Shown here piece by piece: positions 1-64,000 of a DNA stretch of 64,000 nt. The stretch covers positions 7,998,001-8,062,000 of the forward strand of contig NC_134426.1 of NCBI RefSeq assembly GCF_030867145.1, written 5' to 3'. The position numbers and the translations under genes are program-made. Positions within the stretch are counted from its first letter, which is position 1. Every line of letters starts with the position of its first letter. This stretch comes from Opisthocomus hoazin. Lineage: Eukaryota > Chordata > Aves > Opisthocomiformes > Opisthocomidae. The notes beneath the pieces were generated by a model. The model saw only the letters and a program-made list of their open reading frames with translations, did not search any database and was not told the DNA's origin.

Positions 1-729
1 TTAGGCTGAAGTTCTTTACTGACTTCAGCTTAAGTTATTGAAACTGCCAGTGTTTGCTTTTTGGGTTAAATAGTGCAGCTTGATACATGTATTCATCACT
101 TAAATATACTCTTTTTTTTTTCCCCTGTATAAAAATGCTAATAGTGACTATTTGAGTAATGTTCATTACAGTTGGAGAGTTCTGTGAGGAACAGGGTGAG
201 GGAAGAGAGGGCTGGTGGTTACACTTTTCATTAGTCTCGGTTATGACAGAAATTTCCACTGCCAAATTACAGCTGTCTTTAAACTGACCTTTACATTTAA
301 GCAATGCAGTGAATCTTGAAAGCATGCTGTCATTGCAGGATTTGTTGCTATATATTCGTCTCAGGTGATTTAAAATAGGGACTCTATATGCTTGTTGGAA
401 AAGAAAGATATATTTTGAAGGCAACTGCTGTGCTTGTCCCTTTGAAGACAGAAAAGTATCATCCATTGGCTTCTCTGAACAGACAGTGGCACGGATTCTC
501 TGAGAAATACGCTTCATAAACGCTTAAGTGTGCCCCAAATGACTGAGCAGTACCTTTTTGAAAACCCAGATTACGGATGGCTTCATAAGCATGTCGTTGT
601 ACAAAACTGCTGAGAGAAAAATAATCAAACCTGAACCTCCAAGTAGAGTAATGGAGGGTGGTGGGCCAAGGCCACACTTAACACGCTATGAACCAAACTG
701 AACTTTGAATATGCCTGTTTGTGTAACAG
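1..729 (+). other. MYH10: MYH10 intron, partial
   Basis: No coding exon was recognised here. The stretch ends in an acceptor AG at 728-729 that abuts the first visible myosin exon, so it is read as the 3' part of a MYH10 intron. Open frames on either strand are short and resemble no family I know. Confidence 0.6.
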
Positions 730-799
730 GAGCTGCTTCAGGAAGAAACCCGCCAGAAACTCAACCTGAGCAGTAGGATTAGGCAGCTGGAAGAGGAGA
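730..799 (+). CDS. MYH10: MYH10 exon, 5' half, split by ERV1
   Basis: Acceptor AG lies at 728-729. The frame reads ELLQEETRQKLNLSS and then RIRQLEEE, and breaks after the first base of the next codon at 799. The rest of the exon continues at 7440 after the provirus. The two parts total 153 nt, or 51 codons, the usual size of this exon. Confidence 0.95.
795..799 (+). repeat. Target site duplication of ERV1, left copy
   Basis: GGAGA lies just before the TG start of the LTR. The same five bases follow the CA end at 7435-7439. A 5-bp duplication is typical of class III (ERV-L-like) and spuma-type integrases. Confidence 0.93.
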
Positions 800-1212
800 T
801 GTTTTGGTTTCGGCTGCCGCCGGCAACAAAAGCGCCACGCGGCCGCCCCTCCCCCCGCCGGCGTGCGGAGGAGAATGGAAAGAAAGAGGCAGAAACTGGT
901 GGGTCGGGATAAGGGCAGTTTAACAGAACAGCAAACAGAGGGAAAACAGGAACAACAACGATACAAATAAGGAGAAAACACAACCACGAACCGTACAACA
1001 GCCGCTCTCCCGAAACCGGACCGGCGCTGCGCCCGCCCAAGCCGCGAGTGCCTTCCCGCCGCACCGCCCCCCCCACCGGAACCCAGCGTGACGTCACATG
1101 GTATGGAATAGCCGGCTCTGTATGGCCAGGTGGGGTCAGCCCCCACCCCCCGGGCTGTGCCCCTTCCTGGAGTCCGGTGAAAATTAACCCTGTTCTGGCC
1201 AAACCCAGGACA
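800..1212 (-). repeat. ERV1 3' LTR
   Basis: 413 bp, starting TGTTTTGG and ending GGACA on the + strand. It matches 7022-7434 almost perfectly. It contains the palindrome TGACGTCA at 1089-1096. No AATAAA is visible in sense orientation, and no clear TATA box. Confidence 0.95.
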
Positions 1213-1706
1213 TTATCCACCCCTTATTCCATACCATCTACGTCATGCCCAGGTCCCCCATTGTCTAGTTGATCACCACCACTTCTCCTGTCTCCAGATA
1301 TCATTCCCTTAGTCTATGGATCAACACTCTAAAGTGTCCGTTGAGTTCATTTAATCCATGACTTCGGGCTCCATCTGTCGTTACGGTCTTCCGTGGCAGG
1401 GGAGGTGATGTGTGGTGATGGGCGGTCACTTGCTGCATCCGGAGCTCACGGCTGATGTATCTGGTGCAGCCCGTGCCCACAGTCTGCAGGAGATGTTGAT
1501 CTTGATGAAGTTGCTGGATGCCAGTTGTTGAAAACCAGGTCCAGTTCCATCATTGCTGTGCTCTGCTAGGTTTTCATCGAGAAAAGTCCATCCTTCTTTA
1601 ATCTGGACGATTCTTACTATGCTACTACTGGTACAAAATATAACAATTATAACAGTGATAACAGACAGTGACAGGGTTATTTAACAATTAACTTTATACA
1701 ATTTAT
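1213..1706 (-). other. ERV1 3' non-coding region with polypurine tract
   Basis: About 490 bp lie between the pol stop codon and the 3' LTR. In sense the last bases before the LTR are purine-rich (GGAATAAGGGGTGGATAA, 1213-1230), a likely plus-strand primer. An env gene would be expected here in a complete retrovirus, but no long frame exists. The same stretch is kept in ERV2, so the lack of env is a family trait and not a local deletion. Confidence 0.75.
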
Positions 1707-4700
1707 TTATGGACTATTCTCGCCCAAAATTAAATCCCCATGAGGTACACATCGGACTTCCCCATCCTTCCGCATTACCCACCAGGTACACCCAGGTCCT
1801 TGAGGAAAAGCAATCCCGCGGACGGGCTTGCCTTTGCCCGAGGCAGGACTAACCCAAACCGTCTTCCCTAACATGTTCCGCATGTGCACTACAGGGACTT
1901 TATCCCCTTCTACGGGGCGCTGAGGTTTTGACTGGGCAGGACCAGCCCGGTTGGTGGACCCTCTGGTGTTAACCAACCAGGTGGCCTTTGCTAAATGGGT
2001 GTCCCAATTTTTGAAAGTCCCACCCCCCATTGCCCTCAAAGTGGTTTTTAGCAGCCCATTGTAACGTTCGATCTTTCCAGAGGCTGGTGCATGGTAGGGG
2101 ATGTGATACACCCACTCAATACCGTGTTCTTTGGCCCAGGTGTCTATGAGGCTGTTGCGAAAATGAGTCCCGTTGTCCGACTCGATTCTTTCGGGAGTGC
2201 CATGTCGCCACAGGACTTGTTTTTCCAGGCCCAGGATGGTATTCCGGGCGGTGGCATGGGGCACAGGGTAGGTTTCCAGCCATCCGGTGGTGGCCTCCAC
2301 CATTGTGAGCACATAGCGCTTGCCTTGGCGGGTTTGTGGCAGTGTGATGTAGTCAATCTGCCAAGCCTCCCCGTATTTATATTTTAGCCATCGTCCTCCA
2401 TACCACTGAGGCTTTACCCGCTTGGCTTGCTTGATTGCAGCACATGTTTCACATTCATGGATAACCTGTGCAATAGTGTCCATGGTCAAGTCCACCCCTC
2501 GGTCACGAGCCCATCTGTATGTCGCGTCTCTTCCTTGGTGGCCCGAGGTGTCATGGGCCCACCGAGCTATAAAGAGTTCACCCTTATGTTGCCAGTCCAG
2601 ATCCACCTGAGCCACTTCAATCTTAGCAGCCTGATCTACCTGGTGGTTGTTTTGATGTTCTTCAGTGGCCCGACTCTTAGGGACGTGGGCGTCCACGTGA
2701 CGGACTTTTACAGCCAACTGCTCCAGACGGGCAGCAATATCTTGCCACAATGGGGCAGCCCAGATAGGTTTGCCTCTGCGCTGCCAGTTGTTCTTCTTCC
2801 ATTGCTGCAGCCACCCCCACAAGGCATTGGCCACCATCCAAGAGTCGGTGTAAAGATAGAGCACTGGCCACTTCTCTCGACTGGCAATGTCTAAAGCCAG
2901 CTGGATGGCTTTCACCTCTGCAAACTGGCTGGACTCACCTTCTCCCTCGGCAGTTTCCGCGACTTGTCGTGTAGGGCTCCATACAGCAGCCTTCCACCTC
3001 CGCTGCTTCCCCACAATGCGACAGGACCCATCCGTGAACAGGGCATACTGTTTCTTATCTTCTGGCAGCTGGTTATACAGTGGGGCCTCTTCAGCACGTG
3101 TCACCTCCTCCTCTGGCGATGCTCCAAAATCTTTGCCTTCTGGCCAGTCCATGATGACCTCCAGAATTCCTGGGCGACTGGGGTTTCCCATTCGGGCGCG
3201 CTGGGTGATCAGATCGACCCACTTACTCCACGTAGCATCGGTGGCATGATGCGTAGAAGGGACCCTCTCTTTGAACATCCAGCCCAGGACCGGCAATCGT
3301 GGAGCTAGGAGGAGCTGTGCTTCAGTGCCGACCACTTCTGAAGCAGCTCGAACGCCTTCATATGCTGCCAGAATCTCTTTTTCAGTGGGAGTATAGCGGG
3401 CCTCAGATCCTTTGTATCCCCGGCTCCAGAACCCCAGGGGTCGACCTCGAGTCTCCCCTGGTGCTTTCTGCCAGAGACTCCAGGTTGTGCCATTCTCCCC
3501 GGCTGCGGTGTAGAGCACGTTTTTGACATCTTGCCCTGACCGGACTGGACCAAGGGCTACGGCATGAACTATCTCCCGTTTAATTTGTTCAAATGCCTGT
3601 CGTTGCTCAGGGCCCCATTCAAAATCATTCTTCTTCCGGGTCACGTGGTACAGAGGACTCACGATCTGGCTGTAATTTGGGATGTGCATCCTCCAAAAAC
3701 CCACAACACCCAGGAAGGCCTGTGCTTCCTTTTCGCTGGTTGGTGGAGACATAGCTGCTATTTTGTTGATGACATCCATTGGGATTTGACGGCGCCCATC
3801 CTGCCATTTTATTCCCAAAAACTGGATCTCTTGCGCAGGTCCCTTGACTTTACTTCGCTTAATGGCGAAACCGGCTTTCAGAAGGATCTGAACTATTTTC
3901 TCCCCTTTCTCAAAAACCTCCTCTGCTGTGTCGCCCCATATAATGATGTCATCGATGTACTGCAGATGTTCTGGGGCTTCACCCTTTTCCAGTGCAGTCT
4001 GGATTAGTCCATGGCAAATGTTGGGACTGTGTTTCCACCCCTGGGGCAGTCGATTCCAGGTGTACTGGATGCCCCTCCAGGTGAAAGCAAACTGTGGCCT
4101 GCACTCTGCTGCCAAAGGGATGGAGAAGAATGCATTAGCGATGTCAATTGTAGCGTACCACTTGGCTGCCTTTGACTCCAGCTGATATTGAAGTTCTAGC
4201 ATGTCTGGCACGGCAGCACTCAGCGGTGGTGTGACTTCATTCAGGCCACGGTAGTCTATTGTCAGTCTCCACTCTCCAGTAGATTTTCTCACTGGCCATA
4301 TGGGACTATTAAAGGGTGAGCGAGTTTTGCTGATCACTCCTTGACTCTCCAGCTGGCGGATCAGCTGATGAATGGGGAGAAGGGAGTCTCGGTTGGTACG
4401 ATACTGTCGCCGGTGCACCGTTGTGGTTGCGATGGGTACCTGTTGTTCTTCAACCCTCAGCAACCCCACAACGGAAGGATCCTCCGAGAGACCAGGCAAA
4501 ATGGACAGCTGTTTAATTTCTTCCGTCTCCACAGCAGCTATGCCAAAAGCCCACCGATACCCCCTTGGGTCCTTGAAATACCCTCTCCTAAGATAGTCTA
4601 TCCCAAGGATGCACGGAGCCTCGGGGCCAGTTACAATGGGGTGCTTCTGCCAGTCCTGCCCAGTGAGGCTCACTTCAGCCTCCAGTAGACTCAGCTCTTG

Positions 4701-4892
4701 GGACCCCCCTGTCACTCCCGAAATGCAAATGGGCTATGACCCTTTGAACTCTGATGGCATTAAAGTACACTGTGCACCAGTGTCCACTAGAGCTTTATAC
4801 TCTTGTGGATCTGACGTGCCAGGCCACCGACTCCACACTGTCCAATAAACGCAGTTGTCCCTTTCCTCCACCTGGCTGGAGGCAGAGCCCCT
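1707..4892 (-). pseudogene. pol: ERV1 pol (protease, RT, RNase H, integrase), one stop in protease
   Basis: The frame continues directly from gag past its UAG (4893-4895). In order it holds the aspartic protease, reverse transcriptase with a YIDD catalytic box, an RNase H with FTDGS and TDSWM motifs, an integrase zinc finger (HHCC), the DDE catalytic core (QIDY, SDNGTH, KIERYN) and a C-terminal domain. From 4715 down to 1707 it is open for 1002 codons. A TAG at 4736-4734 replaces the glutamate codon found at the same place in ERV2 and cuts off the protease. The enzymes would copy the RNA genome and insert it in the host chromosome. Without env the element could only spread within the cell or with help. 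Base differences from ERV2 pol are few. Confidence 0.93.
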
Positions 4893-4895
4893 CTA
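4893..4895 (-). promoter_or_regulatory. gag-pol UAG, possible readthrough site in ERV1
   Basis: The gag stop TAG is followed in the same frame by pol without a frameshift. The following context is AGG GGC. Both proviruses share this layout, which is the arrangement used for stop-codon suppression in gammaretroviruses. Readthrough itself is inferred. Confidence 0.7.
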
Positions 4896-6892
4896 ATCCT
4901 CGTCAGAGAAATTGCTGCTCACCTGCTGTAAGAATGACTTGGAGGTCCCCTCCAGAGGATCGGAATCAAGGTCAAACTGTCTACCTGGTCTGGAGAGCTG
5001 GCTTTTGGAAACTGGAGCGGCATTTTTCCTAACAGAGTCCCCTTTTGTGATTGTTTTACCTCGCAACTCACGTACTCGTGCCTCTAGACTTGAGGTGGGT
5101 TTTCCATCCCACTTCCTCATGTCCTCTCCGTGGTCACGCAGGTAAAACCACAGGGTGCCTTGGGGTGTATAGCCTCTGTATTCCCTCTCCTGAGCAGGGA
5201 AACGCTTGCCCCTAATAGCTGAGACACTGGCCCGTACAGGTGGCGAGTAGGACATGTTCTCTTTGATTTGCCGCACCTCCCGGGCCAGTTTCTCCACAGC
5301 TGAGACAAGGGAGGAAGAGAGACTTTCCTCATATTGGCGGAGTCTGACAGCCACCTCGTCCACTGTTGGTACGTCTTTACCTTTCCAGTTTACAACTGCC
5401 AGTGAGTTGGCATATGAGGAGGGTGCGCTCCGCACAAACTTCCTCCACATGGATTGTGAGCACTGGAGTTCATCTGGGTCTGTAGGTACCTGCTCATCGT
5501 CTGTGTCACAGTAAACCAGCTCCCGCACAGCCAATTCCCTCAAGTACTGAATACCCCTTTCCATATTGGTCCACTTGCCAGGATAGCATACAAAATCGTC
5601 ACTGAAGGGGTATCTCTCCCTCACCCCTGAGAGAAGTCTCCTCCAGAGGCTGAGGACTTGTTCCTTTTTCCCAATGGCCTTGTCAATGCCCCCATCCCTG
5701 GCCAGGGATCCCAGCTGCTTGGCTTCCTTGCCCTCTAACTCCAAGCTGCTGGCCCCGTTATCCCAGCACCGCAGCAGCCAGGTGGCAATGTGCTCACCTG
5801 GGTGGCGGCTGAAATCTTTCCGCATGTCTCGCAGCTCGCCCAGGGACAGGGACCGGGTGATGATCTCTGTCTTTATCTCCCGTGATGACCCTGGCTCATC
5901 ATCATCCCTCCCGGAGCGATCTGCTCTCTTTGCGTCTTTCTTTAGTTTTACAGGGGCGACTGCTACCTGCACAGGTTGGTCATTGGGCTCAGTCACTGTG
6001 CCTGTGGCTGGAGCTGGGGCTGGAGCAGCTGCTGTGTCCGCTGGGGAAATCGAGGCAGACCCTGCAGCTGTGGCTGCAGCAGCCGTGGTGCCAGTCGGGG
6101 GGGCTGGGACTGCCTGCTGGGCTGGAGGGGCTGCAGGGCCGGCTGGGGAGGCAGCGCCAGCTGCAGTGCCTGCCGCTTCATTTCCCCCCCTTTCCCTCTT
6201 AAGGCACTGAACAGTGTTGAACAGGGCTCGGTAGGCGTGGGCCAGACCCCAGCACGTTGCGGTGATCTGTGTCTCTCTGGAGTTCCCAGGGTGGCAGCAC
6301 ACTTTTTGCAGATACTTTACTAGTTTGTCCGGATCCTGTACTTCCTCAGGTGTGAGTTTAAAAAACACCGGAGGTGCCCACTGCCCTAGGTACTTGCCCA
6401 TGCTGTCCCACACACCCAGCCACTCACAGCTATCCAGCCCCGGGGCAGGTCTCTGCACGATGTTCTTAACGACTTGCTTAGCCCTAAAAAAAACCAAAAC
6501 CCGTTCAGGAGGCATAACAAAAGGAGAGTGCTGCCCTGAGCCTCCCACGGGTACTCGAAATTATCAAAAGCCGTTAGAACTGGCCTGAAGGAGAGAGGGG
6601 GGGCGAAAGAGTGGGGGAAGGTATCCCCTTCGGTTTTCCCCACAGACTGGGTTTGATTATTCACAAATTCTAAGACATAGGATCCGAGGTACGGGAATGA
6701 CCGCAGAGCCGCATGCAAATACAAGACTAATTTCATGCACAGTGATGTTATCATATCATAAGTCGATATCGTAAGGTAGAGCAAAATCATCATCCTGATC
6801 TTTTTCCCAGCGATGATGAACAGCATGGCAGTAAACACACACAGCAAGTAAGAATTTACGTAGCACAGATATTTGATCAAAGTCAGAAACAT
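4893..6892 (-). pseudogene. gag: ERV1 gag, frameshifted near the N-terminus
   Basis: The structural polyprotein. The N-terminal part (6892 to about 6500) starts MFLTLIK and is strongly hydrophobic, with two or three possible membrane segments. A run of eight As at 6486-6493 sits in a segment one base shorter than ERV2, so the downstream part is in another frame. From there to 4893 the frame has an Ala/Pro-rich linker, a capsid-like region (for example RDMRKDFSRHPGEHIATWLL) and a charged C-terminus ending SDED before UAG. No CCHC zinc knuckle is visible. Its product would form the intracellular particle. The hydrophobic start replaces the usual myristoylated matrix and is unusual. Confidence 0.85.
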
Positions 6893-6996
6893 TTTTACCG
6901 GCGACTTTAACTAGCACAGTAAATGCGTATAATAAATTTTAACAAAATCTATGAAAGCAGTTTTAACACCCGCTGCTCAGCCCTGCCGTTATCCCC

Positions 6997-7015
6997 GCTC
7001 CACGTCTGGGCGCCA
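6997..7015 (-). other. ERV1 primer binding site, tRNA-Lys type with a mismatch
   Basis: In sense it reads TGGCGCCCAGACGTGGAGC, 6 nt inside the 5' LTR. ERV2 has the clean version TGGCGCCCAACGTGGGGC, complementary to the 3' end of tRNA-Lys(1,2). The ERV1 site carries an extra G and further changes. Confidence 0.8.
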
Positions 7016-7021
7016 ATTAAA

Positions 7022-7434
7022 TGTTTTGGTTTCGGCTGCCGCCGGCAACAAAAGCGCCACGCGGCCGCCCCTCCCCCCGCCGGCGTGCGGAGGAGAATGG
7101 AAAGAAAGAGGCAGAAACTGGTGGGTCGGGATAAGGGCAGTTTAACAGAACAGCAAACAGAGGGAAAACAGGAACAACAACGATACAAATAAGGAGAAAA
7201 CGCAACCACGAACCGTACAACAGCCGCTCTCCCGAAACCGGACCGGCGCTGCGCCCGCCCAAGTCGCGAGTGCCTTCCCGCCGCACCGCCCCCCCCACCG
7301 GAACCCAGCGTGACGTCACATGGTATGGAATACCCGGCTCTGTATGGCCAGGTGGGGTCAGCCCCCACCCCCCGGGCTGTGCCCCTTCCTGGAGTCCGGT
7401 GAAAATTAACCCTGTTCTGGCCAAAACCAGGACA
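7022..7434 (-). repeat. ERV1 5' LTR
   Basis: 413 bp with TG and CA ends, same length as the 3' LTR. It contains TGACGTCA at 7311-7318 and very GC-rich stretches. In sense it would drive transcription away from MYH10, towards lower coordinates. Confidence 0.95.
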
Positions 7435-7439
7435 GGAGA
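7435..7439 (+). repeat. Target site duplication of ERV1, right copy
   Basis: GGAGA follows the CA end of the LTR and matches 795-799. Confidence 0.93.
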
Positions 7440-7522
7440 AGAACAACCTGCAAGAGCAGCAGGAAGAGGAAGAGGAGGCCAGAAAGAATCTGGAGAAACA
7501 GATGCTTGCCTTACAATCACAG
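7440..7522 (+). CDS. MYH10: MYH10 exon, 3' half after ERV1
   Basis: Continues the codon broken at 799 and reads [20 protein letters not shown] and then QMLALQSQ. It ends at a consensus donor, CAG/gtaagc. Confidence 0.95.
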
Positions 7523-7857
7523 GTAAGCTGTTGTACATGGCAAGACTTCTGTAAGGGCTGCACGTTCCAGGTGAGATGAATTGGTGTCCTAAACCTCTTG
7601 GAAAAATGTCATGTAACTTGCACGTATGCTCGACCACACTTTGGAATAAAATTTTCCATGGACTTTCTCAATTGCCATAGTGACCAGTACAACTAACTGC
7701 AGTGGACAGGACTTTCCCCTACTTGGAATCCTGTTAGCTCATAATTTTTGTGTTACTCTAGCTAGCAATAACACCTAGTTTTGTATTTTTGACTTGTTGC
7801 CTTTCTTTCCTTTTCATGATGTACCAAGGAACATTATTTTCTTTTATTTAATTTCAG

Positions 7858-8106
7858 TTGGCTGATGCTAAGAAAAAGGTAGATGATGACTTGGGAACCA
7901 TTGAAGGCTTGGAGGAAAACAAAAAGAAATTACTGAAGGAAGCGGAGTCCTTAAGCCAACGCCTAGAGGAGAAGGCAATGGCTTATGACAAACTGGAAAA
8001 GACAAAGAATCGCCTGCAGCAAGAGCTGGATTACGTGGTGGTAGACCTAGATCATCAGCGCCAGATTGTTTATAGCCTGAAGAAAAAGCAGAAGAAGTTT
8101 GATCAG
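7858..8106 (+). CDS. MYH10: MYH10 rod exon (83 codons)
   Basis: Acceptor tttcag, donor CAG/gtagtc, phase 0 on both sides. It starts [14 protein letters not shown] and ends KKQKKFDQ. Several replacements (for example [10 protein letters not shown] and YSLKKKQ) depart from the conserved family sequence. Confidence 0.95.
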
Positions 8107-8585
8107 GTAGTCTAGTTTCCTGTCATCTTGCTGATTTCTATGATTTTTAAATGGCATCTTGTTTGTGTTGATTGATAAATCTTTTGGGAGCAGCTTGGCC
8201 TTTGTTAGGAGTAACTTGTTGCTTCTAATTTCAGTGAGCTAAATGCCATCTTGGAGTCTTGTTAGATCAAGTAATAAGCTCTTTATATACAAAAAAGAAA
8301 TTCTATTGGAACAAAAACTTCAGACTATTATTGTAATCCCTCAGGATAGACTAAGAAAGGGTGCGAAGACTGAACGATGGAAATAATAGGAAAATTATTT
8401 CATCTTGATTAGTAGCTTGCTTTCCTCACCTCATTCCAGAGTAGCTGTAGCTGTTTTCTTACTAGCCTTTGGATCAAGACTGAGAGACTAGACAGCTTCT
8501 GAATGCCAGTTAAACTCAGAGCATTAACCACTTCAGTGACTAAAACACCTCTGAGGCAGGAAGGATCTGATTATAGAACTGATGA

Positions 8586-8855
<270 letters not shown>

Positions 8856-9313
8856 TGAACTGCACAGGGAACAACACAGGAAAATTCCCTGGTTGGAGAA
8901 GTGTTTTTGACGCAAATATGGAACGTTTTGAGGCTGATTTGTAACCCAAAATTCTGGAGGAATTAATGCTCAGAACAAGAGGGTGGTCTCTAATAAGATG
9001 AGGTCTGTTCAAAAGATGTGAAGACTTGGAGAGCAGCAGTTGCTGGCCAAATGCCTAATGGCACTTGTGCTGGATTTAAGAGCTTGTCTTACTACTACTA
9101 CTTTTTCTCTGTGAATATTGCACAGCTCATCTCTCCATTCATCTGCACGGATGTTTGTTTGGTTCTCTAATCTGTATCTTAGAGATGCTGCTCTCCCTGT
9201 TCTGATTGTCCAGTTTGGAGCATCACAAAGTGTGGTGTACTGAGTTCATATAATGTCTACTTTTGCTGTTAACTGCTGATTTTGAGAGGGTCTGATTAAT
9301 GTTTGTGGCTTAG

Positions 9314-9562
<249 letters not shown>

Positions 9563-10831
9563 TGATGATCTTTTGACAAAGCTCTATGGCTTTGAGAACT
9601 TGCTACCAGGAAAATAAAACTCTATGCTTAAAGATCCCATCCTATAGAAGTCCCAAGCACGGATCTTTACCAACAAGACAATAGGTCTTGTTGTGGATTA
9701 GCCACTGTTCATGTTAGTCTGCCAGTGATGGTCCTCCAATTCAACTGTACCTTGCCTCAAAAGCACTCAACATGCAACTAGATTTGGCTGTTGCTGCATG
9801 GGTGTCCTTCAAGCCCGTCCTGTTTGGTGTACAGCAACAAATCCATGGATGCCGACATAGACTGAAAGACTGTAATTAAGTGAACAGTTTCTTAAATGAA
9901 AAACGTAGCAAAGATTCCAGATTTGCCAGACTTGAGTCTCTTCAGATCTGCCTTATGATACTAGAATTCTAAAGAAATGCCTTTAAAATTTCATGCTTGT
10001 AGGAGAAGATAGATCTAAATTAACATTTCTAAAGCTTTAAGGAAAAAGCACCGAATATTTCAAGATTTATCACAAGAAAACAAAAACTTACTGAGAATCA
10101 CCTGTATAGAAATCTCCTAGAAATAAATAAAAGCATTGACCTGGAAGGCTTTTGATGTTCCCTGCAATGCTGAATTGCTATTGTCTTGCACTGGACAAGA
10201 GCTCCTGACCTGGCATGAGGAGGGAGGCTTGATTCAAAAGAAACATATTCCTTCATATTGGTAACCTGTGGCACTTCTGGCTCACTTTTATTGTTGTATG
10301 AGTTCATCTTAGTTCTTGTTCGTTGCTTTCTTAGATACTTTGCTTCTCAGTTCTCTTTTGAAAAAAAGAAAAGTTGTTGGTGTATACATTCTAGTAGCAC
10401 ATCTGTTTCAAAGAGAATTATTTCTTTTTTTTTTTTCTTGAGAATGTGTGGTGATTCTATGTCGTATTTTCCTCTTAGTGGTTCGATCAGAATTAGCAAC
10501 GTCTGCCCCCAAGTCATACCTAAATGTAGACAGATGTACTGGGCCAGAAGCTGATCATGAAGTAGCTGAACAGATGAAATGGAAATGCTTCAGACGCTGA
10601 GCTCTTTTCTTTATTTTCCTTTTGTCAGTTCAGAGATCTCTGCTTCCAGTTTGTGGATTTTTTTGCCGTCTGCAGTGTCTTCCCATGTAGCTTGAGTTCT
10701 GTAGGCTCTTTGAATCGAGTAATGCTAATTCTGATCTGCAAAGGCCTTTCGGATTCATCAGCCATTTTGTTAGGATTTTGTGTTTGCTCTGTTCCTGGAG
10801 CTTGAGCCTGTTAAATCCCTTGATTTCACAG

Positions 10832-10993
10832 GTGCGAGAGCTGGAGGCAGAACTGGAAGATGAGTGCAAACAGAGGGCTCTTGCTGTGGCAGCCAAGAAG
10901 GAAATGGAGATGGATACGAAAGACCTGGAAGGTCAGATAGAAGCTGCAAACAAGGCTCGAGGTGAAGCAATCAAACAGCTACGTAAGCTCCAG
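10832..10993 (+). CDS. MYH10: MYH10 rod exon (54 codons)
   Basis: Acceptor cacag, donor CAG/gtaggc, phase 0. It starts [19 protein letters not shown] and ends [10 protein letters not shown]. An arginine of the family is cysteine here (EDECKQ). Confidence 0.95.
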
Positions 10994-12227
10994 GTAGGCA
11001 CAGCAAATCAGCTGAGCTGCTTTCCCTCCTGCTGACAGTGTGTCAAGGGTGCTGCTTTTTGTTACATGCATTTGTAGTGTGAAGGCAAGAAGGAGTATCA
11101 GACTCAGCTATGCTGGCACACGTCACAGTATCTGGCCTGAACTTATCAGCCGCTCAAAACTCCTCTCATCCTTTTGTTGCTAAGGAGTTAAGATTGTCCC
11201 CCACGTACTTCTATTCAATAGTCATCATTTTCAACCTTTGCATAAGGATTTACTGAGGATTGCTTTTGAGGCTGAATCTTTAAAATTTATGGTTGTTTGT
11301 ATCTTTGAATTTACTGATTTCAGCTCAGCTCTTGCTGATTGCTAATTCCTCTAGTTGAGGAAGCCAAAAATGCTCCAGAGAAATAGGAGGAGTAAATTTT
11401 AGTTGCTTTGAAAAAGCTCCAAGATGCCTATTCTTTTTAGATTGGCAAGAAGAATCCAGTACTTGTGTCAAGGATTTATTTCCCATTCCCAGAGAAATAC
11501 TCCGTCTTTAGTAGAGGTCAGTTTTCCCAAGGCTTTCAGTGCCATGGCCCAAAGCTGCAGGAGTATGAGGCCATGGCAAGACCATGTAAAGCATAGAGCA
11601 AACTGCATTGCCTTTCTGCCCTGTCAACTCTCCACTCTATTCCTTGGCAATCCTACTTCAACTGAATGAGGGCTTTTGGAACTTGGTCCAGGCGCTGGAT
11701 GAGAAGGGAATGGAGATTAAAGCAAGAAATGCTGGTACCTAGCAGTAGCGGCTTCTCTATTCCCAGAGGCTGAGTCAGTTACAGAGTTCATACCTGATCT
11801 CTGTACACTTTCATGCAAGCGCCTGAAATAAGTGGTCTCATGACTAGTGGTATTGCGAAGATGCAGGTACAACTTAAATGCAGTTTCTCCAGCTTTATTC
11901 TTTTAGCATCTGAAGTCAAACTTGTGTGAATTAAGATATCAGTCTGTGTTAAGTGTCTTACGGGAAGGAAAGTATGTGCTTCTACGTTATATGTGCAAAA
12001 TGGTGAATTGTGGTACTTCTACACTGAGAAGTTTCTTACCTTGAGTACTTGTAAAAGGGTTTTATCAGTCAATTTAAGTAAATAGGTTTGTTTTTTTCCA
12101 AGACAATTGCAAGAGCATTACCTATCTACTACAAAGGTATCTCTACTACCTCTACTAGAGGTTTTTTCCTACAAGAAATATACTAATAAATGAAGTGAAG
12201 TCTTCTAATGGGATATTTCTGATGAGG

Positions 12228-12500
12228 AGTGAGTGATGGAAAGATGAGAAAATGAAGGGTTTAGACTGAAAGAGGGTAGAATTAAATTGGATATAAGAAA
12301 GAAATTCTTCACTCTGAGGGTGATGAGGCACTGGCCCAGGTTGCCCAGAGAAACTGTGGCTGCCCCCTCCCTGGCAGTGTTCAAGGCCAGGCTGGATGGG
12401 GCTTTGAGCAGCCTGGAAGGTGTCTCTGCCCGTGGCAGAGGGATAGAACTCTGATCTTTAAAGGTCCTGTCCAACCCAAACCATTCTATAATTCTATGAA
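12228..12500 (+). mobile_element. CR1 LINE 3' fragment in a MYH10 intron
   Basis: Shows the CR1 3' end with the GGTTGCCCAGAGAAACTGTG block and a terminal run of ATTCTATAATTCTATGA type. It is diverged and 5' truncated. Confidence 0.9.
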
Positions 12501-12656
12501 AATAAGAACTGAAAATAAATATATTTAAGTGGAATGAAGCCACTTTAGGAGGAAGGTCTTGCCTCCTAAGGGCAAAAAAGCTTCAGAGCTACTAATAAAT
12601 CTTGTGGTTGTCCTGCTGTATCATGGCTTATTCTTTCCTCTGCTCTCCAACTGCAG

Positions 12657-12785
12657 GCTCAAATGAAAGACTACCAGCTGGAGCTAGAAGAAGCCCTTGC
12701 ATCCAGAGATGAGATCTTTGCACAGTCCAAAGAAAGTGAAAAGAAGCTCAAAGGTCTTGAAGCAGAAATACTCCAGCTCCAAGAG
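12657..12785 (+). CDS. MYH10: MYH10 rod exon (43 codons) with a broken donor
   Basis: Acceptor tgcag, phase 0. It starts [20 protein letters not shown] and ends EAEILQLQE. The bases after the exon are ATGAGA where GTGAGA or GTAAGT is expected, so the donor GT has become AT. Readthrough into the intron adds unrelated residues. Confidence 0.94.
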
Positions 12786-14020
12786 ATGAGATTGAAATCC
12801 AAGAAATCTGTTTTTCTTTCTAGAGAAAAGGGGAAGGCCAGAGGGTGTTTGTTTTTTTTTAAAAAAAGAAAAAGTAAAAAGCCATCCAGTGAGTTGAACA
12901 GAAAAGTGGGAGCCTGGAGATGTTTCTCTTCCTCACTGCCCCAGGTCATTAGTGAGCTTCTTATAGCTTTGTAGGAATCCTTCTAGTAGTCTGGACTTCC
13001 TTTCCCTGCCTGGGTAGCAGGGAAGCCTTACTACTGCTTAAACAGATTTCAAGCCTCACTAAAATTTGCAAGGTGGTTTGAGAGTCTCTGGAAGCTGTGG
13101 TGCACACTGTCAGTACTAAAACTGGTCACTGGAAGTATATAAAAACCTAACAATCTCTCCAGTACCTCAGTGGACCATTTAAGTCTGTGGAGGTTTATCT
13201 CTCTGCTATCTGAGGTCCTCATCCCTTTCTTTTACGGGCATCTGTTCCCTCATTGTTGGCAATTCATGTAAGAGCTCCAAGTCGTGCTACATATCACTGT
13301 CACTTATCTCCGATTATCTCCGTTGTCTGCCACAAGGTTAAACGTTTGAGGTTTGAAGGCAACAGAATTGCCTTGTGTGAGAGACGACCTCTTTTTACCC
13401 TGTTAGCTGCAAAGGTTGAAGCAATCACTCAGCTTACACTGCACTTAATGTTTGAGACTTTTACCTACAACTTACTAGAGCTTCTCCATGTCATTCTTTC
13501 ACAGACTTCAAACTTGTCAGTCTTGCACTTGCAGTGCATTAGATTGTGTCCTTCTTGGTGAATGTCTGGGTGTTTCTACCACTCAATACAATTTCACAAT
13601 ACAAGATTCAGCGCTGTTATACTTTTGTGCTAAAAATTCATTTTCTATACTTTGCTTTCAGTCATGCTACGTACTCTGTAGGAACCTAAAAAATTTGCTT
13701 AATTTAGTGCCCACGTTATACTTAATGAATTAGAGCATGTGACAGAACGGTTTTCTCCTCCTGCTTAGGGCTTGAATGTTACTGGCCTTTTCAGGGGACG
13801 GAGAGAAGTAAATTCATAGTAGTCATGTGGCAGTTACGGGAGGGAAAGATCAAGGTGATGCGTCCTGCTAGCTTTTACAACTGTTGGTTCTGTTTATCCA
13901 TGAAAAGACCTCGGCGATATCACACTTCACAGCATCTCCCAGAAGTTATTAGAAGGCATAATTGTTGCAGAAGTTTTGAGATTCCTAATGCTGTAATGAA
14001 TATTTCCTAAACCTTCACAG

Positions 14021-14109
14021 GAGTTTGCTGCGTCTGAAAGAGCTCGTCGTCATGCTGAGCAAGAAAGGGATGAGTTGGCTGATGAGATTGCAAACAGCGC
14101 TTCGGGAAA
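14021..14109 (+). CDS. MYH10: MYH10 rod exon (89 nt)
   Basis: Acceptor cacag, donor AA/gtgagt, ends in phase 2. It reads [19 protein letters not shown] and then [10 protein letters not shown]. Confidence 0.95.
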
Positions 14110-14358
14110 GTGAGTCATCAAATGTATTAATTGTGCATCTGAAGAACTTCAGGCACCAGCAGCTGCAGTTCTTGGTAGCCTGCTTGCAATTTCTGTATTG
14201 ACCTGTTGTCCCGATAAAAATTGCTTCTTGTTACGAACAGAATTGCTTACACAGTAGCTTCTCGTTACAGTTTGGAATGTCTAAAGTATCAAAAGCAAAA
14301 TAGCCAGTTGCTTTGTATCAGATCTGAGCGTGTCTTGACCCAAATACTTCTTTTCTAG

Positions 14359-14482
14359 GTCAGCGCTGCTGGATGAGAAGCGCCGGCTGGAAGCTCGGAT
14401 TGCACAATTGGAGGAAGATCTCGAGGAAGAGCAGAGCAACATGGAGCTTCTCAATGAGCGGTTCCTAAAGACCACGTTGCAG
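14359..14482 (+). CDS. MYH10: MYH10 rod exon (124 nt)
   Basis: Acceptor tctag, donor CAG/gtgagt. It completes the lysine codon and reads [20 protein letters not shown] to [10 protein letters not shown]. Confidence 0.95.
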
Positions 14483-14589
14483 GTGAGTCCGTTGGTGGCA
14501 ATGCTGTAGGGGCAATCTATGTTTCAGTGTGCAGATAAGTGGAGGATCTCAATAGCACCAAATTATCTTCTATCCTTCTCCTCTGAAAG

Positions 14590-14798
14590 ATTAACACGCT
14601 GAATTCTGAGCTAGCTGGGGAGCGGACTGCTGCCCAGAAGAGTGAAAATGCACGGCAGCAGCTAGAAAGGCAGAACAAAGAGCTGAAAGCCAAGCTGCAG
14701 GAACTGGAGGGATCTGTGAAGTCGAAGTTCAAGGCAACAATTTCTACTCTAGAAACCAAGATTGTGCAGCTAGAAGAACAGCTTGAGCAGGAAGCCAA
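14590..14798 (+). CDS. MYH10: MYH10 rod exon (209 nt)
   Basis: Acceptor gaaag, donor AA/gtaagg. It reads [20 protein letters not shown] to [10 protein letters not shown] and leaves two bases of a lysine codon, matching the next exon. Confidence 0.94.
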
Positions 14799-15644
14799 GT
14801 AAGGAGAAAAAGAAAAAAAAGAAATCTGTTTGCTTGTGTTTGCCATGTCTGAAACCTCTGTGCCTTAGGTTTTTGTAGGGCTGAGATATGAGCTTCCGGC
14901 AAAGGCATTGGGGTTTCTGATCAGGAAACCTACTGTTTGGGGGACACATTTTGACAAGAGAGCTGCAAAGTAACTGGGGTTGAAACTTTCAGAAACTATT
15001 TGCTCCGTAACTAAAGCTGCTGAATTAACTCTGGACATTAACCAGGTGAATATGTTGACTGGTAGTCCCAGGATGCACAAGGTGATGCAGAAGTTTCTTG
15101 AGACAAGATGAAACATCACCTTGAGACACCTGGTCTCTTTGGTTAGAGGAAGACAGTTGAAGAGCTTAGGTGTGACAGCTTTAGTTGGTTGAGATGAATC
15201 CTGTACTCTGCAGAAGTCTTTCTGCAATAAGCTCTTCCTGTCTATCCTTGTCATCTTGGTCCTCCAAATATATGTATTTGTTTTAAGCTAGTTCCTCCCA
15301 GAATCTGAAGGTCTTATAACAATCTTTGTTCTTTTTGTGCTTTTGGCTCTATGGGAGGAACATGTTACTGGTTAGCAATAACTCTGTAAGAAGCACCTTT
15401 ATATCCCTCTTTTGAGCCTGCATACCATACTGGTATTGCTCCAGTGCTAAGGCTTCATGTTTTCAAAGCTGCATCCCAGCCAACCACCAGCACGCTAAAA
15501 CTGTTGCTGCTGTTGATGGTGGCAGGCGTGTTAGGAGAACTCAAGTATCAGTTACACCATGAGGCGAGAGCCTTTCAGAAGGAACAGATTTTGTCTTCCT
15601 GGCCTTCAAGTACTGGGACAAATGACGGCTTTTGATTGTTCTAG

Positions 15645-15753
15645 GGAAAGAGCAGCTGCTAACAAACTGGTCCGTCGTACGGAGAAGAAATTGAAGGAAG
15701 TCTTCATGCAGGTGGAGGATGAGCGTCGACACGCAGACCAGTACAAGGAGCCG
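15645..15753 (+). CDS. MYH10: MYH10 rod exon (109 nt) ending in proline
   Basis: Acceptor tctag, donor CCG/gtaggt. It reads [20 protein letters not shown] to ADQYKEP. The last codon is CCG where the family has CAG (Gln). This puts a second proline in the rod and weakens the donor context. Confidence 0.94.
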
Positions 15754-16111
15754 GTAGGTGGAAGGGCTTAGCTTTTGAGGCCTATTTCTCAGAAAAGGTA
15801 AATAAAACCATACTTTAAGTAGAAAGGGCTTGCTAAGAAGCATGTTAATGAAAAGATGTTGGGGAATCTATCTTGATGACTAAACCACTAGAGTAGTTCC
15901 CAGTGGTCAAAACCTCCCCGTGATAGCTCTGATGTGACGGTCCGTTATGCATCCTGGTCTCCCAGACCCATTAGCTCTGCAGTGTTTCCAGGAGCCCGGG
16001 CTGGAGTCTGCAGTAAGGCTGTGTTGGTTCATCTCCAGCTGGAGTGGTTGGGTGGACAGGACGTTGGCTAACTCCTGGTCGTGGCGTTGCAGCTGTCTAG
16101 TTTGATCCTGA

Positions 16112-16306
<195 letters not shown>

Positions 16307-16414
16307 TAGGTGGTGCCAGTGGCGGTGGGCAGGGTTTGTCTGAGCCCTCGTGTGCCCACAGACTCTCCGCAGTGCATCCTTGGGGAGTATCCAGCTGTGG
16401 CGCTGCTGGTGTTA

Positions 16415-17515
16415 GGGATGTTCAGCTCAGGAAGTGTGGGCTGGATGAGTGCTCGGTGCGGTGGATTGAGAACTGGCTGAATGGCAGAGCTCAGAGGGCT
16501 GTCATCAGCGGCGCCGAGTCTGGTTGGAGGCCGGTAACTAGTGGTGTGCCTCAGGGGTCAGTACTGGGCCCAGTCTTGTTTAACTTCATCAGTGACCTGG
16601 ATGAAGAGACGGAGTGTACCCTCAGCAAGTTTGCTGATGACACCAACCTGGGAGGAGTGGTAGATACACCAGCAGGCTGTGCTGCCATTCAGCGAGACCT
16701 GGACAGACTGGAGAGTTGGGCAGAAAGGAACCTGATGAGGTTCAGCAAGGGCAAGTGCAGGGTCCTGCACCTGGGGAGGAACAACCCCAGGCACCAGTAC
16801 AGGCTGGGGCGGACCTGCTGGAGAGCAGCTCACAGAGAGGGACCTGGGTGTTCTGGCGAACGACAGGTTGACCATGAGCCAGCAGCGTGCCCTGGCTGCC
16901 AAGAAGGCCAATGGGATCCTGGGGTGCATCAAGAGGAGTGTGGGCAGCAGGTCGAGGGAGGTTCTCCTTCCCCTCTACACTGACCTAGTGAGGACCCATC
17001 TGGAGTGCTGTGTCCAGTGCTGGGCTCCCCAGTTCAAGAAAGATGAGGAGCTACTGGAGAGAGTCCAGCGGAGGGCTACGAGGATGGTGAGGGGACTGGA
17101 GCATCTCTCCTACGAGGAGAGGCTGAGGGAGCTGGGCTTGTTCAGCCTGAAGAAGAGAAGGCAGAGAGGGGACATTAGAAATGCTGATAATTATCTGCAG
17201 AGTGAGTGTCAGGAGGACAGGGCCAGACTCTTTCCAGTGGTGCCCAGCGACAGGACAAGGGGCAATGGGCACAAACTGAAGCTGAGGAAGATCCAGCTGA
17301 ACACGAGGAAGAACTTCTTCCCTCTGAGGGTGACGGAGCCCTGGCCCAGGCTGCCCAGGGAGGCTGTGGAGTCTCCTTCTCTGGAGATATTCCAGCCCCG
17401 CCTGGACGCGGTGCTGTGCAGCCTGCTCTGGGTGACCCTGCTTGGGCAGGGGGTTGGGCTGGGTGACCCACAGAGGTCCCTTCCAACCCCCACCATTCTG
17501 TGGTTATGTGATTTT
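16415..17515 (+). mobile_element. CR1 LINE, 5' truncated, in the last MYH10 intron
   Basis: Encodes the C-terminal part of CR1 reverse transcriptase, including [15 protein letters not shown] and the catalytic FADDT box, then the thumb ([15 protein letters not shown]) and a non-coding 3' end near 17500. Frameshifts break it into two main frames (16336-16983 and 16868-17644). Confidence 0.93.
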
Positions 17516-18072
17516 TCCAGTGGTTGGCACCAATCACTTTTTTTCCCATACCCACTCCAGTGGGAATGTCTCAGCATTTTCCTTGAGAGCAGCTCTTGGA
17601 GATCAAGGTCTCTACCGAGTACAGATGGGAGACAGCAGTGGTGAGGTTGCTGCAGAACAAAACCATCTCGGGGGTAGAGAGAGGCTTACAGGAGCGGCAG
17701 GAGGGGTGCAGCGCAGCGCTGCACAAACGAGTAGTTGGTATTATTTTAGAGACCCTGCTCTGTTTAGGACTTGGTCTGTGCTCGGTGCTTGTACAGAGGC
17801 AATATTTTAGGTTGCTTGGGACTTGCAAAATTAAGATGATGGTACGCGCTAAGCAGGAATACCAGAATACCGGAATGTTTGCGCACAGCCTGTCTTCTCC
17901 TTGGTCAGAGAAGGGGTTTCAAGACCCTGTGTGTGAAATTTGCCCCGTGGCTGGGGGCAAACTGTTCCTCCATGGTTCAGTGCGGAGGTCTTCCCGGAGC
18001 AGCCACCAGCATGGGGCCGTGGGCTATGGGCGAGCCACGACCCTTCGTGTATTGTCTGGTTGCTGTTTGCAG

Positions 18073-18221
18073 GAAGGGGGGGCCCCATCACCTTCTCCTC
18101 GAGTCGATCCGGGAGATGCCAGCTGCACTTCGAAGGGGCCTCGCTGGAGCTCTCGGACGACGACGATGCGGAGAGCAAAGGCAGCGACGTGAACGAAGCG
18201 CAGCCGGCGCCCGCCGAGTAG
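18073..18221 (+). CDS. MYH10: MYH10 last exon: tail piece and stop
   Basis: Encodes [18 protein letters not shown] and then [20 protein letters not shown] and NEAQPAPAE with stop TAG at 18219-18221: the non-helical tail with the acidic phosphorylation cluster. From the normal acceptor (AG 18071-18072) the frame is shifted, because seven Gs stand at 18076-18082 where six would keep the frame. A second AG at 18075-18076 would restore it with the loss of one residue. Confidence 0.9.
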
Positions 18222-19030
18222 AGCCCCATCACACCGTTTGCATGCAGAGACCTTTGACACAACAGTCGGCAGGAGGAGGAGGACTTTCCTGGCCACCCAA
18301 CTGCCTTGTGGCCATCAATCTGCCTTACGAGACATCGGCATGCTACAAGGTTACTTATCCTAGGTCAACTATGTCTTAAGGCTCTCCAGCCTCACCATAC
18401 TGTACCCTGCTTCGGATATAGTTACAACTGCTTTTTTTCTGTAGTAAATAAAATGGAGTTGTCTCTGTTCAGTGCATCTATTTTCCAGATACTCATTGTA
18501 TAGCCATTTTATAAAGCATCATGTGAAGGATGGAACTTTTTTTTTTATCAACACGGAAACTTCATTCCCAGAGGGTAGGTGGTTGGGGCAGACCCGTCGT
18601 CATGACTATGCATGCTTTGTTGTACAGACAGCATCCTTCCGTTTCTCCTGTGCTCAGGCGGCCCGTGGCTGTATCGAGTCTGGTGGATCATTGAAGACCA
18701 AACTGCACCTGTATTTTTTTTTTCTTTTCTCCTAATTGTTGTGATCAGCACACAATCAGCGAGTGAACTGTGAAAAGGCCTTGGGAAATGTTAGAGGGAG
18801 ATGTAGGGATGAACGAGTAGCGTCCATTTTTAACCTGCAATACCCTTTTGAAGTGTTCTCAGCACCTGCTTCATCAGTTAGCGTTCCTGCAGTACAGGCA
18901 AACTGAAACAGCGTCGCCGTTCCTCATCTGTACAGTACTTCTGCGTTTGTAGAGACCCGCTATCACCACGCCCATCAGATCTGTGTATTTATTAAGGCTA
19001 CTATAATGTGAACACCAGTGGAAAATAAAC
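18222..19030 (+). other. MYH10: MYH10 3' untranslated region, probable
   Basis: Non-coding sequence after the stop. AATAAA signals are at 18447-18452 and 19024-19029, and the true end is probably near one of them. The extent is inferred. Confidence 0.6.
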
Positions 19031-21329
19031 AGACAACGCAGGCGAAATTAATTTATTAATTTAGGGCCGAGTGAGTTAGCCTTCAAGCCGCAGAGCCGAG
19101 CGGCTGCACGGTGCGTGGAGGCCGAGGTGGTGCGGCGGCTCCGGCGGGAGCGGCTCCGGGGCTGCGCGGGGCGGGTGCGGAGCCGGCGGTGACAGGGGTT
19201 CAGCGACGGATGTTGCCTGCCTAGGAGTTGACATGCCAGTGGATGTGAATCCTTTTTGTTGTTGTTGTGTTTTGTTTTTTTTTTAATTTTGAACAGTATT
19301 ACAGCGAGTAGTTAGCATTCTTTTTGTTTAAATAGCTGAAAAACTGACATTACAGAAAGTGCCTTAGACACTACAATACTAAGACAATGTTACATATATA
19401 ATTTGCCTATATAACAATGATTTAATGTATTAATTTTGACTGTGCTTCATATCACGTACCTCTCTAGTCCAAGTGGTATTATTGATATTAGTGACAATGA
19501 ATCAGTGTTAACTAGGAACCTTCCTCTGCCACATACTCAAAAACCGTGGATTTCCTTTTTTGGTTAAAAGCTTTAACATCTGTCACAAAGGTTTTGTTGT
19601 GTGTGTTTGGATACTTTTAATCAAAGTGGCTGTTGACCACCAGGCATCTGACTGCAAATATCTTGTTTTCTTGTATACCCATATTTCTAGACAATGATTT
19701 TTGTAAGACAATAAATTTATTCATTATAGATGTGGCCGCCTGCTCTGTTTACTTACAGGAAGAGCTATCTCCTGAGGCTGGAGTAGACCTTAATAAACAA
19801 GAATATGACTGGAAGCTGCATTTACCCTTCTTCCTCTTTTGTTTGCTCAGGGTTTTTTTTCTCTTTTGACCTAAACACAGTGTAAATGGCCTGGTCAGGG
19901 CTGAGCCTTTGTGTTGCCATTAGAGTCCAAAGTCGCCTCCTGCTGACCTGCAGGGCTGGGACCCAGGCAGAGCACCCATGGCTGCCTTCAGCGGGGTCTG
20001 GGCTTTCTGCTGGGCGGTGGAATCTCCTGTTTCGGAGGTCCCAGTGTGCAGTACCTGCTCCCCTGGCCCAAGGCAGTGATGGCGTTGGGTAAGGCCAAGG
20101 CTGGCACTGGTGCCCTGGGGCTGGTCCCTGCACAGAGAAGGTGGACCAGCGTGGGGAGCTGATAGGAGCAGGGAGATGGTGGGCTTAAAACTGGAGCGAG
20201 AGGAGAGGGGTGGGGGAGAGCGGGAAGTCCCTGCCTGGGCTCTACAGTCCAGGGCTGCTGTCAGTGGTCCCTCTGGTCCCAGCAAGCCTGGGCTGAGGGA
20301 GCCTCCAGCACCGAAGGGCTGCTGGGGACCAGAGCTGATCCCAGGCACCCGCTCCTGGAACCCAGTTCAGTCAGGGGTACCGTTACCTCAGGTGTCTCCT
20401 TCAAGGCAGTGGCTGCTGCTCCTCCTGCTGTGAGGACCATACTGGGGAGGGGGCAGGGGCTACTGAAGGGCTTTTCCCTGCCTCTCTCATGGCTTCCATA
20501 CCTCAGGGCAGGGGTTGGGCCACTACCAGGCACAAACACAGGCTGGGCAGAGAATGGGAGCGAGAGCAGCCCTGAGGAGAAAGGCTTGGGGTGCTGCTGG
20601 GTGAGAAGCTGGACACGACCCAGCCGTGTGTGCTCACAGGGCAAGGGGGGGATTCTGCCTCTCTGCCCCACGCTGGTGAGACCCCCCGGGGTACGGGGCT
20701 TGGGAATGTGAGGGCCCGGCTGATGAGGATGCGTGTGAAGCTCCAACCAGGAGGTTGCCCAGGATGAGTCGGTCAGCCCCACACATTACGGCTGCCTCAG
20801 CTAAGAAAAAAAAGGAGGGTAACTGTCACAGGCGATTCCCTGCGGAGGGGAACAGAGGGCCCGATCTGCTGACAGGACCCATCCCAAGGGAAGTCTGCTT
20901 CCTCCCTGGGGCCCGGGTAAGGGATGTTGCTTGGAAACTCCCTGGTCTGGTGTGGTCCTCTGACTGTTACCCCCTCTTGGTAATGCAGGTTGGCGGTGAC
21001 AAGATCGCGGAGAGAAGCCCCAAGGCTATCAAAGGGGACTTCAGGGCACTGGTCGAGGGATCGGGGGCACAGGTGGTATTTTCCTCCATCCCATCAGTGG
21101 CAGGGAACAGCACTGAAAGGGGAGGAAAGCTCACCTGGTTAACAGGTGGCTCAGGGACTGGTGCCATCGGTTGAATTTTGGCTTCTTTGATCATGGGGAG
21201 GTGCACACAGCACCGGGCCTGCTGGGGACAGACGGAGTACAGCTGTCTCAAAGGGGAAAAAGGATTCACTGAGAGGGCTTTAAACAAGGTTCCAAGGGGG
21301 ATCACATCACTAGGGATGAGCCCAGGTGT
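19031..21329. other. Intergenic, no gene recognised
   Basis: 19070-19200 is a short GC-rich block. 19250-19870 is AT-rich. 19880-21329 is moderately GC-rich with overlapping open frames on both strands and no recognisable domain or splice pattern. Confidence 0.5.
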
Positions 21330-21600
21330 GTCATGGCAGGGTCAGGGGGAGATCGACAGCCCAGCTCAAGTGCATCTACACTAATGCACGTAGCATGGGC
21401 AATAAACAGGAGGAGCTGGAAGCCATTGTACAGCAGGACAGCTAGGTCGTCATCACAGAAATGTGGTGGGACAGCTCGCATGACTGGCATGCTGTCATGG
21501 ATGGCTACAGACCCTGCTTCGGCGGGGGGGGGGGGGGGGGGTGTTGGACCAGATGACCCACAGAGGTCTCTTCCAACCCCCACCACTCTGTGATTCCGTG
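21330..21600 (+). mobile_element. CR1 LINE with internal deletion and an 18-G run
   Basis: 21360-21520 encodes the start of the CR1 endonuclease domain (TNARSMGNKQEELE, then MWWDSSHDWHAVMDGY, with an in-frame stop). A run of 18 Gs (21524-21541) then joins directly to the CR1 3' end (GACCCACAGAGGTCTCTTCC). The whole reverse transcriptase is missing. Confidence 0.85.
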
Positions 21601-22110
21601 GGAGCCCTGCATCCAGCTCTGGAGCCCTCGGCACAGGACAGACCTGGAGCTGGTGGAGCGGGGCCAGAGGAGGCCCCAGCAATGATCTGAGGGCTGGAAC
21701 CCCTCTGCTGGGAGGAAAGGCTGGGAGAGCTGGGGCTGTTTAGCCTGGGGAAGGGAAGGCTCCAGGGACACCTTAGAGCAGCCTGAAGGGACCTGCGAGA
21801 GAGCTGGAGAAGGTCTTGTGACAAGGGCATGGAGTGATAGGCCAAGGAGTGATGGCTTCAAGCTGCAAGAAGGGAGGGTTTGATTGAATGTGAGAAAGAA
21901 ATTCTCCACTCTGTGGGTTGTGAGGCCCTGGCCCAGGCTGCCCAGAGAAGCTGTGGCTGCCTCCTCCCTGGCAGGGTTCAAGGCCAGGTTGGAGGGGGCT
22001 TGGAGCACCCCAGGCTGGTGGAAGGGATCCCTGCCCATGACATGGGGGGCTGGACCTGGATGACCTGTAATGCCCCTTCCAACCCAGACCATCCTATGGT
22101 TCCATGAACA
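21601..22110 (+). mobile_element. CR1 LINE 3' fragment
   Basis: Diverged CR1 3' part with CTGGCCCAGGCTGCCCAGAG and the end ACCATCCTATGGTTCCATG. It is non-coding and abuts another CR1 fragment. Confidence 0.88.
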
Positions 22111-22504
22111 TGCAGAAGGCCCAGGCTCTGTGCAAGAGCAGCATCCTCTTACTGGGGATTTTTTAAGGGGAGGGTGTTCCTGCTCCCCCGAGGAGGGAGC
22201 TGGTCCCAGGGTGGGGGGAGCTGTGTGGCCTCCCCCTGCATGGCACTGGGGCTCTGGCGGGAGCTGGAGGCCTCCGTCGCTTTGCAGGCTCTTCCCAAAA
22301 ATCAGATCTTGAGGTCCAAGACAGTCGGTGCCATGGAGGGAAGGCACTTGCTCAGCCGCCGCTCCCCTCTCTGCGCAGAGGGAAGGAGGAGGCAACACTG
22401 CAAGGGAAAGGCAGCAAGCGCTTCGCAGCAGCGCACAGCAGCATCGCTACGTGACAAAACCACGGCCACTGTCACCGGTTCTGCAAAATCCACTGATTTC
22501 ACAT

Positions 22505-23942
22505 TAAAAGACCTTTATTTTTGGAAGATGACGGTAATTTGGGTTTGGGTTTGTTTTTGAAAACCCCTTCACGATCTGTGTCACCACGGTGGTATCGTAC
22601 ACTGTCCTACTGCAACGTGCCATATAGATTTCAAATAAATAAAGCTACAAAGCCCAAGTTATGTACAAAGATCTTTGGCAAAGATAATTATGTTTACAAA
22701 CCTATGTACAATAAAACAAATGTAAACAGTCAAATGCAGCAGAGGATGCACAGGAAAGGACGACCATACAAACCCTGACGGCGAGGGGGGGGCTTCCCGC
22801 CTCCCCTCTGCTGGGGCCGATGGTTTTTTTCTCAGCACTTGTAAATAAACCAGCTTGGAGCTGCAGAGCCAAGCGAACGCGATGGCCCCGAGCGGGAATG
22901 AAGATTTCTAAACCCACAGATCAAACCCCGGCTGGGTTTGCTGGTTCTTTGTATAAAATCCACCGACTCCGAGGCACACGGACAGAGAACTCTCACAAAC
23001 ACGTTGCTCGAAAGACCCACGAGGTACACGCAGTCGCCCAACACTGTTGCAGAAGCGCGCAGGTGACGCTGTGAGATCCAGTCCTATATTACACGGATCG
23101 GAACAGGGGTGGGGTGGTGGCGGGGTCCCAGGAGGGGGCTTTGTGGATTTGTGTCTTCCTAACGCTCCAGCGGAGTTCCCGGTGTGGCGGTGCGTGAATG
23201 TTTGCCTGACGAAGGCACCGGGAGCACGCTCCAGCCGATCACTGCGTTGCTGCACGGGTGGGGGAGCGCCGAGGGGCCGCTTCAGCACGGCTCAGCCGCG
23301 CCAGCACCCAGCAAGGCAGGCGATGTTCTGACTGACGAGTGCTGGGCACGGGACCATCACCCCCGCACCCCCAGCCACTCCATCCCTTCCCCCGGTAGGG
23401 CCGCGCAGCTCAGCCTCCCATGCCCACTCCAACCCACAGCCACGCGCTGGCCCCGCAGTGATTTATTAAGCTGCGGTAACTGAGTCATGGACCTGATTCC
23501 TGTCCAAAGAGCCGCGGCGCAGCCTCAGCCAGGGGTCTGAGGTCTGAGCCTTACCGGGAGGGCAGCAGCTGCCCGTCCTGAGCAGCAGGATGCTGGAGCA
23601 GGCAGGGAGAAACGCTGCCAAACCTAAGTTAGAGAAGAGATACGGTGAGGGGCTGAGGACCGCCAGGCCGAGCAAGACTCCTGCAGCCCGTGAAACAGAG
23701 CACTGCGGGTGGCAGCTTGAGCAGCGCGGGGTGTGGGGCCAAGGCAGAGAACGTCCGCTACAGCGACAGGAGAAAACAAACTGTATTACTGTGACATGGA
23801 GGGCCATGAGCTCAGGGTCTCCTCGGGCAGCAGGGCGCAGGTCGTGTTCCAGCGGGGCAGGAATGGGCAGCAATCGGGAGCAGTTCTTCTCGTGGTGGGC
23901 TGAGAAAAGCATCCGCAAGTCCGAACACGACCTCCTGCGGGC
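22505..23942 (-). other. NDEL1: NDEL1 3' untranslated region, probable
   Basis: Follows the NDEL1 stop. AATAAA signals on the - strand occur at 23461-23466 and near 22512-22517. The distal 250 bp are AT-rich, unlike the GC-rich surroundings, as is common for a conserved 3'UTR end. The extent is inferred. Confidence 0.45.
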
Positions 23943-24030
23943 TCATACGCTCAGGGGGAGCATGCCAGGCGCCGAGGATGGTCGAGAGGCTCCCAGTCCG
24001 GGGGGACCTTGATCAAAGCTGTTTACTGCC
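23943..24030 (-). CDS. NDEL1: NDEL1 last coding exon
   Basis: Acceptor ctcctcag/G ends at 24031. The exon completes a codon, reads [14 protein letters not shown] and then [14 protein letters not shown], and stops (TGA 23945-23943). The last 14 residues match the end of NDEL1, the dynein and LIS1 binding coiled-coil protein that acts at centrosomes and in neuronal migration. The gene runs towards MYH10, the conserved convergent order in vertebrates. None of the other NDEL1 exons were found between here and the ERV2 edge at 28404, although they should lie at higher coordinates on the - strand. The gene is therefore probably truncated at ERV2, unless the last intron is very long. Confidence 0.85.
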
Positions 24031-25296
24031 CTGAGGAGCAAGAAGAGACAGGCCGGTAAGTGATGAGCCCCAGGAGACGGCACCGCTCACCCCTCCCGGC
24101 CCCAGCAGCTGGAGAACAGACCCCTCTCCTCCCCTCTCACCTCACCCTGGCTGTACGATGACTGCAAGGCCACTGTGACCACAACAGGGCTCCCATGGCT
24201 GCGCCCACCCACAGCCAGGGACAGGCGCAGGTGGGTGCTCACCCCGCTGCCTGGAGGTGGTGGGTGCTGCCTGATGACCACCCCAGGAGGACAAGCAGCT
24301 CCTGCGCAGACCCCAGGCCCCCACACCGGGCTCTGGGCAGCTGAGGGGCCGGGCACAGCAGCGCTACAGGCTCGCTCCCCACGGCCAGCTCACCTCCCCT
24401 CTTCACGGGTGCTGGTGGGTTGCGAGAGGAGAACATGGGTCTGACAGCTTTTCCATCTCTACTCCATTCTGGCTTTGGCAGATCTTCTGTGATCAGGCTC
24501 AACACAGAGCGTCTGCCCAGGCTCACAATCTGCTGATCATCACCACCACCACAGCCTTGACAACCAGAAGCAATGGCATCCCCATATCAGGACAGCACGT
24601 CCACCCCCACTGTTGTCCCAGAACCAGCACCCTGCCCTCACAGTCGGGTTTGTAATAACAAAGGTGAGGAAGAACTCCCCCAGCCCTGCAAGGTCCCTAC
24701 CTCGACGTCTGCTGGCTCCCAAGTGCTGCCTCTGCAGCCCTTCACCAGCTTCACCCGAACCACCGGCACCCCAGAAGATGCCATTGAGATCCCTCCTGGC
24801 AGAGCTACGTTTGGGAGAGGGGACACCTGAGGAGACAGCCTCTGCTGCCTAGAGCTGCGAGCTGTGGTGAGTAGAAGCAAGAAGGAAGAGAAGCCGAGGG
24901 CTCTCCTGACGAGCTCGAAGCCAAGCCAGGAGCCGGCAGCTCCGGGGTCCCAGGCTGCGCCCACTCCGCGGAGCACATCCCGCTCGCTGCCGTCACTGTC
25001 CACGGGACCGAGATGCCACCAGCCCACGCGCGGTGGCTCACGACTGCATCCCCGGGCAGAGCAGCGCGGTTTCCGCACTCCTGTTCCTGTGCTGCGCACA
25101 TTCACCGGTGACCTTGCAGCTCCTGCGTCAGGGATGAAAAAACCCCGCCAGCAACCCCAGAGGCTGCTGCCGTTGCACTGGGCAGTCACAAGCTCCTTCC
25201 ATGAAGAGCTAAAATCCCGACAGTCGCTAGCAAGAACAGATTCCCATGGTAACGCAGCTCGCTGCTGCGGGGAGTCAGGCTGTTTCCTTTCCCCAT
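24031..25296 (-). other. NDEL1: NDEL1 last intron, proximal part; no feature recognised
   Basis: GC-rich with short open frames on both strands. No known domain and no further NDEL1 exon was recognised. Confidence 0.45.
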
Positions 25297-26470
25297 AGAA
25301 TCCTAGAATGGTGGGGGTTGGAAGGGACCTCTGTGGGTCACCCAGCCCAACCCCCTGCCCAAGCAGGGTCACCCAGAGCAGGCTGCACAGCACCGCGTCC
25401 AGGCGGGGCTGGAATATCTCCAGAGAAGGAGACTCCACAGCCTCCCTGGGCAGCCTGGGCCAGGGCTCCGTCACCCTCAGAGGGAAGAAGTTCTTCCTCG
25501 TGTTCAGCTGGAACTTCCTCAGCTTCAGTTTGTGCCCATTACCCCTTGTCCTGTCGCTGGGCACCACTGAAAAGAGTCTGGCCCCGTCCTCCTGACACCC
25601 ACCCTGCAGATACTTATCAGCATTTCTATGGTCCCCTTTCTGCCTTCTCTTCTCCAGGCTGAACAAGCCCAGCTCCCTCAGCCTTTCCTCGTAGGGGAGA
25701 TGCTCCAGTCCCCTCACCATCCTCGTAGCCCTCCGCTGGACTCTCTCCAGTAGCTCTTCATCTTTCTTGAACTGGGGTGCCCAGAACTGGACACAGTACT
25801 CCAGATGGGGCCTCACCAGGGCAGAGTAGAGGGGAAGGAGAACTTCCCTCGCCCTGCTGCCCACACTCCTCTTGATGCACCCCAGGATCCCATTGGCCTT
25901 CTTGGCAGCCAGGGCACACTGCTGGCTCATGGTCACCCTGTCATCCACCAGAACACCCAGGTCCCTCTCTGCAGAGCTGCTCTCCAGCAGGTCCGCCCCA
26001 GCCTGTACTGGTGCCTGGGGTTGTTCCTCCCCAGGTGCAGGACCCTGCACTTGCCCTTGTTGAACCTCATCAGGTTCCTCTCTGCCCAGCTCTCCAGCCT
26101 GTCCAGGTCACGCTGAATGGCAGCACAGCCTTCCGGTGTGTCTATCACACCTCCCAGGTTGGTGTCATCAGCAAACTTGCTGAGGGTATACTCAGTCTCT
26201 TCATACAGGTCATTGGGCTGAGCCCAGTACTGACCCCTGGGGGACACCACTAGTTACTGGCCTCCAGCTAGACTCAGCACCGCTGATGACAGCCCTCTGA
26301 GCTCTGCCATTCAGCCAGTTCTCAGTCCACCGCACCGAGCACTCCTCCAGTCCACACTTCCTGAGCTTCCCTAGAAGGATGTTATGGGAAACCGTGTCGA
26401 AAGCCTCGCTGTTAAACACCCACACTAGCACAGCCTGGCTCAGAGCAGGGAGAAACCACCTTTCCCACCT
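25297..26470 (-). mobile_element. CR1 LINE, 5' truncated, antisense
   Basis: On the - strand it encodes reverse transcriptase parts ([56 protein letters not shown]) and ends with the CR1 3' end at about 25297 (complement of AGAATCCTAGAATGG). Frames are broken near 26050 and 26210. Confidence 0.93.
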
Positions 26471-26892
26471 CCTCCCCATTGAGCTGGAAACTTCAACTCC
26501 CATTTGAGCATTGCCTTGATACAGGGAGGTGCCTCCCTGACTGCACGCAGTAAAAAGCTGCTGGAAGAAGCTCAGGGGCAGACGTATCTCACTGTCTACA
26601 TTTGGATGACGGGCCATGAAGCCAACCTGATCCCGACACGACTCTGCAAATTAGTTAACAGCTCGGAAGCACCTCTGACAAGTAGGACGGGGGGGGAAAA
26701 CAAAACCAAACAACAACAAAAAAAACCCAACCCAAACTGGATTAAAACGTGGTACTTTGCTCCCTTCTGAAAGGATCAGAGAAAAGTGGCATTCCACTTC
26801 AGCAGCCTGGGTGTGCTCAGGTCTCAGGAGCTGCGTTCAAGCCCAGCTCTACAGCTCTGTCACGTTTCCTGCACTAAACTCCGGGCTGCTCT

Positions 26893-26957
26893 TTCACAGA
26901 ATGGTTTGGGTTGAAAGGGACCTTCAGAGGCCATCTAGCCCAACCCCCTGCAGTAAG
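26893..26957 (-). mobile_element. CR1 3' end, antisense, very short
   Basis: Complement of the CR1 terminus, AGAATGGTTTGGGTTGAAAG and following. It stops where a + strand CR1 fragment begins. Confidence 0.85.
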
Positions 26958-27232
26958 TAGGTGCCCAGCGACAGGACAAGGGGCAACGGGCACAAACTGA
27001 AGCAGAGGAAGCTCCAGCTGAACACAAGGAAGAACTTCTTCACTCTGAGGGTGACGGAGCCCTGGCCCAGGCTGCCCAGGGAGGCTGTGGAGTCTCCTTC
27101 TCTGGAGATATTCCAGACCCGCCTGGATGCGGTGCTGTGCAGCCTGCTCTGGGTGACCCTGCTTGGGCAGGGGGTTGGGCTGGAGACCCACAGAGGTCCC
27201 TTGCAACCCCTACCATTCTGTGATTCTCTGAA
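26958..27232 (+). mobile_element. CR1 3' fragment, sense
   Basis: CR1 3' part from GTGCCCAGCGACAGGACAAG to ATTCTGTGATTCTCTGA. It abuts the preceding antisense CR1 with both 3' ends pointing outwards. Confidence 0.9.
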
Positions 27233-28403
27233 ATTAAAATACATTAAACAGAGGAACTGTGAAAAATAACAAATAAAGTATGCTGGATGACTCCTGGCTA
27301 ACCTCCCAGAGGAGAGCGGGGAAGAGAAGTCCTTGCGCCCGGTCTCCAAGGTCTCCGACAGTGCCGGAAGGAGCACACGCATCGCTCCAGCCTTCAGCCG
27401 CTCTGCCCAGGCCTGACACAGACGCGGGGCTCCTGCACGGAGCTGACGCTGCCCGACAGCCTGGAGACCTGCCCACAGCCATTAATCCCAGCCAGATCAC
27501 TTGCCTGCTGCTTCTGCCTCATTTCGCCATCCCTCAGACCCAACCCACTCTGTGGGGCCCGCGCTGCGCCCTTGCTCTGGGCTTCCTAAGAAACTGGGCT
27601 CAGGGGTGCTTCACAGGGAGCCGAAGCCCCAGTCCCTGCTGGGAACAGCCCCAGCAGTGGTTTCTGATGGATGCTCCTGACTGCCTGCCCCTGCAGTGGC
27701 GTGGACCTTGTGCCCATTTCCAACTGCTCTCTCTGCCCTGTGATTGCTAAAGACAGATTTTTACATATGAATCTTTATTCCAAGCTGTATTTTGTGCTTG
27801 GCACCTTATCTCCAAGACTCTCTCAGCTCTAAGTATCCAACAAAGCCTCAGCAGAAAATTCTCCTGTTGCTGAATAGCCCAGGCTGAGGAGTAAATGGAT
27901 GGGGTCAAAGCATGCTTGGAGACCAGCCCCCCAATAAAACAAGAGGAAAAGGGAGTTTTCAGGCAGGGCAGTGCTTTGAAACACACCCAAGCAGCAGTAA
28001 CAGCACAAGGAGGCAGAGGAACGCCCAGCACGGAGGTGCAAGGAGGAAGATGAGGACAAGGCTGTGGCAGATGAAGCTGGCAGGGACCTGCACCTTTCGA
28101 CAGCACAGGGAACCCTCTGCGCTCCCTCGAGAGGCAGATGAGGGAGACAAGCCAGACCCTTGGATGCTGGAGGGCGTGCCTGCACCGAGCCCCTGTGCCC
28201 AGGATCCCCCCACAGAGCCCGGGACCCCGGGGTCTGCGCAGGCTGCTTCCAGCTGGCACGGCTGTGGCGGGTAGGGACGGTGGCACCAAGCCGGAGCACT
28301 GCTGTCTCGACACGCACGCTGCTGATCACACGGTCCTCCGCCCCTGCTCTGCAACCCTGGCCGGCTCCCAGCACATCTGTGCCTTTGTTGGCTTTCCCAT
28401 CGG
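27233..28403. other. No gene recognised; left flank of ERV2
   Basis: Mixed-composition DNA without recognisable exons on either strand. It ends TTCCCATCGG at the LTR. Confidence 0.5.
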
Positions 28404-28815
28404 TGTTTTGGTTTCGGCTGCCGCCGGCAACAAAAGCGCCACGCGGCCGCCCCTCCCCCCACCGGCGTGCGGAGGAGAATGGAAAGAAAGAGGCAGAAAC
28501 TGGTGGGTCGGGATAAGGGCAGTTTAACAGAACAGCAAACAGAGGGAAAACAGGAACAACAATGATACAAATAAGGAGAAAACACAACAACGAACCGTAC
28601 AACAGCCGCTCTCCCGAAACCGGACCGGCGCTGCGCCCGCCCAAGCCACGAGAGCGTTCCCGCCGCGCCGCCCCCCCCACCGGAACCCAGCGTGACGTCA
28701 CATGGTATGGAATACCGGGCTCCGTTTGGCCAGGTGGGGTCAGCCCCCACCCCCCGGCTGTGCCCCTTCCTGGAGTCCGGTGAAAATTAACCCTGTTCTG
28801 GCCAAACCCAGGACA
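28404..28815 (-). repeat. ERV2 3' LTR
   Basis: 412 bp, TG and CA ends, close to the ERV1 LTRs. TGACGTCA lies at 28693-28700. Confidence 0.94.
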
Positions 28816-29304
28816 TTATCCACCCCTTATTCCATACCATCTACGTCATGCCCAGGTCCCCCATTGTCCAGTTGATCACCACCACTTCTGTCTCCAGATA
28901 TCATTCCCTTAGTCTATGGACCATCACTCTAAAGTGTCCGTTGAGTTCATTTAATCCATGACTTCGGGCTCCATCTGTCATAATGGTCTTCCGTGGCAGG
29001 AGAGGTGATGTGTGGTGGTGGGCGGTCACTTGCTGCATCCGGAGCTCACGGCTGATGTATCTGGTGCGGCCCGTGCCCACAGTCTGCAGGAGATGTTGAT
29101 CTTGATGAGGTTGCTGGATGCCAGTTGTTGAAAACCAGGTCCAGTTCCATCATCGCTGTGCTCTGCTAGGTTTTCATCGAAAAAGTCCATCCTTCTTTAA
29201 TCTGGAGAATTCTTACTATGCTACTACTGGTACAAAATATGACAGTTATAACAGTGATAACAGACAGTGACAGGGCCCACAACAACTAACTTTATACAAT
29301 TTAT
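28816..29304 (-). other. ERV2 3' non-coding region with polypurine tract
   Basis: Same content as 1213-1706 of ERV1: a purine-rich sense end next to the LTR and no env frame. Confidence 0.75.
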
Positions 29305-32300
29305 TTATGGACTATTCTCCCCCAAAATTAAATCCCCATGAGGTACACATCGGACTTCCCCATCCTTCTGCATTACCCACCAGTTACACCCAGGTCGTTG
29401 AGCAAAGGCAATCCCGCGGACGGGCTTGCCTTTGCCCAAGGCAGGACTAACCCAAACTGTCTTCCCTAGCATTTTCCGCATGTGCACTACAGGGACTTTA
29501 TCCCCTTCTACTGGGCGCTGAGGTTTTGACTGGGCAGGACCAGCCCGGTTGGTGGACCCTCTGGTGTTAACCAACCAGGTGGCCTTTGCTAAATGGGTGT
29601 CCCAATTTTTGAAAGTCCCACCCCCCATTGCCCTCAAAGTGGTTTTTAGCAGCCCATTGTAACGTTCGATCTTTCCAGAGGCTGGTGCATGGTAGGGGAT
29701 GTGATACACCCACTCAATACCGTGTTCTTTGGCCCAGGTGTCTATGAGGCTGTTGCGAAAGTGAGTCCCGTTGTCCGACTCGATTCTTTCGGGAGTGCCA
29801 TGTCGCCACAGGACTTGTTTTTCCAGGCCCAGGATGGTATTCCGGGCGGTGGCATGGGGCACAGGGTAGGTTTCCAGCCATCCGGTGGTGGCCTCCAACA
29901 TTGTGAGCACATAGCGCTTGCCTTGGCGGGTTTGTGGCAGTGTGATGTAGTCAATCTGCCAAGCCTCCCCGTATTTATATTTTAGCCATCGTCCTCCATA
30001 CCACTGAGGCTTTACCCGCTTGGCTTGCTTGATTGCAGCGCATGTCTCACATTCATGGATAACCTGTGCAATAGTGTCCATGGTCAAGTCCACCCCTCGG
30101 TCACGAGCCCATCTGTATGTCGCGTCTCTTCCTTGGTGGCCCGTGGTGTCATGGGCCCACCGAGCTATAAGGAGTTCACCCTTATGTTGCCAGTCCAGAT
30201 CCACCTGAGCCACTTCAATCTTAGCAGCCTGATCTACCTGGTGGTTGTTTTGATGTTCTTCAGTGGCCCGACTCTTAGGGACGTGGGCGTCCACGTGACG
30301 GACTTTTACAGCCAACTGCTCCAGACGGGCAGCAATATCTTGCCACAATGGGGCAGCCCAGATAGGTTTGCCTCTGCGCTGCCAGTTGTTCTTCTTCCAT
30401 TGCTGCAGCCACCCCCACAAGGCATTGGCCACCATCCAAGAGTCGGTGTAAAGATAGAGCACTGGCCACTTCTCTCGACTGGCAATGTCTAAAGCCAGCT
30501 GGATGGCTTTCACCTCTGCAAACTGGCTGGACTCACCTTCTCCCTCGGCAGTTTCTGCGACTTGTCGTGTAGGGCTCCATACAGCAGCCTTCCACCTCCG
30601 CTGCTTCCCCACAATGCGACAGGACCCATCCGTGAACAGGGCATACTGTTTCTTATCTTCTGGCAGCTGGTTATACAGTGGGGCCTCTTCAGCACGTGTC
30701 ACCTCCTCCTCTGGCGATGCTCCAAAATCTTTGCCTTCTGGCCAGTCCATGATTACCTCCAGAATTCCTGGGCGACTGGGGTTTCCCATTCGGGCACGCT
30801 GGGTGATCAGATCGACCCACTTACTCCACGTAGCATCGGTGGCATGATGCGTAGAGGGGACCCTCTCTTTGAACATCCAGCCCAGGACCGGCAATCGTGG
30901 TGCTAGGAGGAGCTGTGCTTCAGTGCTGACCACTTCTGAAGCAGCTCGAACGCCTTCATATGCTGCCAGAATGTGTTTTTCAGTGGGAGTATAGCGGGCC
31001 TCGGATCCTTTGTATCCCCGGCTCCAAAACCCCAGGAGTCGACCTCAAGTCTCCCCTGGTGCTTTCTGCCAGAGACTCCAGGTTGGGCCATTTTCCCCGG
31101 CTGCGGTGTAGAGCACGTTTTTAAAATCTTGCCCTGACCGGACTGGACCAAGGGCTACGGCATGAACTATCTCCCGTTTAATCTGTTCAAATGCCTGTCG
31201 TTGCTCAGGGCCCCATTCAAAATCATTCTTCTTCCGGGTCACGTGGTACAGAGGACTCACGATCTGGCTGTAATTTGGGATGTGCATCCTCCAAAAACCC
31301 ACAACACCCAGGAAGGCCTGTGCTTCCTTTTCGCTGGTTGGTGGAGACATAGCTGCTATTTTGTTGATGACATCCATTGGGATTTGACGGCGCCCATCCT
31401 GCCATTTTATTCCCAAAAACTGGATCTCTTGCGCAGGTCCCTTGACTTTACTTCGCTTAATGGCGAAACCGGCTTTCAGAAGGATCTGAACTATTTTCTC
31501 CCCTTTCTCGAAAACCTCCTCCGCTGTGTCGCCCCATATAATGATGTCGTCGATGTACTGCAGATGTTCTGGGGCTTCACCCTTTTCCAGTGCAGTCTGG
31601 ATTAGTCCATGGCAAATGGTGGGACTGTGTTTCCACCCCTGGGGCAGTCGATTCCAGGTGTACTGGATGCCCCTCCAGGTGAAAGCAAACTGTGGCCTGC
31701 ACTCTTCTGCCAAAGGGATGGAGAAGAATGCGTTAGAGATGTCAATTGTAGCATACCACTTGGCTGCCTTTGACTCCAGCTGATATTGAAGTTCTAGCAT
31801 GTCTGGCACGGCAGCACTCAGCGGTGGTGTGACTTCATTCAGCCCACGGTAGTCTATTGTCAGTCTCCACTCTCCAGTAGATTTTCTTACTGGCCATATG
31901 GGACTATTAAAGGGTGAGCGAGTTTTGGTGATCAGTCCTTGACTCTCCAGCTGGCGGATCAGCTGATGAATGGGGAGAAGGGAGTCTCGGTTGGTACGAT
32001 ACTGTCGCCGGTGCACCGTTGTGGTTGCGATGGGTACCTGTTGTTCTTCAACCCTCAGCAACCCCACAACGGAAGGATCCTCCGAGAGACCAGGCAAAAT
32101 GGACAGCTGTTTAATTTCTTCCGTCTCCACAGCAGCTATGCCAAAAGCCCACCGATACCCCTTTGGGTCCTTGAAATAGCCTCTCCTAAGATAGTCTATC
32201 CCAAGGATGCACGGAGCCTCGGGGCCAGTTACAATGGGGTGCTTCTGCCAGTCCTGCCCAGTGAGGCTCACTTCAGCCTCCAGTACACTCAGCTCTTGGG

Positions 32301-32490
32301 ACCCCCCTGTCACTCCCGAAATGCAAATGGACTCTGACCCTTTGAAATCTGATGGCATTAAAGTACACTGTGCACCAGTGTCCACTAGAGCTTTATACTC
32401 TTGTGGATCTGACGTGCCAGGCCACCGAATCCACACCGTCCAATAGACACGGTTGTCCCTTTCCTCCACCTGGCTGGAGGCAGGGCCCCT
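29305..32490 (-). pseudogene. pol: ERV2 pol, one nonsense codon before RNase H
   Basis: Same frame as gag and open from just after the gag UAG. It contains the protease with its active-site VDTGAQ, the RT with YIDD, RNase H, integrase zinc finger, DDE core and C-terminal domain. A CGA codon of ERV1 is TGA here (31047-31045), splitting the frame between RT connection and RNase H. In contrast to ERV1 the protease is intact. The rest is open over about 1060 codons, a sign of recent loss. Confidence 0.93.
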
Positions 32491-34483
32491 CTAATCCTCG
32501 TCAGAGAATTTGCTGCTCACCTGCTGTAAAAAAGACTTGGAGGTCCCCTCCAGAGGATCGGAATCAAGGTCAAACTGTCTACCTGGTCTGGAGAGCTGGC
32601 TTCTGGAAACTGGAGCGGCACTTTTCCTAACAGAATCCCCTTTGGTGATTGTTTTACCTCGCAACTCACGTACTCGGGCCTCTAGACTTGAGGTGGGTTT
32701 TCCATCCCACTTCCTCATGTCCTCTCCGTGGTCACGCAGGTAGAACCACAGGGTGCCCCGGGGTGTATAGCCTCTGTATTCCCTCTCCTGAGCAGAGAAA
32801 CGCCTGCCCCTAACAGCTGAGACACTGGCCCGTACAGGTGGGGAGTAGGACATATTCCTGTCTAGTCGCTTGACCAGTTTCTCCACGGCTGAGACAAGGG
32901 AGGAAGAGAGACTTTCCTCATATTGGCGGAGTCTGACAGCCACCTCGTCTACTGTTGGTGCGTCTTTACCTTTCCAGTTTACAACTGCCAGTGAGTTGGC
33001 ATGCGAGGAGGGTGCACTCCGCACAAACTTCCTCCACATGGATTGTGAGCACTGGAGTTCATCTGGGTCTGTGGGTACCTGCTCATCGTCTGTGTCACAG
33101 TAAACCAGCTCCCGCACAGCTAATTCCCTCAAGTACTGAATACCCCTTTCCATATTGGTCCACTTGCCAGGATAGCATACAAAATCGTCACTGAAGGCGT
33201 ACCTCTCCCTCACGCCTGACAGAAGTCTCCTCCAGAGGCTGAGGATTTGTTCTTTTTTCCCAATGGCCTTGTCAATGCCCCCATCCCTGGCCAGGGATCC
33301 CAGCTGCTTGGCTTCCTTGCCCTCTAATTCCAAGCTGCTGGCCCCGTTATCCCAGCACCGCAGCAGCCAGGTAGCAATGTGCTCACCTGGGTGGCGGCTG
33401 AAATCTTTCCGCATGTCTCGCAGCTCGCCCAGGGACAGGGACCGGGTGATGATCTCTGTCTCTATCTCCCGTGATGACCCTGGCTCATCATCATCCCTCC
33501 CGGAGCGATCTGCTCTCTTTGCATCTTTCTTTAGTTTTACGGGGGCGACTGCTACCTGCACAGGTTGGTCATTGGGCTCAGTCACTGTGCCTGTGGCTGG
33601 AGCTGGGGCTGGAGCAGCTGCTGTGTCCGCTGGGGAAAACCGAGGCAGACCCTGCAGCTGTGGCTGCAGCAGCCGTGGTGCCAGTCGGGGGGGCTGGGAC
33701 TGCCTGCTGGGCTGGAGGGGCTGCAGGGCCGGCTGGGGAGGCAGCGCCAGCTGCAGTGCCTGCTGCTTCGTTTCCCCCCCTTTCCTCCTTAAGGAACTGA
33801 ACAGTGTTGAACAGGGCTCGGTAGGCGTGGGCCAGACCCCAGCACCTTGCGGTGATCTGTGTCTCTCTGAAGTTCCCAGGGTGGCAGCACACTTTTTGCA
33901 GATACTTTACTAGTTTGTCCGGATCCTGTACTTCCTCAGGTGTGAGTTTAAAAAACACCGGAGGTGCCCACTGCCCTAGGTACTTGCCCATGCTGTCCCA
34001 CACACCCAGCCACTCACAGCTATCCGGCCCCAGGGCAGGTCTCTGCAGGATGTTCTTAACGACTTGTTTAACCCTAAACAAAACCCAGAACCCGTTCAGG
34101 AGGCATAACAAAAGGAGAGTGCTGCCCTGAGCCTCCCACGGGTACTCGAAATTCTCAAAAGCAGTTAGGACCAGCCTGAGGAAGAGAGGGGGGGCGAAAG
34201 AGTGGGGGAAGGTATCCCCTTCGGTTTTCCCCACAGACTGGGTTTGATTATTCACAAATTCTAAGACATAGGATCTGAGGTACGGAAATGACCGCAGTGC
34301 CGCATTGAAATACAAGACTAATTTCATGCACAGTGATGTTATCATATCATAAGTCGATATCGTACAGTACAGCAAAATCATCATCTTAATCCTTTTTCCA
34401 GTGATGATGAACAGCATGGCAATGAACACATAGTGCAAGTACGGATTTACATAGCAGAGCCACTTGATCAAAGTCAGAAACAT
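32491..34483 (-). pseudogene. gag: ERV2 gag with hydrophobic N-terminus, one frameshift
   Basis: Starts MFLTLIK at 34483 and runs in one frame through the hydrophobic segment, the matrix-like part and into the Ala/Pro linker. This proves that the hydrophobic start is joined to gag; in ERV1 the join is hidden by a deletion. An extra base in GGGGAAAACC (33636-33640) shifts the frame. The capsid-like and charged C-terminal parts follow to the UAG at 32493-32491. The coil near 32860 is a few codons shorter than in ERV1. No zinc knuckle is seen. Confidence 0.88.
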
Positions 34484-34595
34484 TTTTTTCTTTTTTACCG
34501 GCGACTACTTAACACAGAAAAATGCGTATGACAAAATTTAAGCAAATCCAAGAAAACAGTTTTAACACCCGCTGCTCAGCCCTGCCGTTATCCCT

Positions 34596-34613
34596 GCCCC
34601 ACGTTGGGCGCCA
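34596..34613 (-). other. ERV2 primer binding site for tRNA-Lys(1,2)
   Basis: In sense TGGCGCCCAACGTGGGGC, 6 nt inside the 5' LTR. It is complementary to the 3' end of tRNA-Lys(1,2), the primer also used by Mason-Pfizer monkey virus and foamy viruses. Confidence 0.88.
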
Positions 34614-34619
34614 AATTAA

Positions 34620-35039
34620 TGTTTCGGTTTCGGTTGCCGCTGGCAACAAAAGCGCCACGCGGCCGCCCCTCCCCCCGCCGGCGTGCGAAGGAGAATGAAA
34701 AGAAAGAGGCAGAAACAGGTGGGTCGGGATAAGGGCAGTTTAACAGAACAGCAAACAGAGGGAAAACAGGAACAACAACGATACAAATAAGGAGAAAACA
34801 CAACAACGAACCGTACAACTCAGACAGCCGCTCTCCCGAAAACAGGAAGGGTGCTGCGCCCCCCCAAGCCGCGAGTGCGGTCCCGCCGCACCGCCCCCCC
34901 CCACCGGAACCCAGCGTGACGTCACAGGGTATGGAGTACCGGGCTCTGTTTGGCCAGGTGGGGTCAGCCCCCACCCCCCGGCTGTGCCCCTTCCTGGAGT
35001 CCGGTGAAAATTAACCCTGTTCTGGCCAAACCCAGGACA
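34620..35039 (-). repeat. ERV2 5' LTR, diverged
   Basis: 420 bp with TG and CA ends. It differs from the other three LTRs by many substitutions and small indels (for example an inserted TCAGA near 34820). TGACGTCA at 34917-34924 is kept. Confidence 0.93.
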
Positions 35040-35040
35040 A

Positions 35041-35214
35041 CTGTTGTTACTGGAAGAAATTGCCCAGCTAAAACAAGATCTTCTGACTACCCGGGAGCGC
35101 GGTGACGGCACGCTTGGAGAGACTTTGAGGACAAACCGAGGCATGGTGCTCAGAGAAAACGGGTTACTCGTGTCGCAGAGCTCTGCAGGCAGTTCGAATG
35201 GGAGAGTTAAACAG
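35041..35214 (+). CDS. ANKRD26-like exon, cut by ERV2
   Basis: Reads [20 protein letters not shown] to SSNGRVKQ (58 codons), donor CAG/gtatgg, phase 0. There is no acceptor of its own: the 5' side is the LTR end. Confidence 0.8.
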
Positions 35215-38200
35215 GTATGGGCAGCTTTGCCATCTGCACCGTGCTCCTTTTCACTAGTTTGGTGGCAAAACCAAAGTAAAATGGACTGGAAGGCAGTTCT
35301 GTGCTGTTAGCGTGTAGAGTGGATGTGAGGCTGACTGATTTCCTCGGGGAAAATAATTGGAAAATACGAGTGTTATCATTTCCTTCCTTTATGTTTATGG
35401 ACATAGTGGGAGCTTGGATAAACTGAAGGGCCCCCTTGGTGTGCATGAAAGAAAGAAGTTACGCAGTCTTTCAATGTTTTAAACCTTTTTGGAGCTCTTT
35501 CTCAACTCCTTTTAGCATCGTGAGGCACGGAGCTGGCTCGCTGTTCCCGCAGCGGTCTTGCTCTTGCTGTAGGCAGAAGTTGTTCCACTTCCCTGCTCCT
35601 CCTTGCCATTTTCTGCCCTTATGCTCGGTGTCTGAACTCGTCCCACAACTGCTGCTCCGCAGCGGCAGCTCGCAAACAGCTGGGGTTTGCTGTGCCCCAT
35701 GCCCCTGTCTCAGTTCCTGCTCTCCCATTGCTCTACCAGGTGGCAGGCAACACCCGTAGTTATCACTACGTTTAGCTGTGTTTTAAATGCAATTTGTTCA
35801 CCTTTCTTACTGTGTGATCTAAAAAAGAAAGGGAAGGGCAGTGAGCCCTGCCAAAAGGGGAAGGATTGAGGAAGGTACCCAGGATGGGGATTCTGAGGAG
35901 GAACAGGGATTCCATGGAAGAGTTTGTAAGAGAAGAGAGGACAGGGTGGCCTGCATAGGCAGGAGAGTGGAAGGGAGAGGATCAGAGTTGTGCCGATACC
36001 AAGGAACAGCAAATCTGTACAGTTACAGAACACCAAAGTAAGATATGAGGTATAGAGGGGCTGCTGAAGAGGATCCCAACAGAAGCAGGCGGGGAAAAGC
36101 CCCACAAAACCTAAATGACCTCGAGCACAAATGACCTGGCCGGACTGCACAGTGCTGGATGAAGACTTGCCAGCTCGGGAATTTATCTGGGGATTTATCT
36201 TAGAAGGGAAGCTTGATCTTAAGTGGATTTTGTCTGGTCCCAAGAACAGAGGGTGAAGACGCAAAGCGGAAATGCAGATCAACAGATGGCCGAAAGTGAT
36301 GCTGGGAAGAAAGGTTTTCATACGCCAGATGTGGGAAGCTCCCGATTTGTAGCTTTGAGCTGCAGAGATTTTTGGGACTCCACCTCCAGCTGCGTGGAGA
36401 GTTCACACACCTGGATGCAGGGAAAAAGGAACCTGCCTTAAGCAGAGGGGTCTAAAATCTCTGTGAAGCTCCATCAGATGCAGGGATCGAGATCATACGG
36501 AGCTCAGTTATCTTCCAAAAGCCACCATAGGCCGTTGGTGACCCTTTCATGGTGCCCATGCTGCGGTCACGTTGTACCAGCGTGTCTGTCCCCGTAGCGC
36601 TGCCAGGACTTGCTTTGCTTATCTGCCTCAGTGAGACTCTGGGCCAAGAGTGAAGAGCAGCCTGGGTGGTGTGGCTTTTGTTTGACAGGTAAGTTTTAAC
36701 AGGGATTTGTTCCCTCCTCCAGGTTTTTGCATCTTCTCCCTCAACTGCAAGAGTTGTATCAGCTTCTCGGAGGGGATGGACAGGGTAGGGAGCAGGACGT
36801 AGTATGGGGGCAGAGGAAATGCTTGCCTGGCTTTACCCATTTTCCTCCTTAAATGCCCCTAAATGCCACTGGCATACCTCTGCCTTTCTTAACGGCCAGT
36901 CTTTATCTTTCCTCGCAGTTGATTTCCAGGTAACCTGTGTCGTTTCGCTGTTCCTGCAGAGTCTGTCCGACGAGGGATTCCGGCAGCAGGAGGAAAAGAT
37001 GCAGCAACTGCGTCAGGACTTGCGTCGCGTTCAGAACTTGTGCAGCTCAGCCGAGAGGGAGCTGAGATACGAAAGGGAGAAGAACGTCGACTTACAAAAG
37101 CAAAACCTGTTGCTCCAGCAAGAGTGCACCAAGGTAGGAAGAGAGCAGGGAGAACTGTTTGAGAGCATCGCATCGTTTTACAGGCTGTGGGAGGTCTGAG
37201 GTGCCGATCAACAGGCTGGGCTTTGTTTGCATTTGTCCGTGCAGTACCTGGGGCTCTCAAGCATGCTGTGTCTCAGCTCCACGGAAATTGCACCGCCTCC
37301 AAATAAAACGTGCTGGTGCTGCTGTACTGGTGCTTCTGGTGCTGTGCCAGTGGTGTTGTGCTGGTGCTGCCGTTGCTGCTGGTGGTGGGCTCAGCCCAGA
37401 GGCAGTTGCCCGTGCCCTGCCGCTCCTCAGGGCTCGGCTCCTCTGCTGGCAGCTGGCACCCGGCAGCGCCCACCCAATCCTGCCTGCCACCGCTCATCGG
37501 TGAGGGGCAAGGCAGTGCGGTGCCCATTCCTGCTGGGCCATGAAGAGCATCTGGCGGTTCCTGTGCAGGAGGAGGGCACAGAAGCAGCATGTGTCCTTCG
37601 GAAGCATCGCTGACAACAAGATCTTGCAGGACATCTGGAACAAGCCACACTGCATGTCCACCACTGGGGGCTTGGCCCCAGCGCCGCTGCCGGTGAAGAA
37701 GCAGGCGGCTGTTGGTGACAACAACTGCCGGGAGAAGGACGAGAGGTAACAGGCGCAGGCAGGCGGGAACTCTTTGGGAAACTCCTGGGCTGTTCTCCTG
37801 CCCCGTGGCTTCGCTTCGTTCCTGGGCATGTTGGTTCCCAAGGGAGGGAAAGATGGAAAGGGCCGTTGTTCTTGCGGTGAGTCCAAGAGGTTGTGCTGTC
37901 TGTCTTTCCAGGCCCAGACCCAGCGTGTGCCCTGCGGTCCCCAGGGAGCAGGAAAACGAGGGAGGAGCTGCTCCAGGCCATGCAAAACGGGTGTCAGCAC
38001 CCAGCGCTCGCCGCAGGGCAGGAGCTGCTGGAGATAGGCGGTGTGCACCCGCTCTGGGGAGAGCAGGTAGGACTCTCCAGCGTGGAGGAGGCGATGGGGA
38101 AAAGGGCTGTTGCCTGCCCTTTTGGTGGGCTGCCAGGGAGACAGGGTGTTTGGAAATGGCGTGGAGGGGTTCCTTGTCATCCGGGAACAAATGCTCTGCC

Positions 38201-41200
38201 AGGTGTTGTCCCTGGGAAGCAGAATTCTCGAGACACTGCTTCCTTTTTGGCTCCTTTCTCGTCACTTCGAGTGATGTCCCTGGCACATGGCGCAGGCGCG
38301 TGCTCTCGAGGAAACGAACTCCCAAGCAGGAGAAGAGATGCATTTTGCATCCGCGTTGTGACAGGTCTCTCGCTAGGACTTCATGGGTTTGGGGTGTGTG
38401 TTTGTGCTAAGATTGTCTCGGGAAGCACGATGATTCGGGAAGCGCTCTAGGCACCAAGGAGCTGTATTAGCTCACTGTGGTTCCAAAAATGTGTGGTTTT
38501 AATGTAGATGAGCCTGCCGTATACTGGGAGTCTGCCGGCCGTGAGTCGCCAGCTGATGAAGAAGCCATCGAGGAGGGCAAAAGCTCTGAGGGGGAGGTAT
38601 GTAAACCCCAAGCCTTTGGAGACTTCCTTTTAGGCTTCTATCACACCCTAATGCAGAAGAAGACTTTTCCATGAGTAATGCCAAGGGCAGGGTTCTTGGA
38701 AACTCTTTTCTCATCCGATGTCAAGTTAGTGACAGTCCCCTTCTGGGTCTGTGACATGCTGCCGCTGTCTCCTGTTTTGAGCTGATTTCCTAAGTTCCGT
38801 CCATTTTTATTCTTTCCCTTTGAGCAGACAGGAAACATCACAGCCCAAATACCGACCCCAGGGTTGGATTCGTCCCTTTGCCACCGGAGCCTCGGAAGTC
38901 CTGGGACACCAGAAAGTGCCGATGTGCAAGAGATTCTGAGAGCATGTGACGTCCGGCTCACTGTGCCCGCGCACATCTCTGAGGTGCTGGAAACCAACAA
39001 GAGCTTGTGTCAGCAGCTGAACAAAGCCAAAAGAAAAGCTGGCAGGCTGGAGCAGGAAGTGGAGCAACTGAAAGAAACTCTCCGGGAGAAGACACTGGCT
39101 TTAGATAGAGCAGAAAGAGAATTACATCAGGCCCGGAGGCAGGCAAAGGAGCAGCACGCTCTACCCCCGAAGAACGCTCATGAGAGAAAAGATGCCATCA
39201 AGCAGGCAGAAGAGCTGCAGGAACAACTGTCCCAGCTCCAGAGTGAAAACGTTTTCCTCCGTCAGCAGCTGGGAGAGGTGCGGAACAAGGCCGCCCAAGA
39301 ACATAAGGTGAGCGACGCCTTTATATGCGAGGCAGACAAAGTAGAAAAAGAGGTGAGATGATCACTGAGCAGGAATGACTGAAAGCAGAGCAGTTCCCAA
39401 GGCTGTCTGGTGCTCCGGAAAGTCAGCAGGTGTAAGCTACGTGCGTGGGAGTCCACCACTCGAGCTGGTTCTGGTTTTGTTGGAATTGTGGAAAGTGCCG
39501 GCAAGCCTTGAGACGTGCTTATAGACATATACGTAGATACAGTCTCCGCATCTTCCCAGCAGAATGTGCTGGAAACAGAAATCTTCCTTCAGAGATGGCA
39601 TTTCTGTAGTTGCCTTCACTTGCCAAGGATGGCTAGAGACCGTCAGCTGTGCAGATGTCGCCTTCTTCCAGGGGATGAGGCTGCTCTGCTTTGCGATGCA
39701 CTTAGAGAACCGATCTCGGTATATTATCTAGTAACTGCAAGTCAAAAGACAGATTTTGGCTTCTTACCTTTTTCTCTGTCCTCCCGTGACATTGTTTCCC
39801 TAGAGAACAGTGGGACGGCTGCAAGAAGAGCTCACTGATGCTTCAAGAAAGCAGTGGATAGCAGAAACATCACTGAAAGCTTCCACACTCCTACGCGATT
39901 ACCTGAAGGAGGAAAACTCCCGCTTGCAAGAGGACTTGGACAAGGCTAAGGCCAAGGTATGCAAAGTCTGTAAACCTGTCAGTATGGAGGAAGCTGTTCC
40001 GTTGCTTCAAAGAGTGCCAGACAAGAAAATAATTTGGGAACAAATACAGGAGAGACTTCTCTGAGGACGTTATGAGCTTCTGCATCACTAACAACAGTTG
40101 TCCAGGCTCGAGGGTGCTTTTAGCTCCTTTCTCCTCGCTGCCTCCTCCCCTCTCACCTTGAAAAAGTCAGCTGGCTCTTCAGGGAGCTCGTTCCGAGGCT
40201 GTGGGAAGGCAGTGAGCTTGGGACAGCACCTGGGTGGGGAAGAACGAGGCGGCCGTGCTCTTTGGAGACTGGCTTCTGTTCCGACACCGTGCAGAGGTTG
40301 TGGCCATGTGATTGAGTTTGGCGGAGATTTGAGAGCCCTTTGCCTAAGACAGATTGTTTATTCCCTGCATCCAGATGTGTGAACTCTCCGCGCAGCTGGA
40401 GTTGGAGCGTGAAACATCTCTCCAGCTCGCACCTGCAAACCAGCAGCTGCGAGGGCTGGTGGCTACTCTTGTGCCGCACGGCTTGGCGACTGCTGGCGTG
40501 GCTCGTACGGCAGCAGCGCTTTCTGGAGAACAGTGTGAACAGATAGCACAGGCAGAAACGGGACAGAAGCAGCATCTCAGCCCACTTTTGCAGGTCAGTT
40601 TATGTACCATTTGCATCTGTAGTCTGCATTGCGTTCATTCGTGGTGGTGGCGATGGCGTTTTAGGTGTTTGGTCTTGGGCATCCGGCTCTCCTTGTTGGT
40701 GCTGTGGGTTTGCCTTTCCCGTAGGGAAGCTGGGGAGCTGCAAAAGGCTGCATCAAAGTGCCTCTGTGCGTGTGGTGGGACCTGTGTTCATGAGAAAGAT
40801 GCCGCCTTTTCCTTCTCCCTGTCCATGCAGCGCTGTAGGCTGTTTAATACCAGCTTTTGTGTACAAATGGCAGGAAGAGCAGGCTTTTTGAGAGCCGGGG
40901 GCGTTGTCTTTTTCTTCCTGTTTCTTGAAGTTGCGCCTTCTGCTTTAGACACAGGCAGCCACTCCAGCCAGAAGAGAGGAGATCTGCACCACTGACGCCT
41001 CCTGGAGAAAACTGCTGGAGCAGAGAGTGAGTGCTCTGGAATCGGAGCTGGAGAGAGCACAGAGCTTGCAGGAGAAGAGCGCACTGCAAATGGCACGTGC
41101 GCAGGCTGAACTTAAAAGTTGGGAGAAATGTTATCTGGTGGACCAGGAAATTAGAAGATGCTTTACAAAGACATTAAAAAAGTAAGTCCAAATGTCTTCT

Positions 41201-44200
41201 GTTTTTCCCCCACGTTATGGGAATATGACCCTCTTCTTCATGGCTTTTCCACCCCACTTCCCTTTCTTGGATCTGGTCAGCAGGATGCGTACGCTCAAGA
41301 CGGCGTACTTCTCAGAAGAGCACGCCTTGGGCTCTCCCATTACGGAGGCCTGTTTGCCTTTCTCTTTACTGACCCTGAAGTAACACAACGAATCAGGCCT
41401 GTCTGCAGGACATTTTGGTTCTTTTTCTTCAAACAGTTTTCTGTAGCCGTCTCTCCTTGCTGCATGGTGGTGGAAAAGACGAGCTTCATTTCTGCTGCTC
41501 TTCTGCTCCACTTTAGGATAGACGCACTTGGAAAGGCAGAGGGGACACAAGAGGAGCCTGTGAGGCAACAGGACTTTGTTCAGCTGCCGTTATGGCGGTG
41601 CATCGTCGGTTGGAGTTTACAGCAGGGGGAGGGAGGGAGCCTGCAGTCCCTACCACCTTCTAGGAAAGGTCCTACAAGGGAAGATATAAGACAGGTTGCT
41701 CAGAAGAGCCCGAGAAGCAGTACCTTTGGGTGGCTGGGAAGTCTGTGTGCATGAGTCCAACAGTGTAGCATCACCCTTGGGGAACACCTTTGTGCCACGA
41801 TGAGTAACAGCCGTTCTTGCATGCTCCTGCCTTTTTCACAGGGCTAATGAGATGTTAGCAGAAGCCGTTGCTAAGAGGCCTCAGGAGCCGCGATGCGGAT
41901 GCTTCAGTGGCAAGGCAGAGAGTCTGGGCCAGACAAGGGCACAGAGCGGAAACCCATCGGGCTCAGGTAAGCAGCTCCAGATGTGGCTCTTCAGTGGTCA
42001 GGTGGGCTTGAAGAATTGAACTGATTTCAGGACCCTTGCTCCTCTGGAGTCTTGAGCTCCCAAAGCGCTGATTTGCTTTTGAGGCTTTGTCTGCATAAGG
42101 TGGGTGGGCACAGAAGGTGTTCTGGCAGGACAAATTCTACCTATGTCCACCTGGGAAGGATGGACCCGTGCTGTGCTGAGAGAATTCCTTGGCCTGGCTT
42201 CGATAGCGGAGCTTTGTCTGCTCAAAGACAGACGATCCTGTGCTTTGGTGGGGAGGAAGGCAGAAGCTGGTGCAAAACCTTGTGCTCCAGAAAAGCCCTC
42301 TGCTGAGCTTCCTGGGAAAACGGGGCACTTGAGGGCAAAGGGGCCTCAGGGCTCTGAAGTGTAAGCAGATGCCATTTGGGTGGGTTCATCTGTTGTGCGC
42401 GGTCGTGAAGATGAAACTGCATCTGCTGGGGATCCTCCCTGCACATCTCCTGCTCCTCGGCAAAAGAACAATAAAGCCCAGGACGTGCCCTCGCAGGCCA
42501 ACACCGCCTGACAGTGGCGCTTGCAACAGCAGCTATTAGAGGGGAACTCAATACTCCTGGAAGCTTGTCAGAATTGTTTGTCTGCCCCGATCCTCCCGTG
42601 CTTTCCCATGGCATCCCTGCGTGAGCCCCCACAGCATGGGGCTCAGCAAGGCTCCATGGCTGGGGACAGCAGAGCCCTGGCAGCTGTCCCCCGCCTGCCT
42701 CTCCAGCGAGGGGGTCTCCGCTCTGCTGGAGGGGCCACGGTCGCCGTCCCAGCTCGGGGGAGGCCAGCTCGGCCTGCGGGACTCTCCTCAGCGTGGGTGT
42801 GGGGGCTGGGGGTCAGGCCGGGGGCCAGCTAGGGGGGTCTGGGGGAGGCCCGGTGCCGGTCCCGGGCAGGGCGGGCGTCCCCGGGGGCTCTCCCTGGGGC
42901 CGGGGCAGCCGAGCCCTGCCCGGAGCTGCTCCATGCTGCGGGGCCGGGGGCCTGGGGCTCGGGCAGGACGGGGGCTCCATGGAGAGCGGCCTGGAAGAGG
43001 GTCCGGGGCCTGGGCTGGGAGTGGGTGGGGCGGCCGTGGCCTGGGCAGGGCACGGGGGATGCTGGGAGCTGTAGTCCCTGGCCCAGGAGCATGCAGGGAG
43101 CTGCAGTCCCTTTCCCCCACCCCGGGGCATGCTGGGAGCAGCAGTGCCTCTCCCCATGCCCCAGGGCATGCTGGGAGTTGCAGTCCCTCTCCCTATGCCC
43201 CAGGGCATGCTGGGAGATGCAGTGCCTCTCCCCATGCCCCGAGGTATGCTGGGAGCTGCAGTCCCTCTCCCCCACCCCAGGGCATGCTGGGAGCTGCAGT
43301 CCCTCTCCCCCACCCCGGGGCATGCTGGGAGCTGCAGTGCCTCTCCCCATGCCCCAGGGCATACTGGGAGCTGCAGTCCCTCCCTGGGCACTGAGCGCCC
43401 CGTCATGACGCCGGGGGATGGCCCGTCCTCTGTCCCTGCCCGCAGGGACACTGCGCTGGGCTGACCTTGGCTGGGCAGAGAGCCTCGACTCAGGGACACT
43501 GATTCAGTGGAGGAAAAGAAGGTTATCAGGAGTAGTCAGCATGGATTCACCGAGGGGAAATCATGCCTGACCAATCTGATAGCTTTTTACAATGGCATGA
43601 CTGGATGGGTAGATGAGGAGAGAGCCGTGGATGTTGTCTACCTAGACTTCAGCAAGACTTTTGACACGGTCTCCCATAACATCCTCCTAGGGTAGCTCAG
43701 GAAGTGTGGGCTGGAGGAGTGGTCAGTGAGGTGGATTGGGAACTGGCTGAATGGCAGAGCTCGGAGGGTTGTCATCAGCGGTGCTGAGTCTAGTTGGAGG
43801 CCGGTCACTAGTGGTGACCCCAGGGGTCAGTGCTGGGCCCAGTCTTGTTTAACTTCTTCATCAATGACCTGGATGAAGATTTAGACTGTACCCTCAGCAA
43901 GTTTGCTAATGACACCAAACTGGGAAGAGTGATGGATACACCGTCAGGCTGTGCTGCCATTCAGCACGACCTGGACAGGCTGGAAAGTTGGGCAGAGAGG
44001 AACCTGATAAAGTTCAACAAGGGCAAATGCAGGGTCCTGCACCTGGGGAGGAACAACCCCACGCACCAGTACAGGCTTGGGGCTGAGCTGCTGGAGAGCA
44101 TCTCTGTGGAGAGGGACCTAGGTGGCCTGGTGGACGACAGGTTGACCATGAGCCAGCAGTGTGCCCTGGCTGCCAAGAAGGCCAATGGTCTCCTGGGGTG

Positions 44201-46148
44201 TATTAGGAGGAGTGTGGCCAGCAGGTCCAGGGAGGTTCTCCTTCCCATCTACACTGCCCTAGTGAGGTCCCATCTGCAGTGCTGTGTCCAGTTCAAGAGA
44301 GATGAGGAGCTACTGGAGAGAGTCCAGCAGAGGGCTACGAGGATGATGAGGGGACTGGAGCATCTCTCCTACGAGGAGAGGCTGAGAGAGCTGGGCTTGT
44401 TCAGCCTGAAGAAGAGAAGGCTGCGAGGGGACCTTAGAAATGCCTCTAAGTATCTGCAGGGTGGGTGTCAGGAGGACGGAGCCAGACACTTTCCAGTGGT
44501 GCCCAGTGACAGGACAAGGGGCAACGGGCACAAACTGAAGCAGAGGAAGTTCCGTCTGAACATGAGGAAGAACTTCTTCCCTCTGAGGGTGACGGAGTCC
44601 TGGCCCAGGCTGCCCAGGGAGGCTGTGGAGTCTCCTTCTCTGGAGATATTCAAGACCTGCCTGGACGCAGTCCTGTGCAGCCTGGTCTAGGTGACCCTTC
44701 TTCGGCAGAGGGGTTGGACTAGATGATCCACAGAGGTCCCTTCCAAACCTGAACACAGCAAAACTCTGTTATCCTTGTAGAACCGGCCCCGTGCTCAGCC
44801 CTGCAAGCGCCCGAGCACCGGGAGGAAGGGGTGAGCGAGCGGAGAGCGAGCGCTAAGTCACGGTTTCAACACGCAGAGAAGATCCAGAATTTTAGCAAGG
44901 CTTTCTGCAGTGGTAAACAGGCTCTTCAGCAAAATGAACGCTTCGGTAGGAGGCATTCCTTGCCTTTTATTTTAAATAACAAAACTGAAAATCCAATATC
45001 AAAATCCTTGTTTGAAACAGATGTTTGGGGTTGTGTTTTTGTTTTTTTTTTTGCCAGATTGGGACCAAGAAAGAAGGTATGTTGTTATTTTTGTCTGAAT
45101 AAAAGTCAAATTTAAGCTGAAATTTCCTGTGCCCAGCATGAAGCTGAAAAGGGAAAAATCTTTGTTCACCTTTTCTATATGGAAAACTGTCTTCTTGCTA
45201 GTTCTGCTTAGGATTAGGATACCAGTGTATATGCGGACAAATTTCTGTCAGTCTGCTCCTAATACATCTTTTCCTATTTCTTGCACTCAAAATACGGGAT
45301 AGTCTGCATTAACTGGTTTGATGGTTGCAGATGTTTGTGATTCAGGCCTGGAGGGTTGGTATACAACCACAATTTTTACTGTACTGGCCATTTCGTAAAC
45401 ATAGGTGCTAGCACAGCACTGATACATGAACTGTGACTGTGTTTTGGCTTGCAGCAAATTATGAAATTTGTGATGAAAATAAGAAATACGGCTGTTTGGG
45501 CTTTTCAAAACTTACCCTAGCTGTTTGTGAAACCCGTACCTAAATATCCGAGGTGAGGCATTTTCCATATTCTAGAGGTAAACTGAGTCTCTGGAATAAC
45601 TATGGAGGGACCGCTGTAATAAACAGAGCACTGCTATTGAGCCTGGATCTCCAGAAACATAAACCTCTACCATTTGAATAAGAGAAGATGTTCCCATACG
45701 TCTGGGGAACTCCTCTCTCTGCTGTCGCACGCGTACATCTGTGCATAAGGGCAGTGCAATTTTGGAACCCTTATTCCTGTGAACCCTTATTCCTCTCTGA
45801 GCTTGGTGGAGGTCAAAGTCCAGACCAGGGCTGGTGACCAGGTGTTTTTCCTGTTCTGTACAGACAAAACTGAACTACAGAAGGCCATGGAGCACAACAG
45901 CAGACTGGACAAGGAAATCCTGGCGCTGCAAGCATGGGTCCAAGCACTTGACTTGGAAAGGAAAGCATTCCTTGATTTGGTGAGTACCCATCTCCCGCTG
46001 CCGGGTCTCCTGCGGCACCGAGGAGCCTCTGCGTGGCCGACAGCCCCGGGCTGGCTCTGGACGTTCCGCCTCGCTCCTTCACCTGCCTCGCCGCTCTGAT
46101 TTCCCCTCTCTTTTTCTGCAGCAACTCTTTCCAGAGCTGCGGTTCTGA
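35041..46148 (+). CDS. ANKRD26/CCDC144/POTE-like coiled-coil gene, 5' truncated
   Basis: Thirteen exons with consensus splice sites and matching phases encode a long alpha-helical coiled coil. Similarity to ANKRD26 is clearest in [13 protein letters not shown] (first exon), in [19 protein letters not shown] and [15 protein letters not shown] (long exon 38828-39307), in [11 protein letters not shown], and in the motif ending KANEMLAEA. In that family ankyrin repeats precede the coil and the protein acts at the membrane or centriole; no ankyrin repeat is visible here. The coding part begins inside an exon right at the ERV2 LTR, so the 5' end is lost or elsewhere. It ends QLFPELRF with a stop at 46146-46148; ATTAAA at 46470-46475 is a weak polyadenylation signal. 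No stop or frameshift was seen in the exons, so a transcript is conceivable if a promoter exists. The exact family member is not certain. Confidence 0.75.
36960..37133 (+). CDS. ANKRD26-like exon (58 codons)
   Basis: Acceptor ctgcag, donor AAG/gtagga, phase 0. It reads [20 protein letters not shown] to LLLQQECTK, a typical heptad pattern. Confidence 0.85.
37309..37390 (+). repeat. GTGCTG-rich imperfect repeat
   Basis: Irregular GTGCTG and GTGGTG units in an intron. They create open frames in several phases that are not coding. Confidence 0.7.
37516..37745 (+). CDS. Probable exon, internal or first (ATG at 37540)
   Basis: An open frame from acceptor aaggcag (phase 0) or from ATG 37540 reads [20 protein letters not shown] and on to [10 protein letters not shown], donor AG/gtaaca, ending in phase 2. 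The next exon fits that phase. If the ATG is a true start, the gene could have an internal promoter here. Basic, Cys-containing start; no domain recognised. Confidence 0.55.
37912..38066 (+). CDS. Probable exon (155 nt)
   Basis: Acceptor tttccag, donor CAG/gtagga. It accepts phase 2 and leaves phase 1, matching both neighbours, and reads [20 protein letters not shown] to CAPALGRA. The composition is low in complexity, so support comes mainly from the splice sites. Confidence 0.5.
38508..38596 (+). CDS. Probable exon (89 nt), acidic
   Basis: Acceptor atgtag, donor GAG/gtatgt. It completes a GAT codon and reads [20 protein letters not shown] and then [10 protein letters not shown], phase 0 at the end. 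Confidence 0.65.
38828..39307 (+). CDS. ANKRD26-like long coiled-coil exon (160 codons)
   Basis: Acceptor gagcag, donor AAG/gtgagc, phase 0 at both ends. It contains [35 protein letters not shown] and [17 protein letters not shown], the strongest match to the ANKRD26/POTE/CCDC144 family. Confidence 0.88.
39804..39956 (+). CDS. ANKRD26-like exon (51 codons)
   Basis: Acceptor ccctag, donor AAG/gtatgc, phase 0. It reads [20 protein letters not shown] to [11 protein letters not shown]. Confidence 0.85.
40375..40593 (+). CDS. ANKRD26-like exon (73 codons)
   Basis: Acceptor atccag, donor CAG/gtcagt, phase 0. It reads [20 protein letters not shown] to [11 protein letters not shown]. Confidence 0.82.
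40949..41181 (+). CDS. ANKRD26-like exon (233 nt)
   Basis: Acceptor ctttag, donor AA/gtaagt. It contains [20 protein letters not shown] and [20 protein letters not shown], and leaves two bases of a lysine codon that the next exon completes. Confidence 0.85.
41842..41966 (+). CDS. ANKRD26-like exon (125 nt)
   Basis: Acceptor cacag, donor CAG/gtaagc. It reads [19 protein letters not shown] to QSGNPSGS, with phase 1 at the end. Confidence 0.82.
42620..43057. other. GC-rich block in an intron
   Basis: Dense GGGG and CCCC tracts and open frames on both strands without any domain. It could derive from a promoter-type CpG island next to the minisatellite. Confidence 0.5.
43058..43390 (+). repeat. 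38-bp minisatellite with ZNF143/THAP11-like motif
   Basis: Nine units, most exactly 38 bp apart (starts near 43058, 43089, 43127, 43165, 43203, 43241, 43279, 43317, 43355). Each has the core GCATGCTGGGAGCTGCAGT with small changes. On the - strand this reads ACTGCAGCTCCCAGCATGC, and ACTACAGCTCCCAGCATCC in the first unit. The unit length is not a multiple of three, so the long open frames here are by-products. Confidence 0.92.
43507..44752 (+). mobile_element. CR1 LINE, 5' truncated, in an ANKRD26-like intron
   Basis: Encodes reverse transcriptase from [20 protein letters not shown] through [18 protein letters not shown], then a stop, then frames down to the 3' end at about 44752. The catalytic FADD is FAND here, so even an intact frame would be inactive. 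Confidence 0.94.
44781..44945 (+). CDS. ANKRD26-like exon (165 nt)
   Basis: Acceptor ttgtag, donor TTCG/gtagga. It accepts and leaves phase 1, consistent with both neighbours, and reads [20 protein letters not shown] to [10 protein letters not shown]. Confidence 0.7.
45864..45979 (+). CDS. ANKRD26-like exon (116 nt)
   Basis: Acceptor tacag, donor TTG/gtgagt. It reads [20 protein letters not shown] to LERKAFLDL. Confidence 0.78.
46122..46148 (+). CDS. ANKRD26-like last exon with stop
   Basis: Acceptor tctgcag, reads QLFPELRF and TGA. The phase matches the previous exon. Confidence 0.65.
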   Translation, partial: QLFPELRF

Positions 46149-48576
46149 CGTTGTGTGACTCATGGAGTAATAGACTTTGGGAAATGGGCAGAATAATTAT
46201 CCAAAGAGTGCTTTAAGGCAGCTGCTGTTACTGCAGCCCTGAAAAAAGGCGGCTCTCAGAGCATCCTCTGGTGCAGGAAGGGTTCGATGCCTCGCCAAAC
46301 GGAGGGGGCTGCGCGGGCTCACACTGCGTATGTGCTTTAGGGCTTGCAGCAGAGTCCTGAAAGACGCGAGCAGGATCGGCTCGGTGCTTGCTGTTACCGG
46401 CCAAAGTCTGCACACATTTAAGCGAGCAAACAGAGTACGCAACATTCCTATCTTTTCCTAGGGACTGTTATTAAAGACAACAAATAAGTTAGTCTAAACC
46501 CCAATACCTAGCCATTTTTAAACAATTTTTAATTTATGCTTATGTTTTGATACTTCTCTACCTCTTTGGCTTTTTATTGTGGCTGCGTTGATTTGCTCAG
46601 TAGCAGATAAACTTATTCCTTTTCTTTTTGTGTTGGCTTTCTTAAGTGACTGTCATTACCATTAATGTTTGACGTAATGAATTTAGGATTCTCTAAATGC
46701 AGTAGTCTTTATCAACAAGATAGTTCCTTACCGAGATTGCCAACAGTGAATGAACACAACAGTCTGTTTCCCATTAAAAAGTGCCATTTGGCACAAATTT
46801 GGTGTCTGTTCTTAACTCCAATTCTTTATATCAGTCCTTCAGCAGCCTGTAATTGATTGCCGGCAGCCTATAATTACGTATGCTGCCCCAGCACAGATAG
46901 CTCAGCAGATGTCTTGCTGGTCTCTCAGATCAAAATGAGTATTTTTAAATCAATAGAAGTACCTCTGACAGTACCATGCCCATCTCTTTATGATAATATT
47001 GAAAACTTACTTTCTTTAATATAATTTATTCACATTTGAGGATTTAAAAATTTGAGTATGTAGTTCTGTTCCTTCCGTTGAAAGAAGTTGCTGGTTCTTC
47101 CTTAGCATAGCATCTAAGCGCGTCTGTAATCTCAAAGCTTGTATTTGCAGGACAGTCTGTTTCTGGGTCTGCAAAAACATTATGTAATTTAGTTCGTACT
47201 GCTCAGTTTACTTTTTTTTAATTCCAGATAACATTGTATTTGCTTTAGCACACTGCTTCTTTCGGTCGCTATGTATACATACACTTTTGTGTGTATACCT
47301 ATGTTTTTATTACATATAAAGAGAGACATAGACACAAAAAATTTGCAGGGAAGTGTAAGATATTGTTTTCTCTGTACAGAAAAAAAATGCAGGCAGAGTG
47401 AGACTGCTTCCAATCAACCACGTTGTTAAGCTAAAAGCAAATTACCTTTATTCCTTAGGAATGAGGTTTAACTGTTGGCACAGAAGTTAGAAACCCACCA
47501 TTTTTAGTATGTAGAAGCTGAAACTGTACTTTGTTAGGAGACACAGAAGTTCTGCATCCTGAGGTCTTTTTGCTGCCGGTGAGTTCCGGCCAGCAGGGTG
47601 AGGAGCAGGCTGGACAGCTGGCTCTGGCTTGGTGGTCTGTGGGAGACCGACCCCATCCCTGCCATGTGCTCCACCAGTTGGTGTACTGAGCCTTAACCCT
47701 GCAGGATTCGGCATCTGCGTGGCATGAGCGGGCTCTCCAGGTGCCTGTGGGTGTGGGTGGAGGCATAGCACGAGGCTGAAGAAAGGAAAAATGCATGCTG
47801 AGAAGGTGGCCTGTGAACGCTTTGCGAGGGCTGGTAGCTTCAGAGACTAGCAGTGCTGCTAAATCTGTGAAAAATGATAAAGTGGGGACGGCAGTGTTCT
47901 GCTGAACCCATGCGAGGTCCGTGGCATCGACTGTGTGAGGCTCAGCTGGCACCTATGGGTGCTGCTGGCCACGCTTGAAGAGCACGGGATGGTACCTGCA
48001 TCTGGTGAAGGTGAGCACCCTCTGGGGGGCTTCACCAATACCCGGCCAGAAGTCACTGCGGTACGACCCCGTGCTTGTGAGTCGATGGCTGGGGTTTGCT
48101 TCCCGGCTGCTGCTCCAACTGGTAGCCACGAGCGAGTGTGAGTGAGTGTGTGAGTGAGTGAGTGAGTGTGTGACGTGAAGAGTTACCTGCTAATAACAGT
48201 ATTCTATTGATCCCATCGATAACAGCAAAGGCCAAAAGGCATCCTCAGAAACAGTGATTGTCTACCCCTCTGCACCCAGTCCTGTTCGGTAAAAGGGAAT
48301 GTACGACATGTGCGTGATCAGTAATTGAAATAAATGGAGAAAAATCGCTTACCCTTGAACATAGCAGCGTTCCCCCTTTTACTGCTTTTAGCTCTCTTAA
48401 TAGTCTGAGGCCGCAAGGTTGGAGCAGCCGCATGATCTCAACCGATCCCTCAAGCTGAGTGGTTAATATTAATAAATCTGCGGCGTATCTACAGCGAATT
48501 TGAGGGGAATCTTAATTCTCTAAGACAGCAAGATGAACCTTCACCAAAAATACAAGCAAATGTTTTCCTTTTGAAG
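46149..48576. other. Intergenic, AT-rich, no gene recognised
   Basis: Contains the weak ATTAAA at 46470-46475 and a GAGT/GTGA microsatellite at 48131-48172, nothing else that I can support. Confidence 0.5.
48131..48172 (+). repeat. GAGT/GTGT microsatellite
   Basis: Repeated GAGT and GTGA units, slightly impure. Confidence 0.85.
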
Positions 48577-48674
48577 GATGAACAGCTCAAAGAGGAGATC
48601 TCCGAGTATCAGAAGAGCGAGAAGCAAGGACTCCTGTTGCCTGCGCCAGCCGAGACCGAAGAAGTCGCAGCGTG
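48577..48674 (+). pseudogene. Coiled-coil exon fragment cut by ERV3
   Basis: Acceptor ttgaag, then an open frame DEQLKEEISEYQKSEKQGLL to PAETEEVAA that runs into the LTR at 48675. The rest of the exon is not on the far side of ERV3. Its style resembles the ANKRD26-like gene just upstream, which already has a stop at 46148, so it may be a second gene copy or a displaced exon. Confidence 0.5.
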
Positions 48675-49050
48675 TGTGGAGTCCTGGCTGGACGAGAGGG
48701 GACACAGTTTGGTGCTGTTGAGCAACCCAGGCTTGGTAATGGAGACAGACCTTGAAAGCAGCGAACACGGAACACTGCTACAGAAGTAGAGTGGCAAACA
48801 CGGAACACTGGAGCAGGTGGACTGCCACGTTGTTGCTTCCTGCCTTATCATCACTTCCGCATCGAGATGCAGCTCTGCACCAATCACAGCGAGTTGTAGC
48901 TATTTTGACTATATATGGTTAAGATAACTAACCAATCAGAGGCTGTAACTGCTTTGCTATATAAACCTTGTTTTGCTGACTAATAAAGGAGAACGACCAT
49001 ACTCACATTGAGATTTCATTGTTACTCCGGGTCCGTCTCCCACTCCAACA
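48675..49050 (+). repeat. ERV3 5' LTR
   Basis: Starts TGTGGAGTCC and ends CTCCAACA. CCAAT box at 48932-48936, TATATAAA at 48958-48965, AATAAA at 48982-48987, a compact promoter and polyadenylation layout. It replaces the second half of a coding exon. Confidence 0.9.
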
Positions 49051-49052
49051 AC

Positions 49053-49071
49053 TGGTAGCAGAGGATGGTTT
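49053..49071 (+). other. ERV3 primer binding site for initiator tRNA-Met
   Basis: TGGTAGCAGAGGATGGTTT starts two bases after the LTR. It is complementary to the 3' end of initiator tRNA-Met including CCA. Confidence 0.85.
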
Positions 49072-49290
49072 AGTTTCCTGCGGCAAAAAATGATTCATCT
49101 TCCTGCAGAATCTCCGAGTCTGAGGTAAGCAGCTAGAGGAGGGGAGTGGGAAAACAACGGCTGGGAGTGGTGCTGCCTGGGTGCAGCGTCGCAGGACAGA
49201 CACGGACGGCCGCCTCCCAGGGAGTAAACGAGCCCCACTGGTGCTGCCTGGCGCAGCTAAAATTGAACGTGGAGGCCGGGGTCGCAAGCA

Positions 49291-49877
49291 TGGAGATAGA
49301 GGCTGCGGCAACGTTGCTCGTCGGTATGCTCTCTAAGAGAGGAATAGACGCAACGGCAAAGCAACTCGTGAAGTTGATTGGGCCGGGGAGGAGATGGGAT
49401 CCACACTGATATAGGAAGAGTCAGCAGTGGTTAAGCTCCTCCAACCCATTCTCTCCGTGAGAGGGTTACAATATGACTCAGCTACCTTGAAGTTTCTGTT
49501 GCTGTTGCACGGAGAAAGGACTTAAGCCGTTACTTCTGCTTTCGCTACATTAACACCCGAGGGAGGGACCTGCTTGGCAACAACTCTGCTGTTTCAGGGT
49601 CCTAGCCTCCCTATGCCACCTGTGAAAGCAGGAGGGGGTCCGAGTCAGCAGCCCGTGGAGGAAGGGAAACCTGCGGTCCAGGAAAAGTAGTACGCGCGGC
49701 GAGACACACTGACACAGGGGTTTCCACCCCCACCACCAGAGTCACCACCACAGCCACCGTACCGCGGAGAGGTATTTGCTGAGGCGCCACCACCCGCAGG
49801 TCGGCCGGGCGCCGCCACTGCCCCTTCCAATCATCCCACATCCCCAAATCGTGTACCGCGGTATCCTCCACTTCCTC

Positions 49878-49880
<3 letters not shown>
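49291..49880 (+). pseudogene. gag: ERV3 gag remnant
   Basis: A matrix-like start MEIEAAATLLVGMLSKRGID is followed by stops, then a Pro-rich stretch with QPPY at about 49735-49860. It ends in a run of 32 As (49881-49912). Confidence 0.6.

Positions 49881-49912
<32 letters not shown>
49881..49912 (+). repeat. A32 homopolymer
   Basis: Thirty-two As inside the gag remnant. Confidence 0.95.
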
Positions 49913-49914
<2 letters not shown>

Positions 49915-50709
49915 GGCCAGAGTCATTCAGAAAAGTCCTTTTGTTACAAATGTACCACCTGAAGAAAGCCGTGAGCAGGGACTGGGTCTGTTTCCCCCCC
50001 CCCGGGCTCGCTGGAGGATGGGATAGTCACCTAGAAAGGAGCGAAAGCTCCATCAAAAAACTTTTACAGTGAAGTTTGAAAGAACAAAGTCTTGCAGTTT
50101 AAAATCCCTGAGAAAATCATTACTTGGAAATCAGTGCATACAGCTTTAAATGCTCTAAAACTTACAGAGACTATCTTAGAAGCAGCTGCTACTCCTCCAC
50201 TGTTATCTCACAAGCAAGGACAGAGTGCAGTCTGTTGAAATTTAACCCTACATACGACGAAATTCCTATCGAACATGAGAAATGCGGGAAGTAAATCTGC
50301 CAGAACCTGACGATCCTTTGAATCCAGAGAAATGGGAAGTGGGGTGTAAAAATCCGGCATCCCAAAAGTGCACGACAGGGTCTCTCGACAGCAATTGGCA
50401 TACCCGACCTGAGATCAAAACGAGGTGAATTCCAACATAAAACTGCACGGTCCCTCAGATGCTGTACAGCCGCCGCGCCAGCAGTCACCGCATCGAACGG
50501 GTCAGCAAACCTTACACCTGGTGGGGCACATGGCTTCCCCCGGGCAACCGGCGGCACAGTTCCCCCCCACCCCTCCCCTTTTTCCCACCCCCCCCTTTCC
50601 CTCAATCCCAGCGCGCCGGCCCATTCCGGCCAGCCCAGAAGCGGCGTGGCAAGAACCATCTTTCTGACATTCAAGGACTTGGTTACAAAAAAATGTATAC
50701 AATTCAATT

Positions 50710-52503
50710 ACTGCAGTAGAATTCCTTGTGAACAAACAGCTGGACTTTATTATCTTTCCAAGGTTCAGATGGTCTATCTAGATTATGTTATTCACTCTGC
50801 TGAAAGGTGAAAATATTGACATTACGACTGAAGAGTTGTCCCCTCTATTTACTTTGTCAAAAAGGACTCAGATTTATTATTTTCCTGAAGATCAATGCCA
50901 AAAGCAAAAACTGTTCTACAAAAGATTTCAGATTGAATTGCAATTGCCTTTACCTTCAGAATTAATGTCGAATTGCCAACAAATTTGTATATCATTTATG
51001 AAGGTTTTGTTTTACAGCCTTACCCTCTTTTCGATCAGTGGTGTGTTAACACGCAGCAGTTGAAGACTCTGGAATGAATCTCTTTGTCTCATACGCCCAT
51101 GAAAACATTGACTTCAAAGGTACACATCATAGTGTCCTTAATAGCACAAGGTTGGAATCACTGTCAGCAAGTTGATATTATTTGCCTGCTGCTGGCTAAA
51201 GATGACTTTGTCGCTTTAAACAGTGAATCCTTATCACTGCAAGCCGCTCTAGCTGATTATTTAAATAACATACGTTATACCCTTCCACAAAATAAGCTGT
51301 TACATTCCCTTTCTCTAATTTCATTGCAGCGAAAAAAACAACGTGTTTCTGTTCCTATTAAAGGAGCACGAATAGTGTTTTGGAAACAAACAAATTCATC
51401 AGATTAACAATCATCTATTTTAGTCATTGAAGGATCCACACAAATTTTTAAGCTATCAGCGGCCTTGCACTTTTTTTCAATTGTTTTCGACTGAACCACT
51501 CAATGTTGTCACAGATTCTGCATGTTGTGAGTATTGTTCAATGCATTGCAGATGAAATTGCTATTGAAATTAGAAAATCGTGTACGTGTATATTTTATAA
51601 TGCATATATAGTTACATACTACTCTACTAAAACCAATAACTGAAGAAAAAGTTGTAGCAGATAAATTGACAATGGCAGCAGTACTGCCACACGGTTTCAA
51701 GCAAGCCCGATTATCTCATGACTTCTTTCATCAAAACGCCTCTTCCTTGCATAAACAATTTGCTTTGCCCCAGGGGCAAGCTACAAAAAATGTTCATGCA
51801 TGCCCTGATTGTCAATGTATTACACCCGTACCATCGTGTGCAGGAGGGAACCCTCGTGGTTTACGAGCTGATGAGTTGTGGCAAAGTGATGTTCCACATA
51901 TATCAACATTTGGTCGACTGCATTGTGTACGTTAGTGTGGATACTTTCTCAGGATTTCTGGTAGCCACGGCACATACGGGAGAAAAGGAACGTTTCACGG
52001 ACAATTTCTGTTTTCCTACAGGACTGGAGTATACAATGTGTTACAGGTATACAACATTCTTCTACTGCACAAGCCATTGTCGAAAGTGTCCACGGGACCC
52101 TCAAAGCTATGCTAAATAAACAAAAAAGGGGGAATCCTATGGGCAGTGTTACCCCACAGGAACAGTTAATGTACTTAATTTTTAAAATCGTTCTGATGAC
52201 CAATTATTTACAACAGCAGCTGACCGTCAATTCGGGATGGTCGCTCCATTTGTGGTTCGACCAAAAGTATGGTATAAAGAATTTGGGGAATCACAATGGA
52301 CAGGTCCTGTAGAACTAATAATGTGGGGAAGAGGGTATGCGTGTGTTCTTCTTTCAACAGGCCCTCGATGGTTACCGGCAAAATATGTGAAGCTATATCA
52401 TGAGCTGAAAGAACGTAACGCAGAATCCGATGCCAGAGGTGACCACGCTCACTCTCAGGGAGCAACCTCTGACGTGGAAGCAGAAGAGACCCACTCTGGA
52501 TGA
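50710..52503 (+). pseudogene. pol: ERV3 pol remnant (RT connection, RNase H, integrase)
   Basis: Pieces in several frames. 50785-50900 resembles the end of RT. 51330-51540 resembles RNase H, with PLNVVTDSA. 51660-51900 carries the integrase zinc finger (HDFFHQNASSLHKQF, then CPDC) and the tryptophan before the catalytic core. 51930-52130 carries VDTFSGFLVATAHTGEK and AIVESVHGTLKAMLNK. 52270-52503 carries the C-terminal domain (GPVELIMWGRGYACV) and a stop. It encoded genome copying and integration but is disrupted many times. Confidence 0.82.
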
Positions 52504-52803
52504 TCCTGTTACACAGGGAACACTGAAAAAATTGCAGCAAATGCAAGTATTCTGATGACTGCAGTGGGTGCACCACCCACACCAATTAATACATTCCTTG
52601 CATATTTGGCAATTATCTCCCACAACAGCTTTTGTATAACGAAGCAATCTTGGAGGACACGGTATACGCAATTTTAGAACTGCATCTGCACAAGAGCAAA
52701 GGTCAACTAGCAGACACCGTGAGGAAAAGTATAAACCTTCACCTGAGGGCTCCTGACAACTGCCTAGAGGTGCCAATATGCATGTACAAAAGACATTAAT
52801 ATT

Positions 52804-52832
52804 AAAAAAAAAAAAAAAAAAGGGGGGGGGGG
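52804..52832 (+). repeat. A18-G11 purine tract
   Basis: Eighteen As followed by eleven Gs between the pol and env remnants. It looks like an expanded polypurine tract. Confidence 0.9.
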
Positions 52833-54269
52833 AGAAATGGAGAATGATACGTACTTTGCAGAAATGTAATGATTATGTATGTTAACATGGCATAAATATC
52901 TAGTAAGAGTGTCTTTTCGGTACACACATTTGAGTAGAACTATTCCCTGTGCGTTCAGTACTGCAGTAAAGAATGCCTGCTTTCTAGAACTCCAACATTA
53001 AGTTTTAGGAAGTTAATTATTTTGCTGCTTTCTAGTAATAGATTTTGGGTACCCAGGTAGGACGCTGCTCTTGAACTTCAATGGTCCGAGGGATTGCAGG
53101 ACCTCCAGCCGGCACCGAGGGATTCTCAGGGAGAACCTCTGATCACTGGACCAAAAAGTTCTGAGCATGAATCATTAATAAGGCAAAGGCATTCTTCCAG
53201 TATTGTTTTTTGTTGCCTATTTGTTAGTCATAGTAAAAGCTTCACAGCATTGAGCTATATCCCTGACGAGAAGGGAAAGTGTCCTTTCTAATCCAAAATT
53301 GAAAAGAGAGTACTCTTCCTGAAACTGAAGCTTGGGAATTTGTCTGGTAAATGTTGAATATTATTGTAAGTCCTGTCTTTGCAATATTTGGATTTATGCT
53401 GAAAACTTGGTGTGCCTGTGTGTGTGTGCGGTCGCGACCATGAACGTGTGATTTTATGTTACCGTGTTTGTATTTCTGTGATCTGATGGATTTATTTGGT
53501 TTCTGTGATCTAAAGGATTTGTCTGGACTAAGTAACTGTTTTGTGTCTTTTGGTTTGGTAAGTTCTGCAGGTATTGACTATTTCTGGTTTTTGACTTTAG
53601 ATTGTTGTATTTGGACTCTGATTTATCAAAACTTCGGAAGCATTTGATGCAGCAGGGAATAGATGTGGTGATGTTTGCAGCTTTATGCTTTTATGTACAT
53701 TAATTTTAGCCTATATAGTTCATGAGTCATAGTTCTAGGTACATTGATCTTAACCTAGGTAATTAATATCGATAGCCAATACTAAATGTTATGGATGTTT
53801 GTATATATGATAAGTATACCTATAACCCAAGTGCAAATTTACTGAGCTCATATTATTGATACACTGCTATTTCGATGCCTGACGTGGTGAGATGCATTCC
53901 CTCCCATTGACAATAATGATATGTTGTGGTCAAGCGGTACTTTAGTCCCACCATCCACACAGGAAGAAAATTGGATACAAGTAAATCCAGCAAGAAAATT
54001 GAATACAAGTAAACCAATCTACACCAATATGCTAGGTAACAGATTTACCATCAGTATGAATCATTCTCAAGTTAATTTAATCTTTCTTTATATCCAGCAG
54101 GTTGTGGTATGCACTTCACATCTCTATGTCTTCAACTAGCATTTGTGTTCTCTTATCTGTTAGTATTGTAGTTTGTGTGGGCCTCTGAAAGAGTGGTAGC
54201 AAGCTGAAGACCAAAATTAATGTCAGTTCTCATCATCATCAACAACCTCATCAACTATACCTGGCTTGC
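52833..54269 (+). other. ERV3 interior without recognisable frame
   Basis: AT-rich; the surface Env subunit would be expected here. Only short frames are seen. Confidence 0.5.
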
Positions 54270-54428
54270 TCAAAAAACAAAAAAGGGGAATTGTGGAGTC
54301 CTGGCTGGACGTGAGGGGACATAGTTTGGTGCTGTTGAGCAACCCAGGCTTGGTAACGGAGACAGACCTTGAAAGTAGCGAACACGGAACACTGCTACAG
54401 AAGTAGAGTGGCGAACACGGAACGCTGG
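54270..54428 (+). repeat. Extra polypurine tract and partial LTR inside ERV3
   Basis: AAAAAAGGGGAAT followed by TGTGGAGTCCTGG and about 135 bp of LTR, ending abruptly at CGCTGGG. It is more similar to the 5' LTR than the outer 3' LTR is. Confidence 0.85.
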
Positions 54429-54868
54429 GCAGAGAAGCAAGCCAGTGTTACCACAAAAGTCTTGCAATCCCTGCTAGAAGATCAGAGTAGTCTACGACAT
54501 GCGGTATTGCAAAATAGAGCCGCAATTGATTTTTTACTGCTGGCCCAGGGACATGATTGTGAGGATTTCGAAAGCATGTGCTGTATGAACTTCTCCGATC
54601 ATAATAAGTCCATCCACAAGCAATTTTAATGGCTTGAACAGCACGCCAATCAAATACAACAAAGCCAGGGATTTTTTGATGGATTTCTCACCTCGCTCTT
54701 TGGTAATCTGCCCGCTTGGCTTAACGGTTTAATTATAGAAATTTTGCGCATATGTATCGTGTTACTTGCTGTTGGAGTTATAATATGTATTTGCTTTAGC
54801 TGTCTTAAAAAGGCTCTCTCCAAGATGACGAAGCAAACCTGGCTTGCTCAAAAACAAGAAGGGGGAAT
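54429..54868 (+). pseudogene. env: ERV3 env transmembrane subunit remnant, alpharetrovirus-like
   Basis: Reads [16 protein letters not shown], then [16 protein letters not shown] and the CEDFESMCC disulfide motif (C, six residues, CC), then a stop. The rest, in pieces, has a membrane anchor rich in Ile, Val and Leu (about 54740-54815) and a Lys-rich cytoplasmic end. The heptad and cysteine motif are those of alpharetrovirus TM proteins, which mediate fusion. There is no surface subunit, and stops prevent function. Confidence 0.85.
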
Positions 54869-55278
54869 TGTGGAGTCCTGGCTGGACGAGAGGGGACATA
54901 GTTTGGTGCGTTGAGCAACCCAGGTTCCGATCCGGAGGTGAGCCTTGGGAGCGACTGACACGGAACCCTGCTGGGAAGGCAGCGCGATGAGCTCGGGACT
55001 CTGGAGCAGGGGGAACGTCACCGTTTCCTGCCACACTATCACTTCCTTCCTGCCACGTTGTTTTTTCCTGCCACAGTACTGTTTTCACTTCGAGATGCAG
55101 CTCCGCACCGATCACAACGAGTTGCAGTAGTTTTGCCTATATATGGGTTGGGGGTTTAACCATTCAGATGCTGTAATAGTTTTGCTTTATAAACCTTGTT
55201 TTGCTGACTAATAAAGCTGTACGATCATACTCATATTGGGGTCACATCGTTACAACGGATCCGTAACCCACGCCTACA
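54869..55278 (+). repeat. ERV3 3' LTR, other subtype
   Basis: Preceded by a polypurine tract AGAAGGGGGAAT. Starts TGTGGAGTCC, ends CGCCTACA, TATA box TTTATAAA at 55186-55193, AATAAA at 55210-55215. The U3 differs strongly from the 5' LTR after the first 55 bp or so. Confidence 0.88.
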
Positions 55279-55982
55279 TGTACTTCTCTGTTTCCCTATA
55301 TCTTTTTGATGTGTTTATTCCAAATCCCTTCTAGGTCATCTAATCTGCATTTTCAGTGGCCCCTGCTCAGGGCTGGCTTTAACTGAAAGTGAGTAAACTG
55401 AACTGAAAGGCACCTCAGCTGGGCATTTAAACAGACCCTACACGAGACGATGGCTCTCCGGAGGAGTTGTTGTTCTTGGTGGAGGCTTCACTCTTGAACC
55501 AAGTTGTATGAAAAATCTGAATGTGGCTACATCAATGGCAAGCGAAATGGAAATGATCTCAAAAGAGAAGGACTGTACAGGTAGCCCAGGAAAGTAAAGG
55601 CTGAAAGGGCACATAGGCTGTCTGCAAAGAGGTGTCATTTCTGGCTTTGGCACTGATTACATAAAAGTGTTTGGAAAAGATACATTGGCCATCTGCTGTC
55701 TTGTGCCTCTTCAGGGGCTCCAGCTGACCCACTGCTTGGTGTCATTCCTCATCAATACTGCTCAAGGGCTGATCCTTTATTCTTTGTGAGGAGAAACCAA
55801 GTACAGATTATGTTTGCTTTCAGAAATGTGTTTTATATGACATGCAAGGGTCTTCCCAGCCACGTGTTCAGGAGTGTCATGCCCAAGCACCAGGACCACC
55901 TGAATCAGTGCGAAGGCATTTTGAGGGAAGCAGGAGGGGGCTGTGGGGAGGGGTGCTCAGCCGCTGGAGACATCCCTGTCCC

Positions 55983-56034
55983 AGAGGGGAGAGGAGGGGG
56001 AGGGGAGGGGAGGAGAGGGGAGGGGAGGCGAGGG
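55983..56034 (+). repeat. GGGGA-rich purine tract
   Basis: About 50 bp of G and A with repeated GAGGGG, able in principle to form a quadruplex or triplex. Confidence 0.85.
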
Positions 56035-58363
56035 ACCTTTTCAACAGTGGGTATCAGCCCCAGGCTGCATCCTGAGACACGCAGTCCTGTTGCCTGTGTG
56101 AGGACACAAGTGACGGCCGGCAGGATAAGAGGCTGGATGCTCTCGGGGCGGCTGCTGGGGCCAGACTGGTGATTTCCCACTGGGGCTGGGGCCTGGTTTT
56201 GCCCAAAATTTAGGTTACTGCCAGGAAGTGAGGCACGTGAACCAAGGCAGAACCCCGTGCTGCCGCCCAGACCCTTCCCCTCTGACACACTCAGACATCA
56301 GCCCCCCATGCCAGGGGTGCTACCCCATAGCAGCAAGCGGCAGGTCTGGTGGAGAGGAACCTTCTCCGTCTCCTGCCAAAGTTGTCCTCATCTTCTTGTT
56401 CCAGCTCCCCAGTGACACAGGCTGTTGCCTGCAGTCCGAGACAGGCAGCTCCCCCCATGCTAAGCCGCAAGGCCTCCATCCTGCTGACAAGTCTCTTTGC
56501 AAACCACAGGGTTCATTGCAAACAAAAACCACCGTGGAAAAAAAAAGCCCCCCAAAAGACCAAACCACCAAGTAACAGAGAACACGTATCTTGTGGCTCT
56601 GGGTTGGCCACATCCCCTGCTTGCTGGCTGTGAAGTTAGCTCAGCCTTTGGCCCAGATGATCACCCCGCAGAATGAGTAAGTCCAAGTGAGTGCCTCGGT
56701 GAGATGACCGATGGGCAGTTTAGCGACTGCACAAGGGTGGCTGATGCTCAGATGCGAGGGGCGGCACGCAGCAGCTGCTGCATTAGTGTGCATTTCACAC
56801 AGCCCTGCAGAGAGCCAGCTGGTGCAACCCCCGCTGCTTCTCCACCTGGCTCCCTTCCACGTTAATGCGGCCGGGAGGTGCCTTGCAGTGAGAAACGGGC
56901 TGTACGGTCACCAGTGGCCAGGGAAACCGGCCAGGACCCAGCCCTTTGAGACATCCCTGCGGTGGGGAGGTCCACCCTTCCCCAGCACTTACCTCCTGCT
57001 GCTGGGACGGGGGCTTCACAAGAGTTTGGTGGGGGAAGGAAGGACCTTCTGAGATGATGTGAGAGCTGGCACAGGCTGGGGATCACCCTCTGGAGAGCCA
57101 TGGGCAGAATGGGGATGTGTCCAGAGCACCCGGTGGGCACTTGGCATTGCATTCCCACCTCTGCTCTCCTCTGGCCTCCAGGACAGCTGTAAGAAGTCCT
57201 CAAGCCTCTCCCAAGGTTTTCAGCAGTGGGAAATAGCTGAGCTGTTGATTCCTCACGGCCCTTTTCATCCTCTAGGTAGGTGCACAGTTTGGGACACGGC
57301 TGGGGCCCCACCAGCTACCCCTCCATGGGAGCAGGGAGCACCCCATGCCACCCACCAGACAGAGGAGAGGAAGCAGTGCTGGCAGCAGCATGTCTCCTTG
57401 GCCCAGCAGGTGGGCAGAGGGGACATCCTGGAGGCAGAGGGAAGGAAGGCACTTATTCCAGCTCCGGGGGAAAGAGCATCTGAAAGAGCATCCTCAAAAC
57501 GCTCAACAATGTTTTGCCTTAAAACAATGGCTTATAAAAAAAAAAAGCCAGCCATCACTCTCCCATGGCCAGGAGCTGACGTTCTGGGACCATGAGCATT
57601 CCCAGTCTTTGCAATCCTCTTCTCATGCATGATCCCACAAGTAGCTCTGGAGCCATCTCTCCCCGGACAAGTCCCAACTCGGAGGCTGTTACAGCAGCGA
57701 TTCGATACGGAGGTATCCTGATGGCCTTTGCTGAAGACAGCCCACTCATGGAGCAGCACGGTCCCATGGATCTCCTGGTGGCCCTCCCCACTGGAGACCT
57801 CTCCTCTCACGCCCATCTGGACACGGTCAGTCACTCGGTCCCAGTGCGTCCCTCCGGATCGGCATGGCCAGCGCAGGACAGCTCTGCCGGCTTCCTGGTA
57901 ATTGCAGGCACGCTCTGCCCAGCAGCCCGGGAACATCGTCAGCCCGAGGGGTGATTAGCGATGATTCAGGGGATTTCACCACAGCTGTGGAGGGAGACTG
58001 GCCAGTTTCTGCGGGCAGACGCAGCCTGGCCCACGCTTACTGAAACACCAGTTTTCCCACCCAAGATGACTTCACCACCCAGTGCCCTAAAACTGTCTCG
58101 TCTGCCTCTCGGAGCCATGGTCGCTTCCAGCTTTGTCCCAGGCCAGCGAAGGAGGAGAAACCCCCTCGGTGCCACAGCCAGTCCGCCACCTCCGTCAGGT
58201 CCCGCTGGCAGGGCTGGTGCCAGCACTGAACCTGCCTTGGGTTTTCCCTCTGGTTTCACTGCGCCTTGAACACGTGGCAGCGTTTGAACTGCAAACAACC
58301 GGTTTGAATTGGAGTGATATTTTATTATTCATCCAATACGTTAGGAAGCGTGAGAACAAAGTG

Positions 58364-58369
58364 CTTTAT
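58364..58369 (-). terminator. CKB: CKB polyadenylation signal candidate
   Basis: On the - strand AATAAA overlaps the ancestral stop codon region (TAG AAA TAA AGC). If used, the 3'UTR would be extremely short; a further downstream signal is possible. Confidence 0.4.
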
Positions 58370-58371
58370 TT

Positions 58372-58544
58372 CTAAGCTGGTATGATGTCATCAATGGACT
58401 GGCCTTTTTCAAGGCGTTTCTCCATTTCGATGAGCAGCTTCACACCATCCACCACCATCTGCAGCAGCTCCACCTCAGAGAAGCCAAGGCGATCAGCATT
58501 GGAGACATCAAACACTCCTCCGACAGCAGCTGTGTCCACACCAC
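58372..58544 (-). CDS. CKB: CKB last exon with premature stop
   Basis: Acceptor ctccag, reads [20 protein letters not shown] to [10 protein letters not shown] and stops at TAG (58374-58372). The next codons are AAA TAA, the expected Lys and normal stop. Confidence 0.95.
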
Positions 58545-61500
58545 CTGGAGCAAGAGACTTAGTCAGTACACCAACCACTGCTGGAGCAGGTGAGTCTACC
58601 TTTCCTCCCTCACTAGCTTGAGGTGGGAACACAGCAGGGCAATTCTCTACAAGCTGCCACTGCTGCCCCCTCCTACACACAAGGAGATAAAGCTGCATGG
58701 GACTGCCAGCATGAGCCACAGAACATGCCATTAGGCCAGCTCTTTGCTCTTTTAACCCATGAGCAAGCTAACATGTGGTCAGAAGTAACCACTGTAGCTA
58801 TTTCCTAGCCAGGAGTTACATCAGGGTTCCCACCCCTGCTTACAACAGGAACAGCTGCCACCAAGTCCCCCTTATCTGGTGCTCAGAATACCACACAGGA
58901 CACACCCAGACAGCCAGATATAGTAAGGTACAAGCAGAGCACTAGCACCCCCAGCTTCAAGATACTATTTTGAGGCTTGGCTATCTCCATGTGCTTTTAC
59001 CAGGGTGCCTTTTGGACAGTCTGACAGACTCTGCCAGGTTTTTGCTGGTTTCTTAGGGCAGCCTGAGTAGGACATCACTATCACCTCTCACCTGTGCCCC
59101 GTTTCTGCAGCCGAAGCCTCTTCAGGACTTCTCCAAACTTCTCATGTTTCCCAAGGTTTGGTAGCTTGATGTGCACACCAGCACGGAGCCCTGTTCCCAG
59201 GTTGGATGGGCAGGTCAGAATGTAGCCCAAGTGTGGATTCCACATGAACTCGTAGTTTTTGGACTTGAAGAGAGTTTCTATCTATAAATAGAGAGAATGT
59301 ATGTTTAGAGATTGTTCTCTGCCTGAAGGATGCAGGTCATCCATTAGTGCTCATCTACAGCTTCAGTTACATAGCAACAGCCACAACAGTTTGAACAGCT
59401 ATTTAAGGCAGGCCCATAAGCCCCTTCCATTTGGAAAAAAGAGGGCCACCAGTAAGTTGCTTTATCTTGCTCCTAGCAGTGAGACAGGCTAAGTTTAAGT
59501 TACACTACAAAATCTGAAGTCACTATCTTTTGGGAAGCTTGATTTAGTACATGTCAAGCTGGCACATCTGTTTGGATTAGGGAAGCGGCTGGTAAGGCTC
59601 AAGTTCATATCAAGACCAAAAGCATAGAAGAGCTTTCAGCCTAGAAACTTCAGTTCAGCTTTGCCTGTCCACGTTCAAGGAATTTCTCCTCCCACCCAGG
59701 GTCTCTAAACACTCCATTTATAGAACCATGTAGAAATTCTTGAAGTACAGCTTAGACACTTGGGTAAGAGTGCCACATTAGAGGAGTTATTCTAGATTTC
59801 ATAGCTGCAATGCTTTGCCAGTATAGGTGTTCCAGAGCCCTCACAGCTCTGGATCTCATCATGGTGTTCCCAGAGACCCCAGCTATGAAGCACCACCATG
59901 CAGGACGCGGGAAAGGGCTTGGAAGAGTTTGTATTCTCAGCTCTAACCAGAGAAACACCTACTATCTGAACCTACAGCTCGGGCAATATTGACTTACCTG
60001 TGTTAGCCCAGTACAGAAGCGGGTAAATACTTCCTTCATGTTGCCACCTTTCTGCATGGAAATAACTCTAAGGTGATCCTCCTCATTGATCCAAACAAGG
60101 AAGGTCTTGTTATCGTTGTGCCTAGAAGACAAAGCAAACAACTTTTTGTCTGTCCCACCTGACATTTTCAGTATAGTTATTACATCATCAAATTACTCAT
60201 CATTGTAGCTTTTATTTCGAGATGCTCACTTAGTTGCCTCTTCAAATAAATTAATCTTACTTCTTTTGTCCACACAGGACTCAATGGAGTTAAGCCAGCA
60301 GTTTTCACCCTGCTCTTTTCAAGAGGTAGTTTGAATTGGCCTGTATCTAAACAGGCAAGAATGAGTAATAACACGACATTAGCCAGTCTTACACTAACAA
60401 ACCCTAAAATCCATCCATCCCCTTAGCTCACTTGTCACCTAACTTTACAAATTTAGGAGATTTCACCTGTTCAGCAGAATTTTCAGAAGGGTGATCAGTA
60501 CAGACTTAGAGGCAGCCCTGTACAGTGATCTTCATAATGACACCACGCTGACAATGTATAACAAAGCCTTTTATCAGGAATTTTGTCAGATGCTGTTCAA
60601 CTGCACTTCGTACCTTACCAGAGAACTAAGCTGAGTTTTCACTATTAATTTTAGATCAGGGCTTTTCGAAGACACCGTAAAAGCCTCCGAACACCTATGA
60701 GCCCCTCTTGTCCTAGCTTGCAGCTGGAAGCAAGTACTATCAATATTTATCATGCTGAAAATTTCTCAGCTTGATTAGGATCAAAAATTAACTAGTACCT
60801 GAGGAAAGCTATTTATGCAGACAACACTGAGAGTTTACTCTTCAAGTTTGTAGATTAGTCATGCTCAGATGACAGCGCTATCTAGTGCTGGCAATCTCCA
60901 GGTAGATGATGCAATCTTAAAGGTGACCTACAGAAACAAAGCATGCTTCCTCTGCATTGTACTGAAGCAACTACAGTAATAAAGTCGGAGTATTCCAGTT
61001 GAAAAAACCTAGCCCTTGGCTTAGAAGGGAGCAAGTTAATTATGCTGCAGAAGCTCCCAAGACGCAGAGTTTTATGTAGGTGACCTACATCCAACAAGCA
61101 GAATCCTTCCATTCCACACCTCTTCATCAGTCAACTCATGTCACCGAGTGTCTGGGGGCTGGGGGGAAGCGGAAATCTTATCACTAGTCCAAGTAAAGCC
61201 ATACTAGTCCAGCATCAGCGAGCCTCTGCACGCAGAAGCAATGAGACTGCAAGGAAGCAACTATGCATCCAGTACCAAGTCTGAGCTAAGCCAACGCTAC
61301 GGTTTGTTACCATACATTACTCTAAGCTCCCAGGACAAGAGCTGAAGGTAGTGGCACATCTGCTCCTTTACAAGTCATCTGCTTTCACAACCTGCTTCAG
61401 TTATTGCCTGGTGCTTCACTAATCTGTGCTGGATGGGTAGGGTCTGGTCACAGGCTAGTCGAACTGGCTTGTTTCTACCAGAACAATGTGGTTCATGGTA

Positions 61501-63958
61501 ACACTTGTCCAAATTCTGCTGGTTTACAAGTAGCTTTCCCAGAGGATAACACACATTTCTCATTAGATTCCGTAATAGAAGTTCAGAAGCTGCCACTTTG
61601 CCCAACAGTACGAGCCACAAGCAAATCTGCAAGATTTTTTTTGCAGGGACTTTGTACAACTCCTCCCTTCCAGACATACTCACCAGATACCTCTGGCATC
61701 AGGCCAATCTCGTGCCATCCCAGATGCCAACAGCAGAGGAGAAACTGGCTTGTCAAACAAGAAGTGATCATCAATCAACTGTTGCTGCTCTGCATCAGTC
61801 ATGTTCCTCAGAGCATAGTACTTCCCCTTGAGATCACCTTCCAGACTACCCAAAGCTGAAAGAGACAGTCACTTTTAGGATGGGACCAGAGATGCCAGAC
61901 ACTACCAGCATGTCAGAGACCACACACAGAGTATGGCAAGGTCTGATCTGCTGGGTTTGGTTCCTCCCTCGCTTTAATCTGCAATGGCAATGCCCTCACA
62001 GCATTACGGAACTTCGGCAGCATAAGATGATGTGTCTGCACCTTCCAGGCTGATACAAGTAGCCTTTGTTCCTCACATGCAGTATAGAATCTTTACTGCT
62101 GCTTAACTGTAGAAGTTCAGTGCTTTCTTCCAAGGAGAATCAAGGTCATCAATACACAAACAGTATTATTCCAGTCAAGGACTGTTACCCTGCGCTTGAG
62201 AGGTTTTGAACAACTACACTCTCAGTCTCCAGAGCTGCACCTTGAGCATATCCTTTCCTCTCAATAGAGTTGGGAGGCAATAGAAAAAAAAACTTGCAGC
62301 TGAGGAGTTCCACTGAAAACTAGGGCTTACTCTAGTCCACATTTGGAGCAAGACTACACCTCTAAGCAAGCTGAATGTTAATGAAAGTCAATTAAAAAGC
62401 AGCCACAAAATACTTCAACCATGACTCAAGCCCTGAAGTTGCTACGTACCTGTTGCATTTCAAGTTTGAGTCATGATGAACCAAGCTCTTTCCCCACACA
62501 CATAGAAAGAAGCTGTCAAGATTGGCAAAGGTCAACTTCATGCAGTCCAGCTTCCCTCTGACATGTGCTCTTGCTCTCAGCTACAAACTGCAATGCTGAG
62601 GCAGCTGTAATGTAACCAGCCTTTTCCAGGACAGGCTCTGTGTTCAGACTAAGTACTGAGGCAGGCAGCTTTTGCCAACTGCCTCCATTTTCAAAATGCA
62701 AAAAACGCCTCTTGCGCAAAGGATCTAAGTAGTTTCCCTGACGTGCTTTACCTTCAACAGAGAGCTTTTCGATAGCCCGCCTCTCTCCTCGACTACAGTG
62801 CGGGGGAAGGCAGAATCCACGGATGCTTCTACCGGTTCTGACACGGGAACTTAGCACGTAATTGGGATCCAGGTCATCGCCTCCCTACAAGGTTAGGAAA
62901 CCAGTGAGTACAACTGTGTTGCCAAGATACCTACCGTAAATCCATGTAGCTTCCATGCATTGAAGCATACATCTTAAACTTGAGATATTGACTACTTGGC
63001 CTGTAAGCCAGTGTCTTATTTCAGGACCATTTTCTTCAGCATTAGTTCAAGTATATGTGTAACACAACCCTTGTTTTGAGGCTAAGGCTACAGCTACTAA
63101 GTAGTGCCAGAAGACGGAGATACAACCAGACTATCAGTTTTATCCCCATTTCAAACTAAGGTCTGGGCTTCCGTTACCCCTTCAGATCTGCAATCTAGAG
63201 GTGTCAACATGAGGCAAACCCTTGTTGCTTAGGTAGGCGTTTACTCTTGCAAATGAGAACTATTCACTACTGTCATCCAAAGTCTCTTTTCAAGATGACC
63301 TATGGCTCGCCAATCAACGTGGCATTAGGAATTCCTCAAGTCTACAGTAACATTTGAAATCCATGAAGTGGGCAGAAATCCTTACTCCTAGCCATAACAA
63401 AGTCTGTTCTATAGCACAAGACCACCAGGTGACATTTAAGATCCAAGATAAGATCGTAGAAAGTGTTCAGTTTGATGACAGTCTGTGAGCCCTAGGCCAG
63501 TGCTGTTTAGCTTGACTTAGCCCACAGTTTATGGAAATACATGTTGAACATGTTTGGCACGCCCTACATTGCAGCAGCACATGAAGCAAGCTGCTGCTGC
63601 ATGCCAGCTGCCCGGTTCTACCCAGCCACTGACATCCTACAGCAGCAAGATCTTAAGTCTGATTGGACTGGACACACAGCCTATGGGTCTGTCCTGGGTG
63701 AAAGTGAGGGGACAGAGACTGAGCAGTCAAGTTTAGGCAGCTGCCAACAACTTTAGCCAGCCCTCAGACAAGTAAGCATCAGTAATTGATCAAACGTTCA
63801 TACCTGCAGGTTATCAGCATTCAGGTCGGTCTTGTGCTCATCAGTTGGTTTGTAACCACCATGCCTGTCTTCGATAACTGGATCAAAGAGTTCCTTAAAC
63901 ACGTCATAGGACTCTTCATCACCAGCTACGCATCCTACTGTCATTATGAAGGGATGGC
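58372..63958 (-). CDS. CKB: CKB, brain-type creatine kinase, last six coding exons
   Basis: Creatine kinase transfers phosphate between ATP and creatine in the cytosol and acts as a dimer. Six exons (63958-63804, 62884-62752, 61855-61684, 60121-59998, 59281-59092, 58544-58372) with correct splice sites and phases encode about 268 residues from [15 protein letters not shown] to the end. Catalytic features are present: the NEEDH motif, the active-site Cys in [10 protein letters not shown], and the SRVRTGRS nucleotide-binding stretch. GFCLPPHC and [18 protein letters not shown] identify the B type and not the muscle type. The 5' exons lie beyond 64000. The final Gln codon is TAG, so the protein lacks its last two residues; everything else looks under selection. 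A working gene with a trimmed end and a young pseudogene are both possible. Confidence 0.95.
59092..59281 (-). CDS. CKB: CKB exon (190 nt)
   Basis: Acceptor ttatag, donor CAG/gtgaga. It reads [20 protein letters not shown] to LRLQKRGT and carries the reactive cysteine. Confidence 0.96.
59998..60121 (-). CDS. CKB: CKB exon (124 nt)
   Basis: Acceptor ttctag, donor CAG/gtaagt. It reads [20 protein letters not shown] to [10 protein letters not shown]. Confidence 0.96.
61684..61855 (-). CDS. CKB: CKB exon (172 nt)
   Basis: Acceptor tttcag, donor CTG/gtgagt. It reads [20 protein letters not shown] to [13 protein letters not shown]. Confidence 0.96.
62752..62884 (-). CDS. CKB: CKB exon (133 nt)
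   Basis: Acceptor ttgtag, donor AAG/gtaaag. It reads [20 protein letters not shown] to [10 protein letters not shown]. Confidence 0.96.
63804..63958 (-). CDS. CKB: CKB exon (155 nt), most 5' one in the window
   Basis: Acceptor ctccag, donor CAG/gtatga. It reads [20 protein letters not shown] to [12 protein letters not shown]. The next upstream exon is outside the window. Confidence 0.95.
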
Positions 63959-64000
63959 CTGGAGTGGTAATAAAGTCAGAAGAGCTAAGTTTGGGTGATG

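What the first reader, a model, noticed from the sequence alone, without database searches (positions are those of the whole stretch)
23943..58544. Unrelated gene blocks are joined at proviruses
MYH10-NDEL1 is one conserved block. CKB belongs to another chromosome in birds as far as I know, and the ANKRD26-like gene to neither. The joins coincide with ERV2 and ERV3, the two proviruses without target duplications, while ERV1 inside a block has them. This is the pattern expected from ERV-mediated ectopic recombination building a mosaic chromosome, such as a W chromosome or a songbird germline-restricted chromosome.
Basis: inference. Interest (0 to 1): 0.85.

Follow-up and report, generated by a model that had tools for sequence, protein, structure and literature searches.

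The report
Retrovirus-joined gene mosaic in the hoatzin
Three pieces of DNA that belong to different hoatzin chromosomes are stitched together at two old retrovirus insertions, and the same patchwork is found on a second chromosome, so it looks like a scrambled duplicated segment of ordinary chromosomes and not a sex chromosome or a germline-only chromosome.

Summary
The window is hoatzin contig C13:7998001-8062000. ERV1 has a GGAGA target duplication; ERV2 and ERV3 have none. Contig C19 carries both joins, so misassembly is unlikely. Pre-insertion sites are visible: 106 ERV2-free copies of the MYH10-side site, 6 of 8 CCDC30 copies with the exon uninterrupted, and 4 of 4 CKB copies outside the window-C19 pair without ERV3's right LTR. 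C15 shares ERV2's left LTR at the same base but has another right flank: the flank-swap signature of ectopic recombination between proviruses. ERV3 is a composite of two proviruses, and its join is older and messier. W and GRC fail: the two strongest CHD1-like hits, taken as CHD1Z/W, are on C40 and C41, and hoatzin is not a songbird. The MYH10-side repeat is amplified (370 candidate places for one probe; one site on at least 16 contigs; recurrent 57-66 kb spacing). The window's MYH10 is a pseudogene.

The parts
730..798 (+). MYH10 tail exon, first part, interrupted by ERV1
   Evidence: exon uninterrupted in C19 and C26
799..7434 (-). ERV1, provirus in a MYH10 exon, LTRs 4 subs/414, target duplication GGAGA
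   Evidence: absent in C19 and C26
7435..18221 (+). rest of the MYH10 tail copy, a pseudogene: donor GT to AT after 12785, one extra base at the start of the last exon (18073)
   Evidence: intact state in C26
23946..24029 (-). NDEL1 last exon; no other NDEL1 exon matched in the window
24030..28403 (.). left flank of ERV2, part of the high-copy MYH10-NDEL1 repeat
   Evidence: 27240-28403: 114 candidate places, 40 scored; 106 empty sites
28404..35039 (-). ERV2, chimeric provirus at the first join; LTRs 20 subs/412; no target duplication
35040..37133 (+). CCDC30 late exons (35040-35215, 36960-37133), the first one cut by ERV2
37310..37315 (.). deletion junction: about 9 kb with CCDC30 3' exons missing relative to C13:9817483-9826546
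   Evidence: shared by C19
37541..41966 (+). ANKRD26-like (CCDC144C) gene copy
44780..48674 (+). CCDC30 early exons (44780, 45860, 48571), the last one cut by ERV3
48675..54432 (+). ERV3 left part: provirus A in a CCDC30 exon, its 3' LTR cut after about 140 bp
54433..55278 (+). ERV3 right part: envelope fragment (weak Pfam matches) and 3' LTR of a different provirus B
55280..64000 (-). CKB block with 3' flank; six CKB exons open, stop two codons early

Best explanation
The window is a composite duplicon on an autosome-like contig of the hoatzin. A broken MYH10-NDEL1 segment had been amplified to many copies on several contigs (shown). In one copy a provirus sat at the site now 28403 (shown by empty sites elsewhere). 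Homologous but non-allelic exchange with a related provirus inside a CCDC30 exon produced ERV2 and joined the MYH10-NDEL1 unit to the CCDC30/ANKRD26-like block (inferred from swapped flanks and mismatched LTRs). The CCDC30 block had already been joined to the 3' flank of CKB at provirus A. In the window-C19 lineage provirus B landed in the CKB flank, and a deletion fused A to B, giving ERV3 (A and B shown; order of events inferred). The product then spread: C19 holds a near-complete copy. ERV1 inserted last, seen in the window copy and not in C19. No function of the mosaic is needed; CKB may still be expressible, this MYH10 copy is dead.
For: Both joins on C19, colinear with the window. Site at 28403 without ERV2 in 106 places, reversed control 0, and in 6 of 7 copies read. 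The seventh, C15, has the left LTR at the same base (99%) but a CR1 behind its right LTR. Left LTRs of window, C19 and C15 group; right LTRs of window and C19 group apart from C15. LTR divergence is 20/412 in window and in C19, high for an insertion younger than the 98%-identical empty copies (P=0.0004 on that assumption). The CCDC30-side 1 kb of ERV2 differs 6.9% from ERV1, the rest 2.4%, boundary chosen after seeing the profile. CCDC30 exon uninterrupted in 6 of the 8 copies cut out, of 11 found. ERV3's 5' LTR matches an internal LTR stub 114/118 but not the 3' LTR beyond 57 bases; CKB site without that LTR in C7, C13b and two C10 copies. ERV1 absent in C19 and C26, GGAGA single.
Against: No intact parent provirus with matching target duplication at the MYH10-side site was found (0 places); the search for the CCDC30-side parent did not complete. 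In C13b the CCDC30-CKB join has about 1.2 kb between a provirus A truncated elsewhere and the native CKB flank, so that join is not simple LTR-LTR exchange. The CKB tree puts C19 with C13b and C10 rather than with the window (UFBoot 81), and a 5-kb piece at 58301 is kept in C7 and C19 but missing in window and C13b: copies have exchanged since. The private changes of ERV2's two LTRs, 6 against 14, do not differ significantly (p=0.12). Coding constraint could explain part of the ERV1-ERV2 profile.
Confidence: 0.8

Rival explanations
1. A W chromosome (ERV refugium) that collected autosomal blocks.
For: 31% of the window is ERV, as on avian W chromosomes and unlike autosomes with 6-12% TEs (PMC8310711, section read); decayed gene copies.
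Against: The two strongest CHD1-like hits, the expected Z/W pair, are on C40 and C41. The composite is on C13 and C19, relatives on C10 and C15, and no listed copy or 121 (capped lists except 72) is on C40 or C41.
Confidence: 0.04
2. A germline-restricted chromosome.
For: The zebra finch GRC holds paralogues of genes from many chromosomes (PMC6884545, abstract start seen).
Against: The species is hoatzin: exact contig lengths C15 and C16 and a clade with support 99; hoatzin is not a passerine.
Confidence: 0.01
3. Assembly misjoins inside repeated proviruses.
For: Proviruses are classical misassembly points (recalled); ERV2 is internally mosaic.
Against: The same two joins on C19 with about 1-1.4% divergence in the host blocks; no N in the window.
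Confidence: 0.06
4. The blocks were joined by ordinary segmental duplication (end joining, template switching) and proviruses came later. This figure is for the ERV3 join and overlaps with the best explanation, which already allows it there.
For: The 37310/37315 deletion lies away from any provirus; in C13b no LTR was matched at the CCDC30-CKB break; provirus B is younger than that join.
Against: At ERV2 both flanks have empty sites elsewhere and the break lies exactly at the LTR edges on both sides.
Confidence: 0.3

Closest known systems
Interchromosomal segmental duplication mosaics (pericentromeric/subtelomeric duplicons of primates; recalled)
   Same: Blocks from several chromosomes, high identity, several copies, partial genes; the primate ANKRD26/CCDC144/POTE relatives are also duplicon genes (recalled).
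   Different: A bird; one site of the unit occurs 106 times with recurrent spacings near 60 kb, and one join sits on an apparent LTR-LTR exchange.
Avian W chromosome ERV refugium (PMC8310711)
   Same: ERV-dense, decayed genes.
   Different: The window contig carries neither of the paired CHD1-like hits.
Z-to-W DNA transpositions in songbirds (PMC7692361, abstract and passages)
   Same: DNA-based transfer of gene blocks; here too introns are kept.
   Different: Source and target here are autosome-like contigs; that paper's main text has 0 occurrences of breakpoint, LTR and endogenous retrovirus.
CR1-linked rearrangement speculation in parrots (PMC8854603, passages)
   Same: Ectopic recombination between repeats proposed in birds.
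   Different: Here the repeats are proviruses and the flank swap is read from copies.

Membership tests
Product of ectopic recombination between proviruses (ERV2) | No matching target duplication | tested here: met
   ATCGG/ACTGT
Product of ectopic recombination between proviruses (ERV2) | Each flank occurs elsewhere with its own native continuation | tested here: met
   left: 106 empty sites; right: 6 of 8 copies
Product of ectopic recombination between proviruses (ERV2) | The two LTRs have different histories | tested here: met
   LTR tree and 20/412 in two copies; private changes alone, 6 against 14, are not significant (p=0.12)
Product of ectopic recombination between proviruses (ERV2) | Parent proviruses with their own target duplications still present | tested here: inconclusive
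   MYH10-side parent: 0 places; CCDC30-side search unanswered; parents may have been lost
Simple provirus insertion (ERV1) | Target duplication and empty site | tested here: met
Avian W chromosome | Carries the W copy of a conserved Z/W gene | tested here: not met
   CHD1-like hits on C40, C41, C10 and C20; none of the 4 on C13
Avian W chromosome | Female-specific depth | not testable with these tools
   no reads
Songbird GRC | Species is a songbird | tested here: not met
   hoatzin
Interchromosomal segmental duplication | Same multi-block segment at 90% identity or more on more than one chromosome | tested here: met
   C13 and C19; parts on C10, C13b, C15
Tandem macrosatellite | Head-to-tail units of constant length | tested here: inconclusive
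   Same-strand spacings of 57-66 kb, 12 of 21 spacings under 150 kb in capped lists; no unit was read end to end

The most novel reading that the evidence does not exclude
The hoatzin carries an autosomal exchange network: a dead MYH10-NDEL1 unit of about 60-65 kb repeated in megabase-long arrays near one end of many chromosome-scale contigs, in which proviruses act as the homology that lets arrays trade flanks and capture genes such as CKB and CCDC30, much as human acrocentric short arms exchange duplicons (recalled). The hoatzin's known chromosome fusions and fissions (PMC7259548, passages) could be linked to it.
Probability: 0.4. Interest if true: 0.8.

Novelty: new variant of a known kind. 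Interest (0 to 1): 0.62.

Why it matters
Bird genomes are described as having a low rate of gene movement (PMC7599627, passage). Here one can read, base by base, the empty sites, the provirus and the swapped flanks of an exchange between chromosomes, and it sits in a gene-derived repeat amplified across many contigs. It makes the question whether proviruses drive chromosome exchange in birds testable from one assembly, and it warns that MYH10, CCDC30, ANKRD26-like and CKB copies can mislead gene counts and read mapping in hoatzin.

Tried and rejected
W chromosome: favoured for a while because of the ERV load, rejected. GRC: rejected by species. The view that the ANKRD26-like gene is an independent block: rejected. 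Misassembly: made unlikely by C19. The test of private changes in ERV2's LTRs was not significant (6 against 14, p=0.12). The protein search with the MYH10 tail listed 68 proteins, none named as a bird's, and gave nothing on chromosome location. Pfam on ORFs at 23.5-28.8, 55.6-57.6 and 61.3-61.9 kb and on one CR1 frame: 0 families in 10 of 10. The first 300 bases of C13, C15 and C19 hold no TTAGGG or CCCTAA, and what was looked at of C10 reads N, so subtelomeric against pericentromeric is undecided. The third hoatzin contig length (33265756) has no exact partner; C10 has 33261987. Copy counts may be inflated by alternative haplotypes: C54 repeats part of the spacing series of C13:0.6-1.7 Mb (my arithmetic). 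A paper search for segmental duplications, avian genome, ERVs and subtelomeres listed one paper, not read. Rows dropped: matches under 150 bases or 85% and short CR1 matches were not printed; matches under 300 bases or 93% were left out.

Full report
What is in the window. Self-comparison finds two proviruses of one family, ERV1 (799-7434) and ERV2 (28404-35039), 96.2% alike, and a third of another family, ERV3 (48675-55278). ERV1 and ERV2 carry reverse transcriptase, RNase H and integrase domains on the minus strand; in ERV2 these lie in separate open frames, so its pol frame is broken by stops. ERV3 is degenerate, with an integrase zinc-binding match and weak envelope matches below the cut-off. 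Together the proviruses are 31% of the window.

Host genes. The CKB part (316 aa) matches chicken CKB best, with five differences, and its stop comes two codons early. The middle block is CCDC30 (DUF4686, E 3e-18) and an ANKRD26-like gene (CCDC144C, E 2e-24). The CCDC30 pieces are two partial copies: late exons left of the ANKRD26-like gene and early exons right of it. Hoatzin protein P0047 (LOC142363353) has the same order, ANKRD26-like exons followed by CCDC30 early exons.

Species and place. Nine residues in a 115-residue CCDC30 piece are shared by the window and two hoatzin copies and by at most two of the other rows; 26 of 51 rows were ungapped and used, 51 of 120 covered both exons. In a tree of 42 distinct rows plus the window, window and hoatzin form a clade with support 99. 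The window's genome G000 has contigs of 26829410 and 22219440 bases, the lengths of hoatzin contigs; a third hoatzin length, 33265756, has no exact partner (C10 has 33261987). The window is C13:7998001-8062000, on a contig of 29.8 Mb.

Where the blocks belong. The MYH10 copy on C26 (10.9 Mb) was read at three places: the exon without ERV1, the donor as GT and the last exon in frame; the window copy has AT at that donor and one extra base. I take C26 as the native gene. The window copy is 596/656 identical to the human tail as typed, read through the lesions. CKB on C7 (75.9 Mb) continues on both sides without the mosaic; I take it as native. CCDC30 copies form a cluster on C16; that this is the native locus is inference. 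The chicken chromosomes of these genes (18 and 5) are recalled, not tested.

The joins are real. C19:492805-555387 is colinear with the window across both joins and both proviruses, in pieces of 94-99.5% identity, with an extra 0.6 kb inside ERV3 and an extra 4.7 kb at 58301; it lacks ERV1. Substitution divergence window-C19 is 0.95% (147/15475) in the MYH10 block, 1.12% (27/2420) beside NDEL1, 1.37% (159/11577) in CCDC30 and 1.41% (123/8707) by CKB; window-C7 is 2.34% (203/8686) and window-C16 2.78% (58/2090). The pseudogene lesions are already in C19; the donor change is also in C20, C23 and C25 but not in C26 or C13:5.446 Mb.

ERV2. In 6 of 7 other copies read, the left flank runs on past position 28403 without a provirus; the joined empty site occurs 106 times with up to 2 mismatches, 0 for the reversed control. 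C15 has the same left LTR at the same base, but behind its right LTR lies a CR1. On the other side the CCDC30 exon is uninterrupted in 6 of the 8 copies cut out, of 11 found. The LTR tree groups the three left LTRs (4 to 7 substitutions per 412) and separates the right LTRs of window and C19 from that of C15. The two LTRs differ by 20 of 412 in both window and C19, more than expected for an insertion younger than the 98%-identical empty copies (P=0.0004 on that assumption). The CCDC30-side kilobase is more diverged from ERV1 than the rest (72/1036 against 137/5600, boundary chosen after seeing the profile). I read this as exchange between two proviruses at different places, seen with two different partners. 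Missing: an intact parent (0 places).

ERV3. Its 5' LTR matches an internal LTR stub at 54292 (114/118) but diverges from the terminal 3' LTR after the first 57 bases. Provirus A sits in the CCDC30 exon with the same left flank in two C13 units, and a C10 copy matches the window unbroken across that edge. The CKB-side site has no LTR in C7, C13b and two C10 copies. C13b joins CCDC30 to CKB without provirus B: a truncated A, about 1.2 kb of which 190 bp match another part of the CKB region, then native CKB flank.

Results against a simple tree. CKB sequences group C19 with C13b and C10 (UFBoot 81) while CCDC30 sequences set window and C19 apart from the other six copies (100); the 5-kb piece at 58301 is missing from window and C13b but present in C7 and C19. 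Copies have exchanged sequence more than once.

Amplification. The MYH10 intron probe has 370 candidate places, 40 scored, on 11 contigs; the ERV2-left probe 114, 40 scored, on 7. CCDC30 gave 11 places over most of its probe (76 candidates, 40 scored) and CKB 6 of 6. The 100 listed of 106 empty sites fall on 16 contigs; on C10, C13, C15 and C19 all 58 lie within the first 9.2 Mb of contigs 18.6-33.3 Mb long (contig lengths). Same-strand spacings cluster at 57-66 kb (12 of 21 under 150 kb). ERV2 is thus the edge between a high-copy and a low-copy block. Alternative haplotypes may inflate the counts.

Chromosome type. The family search for the CHD1-like C-terminal domain gives two nearly equal hits on C41 and C40 (63.2 and 62.8 bits), one on C10 and one on C20. 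I read C40/C41 as the sex chromosomes because birds carry CHD1 on Z and W, and C10's hit as CHD2 (recalled); C13 has none. No sex-specific reads were available. Hoatzin is Opisthocomiformes; GRCs are described from songbirds (search listing).

Literature seen. PMC8310711: abstract, section 5 and passages. PMC7692361: outline with abstract and passages. PMC7599627, PMC7259548, PMC7349364, PMC10886771 and PMC8854603: passages. PMC6884545 and PMC9974502: listing only. The hoatzin searches listed no paper on such duplications by title, but none of them paired hoatzin with segmental duplication as terms.

Noticed in passing
43082-43382: Tandem array of a 39-bp unit, 7.8 copies, in the GC-rich stretch between the ANKRD26-like gene and the CCDC30 early exons; the unit resembles the promoter motif ACTACAACTCCCAGCATGC (recalled).
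   Followed up: no
36336-36413: An ANKRD26-like exon in inverted orientation inside a CCDC30 intron; 29 of the 40 scored places match only this part at 78-84%, and three on C13 lie 25.6 kb from MYH10 hits (my arithmetic).
   Followed up: partly
58301: A piece of about 5 kb present in C7 and C19 is missing at the same base in the window and C13b.
   Followed up: partly
G000:C54 and C13:0.6-1.7 Mb: Part of the series of spacings between empty sites is the same on both contigs: a megabase duplication or an alternative haplotype.
   Followed up: no
C13:9792157-9854791: A second C13 locus with two ANKRD26-like/CCDC30 units, provirus A in both, and CKB behind the second.
   Followed up: yes
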